This document shows, in pieces, positions 1-49,692 of a DNA stretch of 49,692 nucleotides. Source of the DNA: Syntrophaceae bacterium (lineage in GTDB: Bacteria; Desulfobacterota; Syntrophia; Syntrophales; Smithellaceae); the NCBI GenBank assembly GCA_003139775.1, contig PLGI01000091.1:1-49692 (forward strand), read 5' to 3'. Numbering within the stretch: position 1 is the stretch's first letter; the number at the start of each line of letters is the position of its first letter. The notes below the pieces were generated by a model. It was not told the DNA's origin. It saw nothing but the letters and a program-made list of their open reading frames with translations, and did no database searches. Position numbers and translations under genes: made by a program.

Positions 1-1003
1 TTATTTATGAGGCAATAGGAACCAATATGAGGTTTATATGTTTGCCGCTAGGCGCAAATCGTGTTGATTACGGTTTGAAAGGTTGTATGAACTTGCAGCA
101 TGAGCAAAACAACATTACAGCTTGCTATATTGTAGTTCAGGATTGAAGGAGTATTAAAATACAGACTGTTGTTTCCCGAGTTCAAGAAAGTGATGAAAGA
201 TATAAAATGTCAAACACCGCTCTACATCCACAAGAAATATCCGATACCGGAAGACATAAGCATTTTGGTCAAGGATGTACTTGGTGCAGAAATGAAGAAG
301 CAGAACAGAGGAAAGTTTAGAGAGCAGCATGCAAGTATGCTTATAAATCTTGCCAGGAATATATCGATATCAGAGAAGGCGTTGCAGGTCTTTCCAGGGA
401 TATAAGACATATCCTCACCCAATTAGAGATGCTCAATACCCTTATTGCCGAGATAGAAAGCGAGATGGAGATGGCCCTCGGAAGGATACCCTATAGTCCA
501 AAGTTGCTTTCCATAAAAGGACTTGGGGTAGTGTCCGTGGCCGGTATCATCGGAGAGGTCGGGGATTTTAAGAAATTCCAGACACGGGCAGAAATCATGA
601 AACTTGCCGGTTTGGACCTCTACGAGATAAGCTCCGACAAATGGAAAGGACGGCGGAAGATATCAAAACGAGGAAGGAGCTTGCTCAGGAAAATACTTAT
701 TATGCGGCGATCCAGACCATCAGAAACAACGGCGTTCTGCATGATTATTACACAAGGATTACCGAAAGAGGCATGAAAATGATGATGGCTCTCGTGGCTG
801 TTTCCCGTAAGCTTTTGGGAATCATCTATGCGATCGTAAGGGATGGCAGCGAATATTTAGCCAACTTTGAATCCATAAAAAGGCAGGTGATAAAAAGGCT
901 GCTTAAGGTATTATTACATAGGCGGGGAGATTATCGTTTTCTTCCATTGAGGCGCATAGCGACCTCCCATTATAGAATACATAACTCCCCGCCAACATCT
1001 TAA
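1..1003 (+). pseudogene. IS110-family transposase remnant
   Basis: The stretch holds pieces of one transposase in at least three frames. The piece at 429-776 carries the C-terminal Transposase_20-like part typical of IS110/IS116/IS902 elements: a helix-hairpin-helix-like 'SIKGLGVVSVAGIIGEVGD', then 'LAGLDL' and 'KISKRGRSLLRK'. Around position 690-700 the frame slips, and the protein continues in the 641-1003 frame ('YYAAIQTIRNNG', 'YYTRITERGM'). An upstream piece at 169-405 and a stop-ended piece at about 3-146 probably come from the N-terminal half. I could not see IS ends. Several frame breaks mean it is almost certainly inactive. It lies just outside the duplicated rlmN fragment and the efflux operon, so it may have taken part in that rearrangement. 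Confidence 0.75.
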
Positions 1004-1144
1004 CCTCAATTGAGCAAGGTAAAAGCGTTTCATACGACTTTCTAATCATAAGGGTTGGGTAAGATGTGATCCAAAAGATGGGGACAACCGCCTATAAAAA
1101 ATACCTGCAAATCCTAAAATACTTATCAGAATATCTTGACTGGA

Positions 1145-1490
1145 ATAAATAAGGAAGAAATATTTACAATAGCGTATCAGATTCCGGAAGCGCCGCTTAA
1201 TTGTCCGCAGGCGGCAAGAATATCACTGCTGCGGCTCGTGGATCATTGTCGTGAAATGTTTCTAATACCAATTCGCTTTCTTTGGCTAACTTTGTTGGCA
1301 TCGTCGTCGGCTTCCTCGACGTATGTACACAATACGCCTGCGGAGCCTCCTCCTTGCCGCCGCGTTATCCTTTGAAAGCGAAATGGTATTAATCAGTATT
1401 TGCTGAAAAGCGTCCGCTTTTTTTCACAGCGACGACTTGAACTCTACACCGGGGAATTCGTTAAAGACAATCAAATTTAATTTACAGCGC
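1145..1490 (-). pseudogene. Broken second copy of the rlmN 3' end
   Basis: Read on the minus strand this segment matches the 3' end and flank of the intact rlmN at 5447-5665. Both share the reading '[12 protein letters not shown]', the ending '[11 protein letters not shown]', and the same downstream flank (CTATTGTAAATATTTCTT). Removing the repeat at 1265-1391 leaves about 218 bp, the same length as the matching part near rlmN. The copy has an in-frame stop and an indel, so it is non-coding. The final codons and stop of the neighbouring kinase-like gene lie inside it in another frame. Because the two copies are direct repeats bracketing the marR-efflux-kinase operon, they look like the scar of an insertion or duplication at the rlmN 3' end. 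Confidence 0.8.
1265..1391 (+). repeat. Family A palindrome-ended repeat, short form
   Basis: About 127 bp, starting ATACCAATTCGCTTTC and ending GAAAGCGAAATGGTATT, so its ends are near-perfect inverted repeats. The internal motifs (TTTGGCTAACTTTGTTGGC, GACGTATG, CGCCTGCGGAGCC, CTCCTTGCCGC) recur in the other family copies at 11647, 23132, 35789 and 36480. It sits exactly inside the rlmN 3' remnant and splits it, which is direct evidence of insertion. No protein-coding potential is evident, so it fits a MITE-like or other non-autonomous element. Confidence 0.85.
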
Positions 1491-2126
1491 CACTTTTTTT
1501 ATGCTTACAAGATTTGTAATCATTTTTACACAGTCAGGTAAACCAATGACACTGGAATCTATACACAAATGATAATTGCGTGCATCGCACCAATCAGCGC
1601 CTATCATATTGCGAATAAATTTGGTTCTTTCGTGATCGGATTTTTTAATCATCTTTTTTGCTTCTCTCTCATCAGCGATTTTTTGTTCTTTCATTATCAT
1701 CTCGATACGATAATCCAGCGAAGCATGAACAAAGATATGAATTGTGTTTGGCTTGTCCTTCAGGATATAAAACCCACCTCGCCCGATAATTACAGCGTTA
1801 CAACTATCAGCGATCTCTTTGATAATTTTACTCTCCAGTATAAATAAATCCTTACTATAAACAGGCCTCCCCAGAGGCGGGAGGTTAGACATTTCCGGCG
1901 TGCTGAAGCAAAACGACTGAACAATATTTTCCATCAGGCTCGCCGATCTTCCATCATGCCGTTCCAGCATGCCTGGTTCAATTCCTAATTTGTCTGCCGC
2001 CTGCTGTAATATTTCTCTGTCGAGATATTTGAATCCCAACTCTTTGGCAACAAGATAACCGATGTATGTGCCGCCGCTGCCGATTTGCCTGGATATGGTG
2101 ATTATATTAAATTGATTTTCTTTCAT
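1482..2126 (-). CDS. Cytidylate kinase-like family protein
   Basis: 214 aa with a P-loop near the N-terminus ('ITISRQIGSGGTYIGYLVA', residues about 9-27), followed by 'GFKYLDREIL' and 'VIIGRGGFYIL', the pattern of the cytidylate kinase-like (AAA_26 type) family. These P-loop proteins resemble NMP kinases, but their substrates are mostly unknown, so I do not call it Cmk. The ATG has a purine-rich site upstream (GGAGAGG). It starts 17 bp after the efflux pump gene and is probably the last gene of the marR operon. Its last codons (VAL, stop) lie in the duplicated rlmN fragment, so the native C-terminus may have been replaced. Confidence 0.8.
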   Translation of the reverse strand: MKENQFNIITISRQIGSGGTYIGYLVAKELGFKYLDREILQQAADKLGIEPGMLERHDGRSASLMENIVQSFCFSTPEMSNLPPLGRPVYSKDLFILESKIIKEIADSCNAVIIGRGGFYILKDKPNTIHIFVHASLDYRIEMIMKEQKIADEREAKKMIKKSDHERTKFIRNMIGADWCDARNYHLCIDSSVIGLPDCVKMITNLVSIKKVAL

Positions 2127-2143
2127 GTCCGCCTCTCCATCAT

Positions 2144-3730
2144 TTATTCGTTAATGATATCCGTTTTTATTTCTCTTCTTAAATCATTTATTAAAAATAT
2201 TAAGGGTGTGGAAATAAGGAAAAGCGCCGCAATCAGGAAAAACACATGATTAAAAGAAAGCATACTGGCCTGCCTCATTACCATTCCTTCAATTGCTTTG
2301 AGCGCCTTGTTTTGGGCATCGATAATGTCCATACCCTGGGAAGAAAAATATTGAGTCAGAGAACGCAGAGTTTCTGCGCCTATATTGCCGAAAGCAGTTA
2401 TGTGTTCCATTAGCCGTGCCCGGTTGGCTTGTTCTCCGCGGGTTAATATTGTAGCAGCCAGAGCAATGCCGATACTGCCAAACACTTGCCGTACAACATT
2501 AAAAAGTCCTGTCGCAGCAGTTAGCATAGGCTTTTCAATTGTTGAAAGAGCGGCCGTGCTTAAAGAAACAAAAATTAATCCAAATCCTATTCCCTGTAAA
2601 AATTGAGGGAAAAATATGTCCCAAAAACCAATGCTCAGGGAAAGAATGGAAAATTGATAAAATGAAACCGCATTTAAAAGCAGTCCCAATCCTATCATTA
2701 TCCGGGGGCCTACCCGATTATAAATTTTTCCGGCAAGCGGCATTATCATGATCATGGCTATAGATCGGGGAATTAGCGCCAGTCCCGAATCGAAAGCCGG
2801 ATAGCCCAAAAGCTCCTGCAAGAATAACGGCAGGATAAAGAGACTGCTCATCAGGGCCAAACCCAGAATACCATTCAGAAATGTCGCTGAGCTGAAATTA
2901 AGGTCTTTTAAAATACGCAGATTTACTGCCGGATTTTCCACCTTCAATTCCCGCCAGATAAATAATATCATTCCGAATGCGGCGACTACGGAAAGATAAA
3001 TAATAAATTCCGAAGAAAACCAATCGTTCCGCTCTCCCTGCTCCAGCATCACCTGCAATGCTCCCAGGCCAACTGTCATGAGGGATATACCGAGAATATC
3101 AACCTTACCGGTTTGCCGGACAAGATAGTGCGGATCTTCAATAAACTTCATAATCAGCAGAATATTGATAATACCAACAGGGACATTGACATAAAATATC
3201 CACGGCCAGGAATAATTATCGGTGAGCCATCCGCCAAGGGTAGGGCCGAAGGCTGGTCCAAGCATTACACCCACCCCGAAAATTCCCATGGCCATCGCCT
3301 GTTCTTTAGGCGGAAATGTTTCCCGCAGTATTGATTGCGAAATTGGTATCAACGCACCACCGCCAATGCCCTGAAGTATCCGGAATCCCACCATGGAGGT
3401 AAGATCCCAGGCTATTCCGCAAAGCATTGATGAACCGGTAAATAACAAGACGGAAAAAATATAAAAATTCTTGCGGCCAAAACGTGAGCTTAAAAAAGCA
3501 ACTATCGGCATAATGATGACCGTAGACAGGATATATCCGGTAGAAACCCAGGTAATTTCTTCCACGGAGGCGCTAAGTGTGCCACGCATATTCGGCAGGG
3601 CTACATTGACGATGCTCATGTCCAGCGCGGACAAGATGGTACCGGTCATGACAGTTAGAGCGATTAGCCATTTATGAGAGCTGTGCCCTTCATCCATAGA
3701 GCCTCTATTTTTTCGATAGCTTTGTTCCAT
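2144..3730 (-). CDS. DHA2-family (EmrB/QacA-like) MFS drug efflux transporter
   Basis: 528 aa, with about 14 hydrophobic segments as expected for the DHA2 drug:H+ antiporter family. Visible family motifs are 'LDMSIVNVALPNM' in the first membrane segment, 'SSRFGRKNFYIFS' (motif A, loop 2-3) and 'GVGVMLGPAFGPTLGGWL' (antiporter motif C). A long hydrophilic stretch near residues 455-490 and a final membrane segment complete the fold. It overlaps the end of the HlyD-like gene by 26 bp, implying translational coupling. Together they should form a pump spanning the envelope, with an outer-membrane channel encoded elsewhere. The MarR protein upstream is the likely repressor. Substrate unknown. Confidence 0.92.
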   Translation of the reverse strand: MEQSYRKNRGSMDEGHSSHKWLIALTVMTGTILSALDMSIVNVALPNMRGTLSASVEEITWVSTGYILSTVIIMPIVAFLSSRFGRKNFYIFSVLLFTGSSMLCGIAWDLTSMVGFRILQGIGGGALIPISQSILRETFPPKEQAMAMGIFGVGVMLGPAFGPTLGGWLTDNYSWPWIFYVNVPVGIINILLIMKFIEDPHYLVRQTGKVDILGISLMTVGLGALQVMLEQGERNDWFSSEFIIYLSVVAAFGMILFIWRELKVENPAVNLRILKDLNFSSATFLNGILGLALMSSLFILPLFLQELLGYPAFDSGLALIPRSIAMIMIMPLAGKIYNRVGPRIMIGLGLLLNAVSFYQFSILSLSIGFWDIFFPQFLQGIGFGLIFVSLSTAALSTIEKPMLTAATGLFNVVRQVFGSIGIALAATILTRGEQANRARLMEHITAFGNIGAETLRSLTQYFSSQGMDIIDAQNKALKAIEGMVMRQASMLSFNHVFFLIAALFLISTPLIFLINDLRREIKTDIINE

Positions 3731-4751
3731 TCTGATGGCTCACATCGACAGTGGGAACAACCGACATGCCCGGCCAAAGAGGATGTTGTGAATCGAATTT
3801 GGAATCGATAATAATTTTTACCGGGACCCTTTGCACAATTTTCACAAAATAACCTGTCGCATTCTCCGGAGGCAGTAGGCTGAAAACGGAACCGGTGCCT
3901 GACTGGAGACTGTCGACATGGCCGGAAAATTTCATTGAAGGATATGCGTCAACTTTGATCTCTACCGGCTGGCCAACTGCCATTTTTGCAATTTGTGTTT
4001 CTTTGAAATTGGCAATCACCCAAATATCTTCTTTTACAATAGCAAGCAGCGCCTGCCCCGGCATTACATACTTACCCGGGTCGATATTTTTCATGGCAAT
4101 TCTCCCGCTGACCGGCGCGACAACGACTGTTCTTGTCAAATCAAGGTCGACCAGATTTTTTGTTGATTGTGCTTCTTTGATCTTAAAAGACTGAGTTGCG
4201 TACTTTGCTTTGATAGCTTTGATCGCGGCTTCAGCTTCACCAATAGCGGCAACGGAGGCCTTGCGGCGGGCAACCGTTGCCTGCCAACGCGACTTCATTT
4301 GATCATATTCATTCTGGGATACGGCATCTTTTTTCAGCAGGCTTTCATAACGCTGCACTTCCTTTTGCGCCAGATCTTCTTCACTTAATGCCACATCAAG
4401 ATTGGCTCGTACCTTGGTCAGAGTTTTTTCTTTTTCCTCAATAGTCGCTGATTGCTCATTTTCTTCGGAAGTTAGTCTGAATATGGCATCTTTTTTTTCT
4501 TTCGCCAGATCGAGATAATCCTGCTGGTAAATTTCCAGAAGGGGCTTTCCGGCATCGACATATTGATTGTCGTCAATATACACATTAATCACTTTACCCT
4601 TGACTTCAGCGGCGATGGGAACAACAGTCCCCGCCACATATGCATCATCAGTACGTTCATGAGAAAGGGAGTGAATGAAATATACAATTCCATATATAAC
4701 CGCCGCAGCAATTACAGTAACAACAAATATTCTAAATCCCCATTTTTTCAT
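3705..4751 (-). CDS. HlyD/EmrA-family periplasmic adaptor (membrane fusion protein)
   Basis: 348 aa. One N-terminal membrane anchor (residues about 5-27) is followed by 'RTDDAYVAGTVVPIAAEVKG', the biotinyl-lipoyl-like half motif of EmrA/HlyD proteins. A long helical hairpin comes next (about 85-195, rich in K, E, A), then the second lipoyl half ('VVAPVSGRIAMKNIDPGKYV') and a beta-barrel domain. The role is to link the inner-membrane MFS pump to an outer-membrane channel. The ATG has a good site (GGTAGGAAG). It overlaps the transporter gene downstream and lies about 90 bp after marR, the standard marR-emrA-emrB order. Confidence 0.92.
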   Translation of the reverse strand: MKKWGFRIFVVTVIAAAVIYGIVYFIHSLSHERTDDAYVAGTVVPIAAEVKGKVINVYIDDNQYVDAGKPLLEIYQQDYLDLAKEKKDAIFRLTSEENEQSATIEEKEKTLTKVRANLDVALSEEDLAQKEVQRYESLLKKDAVSQNEYDQMKSRWQATVARRKASVAAIGEAEAAIKAIKAKYATQSFKIKEAQSTKNLVDLDLTRTVVVAPVSGRIAMKNIDPGKYVMPGQALLAIVKEDIWVIANFKETQIAKMAVGQPVEIKVDAYPSMKFSGHVDSLQSGTGSVFSLLPPENATGYFVKIVQRVPVKIIIDSKFDSQHPLWPGMSVVPTVDVSHQNGTKLSKK

Positions 4752-4839
4752 ATTCTTCCTACCAGTTTGAAACTACCTTATTTATTTGTTTATTCGCATC
4801 AGCTTGAATTTCCCAATTCCGATGCATTATTTATCATGA

Positions 4840-5292
4840 TTACGAACGCCGCAGATTAATAATTATGTGCCCAAGATAATCTCGGATCTTCAATAAATCA
4901 TCCTTACTAAAACCATTACATACCCGATCACGGTGCTTTAAGACGATCGGTTTCAATTCCTTTAAAAGACTGCGCCCAGCCGGAGCCAAATAAACGTGAA
5001 AAGCGCGTTTATCTTTTTTATCATGTAGTTTTTCAATATATCCCCGCTTGTTCAGTTGTTTGAGAATGCGGGTAATGTTGTGACGGTCTTTGGAAGTTTT
5101 CTCTCCCAGTTGACTTTGATTCAGCCCCTCTTCTTCCTGCAGGCCCAATAAAACCGCCCATTGCTCCGGCGTTAAATCATGGCCAGCATCCTGAAAAGCC
5201 TGGCGCAAAGCAGCGGACACTTGAATATGGCTGCGGTACAGCCAGAATCCGAGCGATTCATCCAAAGAAAAAGTTTCGATCTTTTGTCTCAT
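4840..5292 (-). CDS. MarR-family transcriptional regulator
   Basis: 150 aa, the usual MarR length. The winged helix shows 'LTPEQWAVLLGLQEEEGLNQSQLGEKTSKD' (in two stretches) for the DNA-reading helices, then 'HNITRILKQLNKRGYIEK' and the wing 'HDKKDKRAFHVYLAPAGR'. The family binds palindromes as a dimer and usually loses DNA affinity when it binds small phenolic or drug-like ligands. It heads an operon with the efflux pump, so it most likely represses its own operon. A perfect inverted repeat lies 30 bp upstream of the start. No strong ribosome binding site is visible. Confidence 0.92.
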   Translation of the reverse strand: MRQKIETFSLDESLGFWLYRSHIQVSAALRQAFQDAGHDLTPEQWAVLLGLQEEEGLNQSQLGEKTSKDRHNITRILKQLNKRGYIEKLHDKKDKRAFHVYLAPAGRSLLKELKPIVLKHRDRVCNGFSKDDLLKIRDYLGHIIINLRRS

Positions 5293-5321
5293 TAAAACAA
5301 CTTTTTTTATCTTTATAAGTA

Positions 5322-5337
5322 TGTTGTCACGACAACA
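5322..5337. promoter_or_regulatory. Probable MarR operator
   Basis: TGTTGTC-AC-GACAACA is a perfect 7-bp inverted repeat with a 2-bp centre, 30 bp upstream of the marR start codon, in AT-rich DNA. Position, symmetry and size fit a MarR dimer site controlling the operon. Binding is inferred. Confidence 0.65.
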
Positions 5338-5469
5338 AAATATATTTGTCCGTTTAATTTGTCAAGATATAATATGGCAATCCCGCGACTTGGAATGCAT
5401 TGGCTCCTGCCGGAGGGTGCTCACTATTATTTTAGGTGAATAGGCAAAGAAATATTTACAATAGCTTCA

Positions 5470-6519
5470 TCAGATTCCGAAAGTGCCGCTTAATTGTCCG
5501 CAGGCGGCCAAAATGTCGCTTCCTTTGCTTTTGCGAAGCATGGTTGTGTAATGATTATTAACCAGCGTATGCTGAAACGCTTCCACGTCTTTCTGTGGTG
5601 GTGATTTAAAAGGTGATCCGGGGAATTCGTTAAAGACAATCAAATTTAATTTACAGCGCTGATTTTTCAAAAGCGCGGCCAATTTTTCCGCGTCGCGCGC
5701 GGAAGAATTAAAGCCGTCAATTAAAATATATTCAAAAGTCAGCAGTCTCCGTCCGGGCATCGGATATTTTTTGCATGCATCCAACAACACTTCCAGCGGA
5801 TATCTTTTGTTAATTGGCATTATCTTGCTTCTTGTTTCATCATCAGCTGCATTGAGTGATACAGCGAGATTAATACAAATGTCTTTGCCGAGCTGAATAA
5901 TCTGCGGGGCAAGGCCACAGGTCGAAACAGTGATCTTGCGGTTGGAGATGCCCAGGCCGAAATCACAGGTCAGAATGTTTATAGTTTTAATAGTGTTTTC
6001 ATAATTGGCGAGCGGTTCACCCATGCCCATCATGACAATGTTCTTGATGTCGATGCCTTCAGGCGTTTCGTGTTTGAGCGCTATAAGCTGGCCTGTAATT
6101 TCCGAAGGCAGCAAATTTCTTTTAAAGCCCTGCGATGCAGTAAGACAAAACTTACAATCCATAGCACAACCGGCTTGAGTAGATAAGCATATTGTCCAGT
6201 GGCTTTTACCGGGGATTAAAACGCTTTCGATAAAAAGACCGTCTTCCAGGCGCAGGAGTGCTTTTTTTGTTCCATCAGTGGAAGTTAGCATTTTTACGAT
6301 TTGCGGACGGCTGATGCGGGCGAGTTCGGAGAGCCTGGCGCGGAAGTCGCGGGAGAGGGTGGTCATGTCGTCGAAAGAAAGACTGCCGGATTGATGCAGC
6401 CATTTCATTATTTGCCGCGCGCGGAATTTTTCTTTACCCTGAGAGGAAATAAATTCTTCCATTTCCTCCAGCGTGAAATCCAGTAAATTGGGAAGAAGAT
6501 TGTCGGCGCGCTTAATCAT
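5470..6519 (-). CDS. rlmN: RlmN, dual-specificity 23S rRNA/tRNA adenine-C2 methyltransferase
   Basis: 349 aa. Start chosen at 6519 (MIKRADNLL): the ORF could extend to 6618, but that part lies inside icd in another frame. The radical SAM cluster Cys are C118, C122, C125 ('CAMDCKFC'). '[12 protein letters not shown]' binds SAM, and the C-terminal 'ACGQLSG' holds the Cys that takes part in methyl transfer. RlmN methylates A2503 of 23S rRNA and A37 of some tRNAs. Its start overlaps the icd stop by 8 bp (AATGATTAA type junction), so the two are translationally coupled. Its 3' end is the parent of the diverged copy at 1145-1490. Confidence 0.95.
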
Positions 6520-7735
6520 TAATCTTTTTTTGCAGTGTTTTAGCGATGGCGTCGATAAAACCTTCCGTATTAACTTTTTTGTTGGAAGATTTCTTTTCGG
6601 CAAGCACAAACAGATCACCGGTCATCGTGCCGCCCTCCACGGTGGCAATGGCCGCTTCTTCGAGCTTATCGGCAAATTTTATCACTTCCGGCGTGCCGTC
6701 TAATTCGCCGCGTTTGCGCAAACCGCCTGTCCAGGCGAAAATCAATGCCATCGAATTGCTGGAAGTTTCCTCGCCATTTAAATGTTTATAGTAGTGCTTT
6801 TGCACAGTGCCGTGCGCGGCCTCGTATTCAAACCAGCCGTTGGGTGAAACCAGCACTGATGTCATCATGGCCAGCGAGCCGCTTGCAGAAGCGATCATGT
6901 CCGACATGACGTCGCCGTCGTAATTTTTCAACGCCCAAAGCATGCCGCCTTCGCTTTTCATAATACGCGCCACGGCATCGTCAATCAGGGTAAAGAAGTA
7001 TTCAATGCCCGCTTTTTCAAATTTATCTTTCCAGTTCTGCTCGAATTCTTGCTTGAATATTTCGCGAAAACCGGCATCGTATATTTTGGAAATAGTATCT
7101 TTGGTTGAAAACCACAAATCGATTTTTTCACTCAAAGCATAGGTGAAACATGCGCGGGCAAAACTCAATATGGATTGTTCCAGATTATAATTAACTTGCG
7201 CAATTCCCCTACCCGGAAAATTAAATACCGGCACGCGGATGGTTTTACTCCCATCCTGCGGAGTAAAGACTAATTCGAGTTTTCCGGCGGCAGGAACAGC
7301 AAATTCCGTGTTGCTATAAACATCGCCGAATGCGTGACGGCCTATGGTGATAGGTTTTTTCCATGAAGAAACAGCTGGGTTGATATTGTTGACTAAAATC
7401 GGTTTTCTGAAAACCGTGCCGTCGAGCATGGCGCGAATGGTGCCATTGGGGCTTTTCCAGGCTTTTTTCAAACTGTATTCATTCACCCGGTCTTCATTGG
7501 GAGTAATGGTGGCGCACTTGATTCCCACGCCGTATTTCATAATCGCTTTTGCCGCATCAACCGTTACTTTGTCATCGGTATCATCGCGATGCTTAACATG
7601 CAGATCATAATAATCGATATCAATATCCAGATACGGAAAAAGAAGCTTATCCTTTACCATCTGCCACATGACGCGGGTCATTTCGTCGCCGTCTATTTCG
7701 ACGACGGTAGTTTTTACTTTGATCTTTTTAGCCAT
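6512..7735 (-). CDS. icd: NADP-dependent isocitrate dehydrogenase, eukaryotic-like type
   Basis: 407 aa from MAKKIKVKT. An upstream in-frame ATG at 7786 would add 17 residues encoded by a dispersed repeat, so I reject it. '[14 protein letters not shown]', '[12 protein letters not shown]', '[16 protein letters not shown]' and '[15 protein letters not shown]' are signatures of the homodimeric type II (mitochondrial/cytosolic-like) NADP enzyme, not of the E. coli Icd type. It converts isocitrate to 2-oxoglutarate with NADPH formation. It follows aconitase by about 100 bp and precedes rlmN with overlap. The acn-icd pair supplies 2-oxoglutarate for glutamate and may serve oxidative or reductive TCA flow. 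Confidence 0.95.
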
Positions 7736-7744
7736 AAAAATCTT

Positions 7745-7830
7745 TGTTGCTCCTAATGAGACCCAAGTTTCAGAAACAAAGTACACTGAAAATTGCAGGT
7801 CGAATTATCCCGCAACTTGTTGCGGGGCTG
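7745..7830 (-). repeat. Family B hairpin repeat between acn and icd
   Basis: Contains AATGAGACCCAAGTTTCAG and TCGAATTATCCCGCAACTTG, the conserved flank and loop parts of the family B mosaic, in minus orientation. The arms AAGTTTCAG and CTGAAAATTG can pair. It fills the intergenic space and creates the spurious N-terminal extension of icd. Confidence 0.7.
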
Positions 7831-7837
7831 ATACGCG

Positions 7838-9772
7838 CTATTTTTTGTTGCGAATGTTGAGAGCGCCTCCTGCTAAAATGATTTGCTTTTGCCTTGCGGA
7901 CAAGATGCAATTTACATAAAACGAAGTGCCCCTGGTTTTGTTTTGCACTAAAAGCTTACCATTTCCGGCAATTATTTTTCTTACCTCTACAATTTCCAGT
8001 TCGTCTCCCTGATCAATTTTATCATAGTCGCTCTCGATACAGAAAGTCAGAGGCAAAATACCGAAATTAATCAAGTTGGCGGCGTGAATTCTCTCAAAGG
8101 ATTTGGCGATTACCGCGCCGACTCCCAGATACATGGGACACAAGGCGGCGTGTTCACGCGAAGAACCTTGACCATAAGACAGCCCTGCCACGATAATATT
8201 TTGTTTCCCTGCTTTTTGTATTACTTGAGCGCGACTGGCAAATGTGGCATCGACGTTTTCAAAAACAAACTCGGAATATTTAGGAATGTTCGAACGGTAT
8301 TTCATCCGTGCGCCGGCGGGAATAATATGGTCTGTGGTTATTTTATCGCCGACCTTGATTGTTACCTCGGCTTGAATAATGTCTGAAAGTTCAGAATTTC
8401 TGGGTAGAGCGCCTATATTAGGACCGCGATAAATTTTTGCTGAAGATTTTTTCTTTTCCGGCCGTATAATCATGGAATCATCAATAGAAAATTTCTCAGG
8501 TATTTTAACTTTAGGATAGCTTATTTTTAAATCGCGGGGATCGGTGAAGTGTCCGGTAATTACTGCCGTAGCGGCAGTTTCCGGGCTCACCAGATAAACA
8601 TTGGCATCCATGGTTCCCGAACGTCCCAGGAAATTACGGTTGGACGTACGCAGTGATACGGCGGCTGATTTAGGACTTTGGCTGTTGCCGATACAAAAGC
8701 CGCAGGCGTTTTCCATAATTCGCGCTCCGCAGGCGATCAAATCAGCAAGATAACCGTTCTGGGCGAGTTCTTCCAGCACCTGCCTAGATCCGGGCGCGAT
8801 AACAAAACTAATATTGGGGTGAGCCACTTTTCCTTTTAAAATTTTAGCCACGGTAACTAAATCTTTGTAGGAAGAATTGGTGCAGCTGCCGAGACAAACC
8901 TGATCAACGGCAATTTTTTTCATTTTCCTGACGGTGCTGATATTGTCCGGGCTGTGGGGCTTAGCCGTCAACGGTTCAATTTTGGACAAATCAATATTAA
9001 CTATTTTGGCGTAGCTGGCGTTTTTATCTGCTTTGAGCTCTGTAAAATCGGATTCTCTTTGCTGAGAACGCAGGAAAAGGCGTGTCATTTTATCACTGGG
9101 GAAAATGGAGGTTGTTACGCCGCATTCCGCGCCCATATTGGTGATCGTGGCGCGTTCGGGAACGCTGAGAGATGCGACACCTTCACCACCATACTCGAAT
9201 ACAGTGTTGACGTTTCCTTTGGTGGTAAAGATTTCCAACACCTTGAGAATGACATCTTTGGAGGAAACCCACGGTTGGAGCTTACCGGTAAGGTTAATTT
9301 TAATAACTTTAGGACAAATCAGATAAAAGGGTTTCCCGGCCATAGCCAGCGCGACATCAAGGCCTCCCGCGCCGATAGCAATCATAGATAGCGCTCCGCA
9401 GGTAGGAGTGTGACTGTCCGAGCCGATAAGAGTTTTTGCCGGTTTACCGAATCTTTCCAGATGAACCTGATGGCAAATGCCGTTCCCCGCGCGGGAAAAA
9501 ACAATGCCGTATTTTTGCGCCACACTCTGCAAGTAGCGATGATCGTCCGCGTTTTCAAAGCCGATCTGGATCGTATTATGATCAATATAACTGACGGACA
9601 GCTCGGTTTTTACTTTAGGTATATTCATGGCTTCAAATTGCAGATAGGCCATGGTACCTGTGGCGTCCTGAGTCAGGGTTTGGTCGATACGAATGCCGAT
9701 TTCTTCTCCCGGCACAAGATTGCCGGAGATTAAATGTTGCGCGAGAATTTTTTCAACTAAATTTTTTCCCAT
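7838..9772 (-). CDS. Aconitate hydratase
   Basis: 644 aa, the compact bacterial aconitase type rather than the ~890-aa AcnA. The [4Fe-4S] ligands are seen in 'VCLGSCTNSSY' and 'ENACGFCIGNSQSP'. 'GSDSHTPTCGALSMIAIGAGG' is the substrate-loop region, and the C-terminal swivel domain has 'GLSYGQGSSREHAA' with the catalytic SSR. It isomerises citrate to isocitrate, the step just before the neighbouring icd product. The two genes read in the same direction with a repeat between them. The ATG at 9770-9772 gives the family-like N-terminus (MGKNLVEKIL). The 3' end (about 7838-7860) is a short Arg/Lys-rich tail. Confidence 0.94.
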   Translation of the reverse strand: MGKNLVEKILAQHLISGNLVPGEEIGIRIDQTLTQDATGTMAYLQFEAMNIPKVKTELSVSYIDHNTIQIGFENADDHRYLQSVAQKYGIVFSRAGNGICHQVHLERFGKPAKTLIGSDSHTPTCGALSMIAIGAGGLDVALAMAGKPFYLICPKVIKINLTGKLQPWVSSKDVILKVLEIFTTKGNVNTVFEYGGEGVASLSVPERATITNMGAECGVTTSIFPSDKMTRLFLRSQQRESDFTELKADKNASYAKIVNIDLSKIEPLTAKPHSPDNISTVRKMKKIAVDQVCLGSCTNSSYKDLVTVAKILKGKVAHPNISFVIAPGSRQVLEELAQNGYLADLIACGARIMENACGFCIGNSQSPKSAAVSLRTSNRNFLGRSGTMDANVYLVSPETAATAVITGHFTDPRDLKISYPKVKIPEKFSIDDSMIIRPEKKKSSAKIYRGPNIGALPRNSELSDIIQAEVTIKVGDKITTDHIIPAGARMKYRSNIPKYSEFVFENVDATFASRAQVIQKAGKQNIIVAGLSYGQGSSREHAALCPMYLGVGAVIAKSFERIHAANLINFGILPLTFCIESDYDKIDQGDELEIVEVRKIIAGNGKLLVQNKTRGTSFYVNCILSARQKQIILAGGALNIRNKK

Positions 9773-10288
9773 TTACTATTCCTTGGGCAAAAGAACAATG
9801 GCGATTGTTAGTTCGTATATATCCTCTTCTTGCCGAGGCAATATGCTTTTGGTTATAAATTGGTGCGTTATTATCTTTCCGAAAAAGGTGAAAGATCGTA
9901 TTTATAGCCGCGAACTTATATAATAAACTTGGCAGATAATCAACAGGCAAAAATCTTATAAGAAAGGATATAATCACGGGTATGAACCCCAAAGCAAGTT
10001 CTGGGAAAAGTTTCCGCAGCAAGCTGCAGGGTATTATACCCCTGCTTATACGGGATAATTCGGCTAACAAACTTTTATTCGCTTCGCTTTTAAAGTTTGA
10101 GTCTCATTACCCTCCGCTTTGCGGGATTGTTCAACCTGCAATCTTCAGTTCACTATGTTTCTGAAGCTTGGGTATCATTAATATAGTCCCACTTAGCTTC
10201 GGACGTGGGATAATTCAACTTATAGATATTACTGTACTTCGTTTGTAATATCTGAGTTTCATTAGAATTGGAGTTTCACAATAAAAAG
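9773..10288. repeat. Intergenic family B hairpin mosaic
   Basis: No gene is seen here. From about 9975 it is a chain of family B units: GGGTATGAACC..., AGCAAGCTGC, GATAATTCGGCTAAC, a stem-loop with ATTCGCTTCGC in the loop, GAGTCTCATTA, then further units with the loops TTCACTATG and CTGTACTTCG, ending in GAATTGGAGTTTCACAATA. Each unit has a different stem sequence that still pairs (for example ATAGATATTAC with GTAATATCTGAG). Positions 9780-9970 are AT-rich spacer that may hold the acn promoter. Confidence 0.65.
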
Positions 10289-10323
10289 CAACGGGCTTTG
10301 GAATCGTTTTCCAAAGCCCGTTG
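10289..10323 (-). terminator. Rho-independent terminator
   Basis: CAACGGGCTTTGGAA pairs with TTCCAAAGCCCGTTG around a short loop, a 15-bp stem. On the minus strand it is followed by CTTTTTAT, and on the plus strand by TTGTTTT, so it can work both ways. It lies 36 bp past the stop of the NlpC/P60 gene and should end that transcript. Confidence 0.9.
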
Positions 10324-10359
10324 TTGTTTTACACTGTTTATTTTTATAGCGGCTAGGCT

Positions 10360-11319
10360 TTAAGCGCCAGCGCCAGTGCCATTATTATCTAAACCTTTTA
10401 CTCGAACGGCGCGCTGAAATCTTTTTTGATAATAGGGTGTGTCCAGGCTGTCAATACGGACGACTTTCCTCTTGGAGGATGCGTGAACAAATTCATTATT
10501 GCCTATGTAAATTCCCACGTGCCCTAATGACCGTTTTGTATGGAAAAAAACAAGATCACCTTCCGTCAGTTGTTCACGGGCGATACTGACACCGACTTTG
10601 GATTGCTGGCGCGCATTACGGGGTAATGTTATATCGAAAATACGATAGATTTTTTGGACGAAAGAGGAACAGTCGATTCCTTTTAATGAAGAGCCGCCAA
10701 ATCTATATGGCGCGCCTAGGAATCCTGTTGCCACTTTTACGAATAACTGTACTTCATCGGGGCTGTTCCATTTGCCTAAGAGTTCTTCCTTTTTTACCAG
10801 TTCGGGTGATTCGTCAGCGCTTGCGATATCTTCTTCATCTTCATCGGCCAGCGAATTATCGTCATCTTCCGCAGCTTCATTTTCTTCTGAGATATTGGGT
10901 ACTGATTTATGGGTTGACCTGGCCAGAACAAGTTTTTGTCCAACTCGTAAGCTTTTTTGGTTGATATGGTTAAGAGCCATTATTTTTTTCATGGGGAGTT
11001 GCGTTTTTCTAGCTATTTTGGATAGAGTATCCCCTTTCCTGACGGTGTAATAAACCGGCTTTGATTTTGACTTGGCAGTGGATGTTGAGGATCCTTCTGA
11101 GGATATATTTAAAATCTGTTTTGGTTTAATTGCGGTGTTCTGAAGATTATTATCTTCCTTGATTTTATCAATGCTGACGTTAAGTTTTTTGGAAATGCTG
11201 TAAAGACTGTCACCTTTTTTTACTTTGTATTGTACTGCCAGAGCGTCCGTGTTAAAGCTAAATAATAAACAGAAGAGGACAAAAAGTCCTGAAAATACAA
11301 AAATCTGTCGTTTCATCAT
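10360..11319 (-). CDS. Secreted LysM-NlpC/P60 peptidoglycan endopeptidase
   Basis: 319 aa. A signal peptide occupies residues 1-28 or so (hydrophobic core then 'TDALAVQY'). Two LysM repeats follow: 'YKVKKGDSLYSISKKLNVS' at about 31 and 'YTVRKGDTLSKIARKTQLP' at about 91. They bind glycan. An acidic linker of Asp/Glu/Ser (about 145-180) leads to the NlpC/P60 domain. It has the catalytic Cys in 'GIDCSSFVQ' and His in 'LGHVGIYIGN'. Such enzymes cut the D-Glu to diamino-acid bond in stem peptides during wall growth or division. It is a single-gene unit with its own terminator. Confidence 0.93.
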   Translation of the reverse strand: MMKRQIFVFSGLFVLFCLLFSFNTDALAVQYKVKKGDSLYSISKKLNVSIDKIKEDNNLQNTAIKPKQILNISSEGSSTSTAKSKSKPVYYTVRKGDTLSKIARKTQLPMKKIMALNHINQKSLRVGQKLVLARSTHKSVPNISEENEAAEDDDNSLADEDEEDIASADESPELVKKEELLGKWNSPDEVQLFVKVATGFLGAPYRFGGSSLKGIDCSSFVQKIYRIFDITLPRNARQQSKVGVSIAREQLTEGDLVFFHTKRSLGHVGIYIGNNEFVHASSKRKVVRIDSLDTPYYQKRFQRAVRVKGLDNNGTGAGA

Positions 11320-11426
11320 GAAGTGCCTCCTTACTTTTTGGGGGTACCATTTTATTAACGGTGTACATATTTCGATTTAATATCATACTAGTAACCGAAA
11401 AACGAAGACCAATTTACTGTACACAC

Positions 11427-11460
11427 TGATTAGACATTATTTGCAATAAATGTCTAATCA
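11427..11460. other. Inverted repeat in the nlpC-mtgA intergenic region
   Basis: TGATTAGACATT and AATGTCTAATCA form a perfect 12-bp stem with a 10-base AT-rich loop, about 110 bp upstream of the NlpC/P60 start. No T-run follows, so a protein-binding site or hairpin is more likely than a terminator. The rest of 11320-11646 is AT-rich and shows no gene. Confidence 0.5.
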
Positions 11461-11646
11461 ACTACGCGACTGGCCTATGACTTACTAAAAATATACCTGT
11501 CTGTCAAATCTATTTTACAATCTTTTTTTAATGTTGTATGATAAATAGCTATTTAGATTAATGATTTTGTGAAAAGTAGCCGCCGCTTCGCGACGTAAAT
11601 TATCATTGGATTTTGCGTGTATTTTCGGTTATTGCAATATATGGTT

Positions 11647-11854
11647 ATGCCAATTCGCTTGTAAGTTACCACCTTGCAGGCGGTAATTACCGGTAAGGTA
11701 AAAATTTGATTTACTATTCACTCCCCTTCGGGATGCGCTTCCGGTCTTTGGCTAACTTTGTTGGCAGCGTCGTTGGCTTCCTCAACGTATGAGTAATACG
11801 TCTGCGGAGCCTCCTCCTTGCCGCTTCGTTATCCGTTGAAATCGAAATGGCATT
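11647..11854 (+). repeat. Family A repeat, long form
   Basis: About 208 bp between ATGCCAATTCGC and GAAATGGCATT. It carries the family core (TTTGGCTAACTTTGTTGGC, GTCTGCGGAGCC, CTCCTTGCCGCTTCG) plus an extra internal segment of about 80 bp near its left end with AAGTTACCACCTTGCAGG and GGTAATTACCGGTAA. The same extra segment is present in the copy at 23132-23337, which shows a distinct long subfamily. It ends 80 bp before the mtgA start, so it may carry or affect the mtgA promoter. Confidence 0.85.
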
Positions 11855-11934
11855 AAATGATTTTCAGGCTAATTTTATCGTTAATCCCTTGCCTGAAAGC
11901 GGTTGAAATCATCGAAATTTGTAGAAGGATTATT

Positions 11935-12762
11935 ATGCGTTCTTGGAAAAAAATTATTTTTATAGCTTTTCTTTTAATTGCCACTTATTTTATTGTTGAT
12001 ATAGGACGCTACTTTATTTATCCCAATCTGGCTTATCTGAAAAAAAATCGTCCCCCCAAAACGGCTTTTATGCAATACAGGGAAAAAGTATGGCAAAAAA
12101 AGGGGATAAAAAGAAAAATTACAAATATTTGGGTGCCTCTTTCCAGAGTATCTCCTTACGTAATGAAAGCTGTAATTATCGCGGAAGACGATAAGTTCTG
12201 GTCTCACGATGGATTTGACTTTGAAGCCATGCAAAAAGCGCTGGAGAAAGATATCAAGAAAAAGAAGTTTAATGCCGGCGGCAGCACAATCTCTCAGCAA
12301 CTGGCGAAAAATTTGTACCTTTCTCCTGCTAAAAATCCTGTAAGAAAAATCAAAGAGGCGATACTTACCTGGCGAATGGAGAGGCAGTTAAGTAAGAGAA
12401 GGATTATGGAGCTTTACTTAAATGTAGTCGAATGGGGCGATGGAATTTTTGGGATTGAAGCGGCGGCGCGAAAAAATTATGGAAAAAGCGCCGCCGAATT
12501 GACGGCCCGTGAAGCGGCAACGCTGGCCGCGGTTATACCGAATCCCCACAGATATAAACCTAATGGCACCTCAAGATATGTAGAAAATCAGTCGGAAAGA
12601 ATTTATCAAATCATGGTACGCCGCGGTATTGTTATACCGGAGTATGATGACGTGATTTCCGAAAAAGATGAAAATAATTCCGAAACGTCCGTAAAAGAAA
12701 AAGCCGCGCAAGGAGAACAGAGCACAAGCTCTGAACCCCTTAACACGGAAAACAAAAAATAA
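11935..12762 (+). CDS. mtgA: Monofunctional biosynthetic peptidoglycan transglycosylase
   Basis: 275 aa. Start set at 11935 (MRSWKK), which has AGAAGG just upstream; the longer reading from 11857 has no good site. One membrane anchor (residues about 6-25) is followed by a GT51 domain: 'IIAEDDKFWSHDGFD' with the catalytic Glu, 'AGGSTISQQLAKNLYL', 'RKIKEAILTWRMERQLSK' and 'LYLNVVEWGDGIFGIEAAAR'. It polymerises lipid II into glycan strands on the outer face of the inner membrane without a transpeptidase domain. The C-terminal tail of about 40 residues is polar and low-complexity. It reads alone, away from the NlpC/P60 hydrolase. Confidence 0.94.
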   Translation: MRSWKKIIFIAFLLIATYFIVDIGRYFIYPNLAYLKKNRPPKTAFMQYREKVWQKKGIKRKITNIWVPLSRVSPYVMKAVIIAEDDKFWSHDGFDFEAMQKALEKDIKKKKFNAGGSTISQQLAKNLYLSPAKNPVRKIKEAILTWRMERQLSKRRIMELYLNVVEWGDGIFGIEAAARKNYGKSAAELTAREAATLAAVIPNPHRYKPNGTSRYVENQSERIYQIMVRRGIVIPEYDDVISEKDENNSETSVKEKAAQGEQSTSSEPLNTENKK

Positions 12763-12993
12763 CCCTGAAGGGAATTGGTTTTATAATATTTGGTAGTGGG
12801 GAAGTTTGAAATAAAAAATTTTATTCATCTTAATAATATCTGACAAATGCGTTAAGTATCGTATATTTAAAAGGCTTTTCAATATATTTGACCTGACCTT
12901 TTGAGTTAAGTGTAACTTAACTGTCAAGGGGTGATATTTTCACCTGGCAGTTAGGATGTGATGTAATTATATGGCATTATGACAAGAATAGTC
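12763..12993. other. Intergenic region with a short inverted repeat
   Basis: No gene seen. GTTAAGT-GTA-ACTTAAC at 12905-12921 is a 7-bp inverted repeat, followed by GGGGTGATATTTTCACC at 12929-12945, which can also fold. Next comes TAATTATATGGCATTA, the conserved start of the leader shared with the second ompA-like gene. Confidence 0.45.
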
Positions 12994-13022
12994 TTGACTA
13001 AAAAGATTTATTTTATTATTAG
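12994..13022 (+). promoter_or_regulatory. Sigma-70-type promoter of the first OmpA-like gene
   Basis: TTGACT, a 17-base spacer, then TATTAG. The same arrangement (TTGACA, 17, TATTAA) lies at the matching place before the second copy at 14130. Conservation in both duplicated leaders supports function. The leader from here to the start codon is about 90 bases and ends in AGGACGAAAGG, the ribosome site used by both genes. Confidence 0.75.
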
Positions 13023-13113
13023 AAATATCATCCATGGGAAGAATATATGTTTAAGATGTGAATTGTTTTTCCAAAACGTCAATTTATTAAAGTTAGGACG
13101 AAAGGGGGGTATT

Positions 13114-13797
13114 ATGAAAAAAATTGGTATGTTAGTGTTTATTATTATGATGATGGCTATAGTCACGGCAGTGCAGGCGGAAGACAGGGCCGGTGGTTTA
13201 TCCGCCTTGACTATGGATGCTAGGATTAGTGATGGTAACGCACCAGCTATGGCACCAGTCAGGGCCGGTGGGTTGCCCGCCATCACTGTGGATGAAAGGA
13301 TCCCTAACTGTACCTGTCGTACCGATCCCTCCTGCTGTCCTAAACCAATAGTCGCACCTGCACCAGTTCCAGAACCAGTCCCAGAACCTGCTCCGGTTGT
13401 GGTTCCTCCTCCTGCACCAGCTCCCAAGCCTGTCATTATTGAAAAAGGCAGACAGACACTTAATGTCGAATTCGATTTTGATAAATCAACCATTAAGAAA
13501 GGTTACTACCAAGACATCGATAATCTGGCTGGAGTGATGAAACAATATCCTGATCTTAACGTCGTAATCGAAGGACATACGGATAGTGTGGGTACCGCTG
13601 CGTACAATAAAAAACTTTCCCAGCGACGAGCTGAATCTGTAAAGAAATACATGGTCGAAAAAGGCGGTATTGATGCAAATCGTTTAAAGGCACAGGGATT
13701 CGGTGAGGAAAAACCGATTGCCAGCAATAAAACGAAAGAAGGGCGGCAGCAGAACCGTCGCGTAGAAGCAGCAGTCGATTATCTAATCGAGAAGTAA
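13114..13797 (+). CDS. OmpA-family protein, first of a tandem pair
   Basis: 227 aa from MKKIGMLVF, preceded by GGACGAAAGGGGGG; the in-frame extension to 12979 covers the promoter. A signal peptide ends near 'VQAEDRAGG'. The mature N-terminus has two related units ('RAGGLSALTMDARIS' and 'RAGGLPAITVDERIP'), then a Cys-rich patch ('NCTCRTDPSCCPKP') and a Pro/Ala/Val linker at about 75-105. The OmpA C-like domain starts 'LNVEFDFDKSTI' and has 'EGHTDSVGTAAYNKKLSQRRA' (in two stretches) and 'GFGEEKPIASNKT', the peptidoglycan-binding residues. There is no beta-barrel, so it is likely a periplasmic peptidoglycan anchor. It is a duplicate of the gene at 14219. Confidence 0.9.
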   Translation: MKKIGMLVFIIMMMAIVTAVQAEDRAGGLSALTMDARISDGNAPAMAPVRAGGLPAITVDERIPNCTCRTDPSCCPKPIVAPAPVPEPVPEPAPVVVPPPAPAPKPVIIEKGRQTLNVEFDFDKSTIKKGYYQDIDNLAGVMKQYPDLNVVIEGHTDSVGTAAYNKKLSQRRAESVKKYMVEKGGIDANRLKAQGFGEEKPIASNKTKEGRQQNRRVEAAVDYLIEK

Positions 13798-13824
13798 ATT
13801 TTCCGCTTCTAATAACTTAACAAC

Positions 13825-13862
13825 AATTAAGAACCCCGCAGTAAACTGCGGGGTTCTTAATT
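13825..13862 (+). terminator. Rho-independent terminator after the first OmpA-like gene
   Basis: AATTAAGAACCCCGCAGT pairs fully with ACTGCGGGGTTCTTAATT around an AA loop, one of the longest perfect stems in the window. It lies 28 bp past the stop codon. The A/T-rich outer stem can serve as the U tract in either direction. Confidence 0.88.
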
Positions 13863-13887
13863 GAGAAATAAACAGATATTTTAATTT

Positions 13888-14019
13888 TATCCCTCTATAC
13901 GCACAGTCTCCGGAACAGTCACTAAGGTTTCAGATAGTTATACAATTCATTTAACAACACCTGAGCAAACCAAACTCAAGGTTAGGCTATATGGTATAGA
14001 TGCTCCCGAGACAGCTTGA
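13888..14019 (+). pseudogene. Thermonuclease (SNase-like) N-terminal fragment
   Basis: Reading in frame to the TGA at 14017, the segment gives 'GTVTKVSDSYTIHL' followed by 'KLKVRLYGIDAPETA' then stop. This is the start of the staphylococcal nuclease fold: the GxVxxVxDGDT strand and the RLxGIDAPE motif, which holds the catalytic Arg and metal-binding Asp. Nothing of the remaining ~90 residues follows; the sequence runs directly into the duplicated ompA leader. The fragment has no start codon with a clear ribosome site. It is best read as a gene truncated by the tandem duplication of the ompA unit. Confidence 0.7.
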
Positions 14020-14129
14020 ATTCTATGGCAGTTAATTCCAACTGACCGCTGTAAGGTCATGTGGTCTTTTTCTTGTGGTGCCCCATGCCGTAAATAATTA
14101 TATGGCATTAAAAAATGATAAGAATATCT

Positions 14130-14158
14130 TTGACATAAAATATTTATTTTAGTATTAA
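14130..14158 (+). promoter_or_regulatory. Sigma-70-type promoter of the second OmpA-like gene
   Basis: TTGACA, 17-base AT-rich spacer, TATTAA. Near-consensus, and matching the promoter at 12994. A third leader at about 14844 keeps TTGACA but its -10 position is lost to a terminator. Confidence 0.8.
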
Positions 14159-14218
14159 GAAACAACATTTATTGAAGGCGTAAATTATTTTTTAAAATTA
14201 GGACGAAAGGAGAATTTT

Positions 14219-14719
14219 ATGAAGAAAATTGGAATGTTAGTTTTTGTTATGATGTTGGTAGCTTTTGTCACGGCAGTGCAGGCGGAAACAAGGGCCGGTG
14301 GTTTACCGGAATTGGTTGTGGATAAGAATATTAGCGACTGTCCAAAATGTCCCGTCCCCGCTACCCTCGTCACCATCGTACTTAATGTTGAATTCGATAC
14401 CGACAAGGCCGTTGTCAAAGATGAATATAGAAATGAAATCAAGAAGGTAGCCGATTTCATGAAAACGTATCCCAAAACTACTGCTGTGATTGAAGGTCAT
14501 ACCGACAATGTTGGTACGGCAGAATACAATCAAAAGCTGTCCGATGCCCGCGCAAACAGCGTCCGGCAATACCTGATCAACAACTTTGGGATCAAGGCGT
14601 CCCGTCTAACCGCTGTCGGTTATGGACTGACTAAGCCGATTGCCAGCAATAACACAGAAGAAGGGCGGCAGGAGAACCGCAGAGTTCAGGCTGTCATCAA
14701 AGCGATGAAGAAAAATTAA
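14219..14719 (+). CDS. OmpA-family protein, second of a tandem pair
   Basis: 166 aa, MKKIGMLVF start with AGGACGAAAGGAG upstream. Signal peptide ends near 'VQAETRAGG'. It keeps one 'RAGGLPELVVDKNIS' unit, a short 'DCPKCPVP' patch, and no Pro-rich linker. The OmpA C-like domain follows directly: 'LNVEFDTDKAVV', 'EGHTDNVGTAEYNQKLSDAR' and 'GYGLTKPIASNNTEEG'. The signal peptide and leader are closely similar to those of the gene at 13114, so the two arose by tandem duplication, with later gain or loss of the linker and second unit. Role is probably peptidoglycan attachment in the periplasm. The differing linker length could set a different reach from the membrane. Confidence 0.9.
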   Translation: MKKIGMLVFVMMLVAFVTAVQAETRAGGLPELVVDKNISDCPKCPVPATLVTIVLNVEFDTDKAVVKDEYRNEIKKVADFMKTYPKTTAVIEGHTDNVGTAEYNQKLSDARANSVRQYLINNFGIKASRLTAVGYGLTKPIASNNTEEGRQENRRVQAVIKAMKKN

Positions 14720-14750
14720 ATTAACAATTTCAGAATTCTGAAAAGACTTA

Positions 14751-14786
14751 AGGCTCCATGACTACTGAAAGGTTATGGGGCCTTTT
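14751..14786 (+). terminator. Rho-independent terminator after the second OmpA-like gene
   Basis: AGGCTCCATGAC pairs with GTTATGGGGCCT (one mismatch or wobble at two sites), followed by TTTTTCTT. It lies about 30 bp past the stop. A weakened form of the same element lies at about 14041-14076 upstream of the second gene. Confidence 0.8.
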
Positions 14787-14869
14787 TCTTGTGGTGCCCT
14801 ATGTCGTAAATAATTATATGGCATTTAAAAACGATAAGAATACCTTTGACATAAAATATTTCAATAAAA
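14787..14869 (+). repeat. Third, gene-less copy of the ompA leader
   Basis: The sequence GTGGTGCCCTATGTCGTAAATAATTATATGGCATT ... CTTTGACATAAAATATTT (shown here only in part) matches 14075-14145, upstream of the second OmpA-like gene. The match stops at the -10 element, where a terminator stem begins. It marks the right end of the tandem unit and is what an extra round of duplication followed by loss of the gene would leave. Confidence 0.75.
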
Positions 14870-14898
14870 AAGGGCAGGATCATGATGGTCCTGCCCTT
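14870..14898. terminator. Hairpin terminator
   Basis: AAGGGCAGGA pairs with TCCTGCCCTT around a 9-base loop and is flanked by A-runs on the left and AAAATAAAT on the right. It faces the convergent CBS gene as well as the ompA leader remnant, and may act on either strand. Confidence 0.7.
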
Positions 14899-15019
14899 AA
14901 AATAAATAATCTAATACCGGTTCTAAATCAAAGCGCTATTTTTTTATTGGCAACGTAGCCGGGCGCATAACCTGATACCCTGAATAACCTGAAGGTCACG
15001 TGGGGGCACGTGACGTCAC

Positions 15020-15105
15020 ACGTGCCTGGGGCGGCGTCGTCGGCTTCGGGAATGTTTGTAGAATACGCCTAATCGCCTCTTCCTTGCCGCTTCAATATCA
15101 TCATT
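15020..15105 (+). repeat. Degenerate family A repeat fragment
   Basis: GGCGTCGTCGGCTTC, GAATACGCCTAATCGCCTC and TTCCTTGCCGCTTCAATATC match the middle and right parts of family A. The left terminus is missing and the right terminus is altered. A GTGGGGGCACGTGACGTCACACGTG palindromic cluster (14999-15023) lies directly to its left. Region 14900-15019 shows no gene. Confidence 0.6.
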
Positions 15106-15131
15106 CTTAATTGTTTAAAGTGATATCATGC

Positions 15132-15575
15132 CTAGTACTTCCCGCCAATATAATCGCTCAGGTGATCAATTAGAATATCCTTCTGGGAGATAGTTGATTT
15201 TACAACGTCTCCAATGGAGATGAGTCCAACAAATTTACCTCCGTCGAAAACGGGCACATGCCTTATGTGTTTCCCGGTCATCAGCACCATGCAGTCCTCT
15301 ACCGGAGTATCAGGCTTTACCGTGTACATTTTATTAGAAGGTGTCATAATCTCTTTTACACTGGTTTTCATGGAAGTTTTACCCTTCAAAATGATTTTCC
15401 TCGCATAATCACGTTCCGTGATTATACCAACAACCTTATCCTTTTTATCAACGACCATTAATGCCCCGATTTCTTTTTCCGCCATGAGTTTCAGGGCATC
15501 AAGAACCAAAGCCTCCGGCAGAATCGTCCATAGCTGCTTCACCTTGCTTTTTAAAAGATCGCTCACTTTCTGCAT
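15132..15575 (-). CDS. CBS-domain pair protein
   Basis: 147 aa, made almost wholly of two CBS motifs. The first covers residues about 10-65 ('EALVLDALKLMAEKEIGALM', 'VVGIITERDYARKI') and the second about 78-135 ('MTPSNKMYTVKPDTPVEDCM', 'HIRHVPVFDGGKFVGLISI'). Stand-alone CBS pairs bind adenine nucleotides (AMP, ATP or SAM) and act as energy sensors or protein modulators; the partner is not evident here. Start ATG at 15573-15575 is preceded by AGGGAGGTG. It is a single-gene unit between repeats and the sensor kinase gene. Confidence 0.9.
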   Translation of the reverse strand: MQKVSDLLKSKVKQLWTILPEALVLDALKLMAEKEIGALMVVDKKDKVVGIITERDYARKIILKGKTSMKTSVKEIMTPSNKMYTVKPDTPVEDCMVLMTGKHIRHVPVFDGGKFVGLISIGDVVKSTISQKDILIDHLSDYIGGKY

Positions 15576-15738
15576 AACCCAACACCTCCCTGTGAATTCA
15601 AAATATTTTACCTGTATTATGTTGTCATTTTAAAAGAAAAAGAAAAATATGGCAAACATTTCTACGAACTGATTTTTTCCGTTAGTACCGGAACATCGCA
15701 TCTGAGATGCCCCAAAAACGTCACAAGTCAAATTAAGA

Positions 15739-16968
15739 TCAAGTGCCGTTTGTCAGTTTCGCGGCCAGATAGATGGTAAATGCAGTTCCTGAATCAACAA
15801 TGGATTCGACCGAAATCAAGCCATTATGGTATTTGATGATGGAATCGCTGATGGCCAACCCCAGACCAATGCCGCCTCGTTCCTTTTTCTTTTTTGTCGT
15901 AAAATAAGGATCAAATATCCGGGAAAGATTTTCCCGGGGAATTCCCTTGCCATGATCCTTAATGATAATCCGGACATAATTTCCTTGTCCCAGAGACTTG
16001 ATATTTGTTCCGGTTATCGTATTCTCGGCGATAAGCTCCACAATGCCGCCGTTGGGCATGGCTTCTTTGGCATTAATCAAAACATTTTCTATCACCTGCC
16101 TGATCTGGGCGTCATCAACTTCGCAAGGCCACAGGTCTTGGGCTATGGAAATATTACAGGTAACAGGAGAACCTTTAAAGACGTTTTGGGCGGCCTCTGT
16201 CAAAAGAGGTGCCATATTTTCCAGTTTACGAATCGGATAACCACCCTCGGCAAATGTACTAAGCCGGTGAGCCAATTCCTTGGCTTGCAGACCAGCCCGT
16301 TCCGCCACTGCCAGCCCGTCCTCCAGGATTTTGTCTTCATCAGTAGCGGATATTTTGGCCATAAAAACGTTGCGCAGAATCGCGGAGAGGAGGCTGTCAA
16401 AATCCTTGGCCACGCCGTCAGCGAATGTGCCCAATGATTCCAGTTTGGTTCGCTGGAGAAGCTCATCCTGTGCTACTCTTTGTTCGGTAATATCTTCCAG
16501 GGTCTCCATAACGCCGAATAAATTTTCATTGGCATCTCTCAGTCCTGCCGAAGTTATTCGAAACCATTTCCCTTTTTCGCCCATATCAGGGAAAAATTCC
16601 GTGACTTCATAAGCATCATCCAGTAGTTTTGATTTGCTCAACTTTCCCGAGTATAGGTGGCCAATTTGACCGGTTTTACCATCCAGAATCAAATCAGCCA
16701 GGCAGGGACGTTGGGTTGTATAAAATGCGCGCCATTGTTGGTTAGTGCCGAGGATTTCGCTGGGTTTGATGTTGCCCATTGCCTGTAGCGCCCTGTTCCA
16801 GTAAATTACTTTATGATCCTTGGATATTACGAAAGTGGGAATAGGGGAGCCATGGATAATGCTGATTAATTTCCGTTCATCCCTGCGGCCGCGCCACATC
16901 GCATAGGTAAAGCTGATGGTTACTGTTATCGCTAAGGCCAAAATGAAAATAAGAAGAAGGTTATTCAT
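15739..16968 (-). CDS. PAS-domain histidine kinase-like protein lacking the phospho-acceptor His
   Basis: About 409 aa from MNNLLL; a TTG at 16977 is an alternative start. One membrane segment (residues 1-20) is followed by a PAS domain (about 35-160: 'IIHGSPIPTFVISKDHKVIYW', 'GVMETLEDITEQ'). The dimerisation helix reads 'LGTFADGVAKDFDSLLSAIL', where kinases of this class have 'GIAHDFNNLL'. The His is replaced by Lys188. The ATPase domain looks intact: N box 'ENVLINAKEAMP', G1 'DHGKGIP', F box 'DPYFTTK', G2 'GIGLGLAIS'. It may bind ATP but cannot use the usual His. It follows the PilZ gene by about 15 bp, as one unit. Confidence 0.88.
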   Translation of the reverse strand: MNNLLLIFILALAITVTISFTYAMWRGRRDERKLISIIHGSPIPTFVISKDHKVIYWNRALQAMGNIKPSEILGTNQQWRAFYTTQRPCLADLILDGKTGQIGHLYSGKLSKSKLLDDAYEVTEFFPDMGEKGKWFRITSAGLRDANENLFGVMETLEDITEQRVAQDELLQRTKLESLGTFADGVAKDFDSLLSAILRNVFMAKISATDEDKILEDGLAVAERAGLQAKELAHRLSTFAEGGYPIRKLENMAPLLTEAAQNVFKGSPVTCNISIAQDLWPCEVDDAQIRQVIENVLINAKEAMPNGGIVELIAENTITGTNIKSLGQGNYVRIIIKDHGKGIPRENLSRIFDPYFTTKKKKERGGIGLGLAISDSIIKYHNGLISVESIVDSGTAFTIYLAAKLTNGT

Positions 16969-16983
16969 ATTAGGCAAGTATGC

Positions 16984-17358
16984 TTAAACCGGATTAAGAT
17001 ATTTAATATTTTGTTTATACGAGATGTAAATCGCCAGTTGCTGGGTCACGTCGCCGGGTGTGTGGACGAATTCCATGCCCGCCTCATAGGATTCATTCGC
17101 AAAGAGACTTTTGATCCATTTTACTTTTCCGAGGGTTGATATCATCATTTGGTGCGGATTTTTTAATGTGAAATCTATCTTGAGGAGAGTATTGATGGGC
17201 AAAAAACTATTGGCCTTAATTCTGGCGCCGAGGACAGAGATATCCTTGCTTTGGTTATACATAATTTTTTCTTCCGGAGATTTTTTTCCTCCGGAGACGA
17301 TAGTTATGGTAATCTCGCTCTTCTCTTCCAGTCGTTTCGCTTTCCTTTTTTCGTACAT
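16984..17358 (-). CDS. PilZ-domain protein (putative c-di-GMP receptor)
   Basis: 124 aa. The N-terminal 'RKAKR' fits the RxxxR motif and 'DISVLGARI' fits the (D/N)xSxxG motif, the two halves of the PilZ c-di-GMP site. The beta-barrel continues with 'LLKIDFTLKN' and 'GKVKWIKS', ending 'YEAGMEFVHT'. It therefore probably binds c-di-GMP and passes the signal to a partner. The following gene, a PAS kinase-like protein missing its His, starts within about 15 bp and may be that partner. An HD-GYP protein at 47037 could break down the same messenger. Confidence 0.85.
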   Translation of the reverse strand: MYEKRKAKRLEEKSEITITIVSGGKKSPEEKIMYNQSKDISVLGARIKANSFLPINTLLKIDFTLKNPHQMMISTLGKVKWIKSLFANESYEAGMEFVHTPGDVTQQLAIYISYKQNIKYLNPV

Positions 17359-17483
17359 AACGATCCATTCCTGTTGTTTATTTCAGAATTCTCGTTTTTC
17401 ACCCTTCACTTCTGAGTGATCCAAACCTTGGACAGGTTTTTGGAGGGTGTGATTATCTCAATAGGTTATTAAAAAAACAAGTA

Positions 17484-17762
17484 TTATTTTGTCAGTTTTC
17501 TTGCCCAAAGTGTCAGCCAGATGACGACAAATATCAGCATTGCAAGACCGAGCTTATAGGCCACCATTGCCCACAGCCAGATAGTACGGATTTCCGGCCA
17601 GGTAACGTCTTCACCCCATAAGCAAAGCATTACTGCCGGCTGCCTGGGTATAATCAGCAGATAAGCAAACCATTGAATCAGCAGAATGCAATAGGCGATT
17701 AACACAGTCCACCATCCGGCCACTGCCGCAGCCCGCACTTTTTTTATAAATATTTCGTCCAT
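17484..17762 (-). CDS. Small two-helix membrane protein
   Basis: 92 aa with two strong membrane helices (residues about 15-38 and 62-86) joined by a 20-residue loop with 'CLWGEDVTWPEIRTIWLW', and positive ends ('KKVR' and 'ARKLTK'). Trp is unusually common. Similar small hydrophobic proteins occur in other deltaproteobacteria, but I know no function. Start ATG at 17760-17762 has AGGAGGC upstream. It sits between the PilZ gene and the DUF3443 lipoprotein, all on the minus strand, but spacing of over 70 bp each side gives no firm operon link. Confidence 0.75.
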   Translation of the reverse strand: MDEIFIKKVRAAAVAGWWTVLIAYCILLIQWFAYLLIIPRQPAVMLCLWGEDVTWPEIRTIWLWAMVAYKLGLAMLIFVVIWLTLWARKLTK

Positions 17763-17834
17763 AATTTGCCTCCTGTATCTTTTTATCCTGTTGCTTCCCC
17801 AGTCCGGCGAGTCAGGCCGGCCCGGTCTCTTCGC

Positions 17835-19553
17835 CTAATACGCCCAATAGGGGCCCGTTCCGAGGCTGGAGGTCTTCCCCTCAATTCCCACATAAACACT
17901 CCGTCTCAGGAAAAACGGAAGCCCCCAATCAAACGACGTATCCGGCCCGCCGAGTTCAATGAACACATTATTGGATGGACTTAAAAGGGTTGAAGCGTTG
18001 CCTATATTAAACAAAACCGTGCCGCTCGGTGATCCCGCATAGCCTTTTGTAGTTGCGGACAGGCTCTGCGTTGAAGAGGGGCAGAACCAGTCTCCGCAGA
18101 TTGTTAGAGCGCTTATCGAACCAGCATTAAAAAACAGTCCGTTAGAGCCGCTGTCAATGAAACTATCGCTATACGTCTTTCCGTTAAAAACTGTTATGAA
18201 TTCTCCAGAGGTTGGATCGGCAGGATACATAGTGACTCCGGAAGACGAGTTATTCGACTGCGTGTCAATACCTAGGATAAGATCGCCATTAACCGAGGGT
18301 AGTCCTCCGAGAGGAATAACAGGAAACCGCAATATTGCACCGTTATTGTCAGTTGGAAGGAACGAAACCGGGTTTTGGACCTGGTTGTTGAGAGAAACTG
18401 CCGCTCCAGTGCACGATGAACCGCTGCAGGAATAGTACATCCCATTGTTCGCAACACTTGTGCAGTCCGAACCGCAGTCTTCGGCAAAGAGGCCGACACC
18501 GAGAATTCCGTTGTATCCGGTTATTGACGGACTCGTGTCCAGTGTGTACTGGCCGTTTAGACTGCATGAATTATAACCACTAAAAGTGGAATCAATGATC
18601 TGTATGGGTACTCTAACAGCGGGTTCTCCCCCCAGGATGACGTCCGCTGTCTGAACCGGTCCCCAGTCCGCTGAATTATCAGAATATTGGATGCATTCTG
18701 TTAGCGAACCTGAACCGCTGGTCACCTGCGTAAGGGAGACTGTCAGGAGCGATTTGAATATCCGCAGACCGGAAGCTCCCGTATCCAACAGGATATTATC
18801 GATGGTCTGACAGTTCAAGGTGACGGGAGAACAAATCGTAACACTGACGCACGGTTCGTTGGGATAACCTCCTGGTGCCATGCCGCCATTCACAGTCACG
18901 GTAAGCACGTTATTCATCGGTGTTACCGTCAGGACCGTAGAATCCGAGATGCCACTCCAAGTGGCAGTGATCGTTGTTGTGCCCGCGGCAAACGAGGTAG
19001 CCAATCCTATAGAACCCGCTGTATTGACGATTGTCGCGATAGATTGCGACGATGAAGTCCAGCTTGCTACCTTTGTCAATATCTGTGTCGTACTGTCCGA
19101 GAATGTTCCTGTGGCAATGAATTGTTGTGTTGCGCCCAGGGCAATGTTTGGGCTCGCCGGCGTTACTGTAATGGAGGAAAGCGTTGCCGAGGTTACTTTA
19201 AGGGTAGCGGAGTTGGATATAATGCTTCCTGATGAAGCGGTGATCGTCGTGCTGCCTGTAGCGACAGCGGTGGCCAATCCTGTATTATCGATCGTCGCGA
19301 CAGCTGTAGTATAGGAATTCCATGTCACTGATGTTGTTATGTCACGAGTCGTGTTATCTGAATACGTGCCAGTGGCAGTGAATTGTTCGGTTGTACCCGG
19401 AGCAATGCTTGGGCTTGCCGGCGTTACTGCTATAGAGGAAAGCGTTACGGTGGGAGCGCTTGTTGTTCCGCCGCCTTCTCCTCCTCCACCGCCGCTACAG
19501 CTCATTATCAATAAAGGTATCAAAACAAAAAAGAGCAGTTTACTTAATTTCAT
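17835..19553 (-). CDS. DUF3443-type lipoprotein with Ig-like repeats and paired Asp-Thr/Ser-Gly motifs
   Basis: 572 aa. Lipoprotein signal 'LLIMSCSGGGG' puts a lipidated Cys near residue 19, then a Gly/Ser-rich spacer. Two bacterial Ig-like (Big_2-like) repeats follow at about 38-120 and 126-210 ('SSIAVTPASPSIAPGTTEQF', 'SSITVTPASPNIALGATQQF'). The rest matches the DUF3443 type. It has 'LLDTGASGLRI' at D257 and 'FIDSGSNGLFF' at D467, each at the point where a pepsin-like lobe has its catalytic Asp. Conserved Cys pairs suggest disulfides. Protease activity is not established. It overlaps the DUF2844 gene by 14 bp, as these families usually travel together. Confidence 0.85.
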   Translation of the reverse strand: MKLSKLLFFVLIPLLIMSCSGGGGGEGGGTTSAPTVTLSSIAVTPASPSIAPGTTEQFTATGTYSDNTTRDITTSVTWNSYTTAVATIDNTGLATAVATGSTTITASSGSIISNSATLKVTSATLSSITVTPASPNIALGATQQFIATGTFSDSTTQILTKVASWTSSSQSIATIVNTAGSIGLATSFAAGTTTITATWSGISDSTVLTVTPMNNVLTVTVNGGMAPGGYPNEPCVSVTICSPVTLNCQTIDNILLDTGASGLRIFKSLLTVSLTQVTSGSGSLTECIQYSDNSADWGPVQTADVILGGEPAVRVPIQIIDSTFSGYNSCSLNGQYTLDTSPSITGYNGILGVGLFAEDCGSDCTSVANNGMYYSCSGSSCTGAAVSLNNQVQNPVSFLPTDNNGAILRFPVIPLGGLPSVNGDLILGIDTQSNNSSSGVTMYPADPTSGEFITVFNGKTYSDSFIDSGSNGLFFNAGSISALTICGDWFCPSSTQSLSATTKGYAGSPSGTVLFNIGNASTLLSPSNNVFIELGGPDTSFDWGLPFFLRRSVYVGIEGKTSSLGTGPYWAY

Positions 19554-20010
19554 CGACGCTCACTCCTTGCGGTATCAAGGCTGGCACGTAAGCGCGGCCC
19601 TGCAGGTTCCGCATATGTCCCCATTTCTCCACAACGACACTGTCTGTTTTTACCGTGACGTGCCGGCGGCCCGGCTGCCTGTGAGCATGAGTCATGGCTT
19701 TCTGATACTCAGAAAAATAGGATCCAAGGAGCGGCGTCAGATCGGGATGGGTCAGTCCATTCCAGGCGATACCGAAGACGACGCCTGAAGGCGATACATA
19801 TTCCCGGACAGTTATTGTTTCAGATCTGATTTCATGGACGGTATATCCCGTGGAAGTTTTCATGGCTCTCCGCACGGCCGAGATGGCCTTCTGATCTGAT
19901 GCGACCGAATCAACGGATTCGCCGAGAGCGGCCTGAACCTGCTGAGCGGCAAAGACGGTCAGGACAATACTGAGGCCAAGCAATAGCCTGGAGAATATTC
20001 TTGTTTTCAT
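19540..20010 (-). CDS. DUF2844-type secreted protein
   Basis: 156 aa from MKTRIFSRL; the in-frame reading to 20163 runs through family B repeat DNA and is rejected. AGGAGGATACC lies just upstream of the ATG. A signal peptide ends near 'AAQQVQAALGES'. The body has 'TGYTVHEIRSETITVREYVS' and 'GVVFGIAWNGLTHPDL', the marks of DUF2844. This family is known mainly as the partner of DUF3443, best seen in Burkholderia-type genomes, and has no proven role. Its end overlaps the DUF3443 start by 14 bp, so the two are probably made together and exported together. Confidence 0.85.
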   Translation of the reverse strand: MKTRIFSRLLLGLSIVLTVFAAQQVQAALGESVDSVASDQKAISAVRRAMKTSTGYTVHEIRSETITVREYVSPSGVVFGIAWNGLTHPDLTPLLGSYFSEYQKAMTHAHRQPGRRHVTVKTDSVVVEKWGHMRNLQGRAYVPALIPQGVSVDEIK

Positions 20011-20069
20011 GGTCTGGTATCCTCCTTTGGACTTTTTTTGATAACATGTTGCTTGCTTATAACTGAACT

Positions 20070-20262
20070 GCTGAGCGTTATTGTTGAAACTCCAATTACG
20101 AAAGCGCAGCGCAGCGGAATTGGTAAGTTGTAATGAGACCCAAACTTCAGAAACATAGTGCATACCCTAAAGGGCATCTGCGACTGAAGCTTGGAGGTCG
20201 AATTATCCCGCGAAGCGGAGGGTTTAATATCCCGCAGCAAACTGCGGGATATTAAACCCGTG
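20070..20262 (-). repeat. Family B hairpin mosaic
   Basis: Contains TTATTGTTGAAACTCCAATT, AATGAGACCCAAACTTCAG, GTCGAATTATCCCGC and a strong hairpin TTTAATATCCCGCAG-caaa-CTGCGGGATATTAAA at about 20223-20257. The last lies directly after the Hrb-type gene stop on the minus strand and may act as its terminator. Confidence 0.75.
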
Positions 20263-20953
20263 ACTGTTCTTTCTCAAATTTTGATTTGTCCGCGCCGCAG
20301 ACAGGGCATGTCCATGATTCCGGTAAATCTTCAAATTTTGTTCCGGGAGCAATACCGCTATCCGAGTCGCCCAATACCGGATCGTAAACATAGCCGCAAA
20401 CACTGCAAACATAGCGGGCGGCGATCCCGACGGAAGCTGCCGCCGGTTCATCTTTTACATAAGTCGGAGCGGTTTTCGGTGATTTACCGCCCTTGACCTG
20501 CTGGTAATAGGCATAAGTCATGGGCTCTTCATTGCTGATTACATCACCGTCAACAATATTGCCGACAAAGATAGTGTGCGTGCCGCAATCTAATTCTTTT
20601 TCCAATTCCACTTCGATATAGGAAACTGTATTTTCTAAAACGATGGGTACTTTAGTCATTCCTGTTTTTGTCTTTACGTTTTGCAGTTTATTTACATCGC
20701 GCCCGCTCTTAAAACCGAAAAGGCCGATGAAGTTCATCGGCGCCGCTTCCGCCAGAATGGAAACAACAAATTTGCGGCTGGATTTAATTAATCCATGCGT
20801 GTAATTTTCTTTATTGATGCTGATGGCCACTGTTGCCGGATTCGATGTAACCTGAAACATGGAATTGGCAACCTGGCCGTTGAATTTGTCATCCTGTCCG
20901 GAGGTGACGATATATAGACCATAACTAATTTTATGAAGGGCGGCTCTGTTCAT
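20252..20953 (-). CDS. Flavin reductase-rubredoxin fusion (high-molecular-weight rubredoxin, Hrb type)
   Basis: 233 aa from MNRAALHK, which has GAGG nine bases upstream; an ATG at 20968 is possible. Residues 1-155 form a flavin reductase-like FMN-binding domain ('[20 protein letters not shown]', '[10 protein letters not shown]', '[15 protein letters not shown]'). After a linker, residues about 180-233 are rubredoxin with the four Fe ligands in '[12 protein letters not shown]' and '[11 protein letters not shown]'. In Moorella the same fusion passes electrons from NADH to a flavodiiron oxygen/NO reductase and to rubrerythrin. Here it stands alone, so its partners must be elsewhere. It fits oxygen defence in an anaerobe, together with the bd oxidase downstream. 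Confidence 0.92.
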
Positions 20954-20984
20954 TATTATTATCCTCATGTAAGTTTTTCAATAG

Positions 20985-21310
20985 AAAAGTCTTATAGCGT
21001 AATTTTTCCGCCAGCGCCATTAAAATTTAATGAGACTCGCTGAAAACGAACGCAGTGAAGTTTGAAGCGTTAGTCGAACTATCCCAGGAGCGCAGGGACG
21101 TGGGATTTGAGACTCGCTGATAATGAGTCCCAAGTTTCAGAAGCGAAGCGCGCTGAAATTTGTTGGACGAATTATATCAGGCGCAAAGCGCCGTGGTAAA
21201 ACGAACGCAGTGAAGTTTGAGGCGTTAGTCGAATAATCCCGTGGCCAAAGGCTATCGGAGCTATCCCGCATAGCGGATGGTATGAATACCAAAACAAGCT
21301 TTTTGTTTCA
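20985..21310. repeat. Family B hairpin mosaic upstream of the lipid cluster
   Basis: A run of units with both orientations: AATGAGACTCGCTGAAAACG, AACGCAGTGAAGTTTGA, GCGTTAGTCGAACTATCCC, AATGAGTCCCAAGTTTCAG, TCGAATAATCCCG and CCCGCATAGCGGATGG. The stems differ between units but keep pairing. No gene is seen between 20969 and 21731; 21310-21470 is plain AT-rich DNA. Confidence 0.7.
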
Positions 21311-21469
21311 TATTTGCGGTTGGATAAAGGATTAAATAAATATTTACACATTTAGGCTTTCCTTTTTTGATTCCATGCGTTTCCGGAATATTTTTTCTTT
21401 TGACAAAAGAGACCTTTTCTTATAATTAACTTAAATTAGAAGTAAATTCCGGTCTTGCAATTCGCGACC

Positions 21470-21675
21470 GAGGGTAGTTTTGGAGCCCGGGGGCATTCAA
21501 ACCAATACCGGAATCGTGGTTGTGAACACTAAAGCAAGCTTTGGAAACAGATTCCGCAGCAAGCTGCGGGGTGTTAAACCCACCGCTGCGTTGGATAATT
21601 CGACTTGCAAATTTCAGTTCACTCCGTTCCTGAAATTTGAGTCTTATTAAATTGGAGTTTCAACAATAAACTTTA
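21470..21675 (+). repeat. Family B hairpin mosaic before the FabA-like gene
   Basis: Plus-oriented units: AGATTCCGCAGCAAGCTGCG, TTGGATAATTCGACTTGC, the stem-loop CAAATTTCAG-ttcactccgtt-CCTGAAATTTG, then GAGTCTTATTAAATTGGAG and TTTCAACAATA. It ends about 55 bp before the FabA-like start, so the cluster promoter must lie within or just after it. Confidence 0.75.
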
Positions 21676-21731
21676 ATCCGGAGATCATTATATTATCGTA
21701 TCCCAAATTCACGGAAAGAGAAAAAACAATT

Positions 21732-22322
21732 ATGAAATATCAGGAATTTTTGGAACGCGATCATTTTAATTTAGAAGAAATTATGGCTTTTGCTTATGGG
21801 TCGCTGGTAACTGATCCTCCCGCGGGTTTTGATGGAAGGCTTCCGGCTCCTCCCTTCCTCATGTTTGATCGCATATTATTGATTGAAAGCGATGGTAAAC
21901 AAGGCAGAGTGATTGCCGAACAGGATATTCGAATGGACGCTTGGTATTTTCAATGTCATATGCCGGGAGACCCTGTGCAACCGGGTTGCCTTTGTGTCGA
22001 TGCCATCTGGCAATCACTTGGTTTCTATTGTATCTGGCGCGGCGCTTTGGGCTCCGGCCGGGCTCTTGGCTGTTCCGGTGTTACATTCAATGGTCAAATT
22101 CGCCCCTTCAACAAATGTGTCCGCTACGAAGTCGATATTCGGCGTTATTCGCGATTAAAAGAATCAGGCGCAAGCCTGGGGATCGGTGACGGCCGGATTT
22201 ATGTGGATAATGAATTGATTGCTGCTGTTACTCAGGCGCGGACAGGAGTGTTTAAGGAGATTGCTTACAAAGATTACCCGCTTCGGTCGAAAAATTCTAT
22301 CGGTGGAATCATGGAAAGGTAG
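21732..22322 (+). CDS. FabA-type 3-hydroxyacyl-ACP dehydratase/isomerase
   Basis: 196 aa, a single hotdog domain with the FabA pattern 'RLPAPPFLMFDRILLI', 'WYFQCHMPGDPVQPGCL' and 'CVDAIWQSLGFYCIWRG'. Catalytic His76 and Asp90 are 14 residues apart, exactly as His70/Asp84 of E. coli FabA; the Asp (not Glu) marks FabA rather than FabZ. FabA dehydrates 3-hydroxydecanoyl-ACP and can isomerise trans-2 to cis-3 double bonds, so it could plant a cis double bond in the cluster's product. It is the first gene of the lipid cluster, with AGAGAAAAAAC upstream of the ATG. The C-terminal 25 residues extend past the core. It could instead be the housekeeping FabA, though its setting argues for a special role. 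Confidence 0.92.
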   Translation: MKYQEFLERDHFNLEEIMAFAYGSLVTDPPAGFDGRLPAPPFLMFDRILLIESDGKQGRVIAEQDIRMDAWYFQCHMPGDPVQPGCLCVDAIWQSLGFYCIWRGALGSGRALGCSGVTFNGQIRPFNKCVRYEVDIRRYSRLKESGASLGIGDGRIYVDNELIAAVTQARTGVFKEIAYKDYPLRSKNSIGGIMER

Positions 22323-22394
22323 ATTTATACCAAGTCGCATTCAAATTAAAACGATCATAAAAAAATATTAGAATATTTTTTTACGGAAACTATT

Positions 22395-22808
22395 TTGAGT
22401 ATAATAAAAAAAACAGCGCTTTATTTTGCTCAAAAAGAATTTTGCAGGGCGGCAATAAATGAGCACGCTGATCTGAGTATTTTTAAAGAAAAACTCTCAG
22501 CCTCCGTAATTGCCGGTCTTATTTTGATTACTATTAGTTATATTCTCGGTATACCGGCCGTATTTATAGTAGGGGGAATCTCCGCCTGGCTGAAAAACCC
22601 AATGGTTGGGGTTATCGGTATTCCTTTGATTTATGGTTTTTCCTGGCTGCTTTTGATGTTGGGTCTGTATCTTGCCGGACCTAAATATGGAAAGGCGCTT
22701 GGCCATTGGGTAGTGCGTGTTACACTGGAAAAAATTCTCGGTGACGAGGCAAATACAATCAGGCCTTTGCCGCAAGAAGGTTCGGAAAAAGACATAATAA
22801 AAAAATGA
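22395..22808 (+). CDS. Membrane protein with two or three hydrophobic segments, lipid cluster
   Basis: 137 aa from a TTG at 22395. Strong hydrophobic segments lie at about 33-58 and 65-94 ('SASVIAGLILITISYILGIP', 'GFSWLLLMLGLYLAGPKYG'), with charged ends. No known family comes to mind. It lies between the FabA-like gene (72 bp away) and the first acyl carrier protein gene (39 bp away), all on the plus strand. A role in anchoring or delivering the lipid product at the membrane is a guess based on place alone. Confidence 0.7.
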   Translation: MSIIKKTALYFAQKEFCRAAINEHADLSIFKEKLSASVIAGLILITISYILGIPAVFIVGGISAWLKNPMVGVIGIPLIYGFSWLLLMLGLYLAGPKYGKALGHWVVRVTLEKILGDEANTIRPLPQEGSEKDIIKK

Positions 22809-22847
22809 AGCGCGTTTGTAGACGCGAGAAAAAAATAGAGGTGTTAA

Positions 22848-23120
22848 ATGAGTCAAATTGAAGGATTGATCGGTGAACTTAAAGTTAAAATTATTCAAAC
22901 ACTCGGGCTGATTGACATTGGTCCTGAAGACATCAAAGATGATTCTCCGCTTGTCGGTGGAGATATGGGAATTGATTCCATTGATGTGCTTGAACTGGTG
23001 ATGATGATTGAAAAAGACTATGGCGTTAAAATTGAAAGCAAAGAGCTGGGCGTCAAAGTTTTCGCCTCCGTGCGCGCGCTGGCCACGCACATTTTCAAGA
23101 ACCAACGGCATAAAGGTTAA
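22848..23120 (+). CDS. Acyl carrier protein, first of the lipid cluster
   Basis: 90 aa. The phosphopantetheine attachment Ser is Ser44 in 'MGIDSIDVLELVMMIE', the standard D-S-(I/L) ACP motif. The four-helix pattern is complete and acidic on helix II. AGAGGTGTTAA lies upstream of the ATG. Carriers inside clusters usually serve a dedicated synthase instead of bulk fatty-acid synthesis. Together with a second ACP at 27485, which differs in sequence, the cluster has two carriers, possibly for two stages or two substrates. Confidence 0.93.
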   Translation: MSQIEGLIGELKVKIIQTLGLIDIGPEDIKDDSPLVGGDMGIDSIDVLELVMMIEKDYGVKIESKELGVKVFASVRALATHIFKNQRHKG

Positions 23121-23131
23121 TCTTAATTTGT

Positions 23132-23337
23132 ATACCATTTCGATTTCAAAGGATAACGAGGCGGCAAGGAGGAGGTGACGAGGCGTATATTTTAATACGT
23201 TGAGGAAACCGATGCCGCAGCCAACAAAGTTAGCCAAAGACCGGGTGCACATCCCGCAGGGGGGCGCATAATAAATAAATTTTACGTCACCGGTAATTAC
23301 CACCTGCAAGGTGATGACTTACAAGCGAATTGGTATT
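23132..23337 (-). repeat. Family A repeat, long form, inside the lipid cluster
   Basis: Reverse orientation to the copies at 1265 and 11647: it opens ATACCATTTCGATTTCAAAGG and ends AAGCGAATTGGTATT. The core GAGGCGGCAAGGAGGAGG and CAGCCAACAAAGTTAGCCAAA is followed by the extra segment with GGTAATTACCACCTGCAAGG, as in the 11647 copy. It separates the first ACP gene from the B12-radical SAM gene. Confidence 0.85.
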
Positions 23338-23369
23338 ACGCTTACACAGAAATAATGACCCTTTAGCGC

Positions 23370-23530
23370 TTTATTGTTGAAACTCCAATTCCGAAAGCGA
23401 ATAACCTAAAGGTCACTATAGGCGCAGCGGAATTGGTAAGTTGTAATGAGACTCGCTGAAAATGAACGAAGTGAAGTTTGAAGCGTTAGTCGAATTATCC
23501 CGCGCAGCGGAGGGTTTAATACCCGTGATG
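23370..23530 (-). repeat. Family B hairpin mosaic before the B12-radical SAM gene
   Basis: TTATTGTTGAAACTCCAATT, AGCGGAATTGGTAAGTTG, TAATGAGACTCGCTGAAAAT, GTTAGTCGAATTATCCCGC, GCAGCGGAGGGTTTAATACC: the same string of modules as 20070-20262. It runs to within 20 bp of the radical SAM start codon, which has no clear ribosome site. Confidence 0.75.
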
Positions 23531-23547
23531 AAATTTTTGTTCATATT

Positions 23548-24897
23548 ATGAAAGTACTGCTAATTTCGGCAAACACTCTGAGAATTCCCTATCCGGTATA
23601 TCCGCTGGGGCTGGATTACGTCGCCGGTTCTTTGGATTCCCGTTATCAAACCAAAATTGTAGATTTGAACGATTTTACCAGATCCGATGAGTTGGCGGCA
23701 TTGATTCGAGAGTTTTCTCCCGATTTTGTCGGAGTATCGATCAGAAATATTGATAACACGGATGTAATCAACTGCCGGGGCTTTCTGTCCGAATACCAGA
23801 ATTTAATACACCAGATAAGGATAAATTCAGCGGCCAGGATAATTCTAGGCGGCAGCGGTTTTACTATTTTCCCCGTTGAGTTCATGCAGGCGCTGGATGC
23901 TGATTATGGCATTGCCGGCGAAGGCGAAAGGTTTTCCTTGCTCTTGGAAGCGCTGGAAAAAAATGCGGACGCTAAATCAATACCCGGTATTGTAACGAAA
24001 GAAACAACCGGTATTGCTTATGAACCTTGGAACGGCGAAATTAAAAGACGTTTTGATCCGGAAACTCCACATACACAATTTTATCTATCCTACGGTGGCA
24101 TGCTTAACCTGCAAACAAAAAGGGGGTGCCCTTTTCATTGCAGTTACTGCACTTATCCTCATATTGAAGGCAGCCGGATGCGGTTTTTCCCGCCCCGCGA
24201 AATAGCTCGTAGCGCTCGCGAGTTGCAGGATGCCGGCGCTAAATATATTTTTATCACTGATTCCGCTTTTAACGCCAGTTATGATCACAGTCGGCAGGTT
24301 GCAAAGGCTTTTATTGAAGCCCGAGTGTCCGTGCCGTGGGGAGGTTTTTTTGTTCCCACTGTGCCTCCGGTTGATTATTATAAACTAATGGTGGACGCCG
24401 GACTGAGCCATGTGGAATTCGGCACAGAATCTTTATCTGATACGATACTTGCCAATTTACATAAACCTTTTCCCGTTCGTGATGTTTTTGCCGCTCATAA
24501 AGTCGCTCTCGAGGCCGGTCTGCACATTGCCCATTATTTTCTGTTAGGCGGACCCGGCGAAAACAGACAGACTCTTCAGGAAACATTGATTGGCCTGGAT
24601 CGTTTGGAGCGGGCGGTTTTTTTCTTCTTTTGCGGTATCCGTATTTACCCGCACACCGCGTTATATGATGTTGCCCTGCGAGAGGGTCAAATTACCGCGG
24701 AACAAAATATTCTGCCGCCCGTTTTTTACCGCTCGCCGGAAATAACCGCTCAAGAAATTATGCAGATGGTGGAAAATCACGCCAATGGCCGGTTGAATTG
24801 GATTATAGGCGCAGGTGAAGCAAAAGCAACCCGTGTTTTGCCCAAACTCTATAAACGGGGATTAACAGGGCCCTTGTGGGAGTACCTGATTCAATAA
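23548..24897 (+). CDS. B12-binding radical SAM enzyme of the lipid cluster
   Basis: 449 aa. Residues 1-150 form a cobalamin-binding Rossmann-like domain ('PLGLDYVAGSLD', 'FVGVSIRNID', 'IILGGSGFTIFP'). The radical SAM barrel follows, with cluster ligands C194, C198 and C201 in 'RGCPFHCSYC', then 'FITDSAFN' and 'FGTESLSDTILANLHKPFP'. B12-radical SAM enzymes include methyltransferases that attack unactivated carbons and enzymes that close rings. In its setting of ketosynthases and carriers it most likely acts on an acyl chain. To my recollection, relatives occur in the ladderane candidate clusters of anammox bacteria and in Desulfotalea-type deltaproteobacteria. The exact reaction is unknown. 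Confidence 0.88.
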   Translation: MKVLLISANTLRIPYPVYPLGLDYVAGSLDSRYQTKIVDLNDFTRSDELAALIREFSPDFVGVSIRNIDNTDVINCRGFLSEYQNLIHQIRINSAARIILGGSGFTIFPVEFMQALDADYGIAGEGERFSLLLEALEKNADAKSIPGIVTKETTGIAYEPWNGEIKRRFDPETPHTQFYLSYGGMLNLQTKRGCPFHCSYCTYPHIEGSRMRFFPPREIARSARELQDAGAKYIFITDSAFNASYDHSRQVAKAFIEARVSVPWGGFFVPTVPPVDYYKLMVDAGLSHVEFGTESLSDTILANLHKPFPVRDVFAAHKVALEAGLHIAHYFLLGGPGENRQTLQETLIGLDRLERAVFFFFCGIRIYPHTALYDVALREGQITAEQNILPPVFYRSPEITAQEIMQMVENHANGRLNWIIGAGEAKATRVLPKLYKRGLTGPLWEYLIQ

Positions 24898-24969
24898 TCC
24901 CAAGTTGGATTTATTCGGCAGTCGATAACTTTATTGGCAACGCATTTACGATTTCTTAAGGGGTAATAA

Positions 24970-25761
24970 ATGAAAAGGAAGTTGCTGTTTAGCAATCCGG
25001 CTGCGGTTACGGGAATAATTTTTTTGGCTGTCGCCGCGGCAGTTTTTTTTATTAACTCCCTGTTGGCGGCCGCCGTTGCCCTTTTTTATATTCTTTTGTG
25101 TGTTGTTGCTTCTTTTTTCCCGCAAAGCAATTTTTTTCTGCCAGTGATAAGCCGTGGCAATGTTGGGCAGAATCTGGTCGCGCTCACTTTTGATGATGGC
25201 CCGGCCCAACCGACAACAAGACAAATTATGGATTTGCTTGATAAGTATTCAGTGAAAGCGACTTTTTTTGTTTCCGGCGCCAATGCTTTAAGTCATCCGG
25301 AAATCATCAGGGAAATAATTGCCCGCGGGCACACCATTGGCAACCATTCGTTTAATCATAATCCCTTTGTGATGCTTAGAAGTTATAATTATCTTTATCA
25401 GGAAATATTTACGGTTCAGGAAGTTCTGAAAAAAATGGGAATACAAACACTTGCCTTCCGGCCGCCGGTGGGAATAATTAATCCCAAACTGGCCCCGATT
25501 CTGGATAAATTAGGGATGTTTTGTGTAACCTTTAGTTGCCGCGCTTTTGACGCCGGCAATCGCCGTGTTAAAAATCTTAGTTCCAGAATACTTAAAAAAG
25601 TTAAGGCCGATGACATCATCCTGCTGCACGATGTGCTGCCGCGAAGTAAAGAAGACAGCGTTATTTTATTGGCGGAAATTGAAAATATACTTTCGGGGCT
25701 TATTATAAAGGGACTGAAAATCGTTCCTCTCTCTGATTTAATCGGCAGAGATATTAATTAG
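24970..25761 (+). CDS. Membrane-anchored polysaccharide deacetylase-like (NodB) protein
   Basis: 263 aa. Two hydrophobic segments at about 12-32 and 34-52 anchor it. The NodB domain then shows 'ALTFDDGPAQP' (D75 catalytic base, D76 metal), 'GNHSFNHNPF' (the two metal His), 'FRPPVGIIN' and 'DIILLHDVLP' (motif 5). These enzymes remove N-acetyl groups from sugars, or act on related amides, with a divalent metal. All key residues are present, so it should be active. GGGGTAATAA precedes the ATG. Its place in a lipid cluster suggests a sugar- or amide-bearing head group, but it may be an unrelated passenger. Confidence 0.9.
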   Translation: MKRKLLFSNPAAVTGIIFLAVAAAVFFINSLLAAAVALFYILLCVVASFFPQSNFFLPVISRGNVGQNLVALTFDDGPAQPTTRQIMDLLDKYSVKATFFVSGANALSHPEIIREIIARGHTIGNHSFNHNPFVMLRSYNYLYQEIFTVQEVLKKMGIQTLAFRPPVGIINPKLAPILDKLGMFCVTFSCRAFDAGNRRVKNLSSRILKKVKADDIILLHDVLPRSKEDSVILLAEIENILSGLIIKGLKIVPLSDLIGRDIN

Positions 25762-25771
25762 AAAAGGTACC

Positions 25772-26630
25772 TCAAGACTTAATTCCGGCTTTCTTTCTTA
25801 TCCATCCGGGGGCAACCTTGCGGCCCGATAGTTTCTGGAATCCAACCGGGAATAATCGCTTTAGCCAATCCATCACGTAGGCGTCGGATCCGACCATGAT
25901 GCGAAGCTTATCCTTTTTGATACCGGCGATGATTATCTGTGCCGCCTTGTCTGCCGTTGTTTTTGCGAAAACCCGGTTGAAAACCGCAAGCGCTTCTTCC
26001 CGTTTAAGTGAGGTGTCCGAAGCAGGTATAAAACCTGCCGTTGTTGGCAATGTTGGTTTTAATCCCGCCGGGGTGGACGCAGGATACTTTGATTTTGGTA
26101 TCGGCAAGTTCCTGTGCCAGTGTTTCGGTGAATCCCCGAACGGCGAACTTTGCTGTGCAGTAAGGTCCGTTATTGGGATTGGTGAAGATGCCGTTCACGC
26201 TGCTGATATTGATGATGTGGGCGGAATCCTGCTTTTTGAGGTATGGGAGAAACTCCTTGCACCCATAGATCACGCCCCACAAATTAATGCCCATTAACCA
26301 TTCAAAGTCTTCATAGCTTAGGTCCTCTATGGTCTCCGTGATAACGACTCCCGCGTTGTTGATGATGATATGAACTTCGCCGTGGGCCTTCACCACGTCA
26401 TCAGCGTATTGCTTGACCTGCTTATGGTCCGAAGTGTCCACCTTATGGGTGGTAATCCGCAAGTTTTTGCTTCGTGAGCACACCATGTCAGCGGTTTCCT
26501 TAAGGCCTGTCTCGTTGATATCGGATATCGCCAGATGACAACCCTCATCCGCCAGATTCAGCGCAAGAGATCTTCCGATGCCGGACGCGGCTCCGGTAAT
26601 GGCCACGATTTTATCCTTAAGATTCTTCAC
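25772..26630 (-). pseudogene. Short-chain dehydrogenase/reductase with a frameshift
   Basis: Starts with GTG at 26630 (AAAGGAGA upstream). The N-terminal part shows 'AITGAASGIGRSLA' (NAD(P) binding), 'IINNAGVV', the catalytic Ser in 'IINISSVNG' and the YxxxK in 'YCTAKFAVRG', then 'HPGGIKTNIANNGR'. Near 26030-26040 the frame breaks; the C-terminal ~85 residues ('KREEALAVFNRVFAKTTADK', 'DWLKRLFPVGF') continue to 25772 in the next frame. So either the gene is broken or there is a base error in the sequence. All catalytic residues precede the break. It is the only minus-strand gene in the cluster and the only candidate reductase, so its state matters. Confidence 0.88.
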
Positions 26631-26844
26631 AAATGTCTCCTTTTACGCATTATAGATTCTGTATCTTTTTTCCCCGGCCTGAAATATATTTAAAAACAGA
26701 TCAAACATTTTGAACTGAAAAACTGCGAAACTTTTTTGTGAAAAATTTTGAAACGACTTCTGGATTCTTTAAGGATGTGTATTTATAATCATATCCATTT
26801 TTCTTGTCAATGTGAAATAAAGCAAACATCCATATTGTTAATTG

Positions 26845-27005
26845 TACATATCCCCCACAAAAGCAAGCTTTGGGGGGATAATTCAACTAACAAATATTAC
26901 TTTACTACGTCAGTGAGTCTCAAATCCCCATTCGCTTCGCTCAGGGGATAATTCGTCCAGCAAGTTTCAGTGCACTGCGTTTCTGAAACGTGGGTCTCAT
27001 TAAAA
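26845..27005 (+). repeat. Family B hairpin mosaic before the FabZ-like gene
   Basis: TCCCCCACAAAAGCAAGCTT, TTGGGGGGATAATTCAAC, CCCCATTCGCTTCGCTCAGG, GGATAATTCGTCCAGCAAG, the stem-loop AAGTTTCAG-tgcactgcgttt-CTGAAACGTGG and GTCTCATT. The region 26631-26844 and 27006-27075 shows no gene. Confidence 0.75.
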
Positions 27006-27075
27006 TTTTAGTTGAAAAATAATCAATGATATGAATTTATACATTTTAGCGTTAATTTAACTTTGACGTTAACCA

Positions 27076-27465
27076 ATGGGGTATAATTTATTGGAAAGTC
27101 AATGGAGTTTATTAAAAGAGATTAAAGTAGTTAATAATAATTATATTGAAGCATTAGCTGATGTGCCTGCTGATTCACCCTGGTTTTCAGGGCATTTCCC
27201 CGGTGAGCCGATTCTTCCGGGAATAGCTTTAGTTTACATCGCCGAGCAGGCCATCATCCAGGATGCGTTGGCAAAAGGTGAGCAGGTTCAGTTGTACGCG
27301 CTGAAAAGAGTGAGATTCACCCAGCCGGTGCGGCCTGGAGAAACTCTATCGCTAAACATAATCAGCGAAGAAGCGGGTGAAGAGATTTTGTTTTCCTTTA
27401 AAATTACGAATAAAGAAAATACTGTATGCAGCGGCGCAATAGTTGCAAAAAAGATAAATAAATAA
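27076..27465 (+). CDS. FabZ-like hotdog protein with Tyr at the catalytic acid position
   Basis: 129 aa. The signature 'FSGHFPGEPILPGIALVYIA' matches FabZ, with His40 in place. FabZ has its catalytic Glu 14 residues later (His-...-Glu-Ala-Met-Ala-Gln). Here that site (residue 54) is Tyr, and a Glu appears three residues on (E57, 'YIAEQA'). So it may not be a normal dehydratase: it could use E57, do a different hotdog reaction, or act as a structural partner. Later strands ('LYALKRVRFTQPVRPGETL') are FabZ-like. The ATG has no good ribosome site. It begins the second plus-strand block of the cluster, 19 bp before the second ACP. Confidence 0.87.
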   Translation: MGYNLLESQWSLLKEIKVVNNNYIEALADVPADSPWFSGHFPGEPILPGIALVYIAEQAIIQDALAKGEQVQLYALKRVRFTQPVRPGETLSLNIISEEAGEEILFSFKITNKENTVCSGAIVAKKINK

Positions 27466-27484
27466 TTATAGAAGGAGGATAGTG

Positions 27485-27757
27485 ATGCCTGCAAGTCACG
27501 ATGTAAAAGGCATTATCCGGCATGTGGCCGAAATTATTATTGAGGAACTTAAATTAGAAGACGTTACGGCGGAGACATTTAATCCGGATATGGATTTGGT
27601 GGATGAACTGGGCATCGATAGTATGGACCTTGCCACTATTGCTTTAGTCCTGCAGGATGAATACAAGATAGTGATAGACGAAGACGATTATCCCAAGTTG
27701 AAAACCATTCGCCTGATCGCTGATTATATTGAGGAAAAAATTTCCGCGAAGAATTAA
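27485..27757 (+). CDS. Acyl carrier protein, second of the lipid cluster
   Basis: About 90 aa from the ATG at 27485, with GAAGGAGGATAGTG upstream, the best ribosome site in the cluster. The attachment Ser is Ser46 in 'DELGIDSMDLATIALVLQDE'. Helix I and III are longer and more acidic than in the ACP at 22848, and the two share little beyond the motif. It directly follows the FabZ-like gene and is 16 bp from the first short radical SAM gene, which suggests that it carries the acyl chain for those enzymes. Confidence 0.93.
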   Translation: MPASHDVKGIIRHVAEIIIEELKLEDVTAETFNPDMDLVDELGIDSMDLATIALVLQDEYKIVIDEDDYPKLKTIRLIADYIEEKISAKN

Positions 27758-27773
27758 TAGAAGTTAATTGTCT

Positions 27774-28853
27774 ATGCCCATTAATAATAAAGAATCGCTG
27801 GAATCAGCCAAGCCGAAATTTTCCGAACTCTTAGCCCCGCCGGAAGTGAGAGCGCGTTGGGAAAAAGTCAGAAAATATTTTTTTCTGCGGGAATCAACTT
27901 ATGACATGTCTAACCGCTGCAATATTCGCTGCGACGGCTGTTATTATTTTGAAGGAGAAAAACAGTTTGCCAAAGAGATTGGTGACGCGGAAGCATGGCG
28001 CAGGCTGATGCAGGCCGAAAAAACCCGCGGCATCACTTATGTGGTTCTGGCCGGAGCAGAGCCATCGCTGGTGCCGGAACTATTAGATGTATGTTATCAG
28101 GAAATGCCGCTGGGCAGTATTGCCACCAATGGCTATAGAAAAATTCCGGAATCAGTCGGCTACAAAATACATATTTCCGTTTGGGGTAATGATGCAACCA
28201 GCCTGCGTGTGCGCAAAGCTAAAAATCTTTTAAAAAAACAGATTGAAAATTATAAAAATGATCCGCGCGCGGTATTTGTTTACACCTTTACACGGGAAAA
28301 TATCGATGAAGTAAAAGATGTCGCCGAAGAGCTTGTTGCCCACAGCTGTAAACTAACCTTTAATGTTTTTTCTTCGCCGGTCGGTTACACAGGAAATCTG
28401 CGGCATGATGATGAATCTTTTGCGCGAACAAGACAAATGATGATAGAGCTTTTGAATAAATATCCCCGAAATGTTCTTTTTTCCGCTTACAACGCCGTGG
28501 CGCATACTCATAAAAAAGGTTTGCACGATCTATACAGTTGTTCATATCCCCGCCGGAATCCTTCGCAGGATATCGGTTTGGGGAGGTCTTTCCGGCAATA
28601 CAGGACGGACCTTAATTGGGACAGGTCTGTCGCCTGTTGTGTGCCGGATACGGATTGCGCCGATTGCCGTCATTACGCCGCCGGTTCCGCGGTCGTCACG
28701 GCGCGCCTTTACCGCCATGTAAACAATCCGGCTGCTTTTAAATCCTGGCTGGATTATGTGGATACTTATCTGGCGGTCTGGGTGATGGGTTATGAAAAAG
28801 GCGAAAATCTTTGCGCGGAAATTATAAGTCCGCCGCATGCGGCGATAAATTAA
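27774..28853 (+). CDS. Radical SAM enzyme with C-terminal Cys cluster, first of a pair
   Basis: 359 aa from ATG 27774; a TTG at 27768 is an alternative. Cluster ligands C49, C53 and C56 lie in 'NRCNIRCDGCYYF'. 'LAGAEPSLVPELL' replaces the usual GGEP SAM-binding motif with AGAEP. The C-terminal third has 'SCSYPRR' and 'ACCVPDTDCADCRHYAAGS', giving Cys that could hold an auxiliary iron-sulfur cluster, SPASM-like. No B12 domain. It is a paralogue of the next gene (same layout: 'YDMSNRCNIRC' against 'YDVTNRCNLRC'). Reaction unknown; an acyl-ACP substrate is inferred from the ACP just upstream. Confidence 0.88.
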   Translation: MPINNKESLESAKPKFSELLAPPEVRARWEKVRKYFFLRESTYDMSNRCNIRCDGCYYFEGEKQFAKEIGDAEAWRRLMQAEKTRGITYVVLAGAEPSLVPELLDVCYQEMPLGSIATNGYRKIPESVGYKIHISVWGNDATSLRVRKAKNLLKKQIENYKNDPRAVFVYTFTRENIDEVKDVAEELVAHSCKLTFNVFSSPVGYTGNLRHDDESFARTRQMMIELLNKYPRNVLFSAYNAVAHTHKKGLHDLYSCSYPRRNPSQDIGLGRSFRQYRTDLNWDRSVACCVPDTDCADCRHYAAGSAVVTARLYRHVNNPAAFKSWLDYVDTYLAVWVMGYEKGENLCAEIISPPHAAIN

Positions 28854-28914
28854 AGAAGTCATTGCTGACAAAGACAGCGCTTTAATTGCGATTGATATAA
28901 GTAAGGATAAGTTG

Positions 28915-29913
28915 ATGAAAACCGTTAGTACATTGTTAGATAAAGACTGGCACGAAAGATACAGACGAATTTCCAGCCTTAATATCCGCAGTTCCATATA
29001 CGATGTAACCAACCGCTGCAATTTGCGCTGCAAGGGCTGTTTCTTCTTTTCTTCTGGGGAACATCAGGCGGCCCAAGAAGAAATGGATATAAAAAAATGG
29101 GAAGATTTTATCGACCGGGAAAAAGCGCGCGGAGTAAATCTGGCGATTTTGATCGGCGGCGAGCCGACTCTTTGCATGGACCGCGTTGAAGCTTTTTACA
29201 AACGCCTGCCCACATATTGCGCCACCAATGGTCTGATTAAAGTTCCCCGGGAAAAATTCCCCGACTTGATGGTGGGAATTTCACTTTGGGGCAGTAGCGA
29301 AGATGAAAAGACTCTCCGCGGGCGCGACACTTTTGCTATTTCCAGTAAAAATTATGCCGGCGACGCTTACACTTATTATCTTTATACTATAACGCCACCA
29401 CAGTTAGGAAAAATTGAACCCGTAATTAAAAGGATTGCTGATGTCGGTTTGAAAGTGCATCTGCAACTTCTATCGAATGACGAGGGCGTTAACGGCTTTT
29501 CGTGGCGCGAAGGCGAGCTCAAAGATTTACGCTCCGAAATGGACGAAATGCTGGATGGATACCCACAGACTGTGATTTCCAGTAAATATTATCACGAAAT
29601 TATCACCACAGGCAGGATGATGGAGCGTACCTTTGGTTGGAACGAATGCCCATCGGTCACCGAATCTCTGGACAATAGAAAACCACAACCCCGTCGTTTG
29701 ATCAATTTTTCTCGCTGGGCTTCCGATTTAAAAACAGTTCATCGCTGCTGCACATCGGCAACTCGTGATTGTTCCACCTGCAAGGATGGCGCGGCTCATA
29801 TGAGTTGGATAATGGTCAACAAGCGGGAACACATGCGCTCGACCAAAGATTTACAGGGCTGGATCGAAGTTTACGAAATGTTTGCCAAACTATACCACTT
29901 TATTCCTTGGTAA
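28915..29913 (+). CDS. Radical SAM enzyme with C-terminal Cys cluster, second of a pair
   Basis: 332 aa from ATG 28915, with AAGGATAAG upstream. Cluster ligands are C35, C39 and C42 ('NRCNLRCKGCFFF'). 'LIGGEPTLCMDRV' is a standard SAM-binding GGEP. The C-terminal part has 'WNECPSV' and 'HRCCTSATRDCSTCKDGAAH', the same Cys spacing as its partner with one extra residue. It differs from the gene before it by having GGEP instead of AGAEP and a 'SWIMVNKREHM' tail. Two tandem paralogues next to carriers and ketosynthases suggest successive steps, or a heterodimer in which one member is less active. Unknown product. Confidence 0.88.
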   Translation: MKTVSTLLDKDWHERYRRISSLNIRSSIYDVTNRCNLRCKGCFFFSSGEHQAAQEEMDIKKWEDFIDREKARGVNLAILIGGEPTLCMDRVEAFYKRLPTYCATNGLIKVPREKFPDLMVGISLWGSSEDEKTLRGRDTFAISSKNYAGDAYTYYLYTITPPQLGKIEPVIKRIADVGLKVHLQLLSNDEGVNGFSWREGELKDLRSEMDEMLDGYPQTVISSKYYHEIITTGRMMERTFGWNECPSVTESLDNRKPQPRRLINFSRWASDLKTVHRCCTSATRDCSTCKDGAAHMSWIMVNKREHMRSTKDLQGWIEVYEMFAKLYHFIPW

Positions 29914-29984
29914 TATCCGACATTTTTTGATATAGACACTACCAATTCTAAATCAAAGGGAACCCCGACGAATGCCGGGTGCTA

Positions 29985-30106
29985 TTTGTCATGCCTAGCC
30001 CCGCCGAAGCGGGACAGTTCAACTAACGAATTCCAGTTCACTGCGTGACTGTAATTCGAGTTTCACTGCCGCTTCAATATCATCTTTGATTTAGAAATGG
30101 TATAAC
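29985..30106 (+). repeat. Mixed repeat fragment (family B unit, then family A right end)
   Basis: GCGGGACAGTTCAACTAACG and the stem-loop GAATTCCAG-ttcactgcgtga-CTGTAATTCGAG with TTTCACT are one family B unit. It is followed by TGCCGCTTCAATATCATC and AGAAATGGTAT, the right end of family A. The two families are directly joined. The region 29914-30164 holds no gene. Confidence 0.65.
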
Positions 30107-30164
30107 ATCCCCGGTTTGCTTTGGGGTTTCATGCCATTGATATCTTTTAGGAACATTGATTACT

Positions 30165-31415
30165 ATGGCTTCCAAGAAAACATTAATAATGGGTTACGAT
30201 GCCGTGTCTTCTTTAGGGACGGATATGGAAGCCCAATGGCAGCGTGCCATAGCTGGAGATTGTGGAATAGGAAAGTTGACTAGATTTCCGCTTACCGCCG
30301 ATTTTCCGGTGCGTGTTGCAGGGGAAGTTGCGGAAGTTGATTTGCGCCCATATCCTTTTTTACAGCCGCGGGAAATGGCGCATTGGACGTCGCCGATCTT
30401 CAAATATGCCCTGCTGGTTGTGCATCGGGCTCTGGAGAAAAGCGGAATTGTAATTGGGCCGGAAATCGCGCCGCGGGTGGCGATAACGTTTAGTTCAGCA
30501 GTCGGCGGGCTGGATGCGGTGCTGCAGGCTGATCGTCTGATAATTGCGGAAGGCAAGATGCCTCATCCTTTTACCAACCCCAATTCCTGCATCAATATGG
30601 TTGGCGGCAAGGTCTCCATCCTCACGGGCGCTACAGGTCCAATCTGTTCGACTATTACAGCCTGTGCAACGGGAGTAACTTCGTTGATTATCGGCGAAAT
30701 GCTGTTACAAAGAAATATGGCGGATGTGGTCATCTGCGGTGCTGTGGATTTCCCTCTGGTTGAGCCGATTGTTGCCGGATTTGCCACGATGAACGGCGCT
30801 TACCGTCCGAAAGATGGACAGAAGGAAGAGCCGCCGGAGAAAACGAGTCGGCCTTTTTCCGTCAACAGGCGGGGTTTTGTCGTTTCCGAAGGCGCCGGTT
30901 GCATTATTTTGGCAACGGATGAATTTGCCAGGGCACATGGGCTGAAATCAAAAATAGAAATGGCCGGATGGTCAATGACTTCCGATGCCAGCCATTTTGT
31001 TTCGCCCAACTTGACAACGGTGCAAAGATGTATCGTGGAAACTATTGCCAATAGCGGATTACAGCCGAAAGATATTGATGCGGTCAATGCGCACGCTACA
31101 TCCACAAAAGTAGGCGATAAGGTAGAGGCTGACGCTCTTCACAATATTTTCGGCAAAAATATTCCGCCGGTATCGGCGAATAAATCACAACTCGGTCATG
31201 CGATGGGCGCGTCCAGCGCCATTGAAGCCATACTGGCCATGGAAGGAATGATTAAAGAAACTTTACTTCCCACGATAAATTATGTTCCTGATCCGGCAAT
31301 CAAAATTGACTGTGTTGCCGAAGGCGCCAGAAAATTGAGTCAGGAGTTTGTATTGAAAAACGCGTTTGGTTTTGGCGGATGCAATTCCTGTCTGGTCTTG
31401 CACAGAATAGAATAA
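30165..31415 (+). CDS. Beta-ketoacyl-ACP synthase (FabF-like), first of a pair
   Basis: 416 aa from ATG 30165 (AGGAAC upstream); a TTG at 30156 is less likely. The thiolase fold is complete with active Cys167 in 'TACATGVTS', His in 'NAHATSTKVGD' and second His in 'NKSQLGHAMGAS', and it ends 'NAFGFGGCNSCLVL'. So it is a true elongating condensing enzyme, not a chain-length factor. It joins an acyl group with malonyl-ACP in the cytoplasm. The neighbouring ketosynthase is only distantly similar. Two condensing enzymes could form a heterodimer or act at different chain lengths. It starts about 250 bp after the radical SAM pair. Confidence 0.94.
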   Translation: MASKKTLIMGYDAVSSLGTDMEAQWQRAIAGDCGIGKLTRFPLTADFPVRVAGEVAEVDLRPYPFLQPREMAHWTSPIFKYALLVVHRALEKSGIVIGPEIAPRVAITFSSAVGGLDAVLQADRLIIAEGKMPHPFTNPNSCINMVGGKVSILTGATGPICSTITACATGVTSLIIGEMLLQRNMADVVICGAVDFPLVEPIVAGFATMNGAYRPKDGQKEEPPEKTSRPFSVNRRGFVVSEGAGCIILATDEFARAHGLKSKIEMAGWSMTSDASHFVSPNLTTVQRCIVETIANSGLQPKDIDAVNAHATSTKVGDKVEADALHNIFGKNIPPVSANKSQLGHAMGASSAIEAILAMEGMIKETLLPTINYVPDPAIKIDCVAEGARKLSQEFVLKNAFGFGGCNSCLVLHRIE

Positions 31416-31433
31416 AAAAAATATAGTGAAATT

Positions 31434-32699
31434 ATGAAAGCACCTAAAAACAGAAAAGTATTTGTCGTCGGTTACGGCGCTGCCACCCCGCTGGGGGCCA
31501 CCTTTGAGAAAACATGGAAAAGGGCGGTAAAAGGGGAGGCGGGTTTCCGCAAGGTAACGCGTTGTAAAGTAGAATCGGCCTGCGACATAGTCGGAGAAAT
31601 TCCGGACTGGTATCCACTGGAGCTTGATTTTACCGATGCGAAGGAAGTTTATAATTGGAACGCGGCTTTTGTGATTTTGACTATGGCTGTCTGCAAAGAG
31701 GCGCTGCAAAATTCAGGAATTTCCATTGATGATCAGATTGCTCCGCGAATGGCTTGCCTCATCGGTTCGGCGCTCAATGGATCGGATGCTTTTCGTATAG
31801 CCGCGCACGATTTGGAACACCGCGGGCCGCTCAGGGTCAGCCCTTATTTGCTGCCTAATTTATGCGCAAATCTTCCCGCCGGCAAAGCGGGAATGCTGTT
31901 AAAATTTACCGGGCCGATTTTTTCGCCGCAGGGCGCTTGCGCTTCCGGCAACCATGCAATCGGTATCGGAGCAAGAATGATCAGGGATGGCGATTGCGAT
32001 TTCGTCCTGGCCGGCGGCGCGGACGCCCCTATCTTGCCGGAGCTTATTCATGGTTTTGCCAATATGAACGCCACGATCAAGGTTCATCCTGACGATCGCG
32101 CTTATACTGATCCGGCAAAAGCTTCCCGGCCTTTCAGCGTTGACCGCAAAGGTTTTGTTCTTTCGGAAGGGGCGGGCGTGGTTGTTCTCGCGGCGGAAGA
32201 AATGATCAAAGCTTACGGACTTAAACCCCGGGCCGAAGTTTTGGGTATCGGGTGGACTTCGGATGCCCATCATTATACCAGCCCTAATGCTGCTACAATT
32301 ATCCGCGCTATCCGGGAAACAATTGAAGATGCCGAATTGAAACCGGAAGATATCCAATATGTCAATGCCCACGGTACCTCCACGCCTAAAGGTGACAGCG
32401 CCGAAGTAAAGTGTCTGCGGGAAGTATTTGGCAAGAAAATAGAAAAGATTCCTGTATCCTCAAACAAGTCGCAGTTGGGACATACGCTGGGCGCGACCGC
32501 GGCCATTGAAGCCGCTTTGACCATCGAGGGAATGAAGAGGGGCATTATCCTGCCCACAATTAACTATGTACCGGATCCTGATTTTGCCGATATTGATGTT
32601 GTGCCTAATGAGGCCCGCAAACAAAAATACGAAATTTCGCTTTCCAACGCGTTTGGATTCGGCGGAACAAATTGCTGTGTTATTTTTAGAGGAGTGTAA
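31434..32699 (+). CDS. Beta-ketoacyl-ACP synthase (FabF-like), second of a pair
   Basis: 421 aa, 18 bp after the first ketosynthase. Active Cys169 lies in 'QGACASGNHAIG', the His residues in 'NAHGTSTPKGD' and 'NKSQLGHTLGAT', and the C-terminus is 'NAFGFGGTNCCVIF'. All three catalytic residues are intact, so unlike type II polyketide systems neither subunit of the pair is a degraded chain-length factor. The N-terminal half differs from its neighbour in loop length ('LEHRGPLRVSPYLLPNLCA'), which hints at another acyl substrate. The thioesterase starts 2 bp later, so these genes are translated as one block. Confidence 0.94.
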   Translation: MKAPKNRKVFVVGYGAATPLGATFEKTWKRAVKGEAGFRKVTRCKVESACDIVGEIPDWYPLELDFTDAKEVYNWNAAFVILTMAVCKEALQNSGISIDDQIAPRMACLIGSALNGSDAFRIAAHDLEHRGPLRVSPYLLPNLCANLPAGKAGMLLKFTGPIFSPQGACASGNHAIGIGARMIRDGDCDFVLAGGADAPILPELIHGFANMNATIKVHPDDRAYTDPAKASRPFSVDRKGFVLSEGAGVVVLAAEEMIKAYGLKPRAEVLGIGWTSDAHHYTSPNAATIIRAIRETIEDAELKPEDIQYVNAHGTSTPKGDSAEVKCLREVFGKKIEKIPVSSNKSQLGHTLGATAAIEAALTIEGMKRGIILPTINYVPDPDFADIDVVPNEARKQKYEISLSNAFGFGGTNCCVIFRGV

Positions 32700-32701
32700 A
32701 A

Positions 32702-33181
32702 ATGAAACCTAAACCGTTTAAACCGGAAATATACAGTAATGATGAGCTTTATGTGCGCGACGTTACCACCGGCCTTGTCTGGCATCGTTCGATATACCGG
32801 ACCTTATATGTCGATACGGATCGCTCACAAGTGGTTTATCATTCCAATTACCTGCGTTATTTTGAATTCGGCCGGACTTCATTGATGCGCGATGTCGCTT
32901 ATTCCTACAAAGAAATCGAGGAAAGCGGCTATGTTTATCCGATTTTTGATTTGGGCATCAGCTTTTATCAACCTTTGTATTACGACGATTTAATGTATAT
33001 CTATACGCGGCCGGTAAATTTGGAGCGGGTGCGTTTGCAGTTTGACTATATCATCACGCACGCGGAAAAGGGACATATAATCTGCATCGGCTTTACAAAA
33101 CATTGCGCTTTGAATTTGACGGGCACCCCAGTGGCCGTCGATCCCAAAACGGTTCAATTATGGAAATCGTTCCCCGGTTAA
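32702..33181 (+). CDS. 4HBT-family acyl thioesterase
   Basis: 159 aa, one hotdog domain. 'RTLYVDTDRSQVVYHSNYLR' is the 4-hydroxybenzoyl-CoA thioesterase-type signature with the catalytic Asp before 'Y-H-x-N-Y'. Then come 'YFEFGRTSLMRDV' and 'DLGISFYQPLYYDDLM'. Such enzymes hydrolyse acyl-CoA or acyl-ACP and often end chain growth in small lipid or polyketide clusters. It overlaps the next gene by 22 bp and begins 2 bp after the ketosynthase stop. It may release the finished chain, or edit stalled chains. Confidence 0.9.
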   Translation: MKPKPFKPEIYSNDELYVRDVTTGLVWHRSIYRTLYVDTDRSQVVYHSNYLRYFEFGRTSLMRDVAYSYKEIEESGYVYPIFDLGISFYQPLYYDDLMYIYTRPVNLERVRLQFDYIITHAEKGHIICIGFTKHCALNLTGTPVAVDPKTVQLWKSFPG

Positions 33182-34026
33182 ATCAAAAAATACGGTATCC
33201 CTGGAATATTGAGGTATCCCCGTATCTGCATGACCACCATTTTGAAGGAAAAATCGTTCTGCCCGCGGTGGAAGTGTTAATTGTTTTGTCTAATGTTGTT
33301 AAAATAAATTTTCCCAAAATAAACGTCAGTTGTCTGTATAAGGCGCACTTTTCCCGGTTTTTATTAATTTCGCCGGGTGCGCGGCGTCTGGAAGTATTTG
33401 TTGATATAGAAACTACCGATGATGGCGGCATCATTGCTTCGCTCCTAACCTCGGTAAAATCGAAGGACGGCACGATCAGCCGCACGGTCGAACATGCCTG
33501 CGTGGCGTTTGCCGCCGCTGATTCCGCGCCATCTTCCGTGCCTCCTTTTCGTGTTGTGAATAAACTGGAAGGAGATTGCATAAGCGTGCCCTCAACTACT
33601 ATTTACCGTGAGTTGGTGCCTTTTGGGACGGCTTATCAAAACATTATCGGTGATTTATCAGTTTCACCTAAGGGCGCACTGGCTTATCTTTCGGGTGGGG
33701 GCAACGAGGCGGATGAAGATTTGCTTGGGTCTCCGTTTCCTCTGGACGCGGCAATGCACGCGGCCTGTGTTTTGGGGCAGCGCTTTAGCGGCATTGTTCC
33801 CTTTCCCACAGGATTTGAAAAAAGAATAATTTATAAAAAGACAAAAAAAGGAGGCACCTATATTGGCCGGGTTGTGCCGGTGAAGGTCAATCATGAATCG
33901 CTGATATTTGATGCCTGGATTTATGATTTAGATGGTATAATGTACGAAAGCATCAGTGGCATTCAAATGCGTGATGTGTCGCAAGGCCGCCTGCGTCCAC
34001 CGCCGTGGATTAAAGCCGATTTATAA
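33160..34026 (+). CDS. Stand-alone double-hotdog dehydratase (polyketide-synthase DH-like)
   Basis: 288 aa from ATG 33160, which overlaps the thioesterase end by 22 bp; the ORF extends to 33103 only through that gene. The first hotdog half has 'LHDHHFEGKIVLPAVE', fitting the HxxxGxxxxP dehydratase motif with His26. The second half has 'PFPLDAAMHAAC', fitting Dxxx(Q/H) with Asp196 and His200. So both catalytic residues of a modular-PKS dehydratase domain are present on a free protein. It would turn 3-hydroxyacyl into enoyl chains. Finding it beside FabA- and FabZ-like proteins gives this cluster three hotdog dehydratase-like proteins. Confidence 0.85.
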   Translation: MEIVPRLNQKIRYPWNIEVSPYLHDHHFEGKIVLPAVEVLIVLSNVVKINFPKINVSCLYKAHFSRFLLISPGARRLEVFVDIETTDDGGIIASLLTSVKSKDGTISRTVEHACVAFAAADSAPSSVPPFRVVNKLEGDCISVPSTTIYRELVPFGTAYQNIIGDLSVSPKGALAYLSGGGNEADEDLLGSPFPLDAAMHAACVLGQRFSGIVPFPTGFEKRIIYKKTKKGGTYIGRVVPVKVNHESLIFDAWIYDLDGIMYESISGIQMRDVSQGRLRPPPWIKADL

Positions 34027-34049
34027 AAAGTATTTGTTTTGCGTGTCCC

Positions 34050-34162
34050 CCGCTGGCGGGGGATTAAGGAGGTGGATGTGTTGATGTAGCTGTGATGTTC
34101 ATCAGTTTACAGCTTGAAAACCTTTATCCACCTCCGTCACTGCGTGACACCTCCGCCAGCGG
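34050..34162. repeat. Long imperfect palindrome
   Basis: Outer arms CCGCTGGCGG / CCGCCAGCGG and inner arms GGAGGTGGAT / ATCCACCTCC enclose a smaller hairpin with AGCTGT / ACAGCT; GTCAC-TGC-GTGAC sits in the right arm. The whole 113-bp stretch could fold as one cruciform-like structure. It lies between the dehydratase and PlsY-like genes, and is unlike families A and B. Confidence 0.75.
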
Positions 34163-34189
34163 AGGATATTATAAAGTTTCTGAAAAAGT

Positions 34190-34768
34190 ATGATAAAAAT
34201 AATTTTAATTTATCTTTTTGCTTATCTTGCCGGGTCCGTAAATTTCGCCATTATTTTTTTTAAACTAACCGGCAGGGAAGATCCACGCCTGAGCTTCAGC
34301 GGCAACGCGGGAACCACAAATGTTTACCGGCAGGCGGGATATTTCTGGGCGACTGTAATATTATTACTCGATATCGGCAGGGCTTTGGTTGTGGCGGCTG
34401 TAGCCGTGCATTTTCTGGAGGGAAAGTATTTACCCTGGGCGGGTTTTTTTCTTGTCTTGGGAAATAGTTTCCCCTGCTTTCACGGCTTCCGCGGCGGCAA
34501 AGGTGTGGCCAATTATCTAGGCTTTACAGCTCTTATCGCGCCGTGGGCGGCTCTCATCGCCGCGGCAATCTGGCTTGCTGTTTACGGGATTGTCCGGGTT
34601 ACTTTCATTGCTTCATTTTTCATGATTTTTACTCTGGCTTGTGGACAGGCTTTTACTCTTGACTGGCAATTCAGCGCGATAACTGGCGCCCTCGCGACAT
34701 TTCTGCTGATCTTATTTAATCATAGAAAAAATATTATCAACTACCGGAAAATTGCTGACACTCAATAA
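34190..34768 (+). CDS. PlsY-like glycerol-3-phosphate acyltransferase
   Basis: 192 aa with about five membrane helices. PlsY motifs are visible: 'GSVNFAIIFF' (GS near helix 1), 'SGNAGTTNVYRQAG' (for GSGNxGATNxxR) and 'HGFRGGKGVANYLG' (for the FkGGKGVA loop). PlsY uses acyl-phosphate to acylate glycerol-3-phosphate at the membrane. This copy departs from the consensus (A for P, T for A), so it is probably a special paralogue of the housekeeping enzyme that moves the cluster's acyl product onto a glycerol backbone. It ends the cluster, about 160 bp after the dehydratase. Confidence 0.88.
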   Translation: MIKIILIYLFAYLAGSVNFAIIFFKLTGREDPRLSFSGNAGTTNVYRQAGYFWATVILLLDIGRALVVAAVAVHFLEGKYLPWAGFFLVLGNSFPCFHGFRGGKGVANYLGFTALIAPWAALIAAAIWLAVYGIVRVTFIASFFMIFTLACGQAFTLDWQFSAITGALATFLLILFNHRKNIINYRKIADTQ

Positions 34769-34813
34769 ATGTTATCATCCATTTCAGGCCTTCATTTCTC
34801 CTGATAGTGTACG

Positions 34814-34963
34814 TCATTGTCTTTTGAAGTATTGAATTTCTCTTTCGTGTTTTTCCGCAGCCTCACGCGTTGTGAATGTTCCAAGATTTCTCCGCTTCCC
34901 GGTTTTGAGGTTCTTCTTTAGAGAGTATATGCGGTACTCACCTGTTTTGAGTTTTCTGATCAT
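34814..34963 (-). CDS. Small basic conserved protein, 49 aa
   Basis: A 49-residue ORF starting MIRKLKTGEYRIYS and ending with 'EIQYFKRQ'. Its ATG is preceded at good distance by AGGAGA. The middle reads 'KTGKRRNLGTFTTREAAEKH'. Short proteins of this pattern (basic, G-E-Y-R start, K-R-R-N-L-G-T-F, A-A-E-K-H-E) are common as small hypothetical genes in delta- and other proteobacteria, and resemble the start of an integrase arm-type DNA-binding domain. So it may bind DNA. It stands alone, opposite in direction to the lipid cluster. Confidence 0.75.
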   Translation of the reverse strand: MIRKLKTGEYRIYSLKKNLKTGKRRNLGTFTTREAAEKHEREIQYFKRQ

Positions 34964-35060
34964 CTTTCAGTTCTCCTATGGAGATTCAATCGACTTACGT
35001 CCAGCGTAACCGGCTGGCGAAGAAGCGCAGCGGAATTACTAGTCTAGGTTGACGCTGTTG

Positions 35061-35621
35061 TTATACAGGTTTATCTTCAGACCGTAAAATATCATACGTT
35101 TTCAGTGATAATCCATCACGATCACCTTCAAACTCCCATTCATAACGGTCTCTAAATATGTCATAAAACATTATCTTTAAAGTGAACGCTCGATAAGAGT
35201 CTGACTGCTCTCTATGAACAAATACCGTTTCATCTTTTCCTATGATTTTTATATCCCTTTGAAAATTTTCAATCTGAACATTAGGCGCCGCACGAACTGT
35301 CTCTTTCTGCCCGTGAACATTAGAAGTAGTTCTTCGTATCGAAATGTTGAATGCAGCGCCACTACCCTTATTAACTAAGAACAAATCGTATGCAAATTGC
35401 ATTTGAAAATGAGCCATGTTCGGACTGGGTTTGACCTGTTCAATTATAGCATCCAAAATTGGCATATTCGAACTTTTTATCTGCTTTTTAGCAAGTCTAT
35501 TTTGCTCTATCATTTGACACTTCATTTCTTGTGTTTCTTTCCAATAACGAATGATGAAAAATGCAGTAACTGCCAATACAATAAAATTTAGTGTTTGAAA
35601 TAGTGTCTCTGTGCACGTCAT
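35061..35621 (-). CDS. Membrane-anchored hypothetical protein
   Basis: 186 aa. One membrane segment at residues about 10-25 is followed by a charged coiled-coil-like stretch ('KETQEMKCQMIEQNRLAKKQ') and a soluble beta-rich domain ('YDLFLVNKGSGAAFNISIRR', 'IMFYDIFRDRYEWEFEGD'). The domain resembles the single-pass proteins often found in integrated or mobile regions, with no set function. Its base composition is more AT-rich than its neighbours, and it is isolated among repeats, so it may be acquired. Confidence 0.7.
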   Translation of the reverse strand: MTCTETLFQTLNFIVLAVTAFFIIRYWKETQEMKCQMIEQNRLAKKQIKSSNMPILDAIIEQVKPSPNMAHFQMQFAYDLFLVNKGSGAAFNISIRRTTSNVHGQKETVRAAPNVQIENFQRDIKIIGKDETVFVHREQSDSYRAFTLKIMFYDIFRDRYEWEFEGDRDGLSLKTYDILRSEDKPV

Positions 35622-35679
35622 CTATTTACTCCATCACGTGATAAGAAATCAAAAAGACTGCCTAACAATTAATATACGT

Positions 35680-35745
35680 AACCACGGGTATGAACCCGAA
35701 GCAAGCTTCAGTGCACTTTGTTTCCGAAGCTTGGGTCTCGTTAAT
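35680..35745 (+). repeat. Family B unit
   Basis: ACCACGGGTATGAACCCG, then the stem-loop AAGCTTCAG-tgcactttgttt-CCGAAGCTTGG and GTCTCGTTAAT. Same loop and flank as elsewhere, but the stem here is AAGCTTCAG, so the paired bases have changed together. Confidence 0.7.
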
Positions 35746-35788
35746 TATTTACGCCAATATCTTTCAATAATCAAACAATTATTATTTT

Positions 35789-35910
35789 ATACCATGTCGA
35801 TTTCAAAGGCTAACGAGGCGGCAAGGAGGAGGCGACGAGGCGTATTATACATACGTTGAGGAAGCCGACGACACAGCCAACAAAGTTAGCCAAAGAAAGC
35901 GAATTGGTAT
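35789..35910 (-). repeat. Family A repeat, short form, at the S51 gene 3' end
   Basis: Starts ATACCATGTCGATTTCAAAG, has GAGGCGGCAAGGAGGAGGCG and CCAACAAAGTTAGCCAAAG, and ends AAAGCGAATTGGTAT. About 122 bp. Its last base is the first base of the S51 gene stop codon (TCA on this strand), so insertion has touched the end of that gene. A second copy is inside the same gene at 36480. Confidence 0.88.
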
Positions 35911-36713
35911 CAGCGCCTTTTTTTGATAAATTTTATTGGCGCAGAGCCAAGCGATGTGATTTTGCCGTCCGGCGCAACCCGCAGTGCGCCTTCGGCCGGG
36001 ATGCCGTAACCGATTGTGCCTTGCGGGAAGAAGCCGAGCAATCTTTTCATTTCCATCCAGTCGTCTTCTTCATCGTGAACATCGCAAAGCAGTGGCGCGA
36101 ATCCCAGACAATCCAGAAGTTCGACGGTGCTGTCATCATCAGGGTCGCGCCAGTGCATCCAGTTGCGGCACAGCATGATGGCTCCGGCGGAAATTCCGCA
36201 GAAAATTTTCCCCCGGTCATAAAGTTCCCGGAAAAAAATAATTAAATTTCGTTTGCGTAAATATTTCATTCCCAAGTCCACATCGCCGCCGCTGATAAAG
36301 ACAACGTCGCTTGCAAGCAAAATATCCCGCGCCTTATCCGGATCAAATCGCCGCACGAGGGGAACAAGACTGACACTTCCGGCGCCAGCATCCATTAATA
36401 TTTGCTTTAACATTAAAAAGAATTCTTTGTTATCATCGCTGGCCGTGCCGATATACGCAACGCAAGGGGCTTTCTTTTTATACCAATTCGCATTCATTCG
36501 TCTACCTTTGTTGGCTGCGTCATCGGCTCCTCGACGTATATTTGAATACGCCTGCGTAGCCTCTTCCTTGCCGCCTCGGTATACTTTTGACTGCAAATTG
36601 GTATTGCTGCTCTTTAACACTTCGGCCAGAATCGCTTTAGTGTTTTTCGACTGTGGTCCTCCGGCAATCAAAAAAATATCGGCAGGTTTTGATTTATAAT
36701 TCGGGGAGGTCAT
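35910..36713 (-). CDS. Peptidase S51-like protein carrying a translated repeat
   Basis: 267 aa from ATG 36713 (a TTG at 36728 is possible). The peptidase S51 (dipeptidase E/cyanophycinase-like) core shows 'VAYIGTASDDNKEFF', 'VVFISGGDVDLGMKYL', the nucleophile Ser in 'FCGISAGAIMLCRNW' and 'DVHDEEDDWMEMKRLLGFFP'. These enzymes cleave Asp-linked peptides or related amides. Residues 37-78 (from 'NTNLQSKVYRGG' to 'RRMNANWY') do not belong to the family: they are translated from a family A repeat at 36480-36604 that adds 42 codons in frame. The insert follows 'LKSS' and precedes 'KKKAPCVAYIG', a surface loop before the first core strand, so the fold may survive. Confidence 0.88.
   Translation of the reverse strand: MTSPNYKSKPADIFLIAGGPQSKNTKAILAEVLKSSNTNLQSKVYRGGKEEATQAYSNIRRGADDAANKGRRMNANWYKKKAPCVAYIGTASDDNKEFFLMLKQILMDAGAGSVSLVPLVRRFDPDKARDILLASDVVFISGGDVDLGMKYLRKRNLIIFFRELYDRGKIFCGISAGAIMLCRNWMHWRDPDDDSTVELLDCLGFAPLLCDVHDEEDDWMEMKRLLGFFPQGTIGYGIPAEGALRVAPDGKITSLGSAPIKFIKKRR
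36480..36604 (+). repeat. Family A repeat, short form, inserted in frame in the S51 gene
   Basis: Starts ATACCAATTCGCATTC and ends GCAAATTGGTATT, with TTTGTTGGCTGCGTCATCGG, AATACGCCTGCGTAGCC and TTCCTTGCCGCC inside. On the minus strand it reads without stop codons through 42 codons in phase with the host gene. It is in the same orientation as the rlmN-splitting copy at 1265. Confidence 0.9.
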
Positions 36714-36792
36714 ACAAGTCTTTATCAACCTCTCTTAGGTTTGTCATCTTGCAAAGTGTACAGATTAGGGGAACTACTTGCAGTAATTCCGG

Positions 36793-37710
36793 TCAGCCGT
36801 TGAGTCTCGCGTTGAATTCTTCAAGGGTGAAGCTGTATTCCTGAGTGCCGTAGCTCTCCACGGCGAAAGAAGCGCATACGCTTCCCATCCGTGCGGACTC
36901 TTCTATATCCTTGCCGTGAACCAGACCACTGATCAGGCCGCCACGGTAAGAATCTCCGGCTCCAGTCGGGTCCACCACCTTCTTTGCCTTGAAGGCGGGA
37001 ATAGCAATTTCATTATATTGCGTGGAAACTCGTGAACCCAACTCTCCCAGTGTGGTGATAATTGTTCCGGCCATTTTCAATAAGGCATCCTTATTCAACC
37101 CGGTCTTACTGATGATCAGGCTCAGTTCGTAATCATTAACAATTAGTATCCGGCATCCTTCTATGACCTGGATCAAGTCTTTCGTGTCCCACATAGGCAG
37201 AGATTGTCCGGGATCAAAGATATAATCGATACCTCTGGCTTTGCAGGCGCGTGGGTAATTAACCATGTCCTCAAAATTGCCGGGAGAAACGATAACAATT
37301 GTTTTTTGGGGATCGAATTTGTCGAAGTCTAATGTAGATTGATATTTCATCGCCCCGGGATTGAAACCGGTGATTTGGTTATTGGCCTTGTCTGTGGTAA
37401 TATAAGCGCCTGCCGTGAATTCGTCGGCAATGATTTTGATGCTTTCTGTCGATATCCCGTTTTTCGTAAGCCATTTGAAGTACCTTTGGTAATCGTGGCC
37501 AATAGTGGCACAGATGATGGGCTTTTCACCCATCAGTGTGAGCGAGTAGGCGATATTACCCGCTGTGCCGCCGTAGTTTTCCTTCATGCTATTCACCTGG
37601 AAACAAACGTTTAGAACATGAATTTTATCGGGCAGAATGTGATCGGAAAAGTGTCCGGGAAAATCCATAATCCTGTCATATGCCAGTGAGCCGGAAACAA
37701 TTATTTTCAT
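36793..37710 (-). CDS. PfkB-family carbohydrate/nucleoside kinase
   Basis: 305 aa from MKIIVSGSLAYD (AAAGG about nine bases upstream); a second ATG at 37728 is possible. 'ENYGGTAGNIAYSL' is the substrate-binding Gly pair, 'TDKANNQITGFNPGAM' the lid-proximal segment, and 'VVDPTGAGDSYRGGL' the PfkB signature 2 with the catalytic Asp. The family includes ribokinase, adenosine kinase and fructokinase. The N-terminal 'SGSLAYDRIMDFPGHF' and the neighbouring amidohydrolase of the MTA/SAH deaminase type suggest a nucleoside as substrate, but this is an inference. It is the last gene of the 40458-36793 operon, about 75 bp after the ligase. Confidence 0.88.
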   Translation of the reverse strand: MKIIVSGSLAYDRIMDFPGHFSDHILPDKIHVLNVCFQVNSMKENYGGTAGNIAYSLTLMGEKPIICATIGHDYQRYFKWLTKNGISTESIKIIADEFTAGAYITTDKANNQITGFNPGAMKYQSTLDFDKFDPQKTIVIVSPGNFEDMVNYPRACKARGIDYIFDPGQSLPMWDTKDLIQVIEGCRILIVNDYELSLIISKTGLNKDALLKMAGTIITTLGELGSRVSTQYNEIAIPAFKAKKVVDPTGAGDSYRGGLISGLVHGKDIEESARMGSVCASFAVESYGTQEYSFTLEEFNARLNG

Positions 37711-37784
37711 ACAGGTCAACCTTTCCAATCATTTTAAAATCATTGTCTGAACTGCGGAGACTATAGAAAATATTAATTTTGGTG

Positions 37785-39110
37785 TCAATGATATTTTAAG
37801 ATACCAAAGAGTCTGTCAATGTTAACAGGAATGTTTGAGCGCGTTAATCTGTACTTGCCTGATGGTTCGGTTTCAATTTTTTCCACAAAACGCACATTAA
37901 TGACGGCGCTTCGACCATAAAGAGACAACAACCGTTCAATTATTTTTTCCTTCAGTGATGTGGAGGCGTCAACTTCCTCATCAAGAACAATGTTGACATT
38001 ATAAATACTATCTTGTTGAAAGATCTGATACTCAGCAACAGATTTCCAACCGGCCATAATAGATTCGATTGTTGCCGTGGTTACCGGAGCCCCATTTGTC
38101 GTATAGGTGAGATTAGCGATACGACCGGCAAATCCATTGCCAATGTATCCGTCATCGCGGCCGCAGGCGCAAAAGTTGGCAGGATCAATCTGCACCAGAT
38201 CACCAACGTCGAACCGGATTAAAGATCGCCAGGGGTTGGTCAGAGTTGTCAGCAGCAATCTTCCCACGTAAGGATATCCATATTCAGGGCGCATAAACTC
38301 TACATCAACCCGGCAGCAGGAAGATACCTGATGAAGTTTCCCCTGTTCGCATTCCATAAACACATATCCCGCTTCAGTCGAACCGTAGGAGCTGACTAAA
38401 GGAGAACGAAAAGCTTTTTGAATATGCCCTCTGGAAAGAATTCCCGGATTTTCATAGGTAAGAGTAATTACCGGTGGTTGAAAAACTTGCAGATTGTGCC
38501 GGTGAGCATATAGGGCGACCTTCGCCAGATATGATGGATTTGCCTCTAGAATAACAGGCTGGAATATCTCAAGCTCGCGAATGATCCGTTCGATTAGCTT
38601 GCCATCCCAAAGGGCCGGATTCATTTTTTCGTTGAGATATAAAAAACGGCCGAGGGTGCGTTCCTCCATGGTCAGTAAACTATTTTCAGAAAGGATACCT
38701 GTATTCATGGGGCTTGTCAGAATAGCTTCACGATGATTGCCTAATTTTAATGCCGCTGTATGAGAATTGTAGCGCCATGACGCGGCTTCCGACGCATCCC
38801 ACCAAGGCTGATACCAAACATTTGTGACCCGCTCTTCAATTGTTCCGCTGGTATTGACGAGTTCGATTTCTCCGCTTTGCAGGACGGCGTTAATATCTGA
38901 CCCATGGGGAATAAAATTACGCCAGGTGTGTTCCCGTAGATCACGTTTGGAAATGGCAGGCATTGCCTGAAAACGTTCGTCAACTGCAGCGGTTGGTCCC
39001 GGATCCAATACCTTCCACGCTTTATAAGCCGGCACATGGTTGATGGCGGTTTCCAAGGCCTTTGTTGATAGAAGATTATAATTTTCAGGAAAATGAGGAG
39101 ATACTTTCAT
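37785..39110 (-). CDS. PaaK-like AMP-forming ligase
   Basis: 441 aa in the adenylate-forming superfamily. 'LVNTSGTIEERVTNVW' is the ATP-binding P-loop, 'SSYGSTEAGYVFMEC' the aromatic motif, and 'IRFDVGDLVQ' with 'GRIANLTYTT' the hinge. 'CACGRDDGYIGN' carries Cys typical of PaaK-related proteins. It would activate a carboxylic acid as acyl-AMP and transfer it to CoA or another thiol. It starts 10 bp after the amidohydrolase stop. The substrate is not clear; aromatic acids such as phenylacetate are typical for PaaK, but other members of this group activate other acids. It is shorter and more diverged than true PaaK. Confidence 0.85.
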   Translation of the reverse strand: MKVSPHFPENYNLLSTKALETAINHVPAYKAWKVLDPGPTAAVDERFQAMPAISKRDLREHTWRNFIPHGSDINAVLQSGEIELVNTSGTIEERVTNVWYQPWWDASEAASWRYNSHTAALKLGNHREAILTSPMNTGILSENSLLTMEERTLGRFLYLNEKMNPALWDGKLIERIIRELEIFQPVILEANPSYLAKVALYAHRHNLQVFQPPVITLTYENPGILSRGHIQKAFRSPLVSSYGSTEAGYVFMECEQGKLHQVSSCCRVDVEFMRPEYGYPYVGRLLLTTLTNPWRSLIRFDVGDLVQIDPANFCACGRDDGYIGNGFAGRIANLTYTTNGAPVTTATIESIMAGWKSVAEYQIFQQDSIYNVNIVLDEEVDASTSLKEKIIERLLSLYGRSAVINVRFVEKIETEPSGKYRLTRSNIPVNIDRLFGILKYH

Positions 39111-39120
39111 TATTAAAACT

Positions 39121-40458
39121 CTAGCACAGCTTCTGATTAATTATATCAGCGGCAACAACGCGGACATTTTCCATAGCCGTTGGAAGGTCAATCGTGCGCA
39201 GTTGCCGGTCTTTCATAACAATCTTGCCATTGATAATGCTGGTTTTTACATCCGCACCGCGGGCGGCATAGACAAGTTGAGAATAGCAATTATAAAGCGG
39301 GGTGAGGTGAGGTTGGTTCATATCCACCAAAATGATGTCGGCTTGTTTTCCTGTTTCGATAGAACCAATAAATTTTTCCATCCCCAGTACTTTTGCTCCG
39401 CCGGTCGTGGCCATCTTTAAAACTGTTTCCGCGCTCATCACGGTAGGGTCAAGTGATGTGACTTTGTGAATTTTTGCCGCCGTATCCATTTCCCGAAACA
39501 TGTCCAGATCGTTATTACTGGCGGAACCATCCGTTCCCAATCCCACTTTGATGCCGTGTTTCAGCATTTCAGGGACAGGGGCGACGCCTGCCGCAAGCTT
39601 CATGGAGCTCTCGGGGTTATGTGAAACCCTGACGCCCAGATCAGCAAAAACAGCCATATCTTCTTTGGTAAGCCAATTACAATGAACGGCAACGGTTTGT
39701 TCGTCCAGAACACCCAGATCAAGCAGATGCCGAACAGGTTTTTTGCCGTAACGATTTAAGATAGTATCGATCTCATCTTTATTCTCGAGCAAATGCATCA
39801 GGTATAGAATACCGGCTTCGCGGGCAGCTTCCTTTATGTTGACAAGTGTTGCCGGAGAACATGTATAAGGAGAGTGACAGAAATAAGCCGGTGTAATCAT
39901 CGGCGCATAAGACTGCCAGCGTGTCACAAAACGCTCAGCCACCGCCATCCTTTTCTCTAACTTGGGCTTATCCGGTGTGATAAAATCAGCGAAACCCTGC
40001 GAGACAATAGCGCGCATACCGGCGGCGCTGAGAGCTTCCGCGATGGCGTCTTCGAAGAAATAGCCATCGCAAAAAGTTGTCGTGCCGGAGAGAATCATTT
40101 CCGCCATGGCGAGTGTCGCTCCGTCATAAACCATTTTCTTATTGACGAAGCGTGCCTCCGCCGGGAAAATATGTCCGGTTAGCCACTCCATTAACGGCAG
40201 GTCATCAGCCATGCCCCGGAAACAGACCATCGGCAGATGCGTATGCGTATTGACTAAACCGGGCATAACGATGCAGCCGGACGCATCGATAGTGTCTTTA
40301 GTCTTGAGGGCGGCATATTCTTGATCGCTATTTCGTCCAACCGCGACAATGAGACCGTCTTTGATTCCGACTAACGAATCTTCGATAATTTCCATTTTGG
40401 CGGATATTGTCACAAGTGTTCCGCCGGTGATCGCCATATCCCAGTTATTTTCTTGCAA
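39121..40458 (-). CDS. Amidohydrolase, MTA/SAH/5'-deoxyadenosine deaminase type
   Basis: 445 aa from a TTG at 40458 (GGAAG eight bases upstream). Metal ligands are visible: 'VNTHTHLPMVCFRG', 'MHLLENKDE', 'VAVHCNWL' and 'VGLGTDGSASNNDLDMFREM' (Asp). The 'PLMEWL' segment is typical of MtaD-like deaminases. These remove the 6-amino group of methylthioadenosine, S-adenosylhomocysteine or 5'-deoxyadenosine. The last is the by-product of every radical SAM turnover, and this window holds four radical SAM enzymes, so a salvage role is attractive. It heads the operon with the ligase and PfkB-kinase. Confidence 0.85.
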   Translation of the reverse strand: MQENNWDMAITGGTLVTISAKMEIIEDSLVGIKDGLIVAVGRNSDQEYAALKTKDTIDASGCIVMPGLVNTHTHLPMVCFRGMADDLPLMEWLTGHIFPAEARFVNKKMVYDGATLAMAEMILSGTTTFCDGYFFEDAIAEALSAAGMRAIVSQGFADFITPDKPKLEKRMAVAERFVTRWQSYAPMITPAYFCHSPYTCSPATLVNIKEAAREAGILYLMHLLENKDEIDTILNRYGKKPVRHLLDLGVLDEQTVAVHCNWLTKEDMAVFADLGVRVSHNPESSMKLAAGVAPVPEMLKHGIKVGLGTDGSASNNDLDMFREMDTAAKIHKVTSLDPTVMSAETVLKMATTGGAKVLGMEKFIGSIETGKQADIILVDMNQPHLTPLYNCYSQLVYAARGADVKTSIINGKIVMKDRQLRTIDLPTAMENVRVVAADIINQKLC

Positions 40459-40482
40459 GTGTTCTTCCGTATTTAATCAATA

Positions 40483-40851
40483 TCATTTTGTTGCCGGCGA
40501 TACTGTAATGGTAGCCGTTTTGCTTCCGAAAAAATTACAGGTAGCGGTAACTTCCAGCTTATCTCCCGCCGTGGCCGGTACTTTGTAATTATAAGTAAAA
40601 GTTCCAGCGGGTTGGGAATCATATTTTTCGGTGCTTAATACAACCGAGTTTTTCTTAATTTCGACATTTTTGATGTAGTGAAAACCAGATGCTGAGGAGT
40701 TGTGAGTGATAGTGACGGCTAAATTTTGAGTTGACGCATTGTATTCCAATTTTACGTCCTGTGGTGCGTTGGCGTAAGAGACCTGTGGATAGAGAAAGAA
40801 AATCATTAAAACAAATAACAAAACGCTAAAAATACATGTCTGTCTTTTCAT
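40483..40851 (-). CDS. Small secreted beta-sandwich protein
   Basis: 122 aa. A signal peptide (residues 1-27, ends 'QVSYANA') is followed by a short domain with 'PQDVKLEYNASTQNLAVTIT', 'HYIKNVEIKKN', 'YKVPATAGDKLEVTATCNFF' and 'SKTATITVSP'. This looks like an Ig-like or desulfoferrodoxin-like beta sandwich, but I see no metal ligands, so I name no function. AAGGAGGG precedes the ATG. It lies 24 bp before the amidohydrolase and may share its transcript. Confidence 0.8.
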   Translation of the reverse strand: MKRQTCIFSVLLFVLMIFFLYPQVSYANAPQDVKLEYNASTQNLAVTITHNSSASGFHYIKNVEIKKNSVVLSTEKYDSQPAGTFTYNYKVPATAGDKLEVTATCNFFGSKTATITVSPATK

Positions 40852-40890
40852 AATAACCCTCCTTAAATTTTAATTTCAATTCTAAAGGAA

Positions 40891-40912
40891 TTTTTCGCCA
40901 TGTTGGCGAAAA
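40891..40912 (-). terminator. Probable terminator after the rubredoxin-like membrane gene
   Basis: TTTTCGCCA pairs with TGGCGAAAA around TGT, with T-rich DNA on the left, which is the 3' side for minus-strand transcription. It lies between the gene ending at 41025 and the gene starting at 40851. Confidence 0.7.
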
Positions 40913-41024
40913 TTCTCGGCAATGTAAGATTCGACCTAATTATGCGCTCTCCTAAAGGAAATGCGCTTCCGATCAATGCGCTGTTCCTTATAAGAACAAA
41001 CTGCGCAGGCATGGTCAGAAAAAA

Positions 41025-41585
41025 TCAACCGGGTAATTTTGCTTCCATCAATTCGTCGCCAATCAATCCCAATGCAATACTAAAGCCCACAGCTATTATT
41101 GTCAACATGGTGAATAATGCCATTACCGGTACGGATGACAACCGCAATGTAAAAGCAACGGCGGCAATAAGAATAGATGTAAACAGGAAGCTCAACCCGA
41201 ATATAATTTTCTTTTTCAGAAAAGGCGTTGTCACCCTCCGGAATCTGGTTTTGCCGTCAACAAGTCCGGTTAGCAAGGCCAGAATAAGAGAAAATGAGAG
41301 AGCGGATGAAATCACTCGCATTGTGCAATTCAAGATTCCACTAATTTGAGGTGGCGCGACAAAAGATAAACCGGCCAGAACAAATAGAGTAAAGGCGAAA
41401 GATTGTGGAAAATGCACAATAATAGGATGAATATGCAGCCTCAGGATTTTGCGTCTCTTTTCCGTTACAGTGTCTGTATAAGATTCAAACATCTTTGCAG
41501 GCACACCACATGCCGGGCATACATCTTTTATCTTGCCCTCGCGGGTTACATAACCGCATGCTTTACATCTGATGAGGTTGACCAT
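41025..41585 (-). CDS. Rubredoxin-like domain fused to a four-helix membrane domain
   Basis: 186 aa. Residues 1-35 form a short rubredoxin/rubrerythrin-like iron site with two CxxC pairs ('IRCKACGYV' and 'DVCPACGVPAKMFE'). The remainder has four membrane helices: 'HPIIVHFPQSFAFTLFVLAG' and on, the DUF2231-like layout with conserved His before helix 1. It may pass electrons at the membrane, or sense redox state. It points away from the cytochrome bd genes, with a shared 130-bp upstream region, and both may be under oxygen control. Confidence 0.85.
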   Translation of the reverse strand: MVNLIRCKACGYVTREGKIKDVCPACGVPAKMFESYTDTVTEKRRKILRLHIHPIIVHFPQSFAFTLFVLAGLSFVAPPQISGILNCTMRVISSALSFSLILALLTGLVDGKTRFRRVTTPFLKKKIIFGLSFLFTSILIAAVAFTLRLSSVPVMALFTMLTIIAVGFSIALGLIGDELMEAKLPG

Positions 41586-41719
41586 GAGAACATCTCCGTA
41601 CTGTTTTTATGAGGTTTTATGATAATATATTTAAGCATCAAATGACAGTTAAAAAAATAAGTTGTTGAAAAGTTATTTTCAATTAGCTAATGTAAAGTAT
41701 TCCAAAGTTGGAGGTATCT

Positions 41720-43027
41720 ATGAGTGCGTTACTACTTGCCCGTATTCAATTCGCTTTTACGATAGGCTTCCATTTCCTTTTCCCGGCGATGACTTTGGGT
41801 ACTGCCCTGATTATCCTCATATCCGAAACCCTATATCTCGCCAAAAAAGATGAAGTCTATAAAAAAATAACTGATTTTATGGCCAGACTGCTGGGACTTA
41901 TTTTCGTGATAGGCGCGGCAACCGGAATTGTCATGGAATTTTCTTTCGGCACAAACTGGTCGGGATATTCCCGTGCGGTAGGAGATGTCTTCGGTCCGAT
42001 ACTCGCGGCTGAAGGCGTTATTGCTTTTTTTCTGGAATCGGTATTCATCGGAGTTCTTCTTTTCGCCAGAAACAAGGTTTCCCCGAAGGTTTACTGGCTG
42101 GCGGCTCTACTGGTTTTTGTTGGCGGTCACCTTTCCGCTTTCTGGATAGTGGTCGCCAATTCCTGGATGCAGACTCCCGCAGGCTACGCGATAAATGAAG
42201 CGGGGAAAATTGTTCTGACCAGTTTTACCGGCGCTGTTTTTAATCCATCAACAATCATCAGATTTTGTCATACCGTAATGGCTTCGTGGATGACCTGCGC
42301 GGTAATGTTGGCGGGCATAGCCGGATATTACGTTAGGAAAGGTTTGCACGGCGAAACGGCCAGAACAATGCTGAAAATCGGCATAATTCTCTTTGCCTTA
42401 ACACCGTTTATTCAACTGGCAACAGGCCACATTCATGCGATTGAGGTAATCAATATGCAGCCGGAAAAAGCGGCCGCGTTTGAAGGGCATTTTTATACGG
42501 CCAAGGGCGCGCCGCTTTATGCTGTAGGATTTGTTGACGAGCAAAACGAAAAGACCTATGGAATTTACGCGCCAAAAGCTTTGAGCTTTTTATACAACTT
42601 TGACTGGAACTCGGAAATAAAAGGATTGAAAGATTTTCCCAAAGAAAACTGGCCGCCGGTTAACTTTGTGTTTCAGGCTTATCATATCATGGCGGGGATA
42701 GGCATACTTTTGATTGCGTTAGGATTACTGGGCGCTTATCTTCTTTGGACTAAAAAAATATATGAGAACAAATTATATCTTTTCATCCTGCCGTTTCTCA
42801 TACCGCTGCCGCATATTGCACATGAGACAGGATGGATGGCGGCGGAAGTCGGGAGGCAGCCTTGGATAATTTATAAGCTTATGAAAACCGCCAACGCCGC
42901 GTCGGTAGTAGTTACCGCGGGTGAGATAGTATTCAGCCTGTTTATGTTTTTTATTATTTATCTGCTGTTGGCGGTGATGTTTATCAAACTGTTTGTAAAA
43001 ATTGTTCAAAAAGGTCCGGCAGCATGA
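41720..43027 (+). CDS. cydA: Cytochrome bd ubiquinol oxidase subunit I
   Basis: 435 aa from ATG 41720, with GGAGG seven bases upstream; the reading from 41708 is an in-frame TTG inside the ribosome site. His18 ('TIGFHFLFPA') is a heme b ligand and 'FCHTVMASW' holds another His. The loop 'GHIHAIEVINMQPEKAAAFE' and the 'ETGWMAAEVGRQPW' motif are diagnostic. At 435 aa it has the short Q-loop typical of anaerobe and cyanide-insensitive-type bd oxidases. It oxidises quinol and reduces oxygen with high affinity, probably to protect an anaerobe from oxygen. cydB follows after a small broken gene. Confidence 0.95.
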   Translation: MSALLLARIQFAFTIGFHFLFPAMTLGTALIILISETLYLAKKDEVYKKITDFMARLLGLIFVIGAATGIVMEFSFGTNWSGYSRAVGDVFGPILAAEGVIAFFLESVFIGVLLFARNKVSPKVYWLAALLVFVGGHLSAFWIVVANSWMQTPAGYAINEAGKIVLTSFTGAVFNPSTIIRFCHTVMASWMTCAVMLAGIAGYYVRKGLHGETARTMLKIGIILFALTPFIQLATGHIHAIEVINMQPEKAAAFEGHFYTAKGAPLYAVGFVDEQNEKTYGIYAPKALSFLYNFDWNSEIKGLKDFPKENWPPVNFVFQAYHIMAGIGILLIALGLLGAYLLWTKKIYENKLYLFILPFLIPLPHIAHETGWMAAEVGRQPWIIYKLMKTANAASVVVTAGEIVFSLFMFFIIYLLLAVMFIKLFVKIVQKGPAA

Positions 43028-43328
43028 TGCAAATGAAAAACATTAAAAAATTGGTGGCGTTTCTCATTGTACTGAGCATTACTTATATGGGGCTTGGTGT
43101 ATCTGGTATTATTTTAGGCTTTCTGGAGGTTTAGGAAGAGGTATTATCACTAGAGGTATTCCTCCGTATTTTGTCCCCATCATAGGAATATGGATGGGCT
43201 GGAGTGGCTTGTGGAAAATTTTTAATGCAGGACAAGATTGGGATCGATCCGTTGGATATATGAAAATCGTTGGTGGCGCTGCCCTTATTATAATTACAAA
43301 TTTATTCTTATATGTGTTGGCACGGTAA
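43024..43328 (+). pseudogene. Small membrane protein between cydA and cydB, with a frameshift
   Basis: Begins ATGATG overlapping the cydA stop. Reading one frame gives 36 residues with one hydrophobic helix ('LVAFLIVLSITYMGLGVSGI') and a stop at 43132-43134. After the stop another frame reads on with 'GGLGRGIITRGIPPYFVPII' and 'GGAALIIITNLFLYVLAR' to a TAA at 43326. Joined by a one-base shift near 43115-43130, the whole would be a protein of about 100 residues with three helices. I see no classic slippery site, so this is probably a broken gene or a base error. Position recalls CydX-type subunits, but the sequence is unlike CydX. Confidence 0.65.
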
Positions 43329-43369
43329 GTTGAGAGCCACTTTGGGTTAGAAATGGAATGGAGGAATAA

Positions 43370-44380
43370 ATGGAAAACATACAAAACTTTCAAATACTCT
43401 GGTTTGTTCTTATTCTGATACTGTTTGTCGGCTACTCTCTTCTGGATGGATTTGATCTGGGCATAGGAGCGCTCCTGCCCTTCATCGCTAAGACAGAAGA
43501 GGAGAAGGATATCCTGATCAATTCCATCGGTCCTGTCTGGGACGGCAACGAAGTATGGCTGATCACCGGAGGCGGCGCGTTGTTCGCGGCTTTTCCCCAC
43601 GCCTATGCTACGGCCTTTTCCGGCTTTTATCTGGCGATGATGCTTGTTTTGTTTGCCCTGATCTTTCGGGCTGTCTCGATGGAATTCCGCGTCAATGACG
43701 AAAATCGATCCTTGATCTGGGAGAAAGCGTTTATCGTAGGCAGTGGTCTTGCCGCGCTTTTATTTGGCGTAGCTTTGGGTAATGTTGTTTATGGAGTGCC
43801 GCTGGATAATAAAATGGAATTTACCGGCAGCTTTTTTACATTGCTGAGGCCGGTGCCTCTTTTATTCGGCGTCACGGGGCTTGCCGCGATTTGTTTGCAG
43901 GGCGCGTCTTACGCCGTAATGAAGACAGAAGGCGAATTACAAGAGCGATCTTTTCGCGCGGTCAGTATTTTAATGTGGATCAATCTTATAACCGCGATTA
44001 CTTATTTTATGACAATGGCTTTGATTGTTCAAAGTCTCACGTCAAATTGGTTATTCTATATGGCTATTTTAGTCACGCTGCTGGGGCTTGCGGGAATATT
44101 CTTTTCTAGCAGGAAGAAAAATGATTCCGCCCTATTTTGGGAATCCTCATTTTCTTTTATCGGACTATGGCTTGCCGTGGCGGCGGTTCATTTTCCCAAT
44201 CTGATCAAAGCAAGCAATGATCAAAATTTGAGCATAACTATTTTTAACAGTTCCACCGGATTACAAACGCTGAAGTTGATGAGCGTCATTGCCCTGATAG
44301 GAATGCCGGTAGTAATCGCCTATACCATCTTTGTTTACCGCATTTTTAAGGGGAAGACGAAATCCTCCGATCATTATTAA
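43370..44380 (+). CDS. cydB: Cytochrome bd ubiquinol oxidase subunit II
   Basis: 336 aa, the normal length, with about eight or nine membrane helices. 'GYSLLDGFDLGIGALLPF' and 'IGPVWDGNEVWLITGGGALF' are the family's N-terminal motifs, followed by 'AFPHAYATAFSGFYL' and 'RAVSMEFR'. It forms the CydAB heterodimer in the inner membrane. AATGGAGGAATAA precedes the ATG. The gap to cydA is filled by the frameshifted small gene. No other oxidase gene is nearby. Confidence 0.95.
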   Translation: MENIQNFQILWFVLILILFVGYSLLDGFDLGIGALLPFIAKTEEEKDILINSIGPVWDGNEVWLITGGGALFAAFPHAYATAFSGFYLAMMLVLFALIFRAVSMEFRVNDENRSLIWEKAFIVGSGLAALLFGVALGNVVYGVPLDNKMEFTGSFFTLLRPVPLLFGVTGLAAICLQGASYAVMKTEGELQERSFRAVSILMWINLITAITYFMTMALIVQSLTSNWLFYMAILVTLLGLAGIFFSSRKKNDSALFWESSFSFIGLWLAVAAVHFPNLIKASNDQNLSITIFNSSTGLQTLKLMSVIALIGMPVVIAYTIFVYRIFKGKTKSSDHY

Positions 44381-44420
44381 CGCCAATTCGCGATTATTAA
44401 GGATGAGGATAAAACCAAGG

Positions 44421-44807
44421 TCAAGGTTTACTTAAAATTTTCATGATGGTCTCTATCAGTTTTTTTGTCCGTACCGGTTTGGGCAGGATATAGTTGTTCC
44501 CTATTTTACTTTCTTTGCTGTCAACAATATCATCATTACTGGCAAGGGCTGTAACAAAAAGTATCGGGATGTCTGCCGTAGCGGAATTTTCTTTTAATGA
44601 AGCCGCGACATCTTCGCCGGGCATGTCCGGCATGAACAGATCAAGCAGGATGATATCCGGATATTCATTTTTGGCCAGTTCTATTCCGTCATTGCCGTTT
44701 GTCGCGATAATCACATCGAACATTCCGTTCTGTACGAGGTTTTTCTGGACAAAATAACAAAAATCAACTTCATCATCAATAACCAATACTTTTATATTTT
44801 CTTTCAT
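44421..44807 (-). CDS. Response regulator receiver (single domain)
   Basis: 128 aa from ATG 44807 (AAGGAGATG eight bases upstream). It has only a receiver domain: acidic pocket D11/D12 ('VIDDEVD'), phosphorylation Asp56 ('ILLDLFMPDMPG'), Thr in 'FVTALAS' and Lys in 'YILPKPVR'. With no output domain, it must act through a partner or relay, in the CheY or Spo0F manner. It begins 1 bp after the stop of the histidine kinase gene, so the kinase is its natural phosphate donor. Confidence 0.93.
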   Translation of the reverse strand: MKENIKVLVIDDEVDFCYFVQKNLVQNGMFDVIIATNGNDGIELAKNEYPDIILLDLFMPDMPGEDVAASLKENSATADIPILFVTALASNDDIVDSKESKIGNNYILPKPVRTKKLIETIMKILSKP

Positions 44808-44808
44808 G

Positions 44809-46512
44809 TTACATCTCCTTTTCATCCGTCACTTTAATTGTTGGCTGGAGTTTTATAAAAAAAGTAGTCCCCTGATTTTTCCGGCTCTCAACATCGATGG
44901 TGCCGCTTAATCGTTCCATGATCATATGGGAAATGCTGAGGCCCAGACCCGTTCCTTCATTAGCTGGTTTGGTCGTAAAAAATGGCTCGAATATTTTCGG
45001 CAGTGCCTCCTCCGGGATTCCTTTTCCGGTATCTGATATTTCAACAACAATCATTTCATCGCCGATGCTGAAAAAATCAGCCCGCCGGTAACCGGTTTTA
45101 TAGCCGACCTCAGTGACGAATTGTTTATGGGCACGAACCGTCAATATCTTTTCTTTGCAATCTTTCATGGCATCAACCGCATTATTGACAAGATTCAAAA
45201 AAACCTGTTCCAGCATATCATGATCACCGGCCACCTCCAACAATTCGTCATCATACTCGCGTCGTACGCTTACACCGTTTTTTAGAATCATTTGTTCTGC
45301 AAGGGTCAGTACGTTATCAAGCAATGGACAGAGGGGTAGTTGCGTGATCTTGTATACTGATTTTCTTGAAAATGCTAAAATGTTTTTGATAATATTATCG
45401 GCCCTGTTGACCGCATTAAAAATTTTTTCTATTGATTCACGGATATGGGAATTATCATCGGGAATATTGTTCTCCAGATAATCCAATCCCATATAAATAA
45501 TTTCCAACGGATTCCTGATTTCATGTGCAATACCGGACGCCATCCGCCCGAGGGCGGCCATTTTATCCTTTTGTATTAATTGGTCCCGGGTCTTTATCAA
45601 CAAATCAACAGTATCATTTAATTTTTTCTCTTTTTCGATCCTATCGGTGATATCTTTTGAAATAATGCAGACCGCAAGAACATCCCGGGTTGACGGATCT
45701 CTTATCGGGCTCAGCGTATTGGCAAACCATATGCCTTTATTTTTATCATAGGACTCATACTGCACCATGTCATTATTTTGACATACCGATCTCACATAGT
45801 TCAACGATTTTTCCGCTTCGGTTTCATCTTCGTTATAAATCTGTGAAATGGTCAAACCGGAAAGACTTTTTTCATCCGGGTATCCATAAAATTTGACGAG
45901 TTTTTGGTTGGCAAATAAAAACTTCCCGTCATTATCGACAATACACATCAACACATCGGTAGCTTGAACAATTTGCTCGTATCTTTCCCGGACTTCATTA
46001 ATCCGTCTGTCTTTGTCTTTTAACCGGGTCGTTATGATATATCCGTAAAACATTGCAATGACAATAATAAACGGAATCCGGAGCAAATAGCTGATGGCTG
46101 CCGGACCTTCTAAAAATCCCTTTTGATATAACAGCCAACCGTAGATGACAGAAAAGATGATGGTGCTCATCATCAGGTATTCAAGGCGGGAGCTAATTGT
46201 CGCTAATAAGATAATAAAAAAATACATCAGGTATAAATCCGACCCGGCATATCCGGACAAATAAATACCGGCCGGCAGCAGAATGCTGTCACATAAAATA
46301 AATCCAAAGAAAATCTTATCGTCATAGAAATATTTTTCCGGAATTTGGGAAACAATAAGATTGGTCAGCAGATAAAAGGCAATGAAAGCATATCCATAGT
46401 TTTTCCATTCTGTGTTGGCGGATGGTGAAAAAAGAATAAAATAAGCGGTCGTAATAATGACCATCAGCCGAACAAGAAAAATTATATTTTTTCTGGGGAA
46501 TGGCTTTGCCAT
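44809..46512 (-). CDS. Membrane PAS histidine kinase
   Basis: 567 aa from MAKPFPRKN (GAGG upstream); the ORF reaches 46590 but without a good start. Residues about 10-180 hold six membrane helices, an N-terminal sensor like the MASE type. A PAS domain follows (about 195-310: 'ATDVLMCIVDNDGKFLFANQ', 'VCIISKDITDRIEKEKKL'). The phospho-acceptor is His330 in 'GIAHEIRNPLEII', and the ATPase has 'NLVNNAVDAM', 'SDTGKGIPEEAL', 'EPFFTTKPANEGTGLGLSIS'. All boxes are intact, in contrast to the kinase-like protein at 15739. It pairs with the receiver protein directly downstream. Confidence 0.93.
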   Translation of the reverse strand: MAKPFPRKNIIFLVRLMVIITTAYFILFSPSANTEWKNYGYAFIAFYLLTNLIVSQIPEKYFYDDKIFFGFILCDSILLPAGIYLSGYAGSDLYLMYFFIILLATISSRLEYLMMSTIIFSVIYGWLLYQKGFLEGPAAISYLLRIPFIIVIAMFYGYIITTRLKDKDRRINEVRERYEQIVQATDVLMCIVDNDGKFLFANQKLVKFYGYPDEKSLSGLTISQIYNEDETEAEKSLNYVRSVCQNNDMVQYESYDKNKGIWFANTLSPIRDPSTRDVLAVCIISKDITDRIEKEKKLNDTVDLLIKTRDQLIQKDKMAALGRMASGIAHEIRNPLEIIYMGLDYLENNIPDDNSHIRESIEKIFNAVNRADNIIKNILAFSRKSVYKITQLPLCPLLDNVLTLAEQMILKNGVSVRREYDDELLEVAGDHDMLEQVFLNLVNNAVDAMKDCKEKILTVRAHKQFVTEVGYKTGYRRADFFSIGDEMIVVEISDTGKGIPEEALPKIFEPFFTTKPANEGTGLGLSISHMIMERLSGTIDVESRKNQGTTFFIKLQPTIKVTDEKEM

Positions 46513-46599
46513 CACTGCCTCTCTGATAAAGCATTGCTTTTTGAACGGTGAAATATAAGATAATATAAGCCTAATGGTTTTGTGTGTCAATGAAAAAAG

Positions 46600-46810
46600 G
46601 GGTTGCGCTGCCGGTCGTCGGCTTCATCAACGTTCAAAAAATCCTCCTTAGACCCTCCTTTAGGAAAGGAGGGTCTAAGGAAAAGATTACTTTTAGAAAA
46701 TTCCCCCTTTTGTAAAGGGGGAGAAAGGGGGATTTGGCAGATTTGTACGCCTGCCCAAGCCGCTCTTCATTGCCCCACTGAAGCGGGACGGCTTCAAATC
46801 GGAATAGTAT
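46600..46810 (+). repeat. Family A remnant with nested hairpin insert
   Basis: GCCGGTCGTCGGCTTCATC at 46606-46626 and TGTACGCCTGCCCAAGCC ... TTCAAATCGGAATAGTATC at 46744-46810 look like the two halves of a degenerate family A copy. Between them lies about 105 bp of another type: the perfect 16-bp stem CCTTAGACCCTCCTTT-agg-AAAGGAGGGTCTAAGG (46646-46680) and CCCCCTTT-tgt-AAAGGGGG (46703-46721). The second may end transcripts from either side. Region 46513-47036 holds no gene. Confidence 0.6.
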
Positions 46811-47036
46811 CAATTCGCGCTTATTGTGAAAACGCAGTTATGTTTTCGTTATCAACTGTGGATAACTTTCTGTAATCCACAAACCTCCGACGTCACAAAA
46901 CATTCAAGATAACAAATGATACTAAATAGCTTGTTGCTCGTTTTTCATTGACATACGAAACAACATATTGTATTTTTCACATCTAAGGGATTTCTTATCA
47001 AAGATGCGGCTTTATTTAATATAGGAGATCTTGTAC

Positions 47037-49692
47037 TTGAATAAAAAACGTTTTCTTTATTCATTACCGGTGATTCTTCTGCTGATCGTCGCTGTTGCCG
47101 GCTGGTTTACCACGGACTATCTTGGTAATAAAGCACGGCAGGATATTATCTCCGAAAGCCAAGCTTCAATATTAACCCTGTCCACTTATTTATCCTCTAC
47201 ATTCACAACCATTGAAGGGCTCGTTAAATCCCTGGCAGGTTCTCCCTTTATAGCTCCCGCACTGCTGTCTAAACGTGATCAAGATATCGAAAATGCCAAT
47301 AGCGCATTAGACAGATATAATTCTTCTATGAATGCTTCCGTGACATACCTGATGGATGCCAATGGCATGACTGCGGCATCCTCCAACCGGAAAGATCCGG
47401 ACAGCTTTGTTGGAAAATCCTATCGTTTTCGTCCTTATTTTCAGGAAGCAGCCAAGGGTCAACCCTATCACTATTTTGCAATGGGCATTACTTCCAAAAA
47501 GAGGGGTTTCTATGCCAGTTACCCTGTTCAGAATCAGCTGGGTAAAGTAATTGGCGTGGTCACGATGAAAAAGGATATTGATGATATGGCAATCTTTTTC
47601 AGAAAATACCCCTTTTGCTTCCTCATCAACCCGGACGGCATTATTTTTCTGTCCAGCAAACCGGAAATGGTTCTAAAAAGTTTCTGGCCGCTGGACAAAA
47701 CCACACAACAAAAATTGATTACTTCCCAGCAATTCAGCAATAAACCCTTCGGAGCTGTTACCCAAAAGGAAATTGTTAATGGCACGGAAGTAACTTTAGA
47801 AGGGAAGGATTATTTCGTCTCCAGAAAAGTGATTGACAGCGGTGGATGGTCTATAGTGCTGCTGACCTCGACAGATCGTATCTGGATTTACAGATTGACC
47901 GGTATTCTGGCAACGTTTTTCGTATGCTTTTTAATTATGATCTTTTCAGGCATTTTATATTTTACAAACCGATCCAATGAGGCCATTCGGCAAAGTGAGG
48001 AGAAATACCGAACCATTCTTGTAGACATCCAAGAGGGCTATTTTGAGGTTGATTTTGCCGGTAACTTTACTTTCTTCAACGATTCATTACGCCGATTCCT
48101 TGGCTACTCAAAAGAGGAATTGATGGGCATGAATAACCTTCAATATACAGACAAAGAGCACTCAAAAAAACTTTTTCAAGCGTATAATAAAGTTTACACA
48201 ACAGGAGAACCCAACAATGGATTCAGCTGGCAGATCACAAGAAAAGACGGTGCTAAAAGATATATTGAAGGATCTATATCGCTACTAAAAGATTCATCAG
48301 GTAAACAAAAAGGGTTTAGAGGAATTGCACGCGACGTTACCGAGCGCAAGAAGGCTGAAGAAGAACTTAAAAAAGAACAGTTGTTCAACACGGCTATTCT
48401 CGACAGCGTTCCGGGCATCCTTTACCTCTATGATGAAACCGGCCATTTAGTTCACTGGAATAAACAAAATGAAGAGGTAACAGGTTATTCCAGCGAAGAA
48501 CTCAAAGGCATGCATGTGCTTGATTGGTTTGGCGGAGTAGAACCCGATACATCAAATATCATAAATAGCATAGAAGCTGTGATGAAGAATGGGCACTCCA
48601 TGATCGAGGCCCGTATTATCAATAAGAGCGGGCATGCTATTCCCATGATTTTGACCGGAGTCAAACTTGCCATTGACGGCAAGGACCATCTTCTTGGTAT
48701 AGGCATTGACATCACCGACCGCAAAAAAGCGGAGCAGGAACTGCAAGAGAGCGAAAAATACTTTAAGGAGATTACAGAAAACTCTTCAGACATCATTGTC
48801 ATTACGGATAAAAACGGAGACATAAAATATTGCAGCCGTTCTATCGAGCGTTATACAGGATACAAGCCTGATGAACTAATCGGTAGAGTTGTGCTCACGC
48901 TTATTCATCCGGATGACAAAAAACGTGCTGTCGGTGATTTCAGCAAGGCTATTCTGGCAAAAGATTCTGCGATCCCCAATGCATTCCGCATAGTGCGTAA
49001 AGATGGTGCGGAGCGTTATTTTGAAGGGCTGGGAAAAAATCTCTTGGATAATCCAGCTGTCGAAGGTTTTATCATGAATGTCCGCGATGTAACCGAACGT
49101 AAACAGACAGATGAGGAACTGAAACAGACCCTTGAAAGTCTCAGAAAGTCTGTCGGCGCGACCATCCAAGTCATGGTATCCGCTATAGAGATGAGAGATC
49201 CCTATACAGCCGGTCATCAGATCAGAACAGCTGATCTTGCCAGGGCTATTGCCACGGAGATGGGATTGCCCAAAGATAAAATTGATGGAATCCGCATGGT
49301 AGGTTCTATTCATGACATCGGGAAATTATCGATCCCCGCGGAAATATTGTCAAAGCCTACCAAACTGACAGACATCGAATTTTCCCTGATTAAAGAACAC
49401 TCCCATAGCGGATACGAGATGCTGAAGAATGTGGAATCTCCCTGGCCGCTGGCACAAATCGTTTATCAGCACCATGAACGGATGGACGGTTCAGGCTATC
49501 CAAGAAATCTGAAAGGGGATGAAATTCTTATAGAGGCACGCATTATGGCTGTGGCCGACGTGGTGGAGGCTATGGCTTCGCATCGTCCCTATCGTCCCGG
49601 CTTGGGAATCGATGCGGCACTGGCCGAAATCGAAAAGAATAAGGGAACCCATTACGATAATACTGTCGCAGATGCCTGTCTGAGATTATTTC
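47037..49692 (+). CDS. Cache-PAS-PAS-PAS-HD-GYP sensor, runs off the window end
   Basis: At least 885 aa, with no stop before the end. The start is TTG at 47037 with AGGAG nine bases upstream. The first membrane helix (about 5-25) and second (about 285-308) bracket a periplasmic Cache domain ('FRPYFQEAAKGQPYHYFAMG', 'KKRGFYASYPV'), similar to DctB-type dicarboxylate sensors. Three PAS domains with PAC ends ('GIARDVTERKKAEEEL', 'GIDITDRKKAEQEL', 'NVRDVTERKQTDEEL') follow. The C-terminal HD-GYP domain has 'GSIHDIGKLSIPAEIL' (HD), 'HHERMDGSGYP' (HHExxDGxGYP). This is a c-di-GMP phosphodiesterase. It is divergent from the kinase at 46512. Confidence 0.93.
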   Translation, partial: MNKKRFLYSLPVILLLIVAVAGWFTTDYLGNKARQDIISESQASILTLSTYLSSTFTTIEGLVKSLAGSPFIAPALLSKRDQDIENANSALDRYNSSMNASVTYLMDANGMTAASSNRKDPDSFVGKSYRFRPYFQEAAKGQPYHYFAMGITSKKRGFYASYPVQNQLGKVIGVVTMKKDIDDMAIFFRKYPFCFLINPDGIIFLSSKPEMVLKSFWPLDKTTQQKLITSQQFSNKPFGAVTQKEIVNGTEVTLEGKDYFVSRKVIDSGGWSIVLLTSTDRIWIYRLTGILATFFVCFLIMIFSGILYFTNRSNEAIRQSEEKYRTILVDIQEGYFEVDFAGNFTFFNDSLRRFLGYSKEELMGMNNLQYTDKEHSKKLFQAYNKVYTTGEPNNGFSWQITRKDGAKRYIEGSISLLKDSSGKQKGFRGIARDVTERKKAEEELKKEQLFNTAILDSVPGILYLYDETGHLVHWNKQNEEVTGYSSEELKGMHVLDWFGGVEPDTSNIINSIEAVMKNGHSMIEARIINKSGHAIPMILTGVKLAIDGKDHLLGIGIDITDRKKAEQELQESEKYFKEITENSSDIIVITDKNGDIKYCSRSIERYTGYKPDELIGRVVLTLIHPDDKKRAVGDFSKAILAKDSAIPNAFRIVRKDGAERYFEGLGKNLLDNPAVEGFIMNVRDVTERKQTDEELKQTLESLRKSVGATIQVMVSAIEMRDPYTAGHQIRTADLARAIATEMGLPKDKIDGIRMVGSIHDIGKLSIPAEILSKPTKLTDIEFSLIKEHSHSGYEMLKNVESPWPLAQIVYQHHERMDGSGYPRNLKGDEILIEARIMAVADVVEAMASHRPYRPGLGIDAALAEIEKNKGTHYDNTVADACLRLF

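Follow-up and report, generated by a model that had tools for sequence, protein, structure and literature searches.

A conserved gene set with which some anaerobes probably make an unusual fatty chain through radical chemistry and join it to glycerol phosphate

Introduction

What acyl chain is made by a gene cluster in which radical SAM enzymes sit among ketosynthases and dehydratases, and where does the chain go? The question is raised by a type II acyl-chain cluster of 14 genes, whose enzymes have the catalytic residues expected of them, on a Smithella-like (Syntrophales) contig. It occupies positions 21732-34768 of the window (the whole stretch of DNA that was analysed, 49,692 nucleotides). 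The enzyme set, which is conserved, probably allows some anaerobes to build an unusual fatty chain by radical chemistry and to attach it to glycerol phosphate. The set is related to, yet distinct from, those put forward for ladderane lipids and for aryl polyenes.

Rattray et al. 2009 (PMC2649909) proposed type II fatty acid synthase (FASII) clusters for the ladderanes of anammox bacteria and reported comparable sets in Desulfotalea, Geobacter and Pelobacter. How ladderanes are assembled has yet to be settled, and no anammox bacterium has been obtained in pure culture (PMC9821293). Ladderane-like clusters in Desulfobacterota are already published: passages of PMC9902471 describe antiSMASH calls of 'ladderane' clusters in the Cariaco Basin, made in Desulfobacterota among other phyla, and give their function outside anammox bacteria as unknown. 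These are of the same broad kind and phylum as the window cluster, and the same passages mention neither paired radical SAM enzymes nor a link to PlsY nor a split layout. A literature search covering few subscription papers found only general ladderane-like reports and no description of tandem radical SAM enzymes together with a PlsY dedicated to the cluster, nor of the split layout.

Gene content of the cluster

All 14 genes lie on the forward strand. Every gene type listed in the original prediction is present, as judged by Pfam and NCBIfam profile matches and residue checks. One gene lies beyond that list: TM137 (22395-22808), encoding a small hydrophobic, probably membrane protein of 137 amino acids with no Pfam or NCBIfam match. 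Of 50 loci with sufficient flanking sequence, 26 have a recognisable homologue upstream of the core (defined below).

Dehydratases are represented by three genes. DH1 (21732-22322) encodes a FabA-type 3-hydroxyacyl-ACP dehydratase (PF07977, 128.5 bits; His76 and Asp90 near-invariant) that shares 42% identity with E. coli FabA across 161 residues. It scores 188.5 bits against NF003509, above the cut-off of 124, and 147.8 bits against TIGR01749 (fabA), below the cut-off of 238.15. DH2 (27076-27465) is ApeI/FabZ-like (PF07977, 41.0 bits; His40 near-invariant), scoring 31.4 bits against the ApeI-like family PF22818 (cut-off 28.5) and 31 bits against ApeI. DHD (33160-34026; PF14765, 24.1 bits, cut-off 23.7) is a stand-alone PKS-type double-hotdog dehydratase, for which the ATG at 33160 is a more likely start than the TTG at 33103. 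Its predicted structure (pLDDT 92.6) matches PKS dehydratase domains with Z up to 25.7 (rmsd 3.0 over 256 residues). As modelled, DHD is a PKS dehydratase fold with a His/Asp dyad; His45 and Asp215 (numbered from the TTG start) are near-invariant over 45 sequences. In two relatives (L092 and L096) DHD is fused to a phosphopantetheinyl transferase.

The carrier proteins are ACP1 (22848-23120; PF00550, 41.9 bits), which scores higher against ApeE (50 bits) than against E. coli AcpP (22 bits), and ACP2 (27482-27757; PF00550, 41.1 bits). The FabF-like ketosynthases KS1 (30156-31415; Cys170-His313-His348) and KS2 (31434-32699; Cys169-His313-His350) are 43% identical to each other, and the Cys-His-Lys-His residues are all in place in both. 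Because they are nearer to FabF (204 bits for KS1, 260 for KS2) than to ApeR (140 and 161 bits), they may make ordinary extensions. TE (32702-33181) encodes an ApeK-like 4HBT hotdog thioesterase (PF13279, 47.1 bits; TIGR00051, 74.4 bits, cut-off 68.7; ApeK, 54 bits). The NodB-like deacetylase (24970-25761; PF01522, 101.8 bits) has near-invariant Asp76, His126 and His130 at the usual metal triad positions. The last gene (34190-34768; PF02660, 124.9 bits) encodes a PlsY-like glycerol-3-phosphate acyltransferase.

The gap between the cluster halves holds a short-chain dehydrogenase gene (SDR; 25772-26630, reverse strand; PF00106, 182.3 bits on 26004-26630). Intact 285-residue homologues in two loci (L056 and L062) match it across two frames, indicating a frameshift in this assembly. 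SDR is probably unrelated to the cluster because only these 2 of 80 loci have one (score above 100). It was rejected as the missing ketoreductase, being frameshifted, on the opposite strand and so rarely present.

Radical SAM enzymes

The B12-binding radical SAM protein (23548-24897) matches TIGR04072 (rSAM_ladder_B12) over its full length (positions 1-443 of 443) with 387.9 bits. TIGR04072 is an NCBIfam family named for ladderane loci. The best sequence match in the PDB is 6wte, a tryptophan C2-methyltransferase.

The tandem enzymes rSAM1 (27768-28853; C51xxxC55xxC58; PF04055, 25.3 bits, below the cut-off of 29.5) and rSAM2 (28912-29913; C36xxxC40xxC43; PF04055, 31.2 bits) are 29% identical to each other. 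Neither has a Pfam SPASM match, but both have putative auxiliary-cluster cysteines: Cys 258/290/291/297/300 of rSAM1 (over 74 sequences) and Cys 246/279/280/287/290 of rSAM2 are near-invariant. The predicted structure of rSAM2 (pLDDT 87) has SPASM/twitch-type neighbours in the PDB, and its comparison with the tetraether synthase GDGT-MAS gives Z 12.8. Reading the reaction of rSAM2 off the model was dropped; none is assignable because many SPASM/twitch enzymes, including BlsE, SkfB, SuiB, viperin and anSME, match about equally.

A conserved core and its companion genes

The genes ACP2-rSAM1-rSAM2-KS1-KS2-TE-DHD form a core that is collinear in 24 of the 29 related full-flank loci, and therefore the grouping is not due to chance. 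The prediction of one conserved acyl-chain system is supported, and a comparison of neighbourhoods showed that co-conservation in other genomes, likewise predicted, reaches beyond the phylum. Within the phylum, where searches scored only the leading candidates per genome, rSAM2 was found in 28 of 395 genomes and is at least 70% identical across all 28. DH1 is less widely kept: of 80 loci, 19 have a homologue, and each of these is Smithella-like; among the 48 loci whose flanks are long enough to tell, it adjoins the core in 18.

The cluster had been described as having no phytoene-desaturase-like gene, ketoreductase or MAT. This holds for the cluster itself (by Pfam, the desaturase-like gene is absent from it) but not for the genome, which carries all three on other contigs. 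Contig C139 has a phytoene-desaturase-like (PDH) gene, the ApeR-like ketosynthase KS3 and PlsC. Contig C18 has a ketoreductase (KR), a dehydratase, LolA, an LpxL-like protein and a ketosynthase paired with a protein called CLF-like on weak grounds (PF13723, 22.1 bits, below the cut-off of 25; Glu in place of Cys; no ApeC match). The C18 locus also holds a second B12-radical SAM gene, which has no counterpart of at least 150 bits in the 80 loci.

In some other genomes the PDH-like gene and KR adjoin the core, and near-complete joint loci are found in three (G200, G481 and G516). Among 15 non-Smithella loci with full flanks, the ketosynthase and the CLF-like gene are each present in 10, KR in 6 and the dehydratase in 7. 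At a strict cut-off (E<=1e-90) the PDH-like gene is found in 17 of the 395 phylum genomes, 16 of which are among the 28 rSAM2 carriers (p=4e-20; p=9.5e-11 with the eight genomes of the bacterium's own family left out), although this cut-off leaves only 16 of those 28 with the gene. Outside that family the two genes share a contig in six of the eight genomes that carry both. Gene order in other genomes thus links the window contig, C139 and C18, which would together make up one system.

Predicted esterification by PlsY

In this genome no PF02660 match other than the PlsY protein was found, and on that account it could be a housekeeping enzyme. This is disfavoured, since a PlsY match is missing from 65 of the order's 71 cluster-negative genomes. 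Within the order, PlsY is present in 75 of 84 cluster-positive and 6 of 71 cluster-negative genomes (p=3.6e-26). Outside the bacterium's own family, 32 cluster-positive genomes have PlsY and 4 do not, as against 4 and 64 of the cluster-negative ones (p=4e-18). Because PlsY tracks the cluster within the order, it looks dedicated to it, which supports the original prediction that the chain is esterified.

Proposed pathway

Reactions and product are predicted from the gene content, the expected catalytic residues, the conservation of gene order, and the way in which the genes co-occur and are physically linked in other genomes. Together these favour, with fair confidence, an anaerobic polyene-type acyl synthase whose chain is edited by radical SAM enzymes and esterified to glycerol-3-phosphate. 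The window would hold the radical SAM core of this dedicated type II synthase, with the remaining parts on at least two further contigs. The ketosynthases, the aryl-polyene-type ketoreductase and the several dehydratases would lengthen a malonyl-derived chain carried by dedicated ACPs, giving a putative polyene, as the parts suggest; no enoyl reductase was noticed in the loci read. The PDH-like flavoprotein, the TIGR04072 protein and the rSAM1/rSAM2 pair would then edit the chain, perhaps by introducing double bonds, methyl groups or rings. Given the chemistry of the PlsY family and its tracking of the cluster, the chain would finally be passed to PlsY, with PlsC filling the second position to give a glycerol-phosphate lipid. 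LolA and the LpxL-like protein of the second half may serve in envelope handling.

It is conceivable, though somewhat doubtful, that the product is an undescribed class of anaerobic membrane glycerolipid, its polyene chain cyclised or rebuilt by the B12-radical SAM protein and rSAM1/rSAM2, the pathway having a ladderane-pathway ancestor and a different skeleton.

Relation to aryl polyene and ordinary fatty acid pathways

The sharp contrast first drawn with aryl polyene clusters was overdrawn, since many of the parts are of aryl polyene type. The reference was the annotated ape cluster of E. coli CFT073, to which gene letters were assigned in this analysis. Counterparts of ApeE (ACP), ApeI (dehydratase) and ApeK (thioesterase) lie in the window, those of ApeR (ketosynthase) and ApeD (acyltransferase) on C139, and those of ApeO (ketosynthase), ApeQ (KR), ApeP (dehydratase), ApeL (LolA) and ApeJ (acyltransferase) on C18. 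KS3 scores 300 bits against ApeR (41% identity), compared with 211 against FabB and 198 against FabF; the C18 KR scores 204 bits against ApeQ and 185 against FabG. The C18 ketosynthase scores 90 bits against ApeO, and the window has no KS-CLF pair.

The cluster could accordingly belong to an aryl-polyene-like outer-membrane lipid pathway of known kind, to which radical SAM enzymes were added for tailoring. An ApeH-like AMP ligase (66.5 bits) occurs in 5 of 80 loci, as well as in G481 and G516, and 6 of the 80 have a member of an MMPL-methyltransferase fusion family; both findings also fit this. However, at the cut-offs used, neither AMP ligase (ApeH) nor MMPL was found in the window cluster or in 14 full-flank Smithella-like loci. 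The two FabF-like ketosynthases, the PKS-type dehydratase, PlsY and the NodB-like protein have no equivalents in the E. coli annotation, which includes no radical SAM gene, and this explanation is rather unlikely. An accessory family (x2) was dropped as a candidate exporter; by Pfam matches of two members, histidine kinase domains, not only MMPL, unite it.

The FabA-type dehydratase and FabF-like ketosynthases would also suit a second supply of ordinary fatty acids, with unsaturated chains made through the FabA-type enzyme and the adjoining radical SAM genes unrelated. This is improbable, as the radical SAM pair lies inside the collinear core, rSAM2 is so well conserved in all its phylum carriers, the FabA-type gene belongs to the less conserved part, and a separate AcpP-FabF locus (L169) exists.

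Relation to ladderane clusters

The ladderane-like inventory noted at the outset is upheld by the TIGR04072 score, which exceeds the cut-off of 360. The closer comparison stands for the B12-radical SAM protein and, distantly, for the NodB-like and PDH-like proteins, but no counterpart of the tandem pair turned up in the five putative anammox genomes searched. A TIGR04072 protein, ketosynthases, an ACP, a NodB-like gene and a dehydratase are common to the window cluster and the anammox FASII clusters; the phytoene-desaturase-like gene and KR are also shared but lie elsewhere in this genome. The tandem rSAM1/rSAM2, the ApeK-like thioesterase, the PKS-type DHD and PlsY set the window cluster apart. 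Conversely, the anammox locus compared (L162) has a methyltransferase, an AMP ligase and a 368-residue SPASM radical SAM protein, none of which is in the window cluster.

If the cluster made a ladderane or another concatenated-ring lipid outside anammox bacteria, its B12-radical SAM protein would form the rings. TIGR04072 membership speaks for this, as do distant counterparts of the NodB-like, PDH-like, ketosynthase and B12-radical SAM (38% identical) proteins in a hydrazine-synthase-bearing (anammox) genome. However, identity to the anammox proteins is 26% for the C139 PDH-like protein and 27% for the NodB-like one, and no methyltransferase family (AmxMT1 type) is present among the Pfam-scanned genes of 21732-34768. 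No close rSAM2 was found among the leading candidates scored in these five genomes, of which four encode HZS_alpha, although rSAM1 and rSAM2 are among the best-conserved genes here, and the anammox non-B12 radical SAM protein gives only local matches (30-38% over 61-89 residues). In addition, the available part of PMC2649909 reports that no ladderanes were detected in Desulfotalea psychrophila, which has a partly syntenic cluster that may or may not include rSAM1/rSAM2. A ladderane product is thus very unlikely. The comparison narrows the candidates, since the B12-radical SAM family also occurs in the anammox locus and the tandem pair was not found in the anammox genomes searched.

The least credible explanation, that polyunsaturated chains are supplied to OleABCD to give long-chain polyunsaturated hydrocarbons, as in Desulfotalea with its partly syntenic cluster (PMC2649909, in part), drew on a hydrolase-AMP ligase fusion in one locus (L104) read as OleBC-like from its Pfam domains, and was dropped when strong matches to that fusion (E<=1e-150) proved to occur in 23 of 395 genomes and in none of the 28 rSAM2 carriers, an absence within chance (p=0.39) that removes support without excluding the link.

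Implications

That PlsY tracks the cluster directs the search for the product to glycerol-phosphate lipids. Should the chain prove novel, it would represent a lipid type of its own, which might serve as a biomarker of syntrophic and sulfate-reducing bacteria. Named strains, including Desulfatitalea alkaliphila M08but (L110), carry the cluster, and related radical SAM lipid chemistry could thus be tested in a cultured strain.

Gene content of the acyl-chain cluster

The acyl-chain gene cluster (21732-34768) lies on contig C55, which is the entire window, in genome G000; the named genomes closest to it are those of Syntrophaceae and Smithella. Pfam and NCBIfam scans bore out every gene that the original prediction of a ladderane-like system had placed there, and added a 137-aa hydrophobic protein (TM137). 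The genes form two runs (21732-25761 and 27076-34768) that are separated by 1,314 bases, with gaps of -22 to 427 bases within the runs. The ketosynthases KS1 and KS2 both contain Cys-His-Lys-His. Residues near-invariant in aligned relatives (at least 97% of 19 to 65 aligned sequences) are His76 and Asp90 of the FabA-type dehydratase DH1, His40 of the ApeI/FabZ-like dehydratase DH2, His45 and Asp215 of the double-hotdog dehydratase DHD, Asp40 of the 4HBT thioesterase TE, and the triad of the NodB-like protein. These are the residues expected to be catalytic in the respective families.

The tandem radical SAM proteins rSAM1 and rSAM2 are 29% identical, and each carries CxxxCxxC and a matching C-terminal cysteine set. 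The rSAM2 model (pLDDT 87) has a general likeness to the SPASM/twitch type of radical SAM enzyme (Z 17.5 for both BlsE and SkfB), which does not reveal its reaction. The DHD model (pLDDT 92.6) matches a polyketide synthase (PKS) dehydratase (Z 25.7, rmsd 3.0, 256 aligned), and on this modeled fold DHD is a predicted PKS dehydratase. Relatives of DHD in L092 (L092:18086-19621) and L096 have a phosphopantetheinyl transferase fused C-terminally.

Conservation and distribution

A scan with rSAM2 yielded 237 relatives, the best 80 of which were taken as loci, and the loci are consequently biased to close relatives. The source genomes of these best 80 of 237 belong to Deltaproteobacteria/Desulfobacterota and Spirochaetes, with a single one from Planctomycetota, and almost all are metagenome bins; one locus, L110, is from the isolate Desulfatitalea alkaliphila M08but. 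The core genes (ACP2, rSAM1, rSAM2, KS1, KS2, TE and DHD) are all present in 24 of 29 loci that have complete 10-kb flanks and follow the window's order in 24/24, so the expectation that cluster genes would be co-conserved in other genomes held. Among those of the best 80 loci with enough flank, and at score cut-offs set by us, rSAM1 was found in 71/71, ACP2 in 65/66, DH2 in 61/63, KS1 in 71/75, KS2 in 58/64, TE in 54/60 and DHD in 51/57. The remaining counts are 39/53 for the acyltransferase-like PlsY, 40/50 for ACP1, 38/50 for the B12-radical SAM protein (B12-rSAM), 34/54 for NodB, 26/50 for TM137 and 18/48 for DH1.

The gap between the cluster halves holds a frameshifted short-chain dehydrogenase (SDR; 25772-26630, minus strand) that is rare (2/80 loci) and has intact homologues in L056 and L062. 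Divergent from the cluster, a flavin reductase-rubredoxin protein (20252-20968, minus strand) recurs in 21 of the best 80 loci, all Smithella-like; it could be a mere neighbour or an electron donor.

At E<=1e-45 and at least 70% identity, rSAM2 was found in 28/395 sampled Desulfobacterota genomes. It was also found in 79/155 genomes of the order Syntrophales (best E <1e-60, our count) and in 46 of 51 genomes of the family Smithellaceae. The phylum and family counts indicate a system scattered across the phylum and almost universal in the family. Genome searches scored leading candidates only (e.g., five per genome for rSAM2 and three per genome for PDH, the phytoene-desaturase-like flavoprotein), so that absence of a match is not proof.

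Probable components encoded on other contigs

The original prediction held that a phytoene-desaturase-like gene, a malonyl transferase (MAT) and an intact ketoreductase (KR) were missing; reading of the other ketosynthase loci located all three elsewhere in G000. Contig C139 (L171) encodes PDH (PF01593), the ApeR-like ketosynthase KS3 and PlsC, and contig C75 (L172) a malonyl-transferase-type gene (PF00698). Contig C18 (L173) encodes a B12-radical SAM protein, a ketosynthase (KS), a weakly CLF-like protein in which Glu replaces the active Cys, an ACP, an LpxL-like protein, LolA, an SDR/KR and a dehydratase (DH). L172 (C75:44000-62000) is a further type II set, with FabD-like (PF00698), FabH-like (by eye), SDR, weak FabZ-like, KS, ACP, PlsC-like and phosphopantetheinyl transferase (PF01648) genes. 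At the end of the 7-kb contig C150, L170:4834-7312 encodes a KS that contains Cys-His-Lys-His and, after it, a KS-like protein in which these four positions are Ala/Ala/Lys/Glu; the two form a putative KS-CLF-like pair.

Full-flank loci were divided by us into 15 non-Smithella and 14 Smithella-like loci. Beside the core in the non-Smithella loci are KS (10/15), CLF-like (10/15), DH (7/15), KR (6/15) and LolA (4/15) genes, each of which is found in 0/14 of the Smithella-like flanks. PDH and KS3 occur in the flanks of only 3/15 and 2/15 non-Smithella loci, respectively. Near-complete joint loci are found in G200 (L197), G481 (L199) and G516 (L200 with L201). Within Smithellaceae, DH-KR-LolA-x6-PDH-KS3-PlsC is contiguous in G035 (L203). 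The shorter run LolA-x6-PDH-KS3 is contiguous in G031, G032, G048, G060 and G067; G000 and G036 do not show it. From these contiguity patterns, the pathway looks divided in the Smithellaceae lineage and further divided in G000.

PDH-like protein was found in 17/395 phylum genomes (E<=1e-90), 16 of which carry rSAM2, an association with a Fisher p of 4e-20 (9.5e-11 without Smithellaceae) across 395 genomes that include related, non-independent ones. The sole PDH genome without rSAM2 is an 82% complete draft (G202), and 12 of the 28 rSAM2 carriers lack PDH at the strict cut-off of E<=1e-90. All six PDH families fall within the 11 rSAM2 families by our tally. Outside Smithellaceae, a single contig carries both PDH and rSAM2 in six of eight genomes (G192, G200, G235, G237, G481 and G516, but not G407 or G498).

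Association of PlsY with the cluster

PlsY (PF02660) is present in 81/155 Syntrophales genomes. It is found in 75/84 cluster-positive versus 6/71 cluster-negative genomes (p=3.6e-26), where the positive set includes five genomes whose rSAM2 match is partial or only of rSAM1-level strength, two of these five (G131 and G136) being so counted on E-value alone. With those five recounted as negative, genomes with and without PlsY number 71/8 versus 10/66 (p=1.1e-23); outside Smithellaceae the counts are 32/4 for cluster-positive versus 4/64 for cluster-negative genomes (p=4e-18). Two of the six exceptions (G012 and G094) have PlsY scores of 184 and 163 bits versus 105-130 for full-length matches in cluster-positive genomes. 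Because PlsY tracks the cluster in the order, it appears to serve the product of the cluster specifically; from the chemistry of the family, this suggests a glycerol-phosphate ester. No PlsY match was obtained in 74/155 genomes of the order, and another route to lysophosphatidic acid may therefore exist there.

Relationship to ladderane and aryl polyene loci

Ladderane-like clusters have already been published for Desulfobacterota and other phyla, with the product described as unknown (PMC2649909, PMC9902471). In the literature searched, mostly non-subscription, neither the split layout nor the combination of tandem radical SAM genes and a dedicated PlsY was found described. The B12-rSAM of the window scores above the TIGR04072 cut-off. 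Among 246 Planctomycetota genomes, true rSAM2 was found only in G534 (77% identity). Four Planctomycetota genomes (L136-L139) encode, in different neighbourhoods, radical SAM proteins that share 32-35% identity with rSAM2; in three of the four (L151-L153) the neighbours are alike by eye. Five further genomes gave weak rSAM2 matches (31-32% identity, E 3e-14 to 4e-13); four of them contain HZS_alpha and are thus taken as anammox, and it was not found in the fifth, a draft. Among the leading candidates, these five genomes gave no close rSAM2 and no rSAM1-strength match, whereas G534 gave both.

The anammox comparison covers the five weakly matching genomes only, with 8/28 candidates scored in G633. 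Locus L162 of G633 encodes NodB-like (PF01522), KSs, methyltransferase, AMP ligase, SPASM radical SAM, TIGR04072 (440 bits), KR, ACP, DH, MMPL and PDH-like proteins, and in our reading corresponds to the cluster that Rattray described in Kuenenia (kuste3352-3335; PMC2649909). Identities to L162 proteins are modest, at 38% for B12-rSAM, 26% for PDH and 27% over 106 residues for NodB. We conclude from these sequence comparisons that the cluster and the anammox ladderane locus probably have parts of common ancestry in different pathways.

Proteins of G000 were also compared with the aryl polyene cluster of E. coli CFT073, with ape letters assigned by us. KS3 best matches ApeR (300 bits; FabB 211, FabF 198), KR ApeQ (204; FabG 185), ACP1 ApeE (50; AcpP 22) and the KS on C18 ApeO (90; ApeR 79, FabF 69). 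Lower scores pair TE with ApeK (54 bits), PlsC with ApeD (42), the LpxL-like protein with ApeJ (38), DH with ApeP (34), DH2 with ApeI (31) and LolA with ApeL (21). KS1 and KS2 are closer to FabF, whose family is that of ordinary extension, and ACP2 scores about the same against AcpP as against ApeE. According to PMC8358021, conjugated double bonds arise in highly reducing PKS systems when enoyl reduction is omitted, and the polyenes made by aryl polyene enzymes contain 6 to 7 such bonds; a polyene is proposed for the cluster on these grounds. Alongside the parts, residues, gene order, linkage and co-occurrence demonstrated here, the proposal is that a polyene chain would be assembled, which may then be edited by radical chemistry and esterified via PlsY and PlsC.

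Fusions in related clusters include an MMPL exporter with a methyltransferase (L115:16045-19137) and a KS with a CLF-like half (L092:2028-4211, 727 aa). An accessory family considered as an exporter was rejected, as a Pfam check of two members showed that kinase domains, and not MMPL alone, unite it. Delta proteobacterium NaphS2 encodes a fusion of an MMPL-type transporter to a histidine kinase (L128:4249-7230), located upstream of the core.
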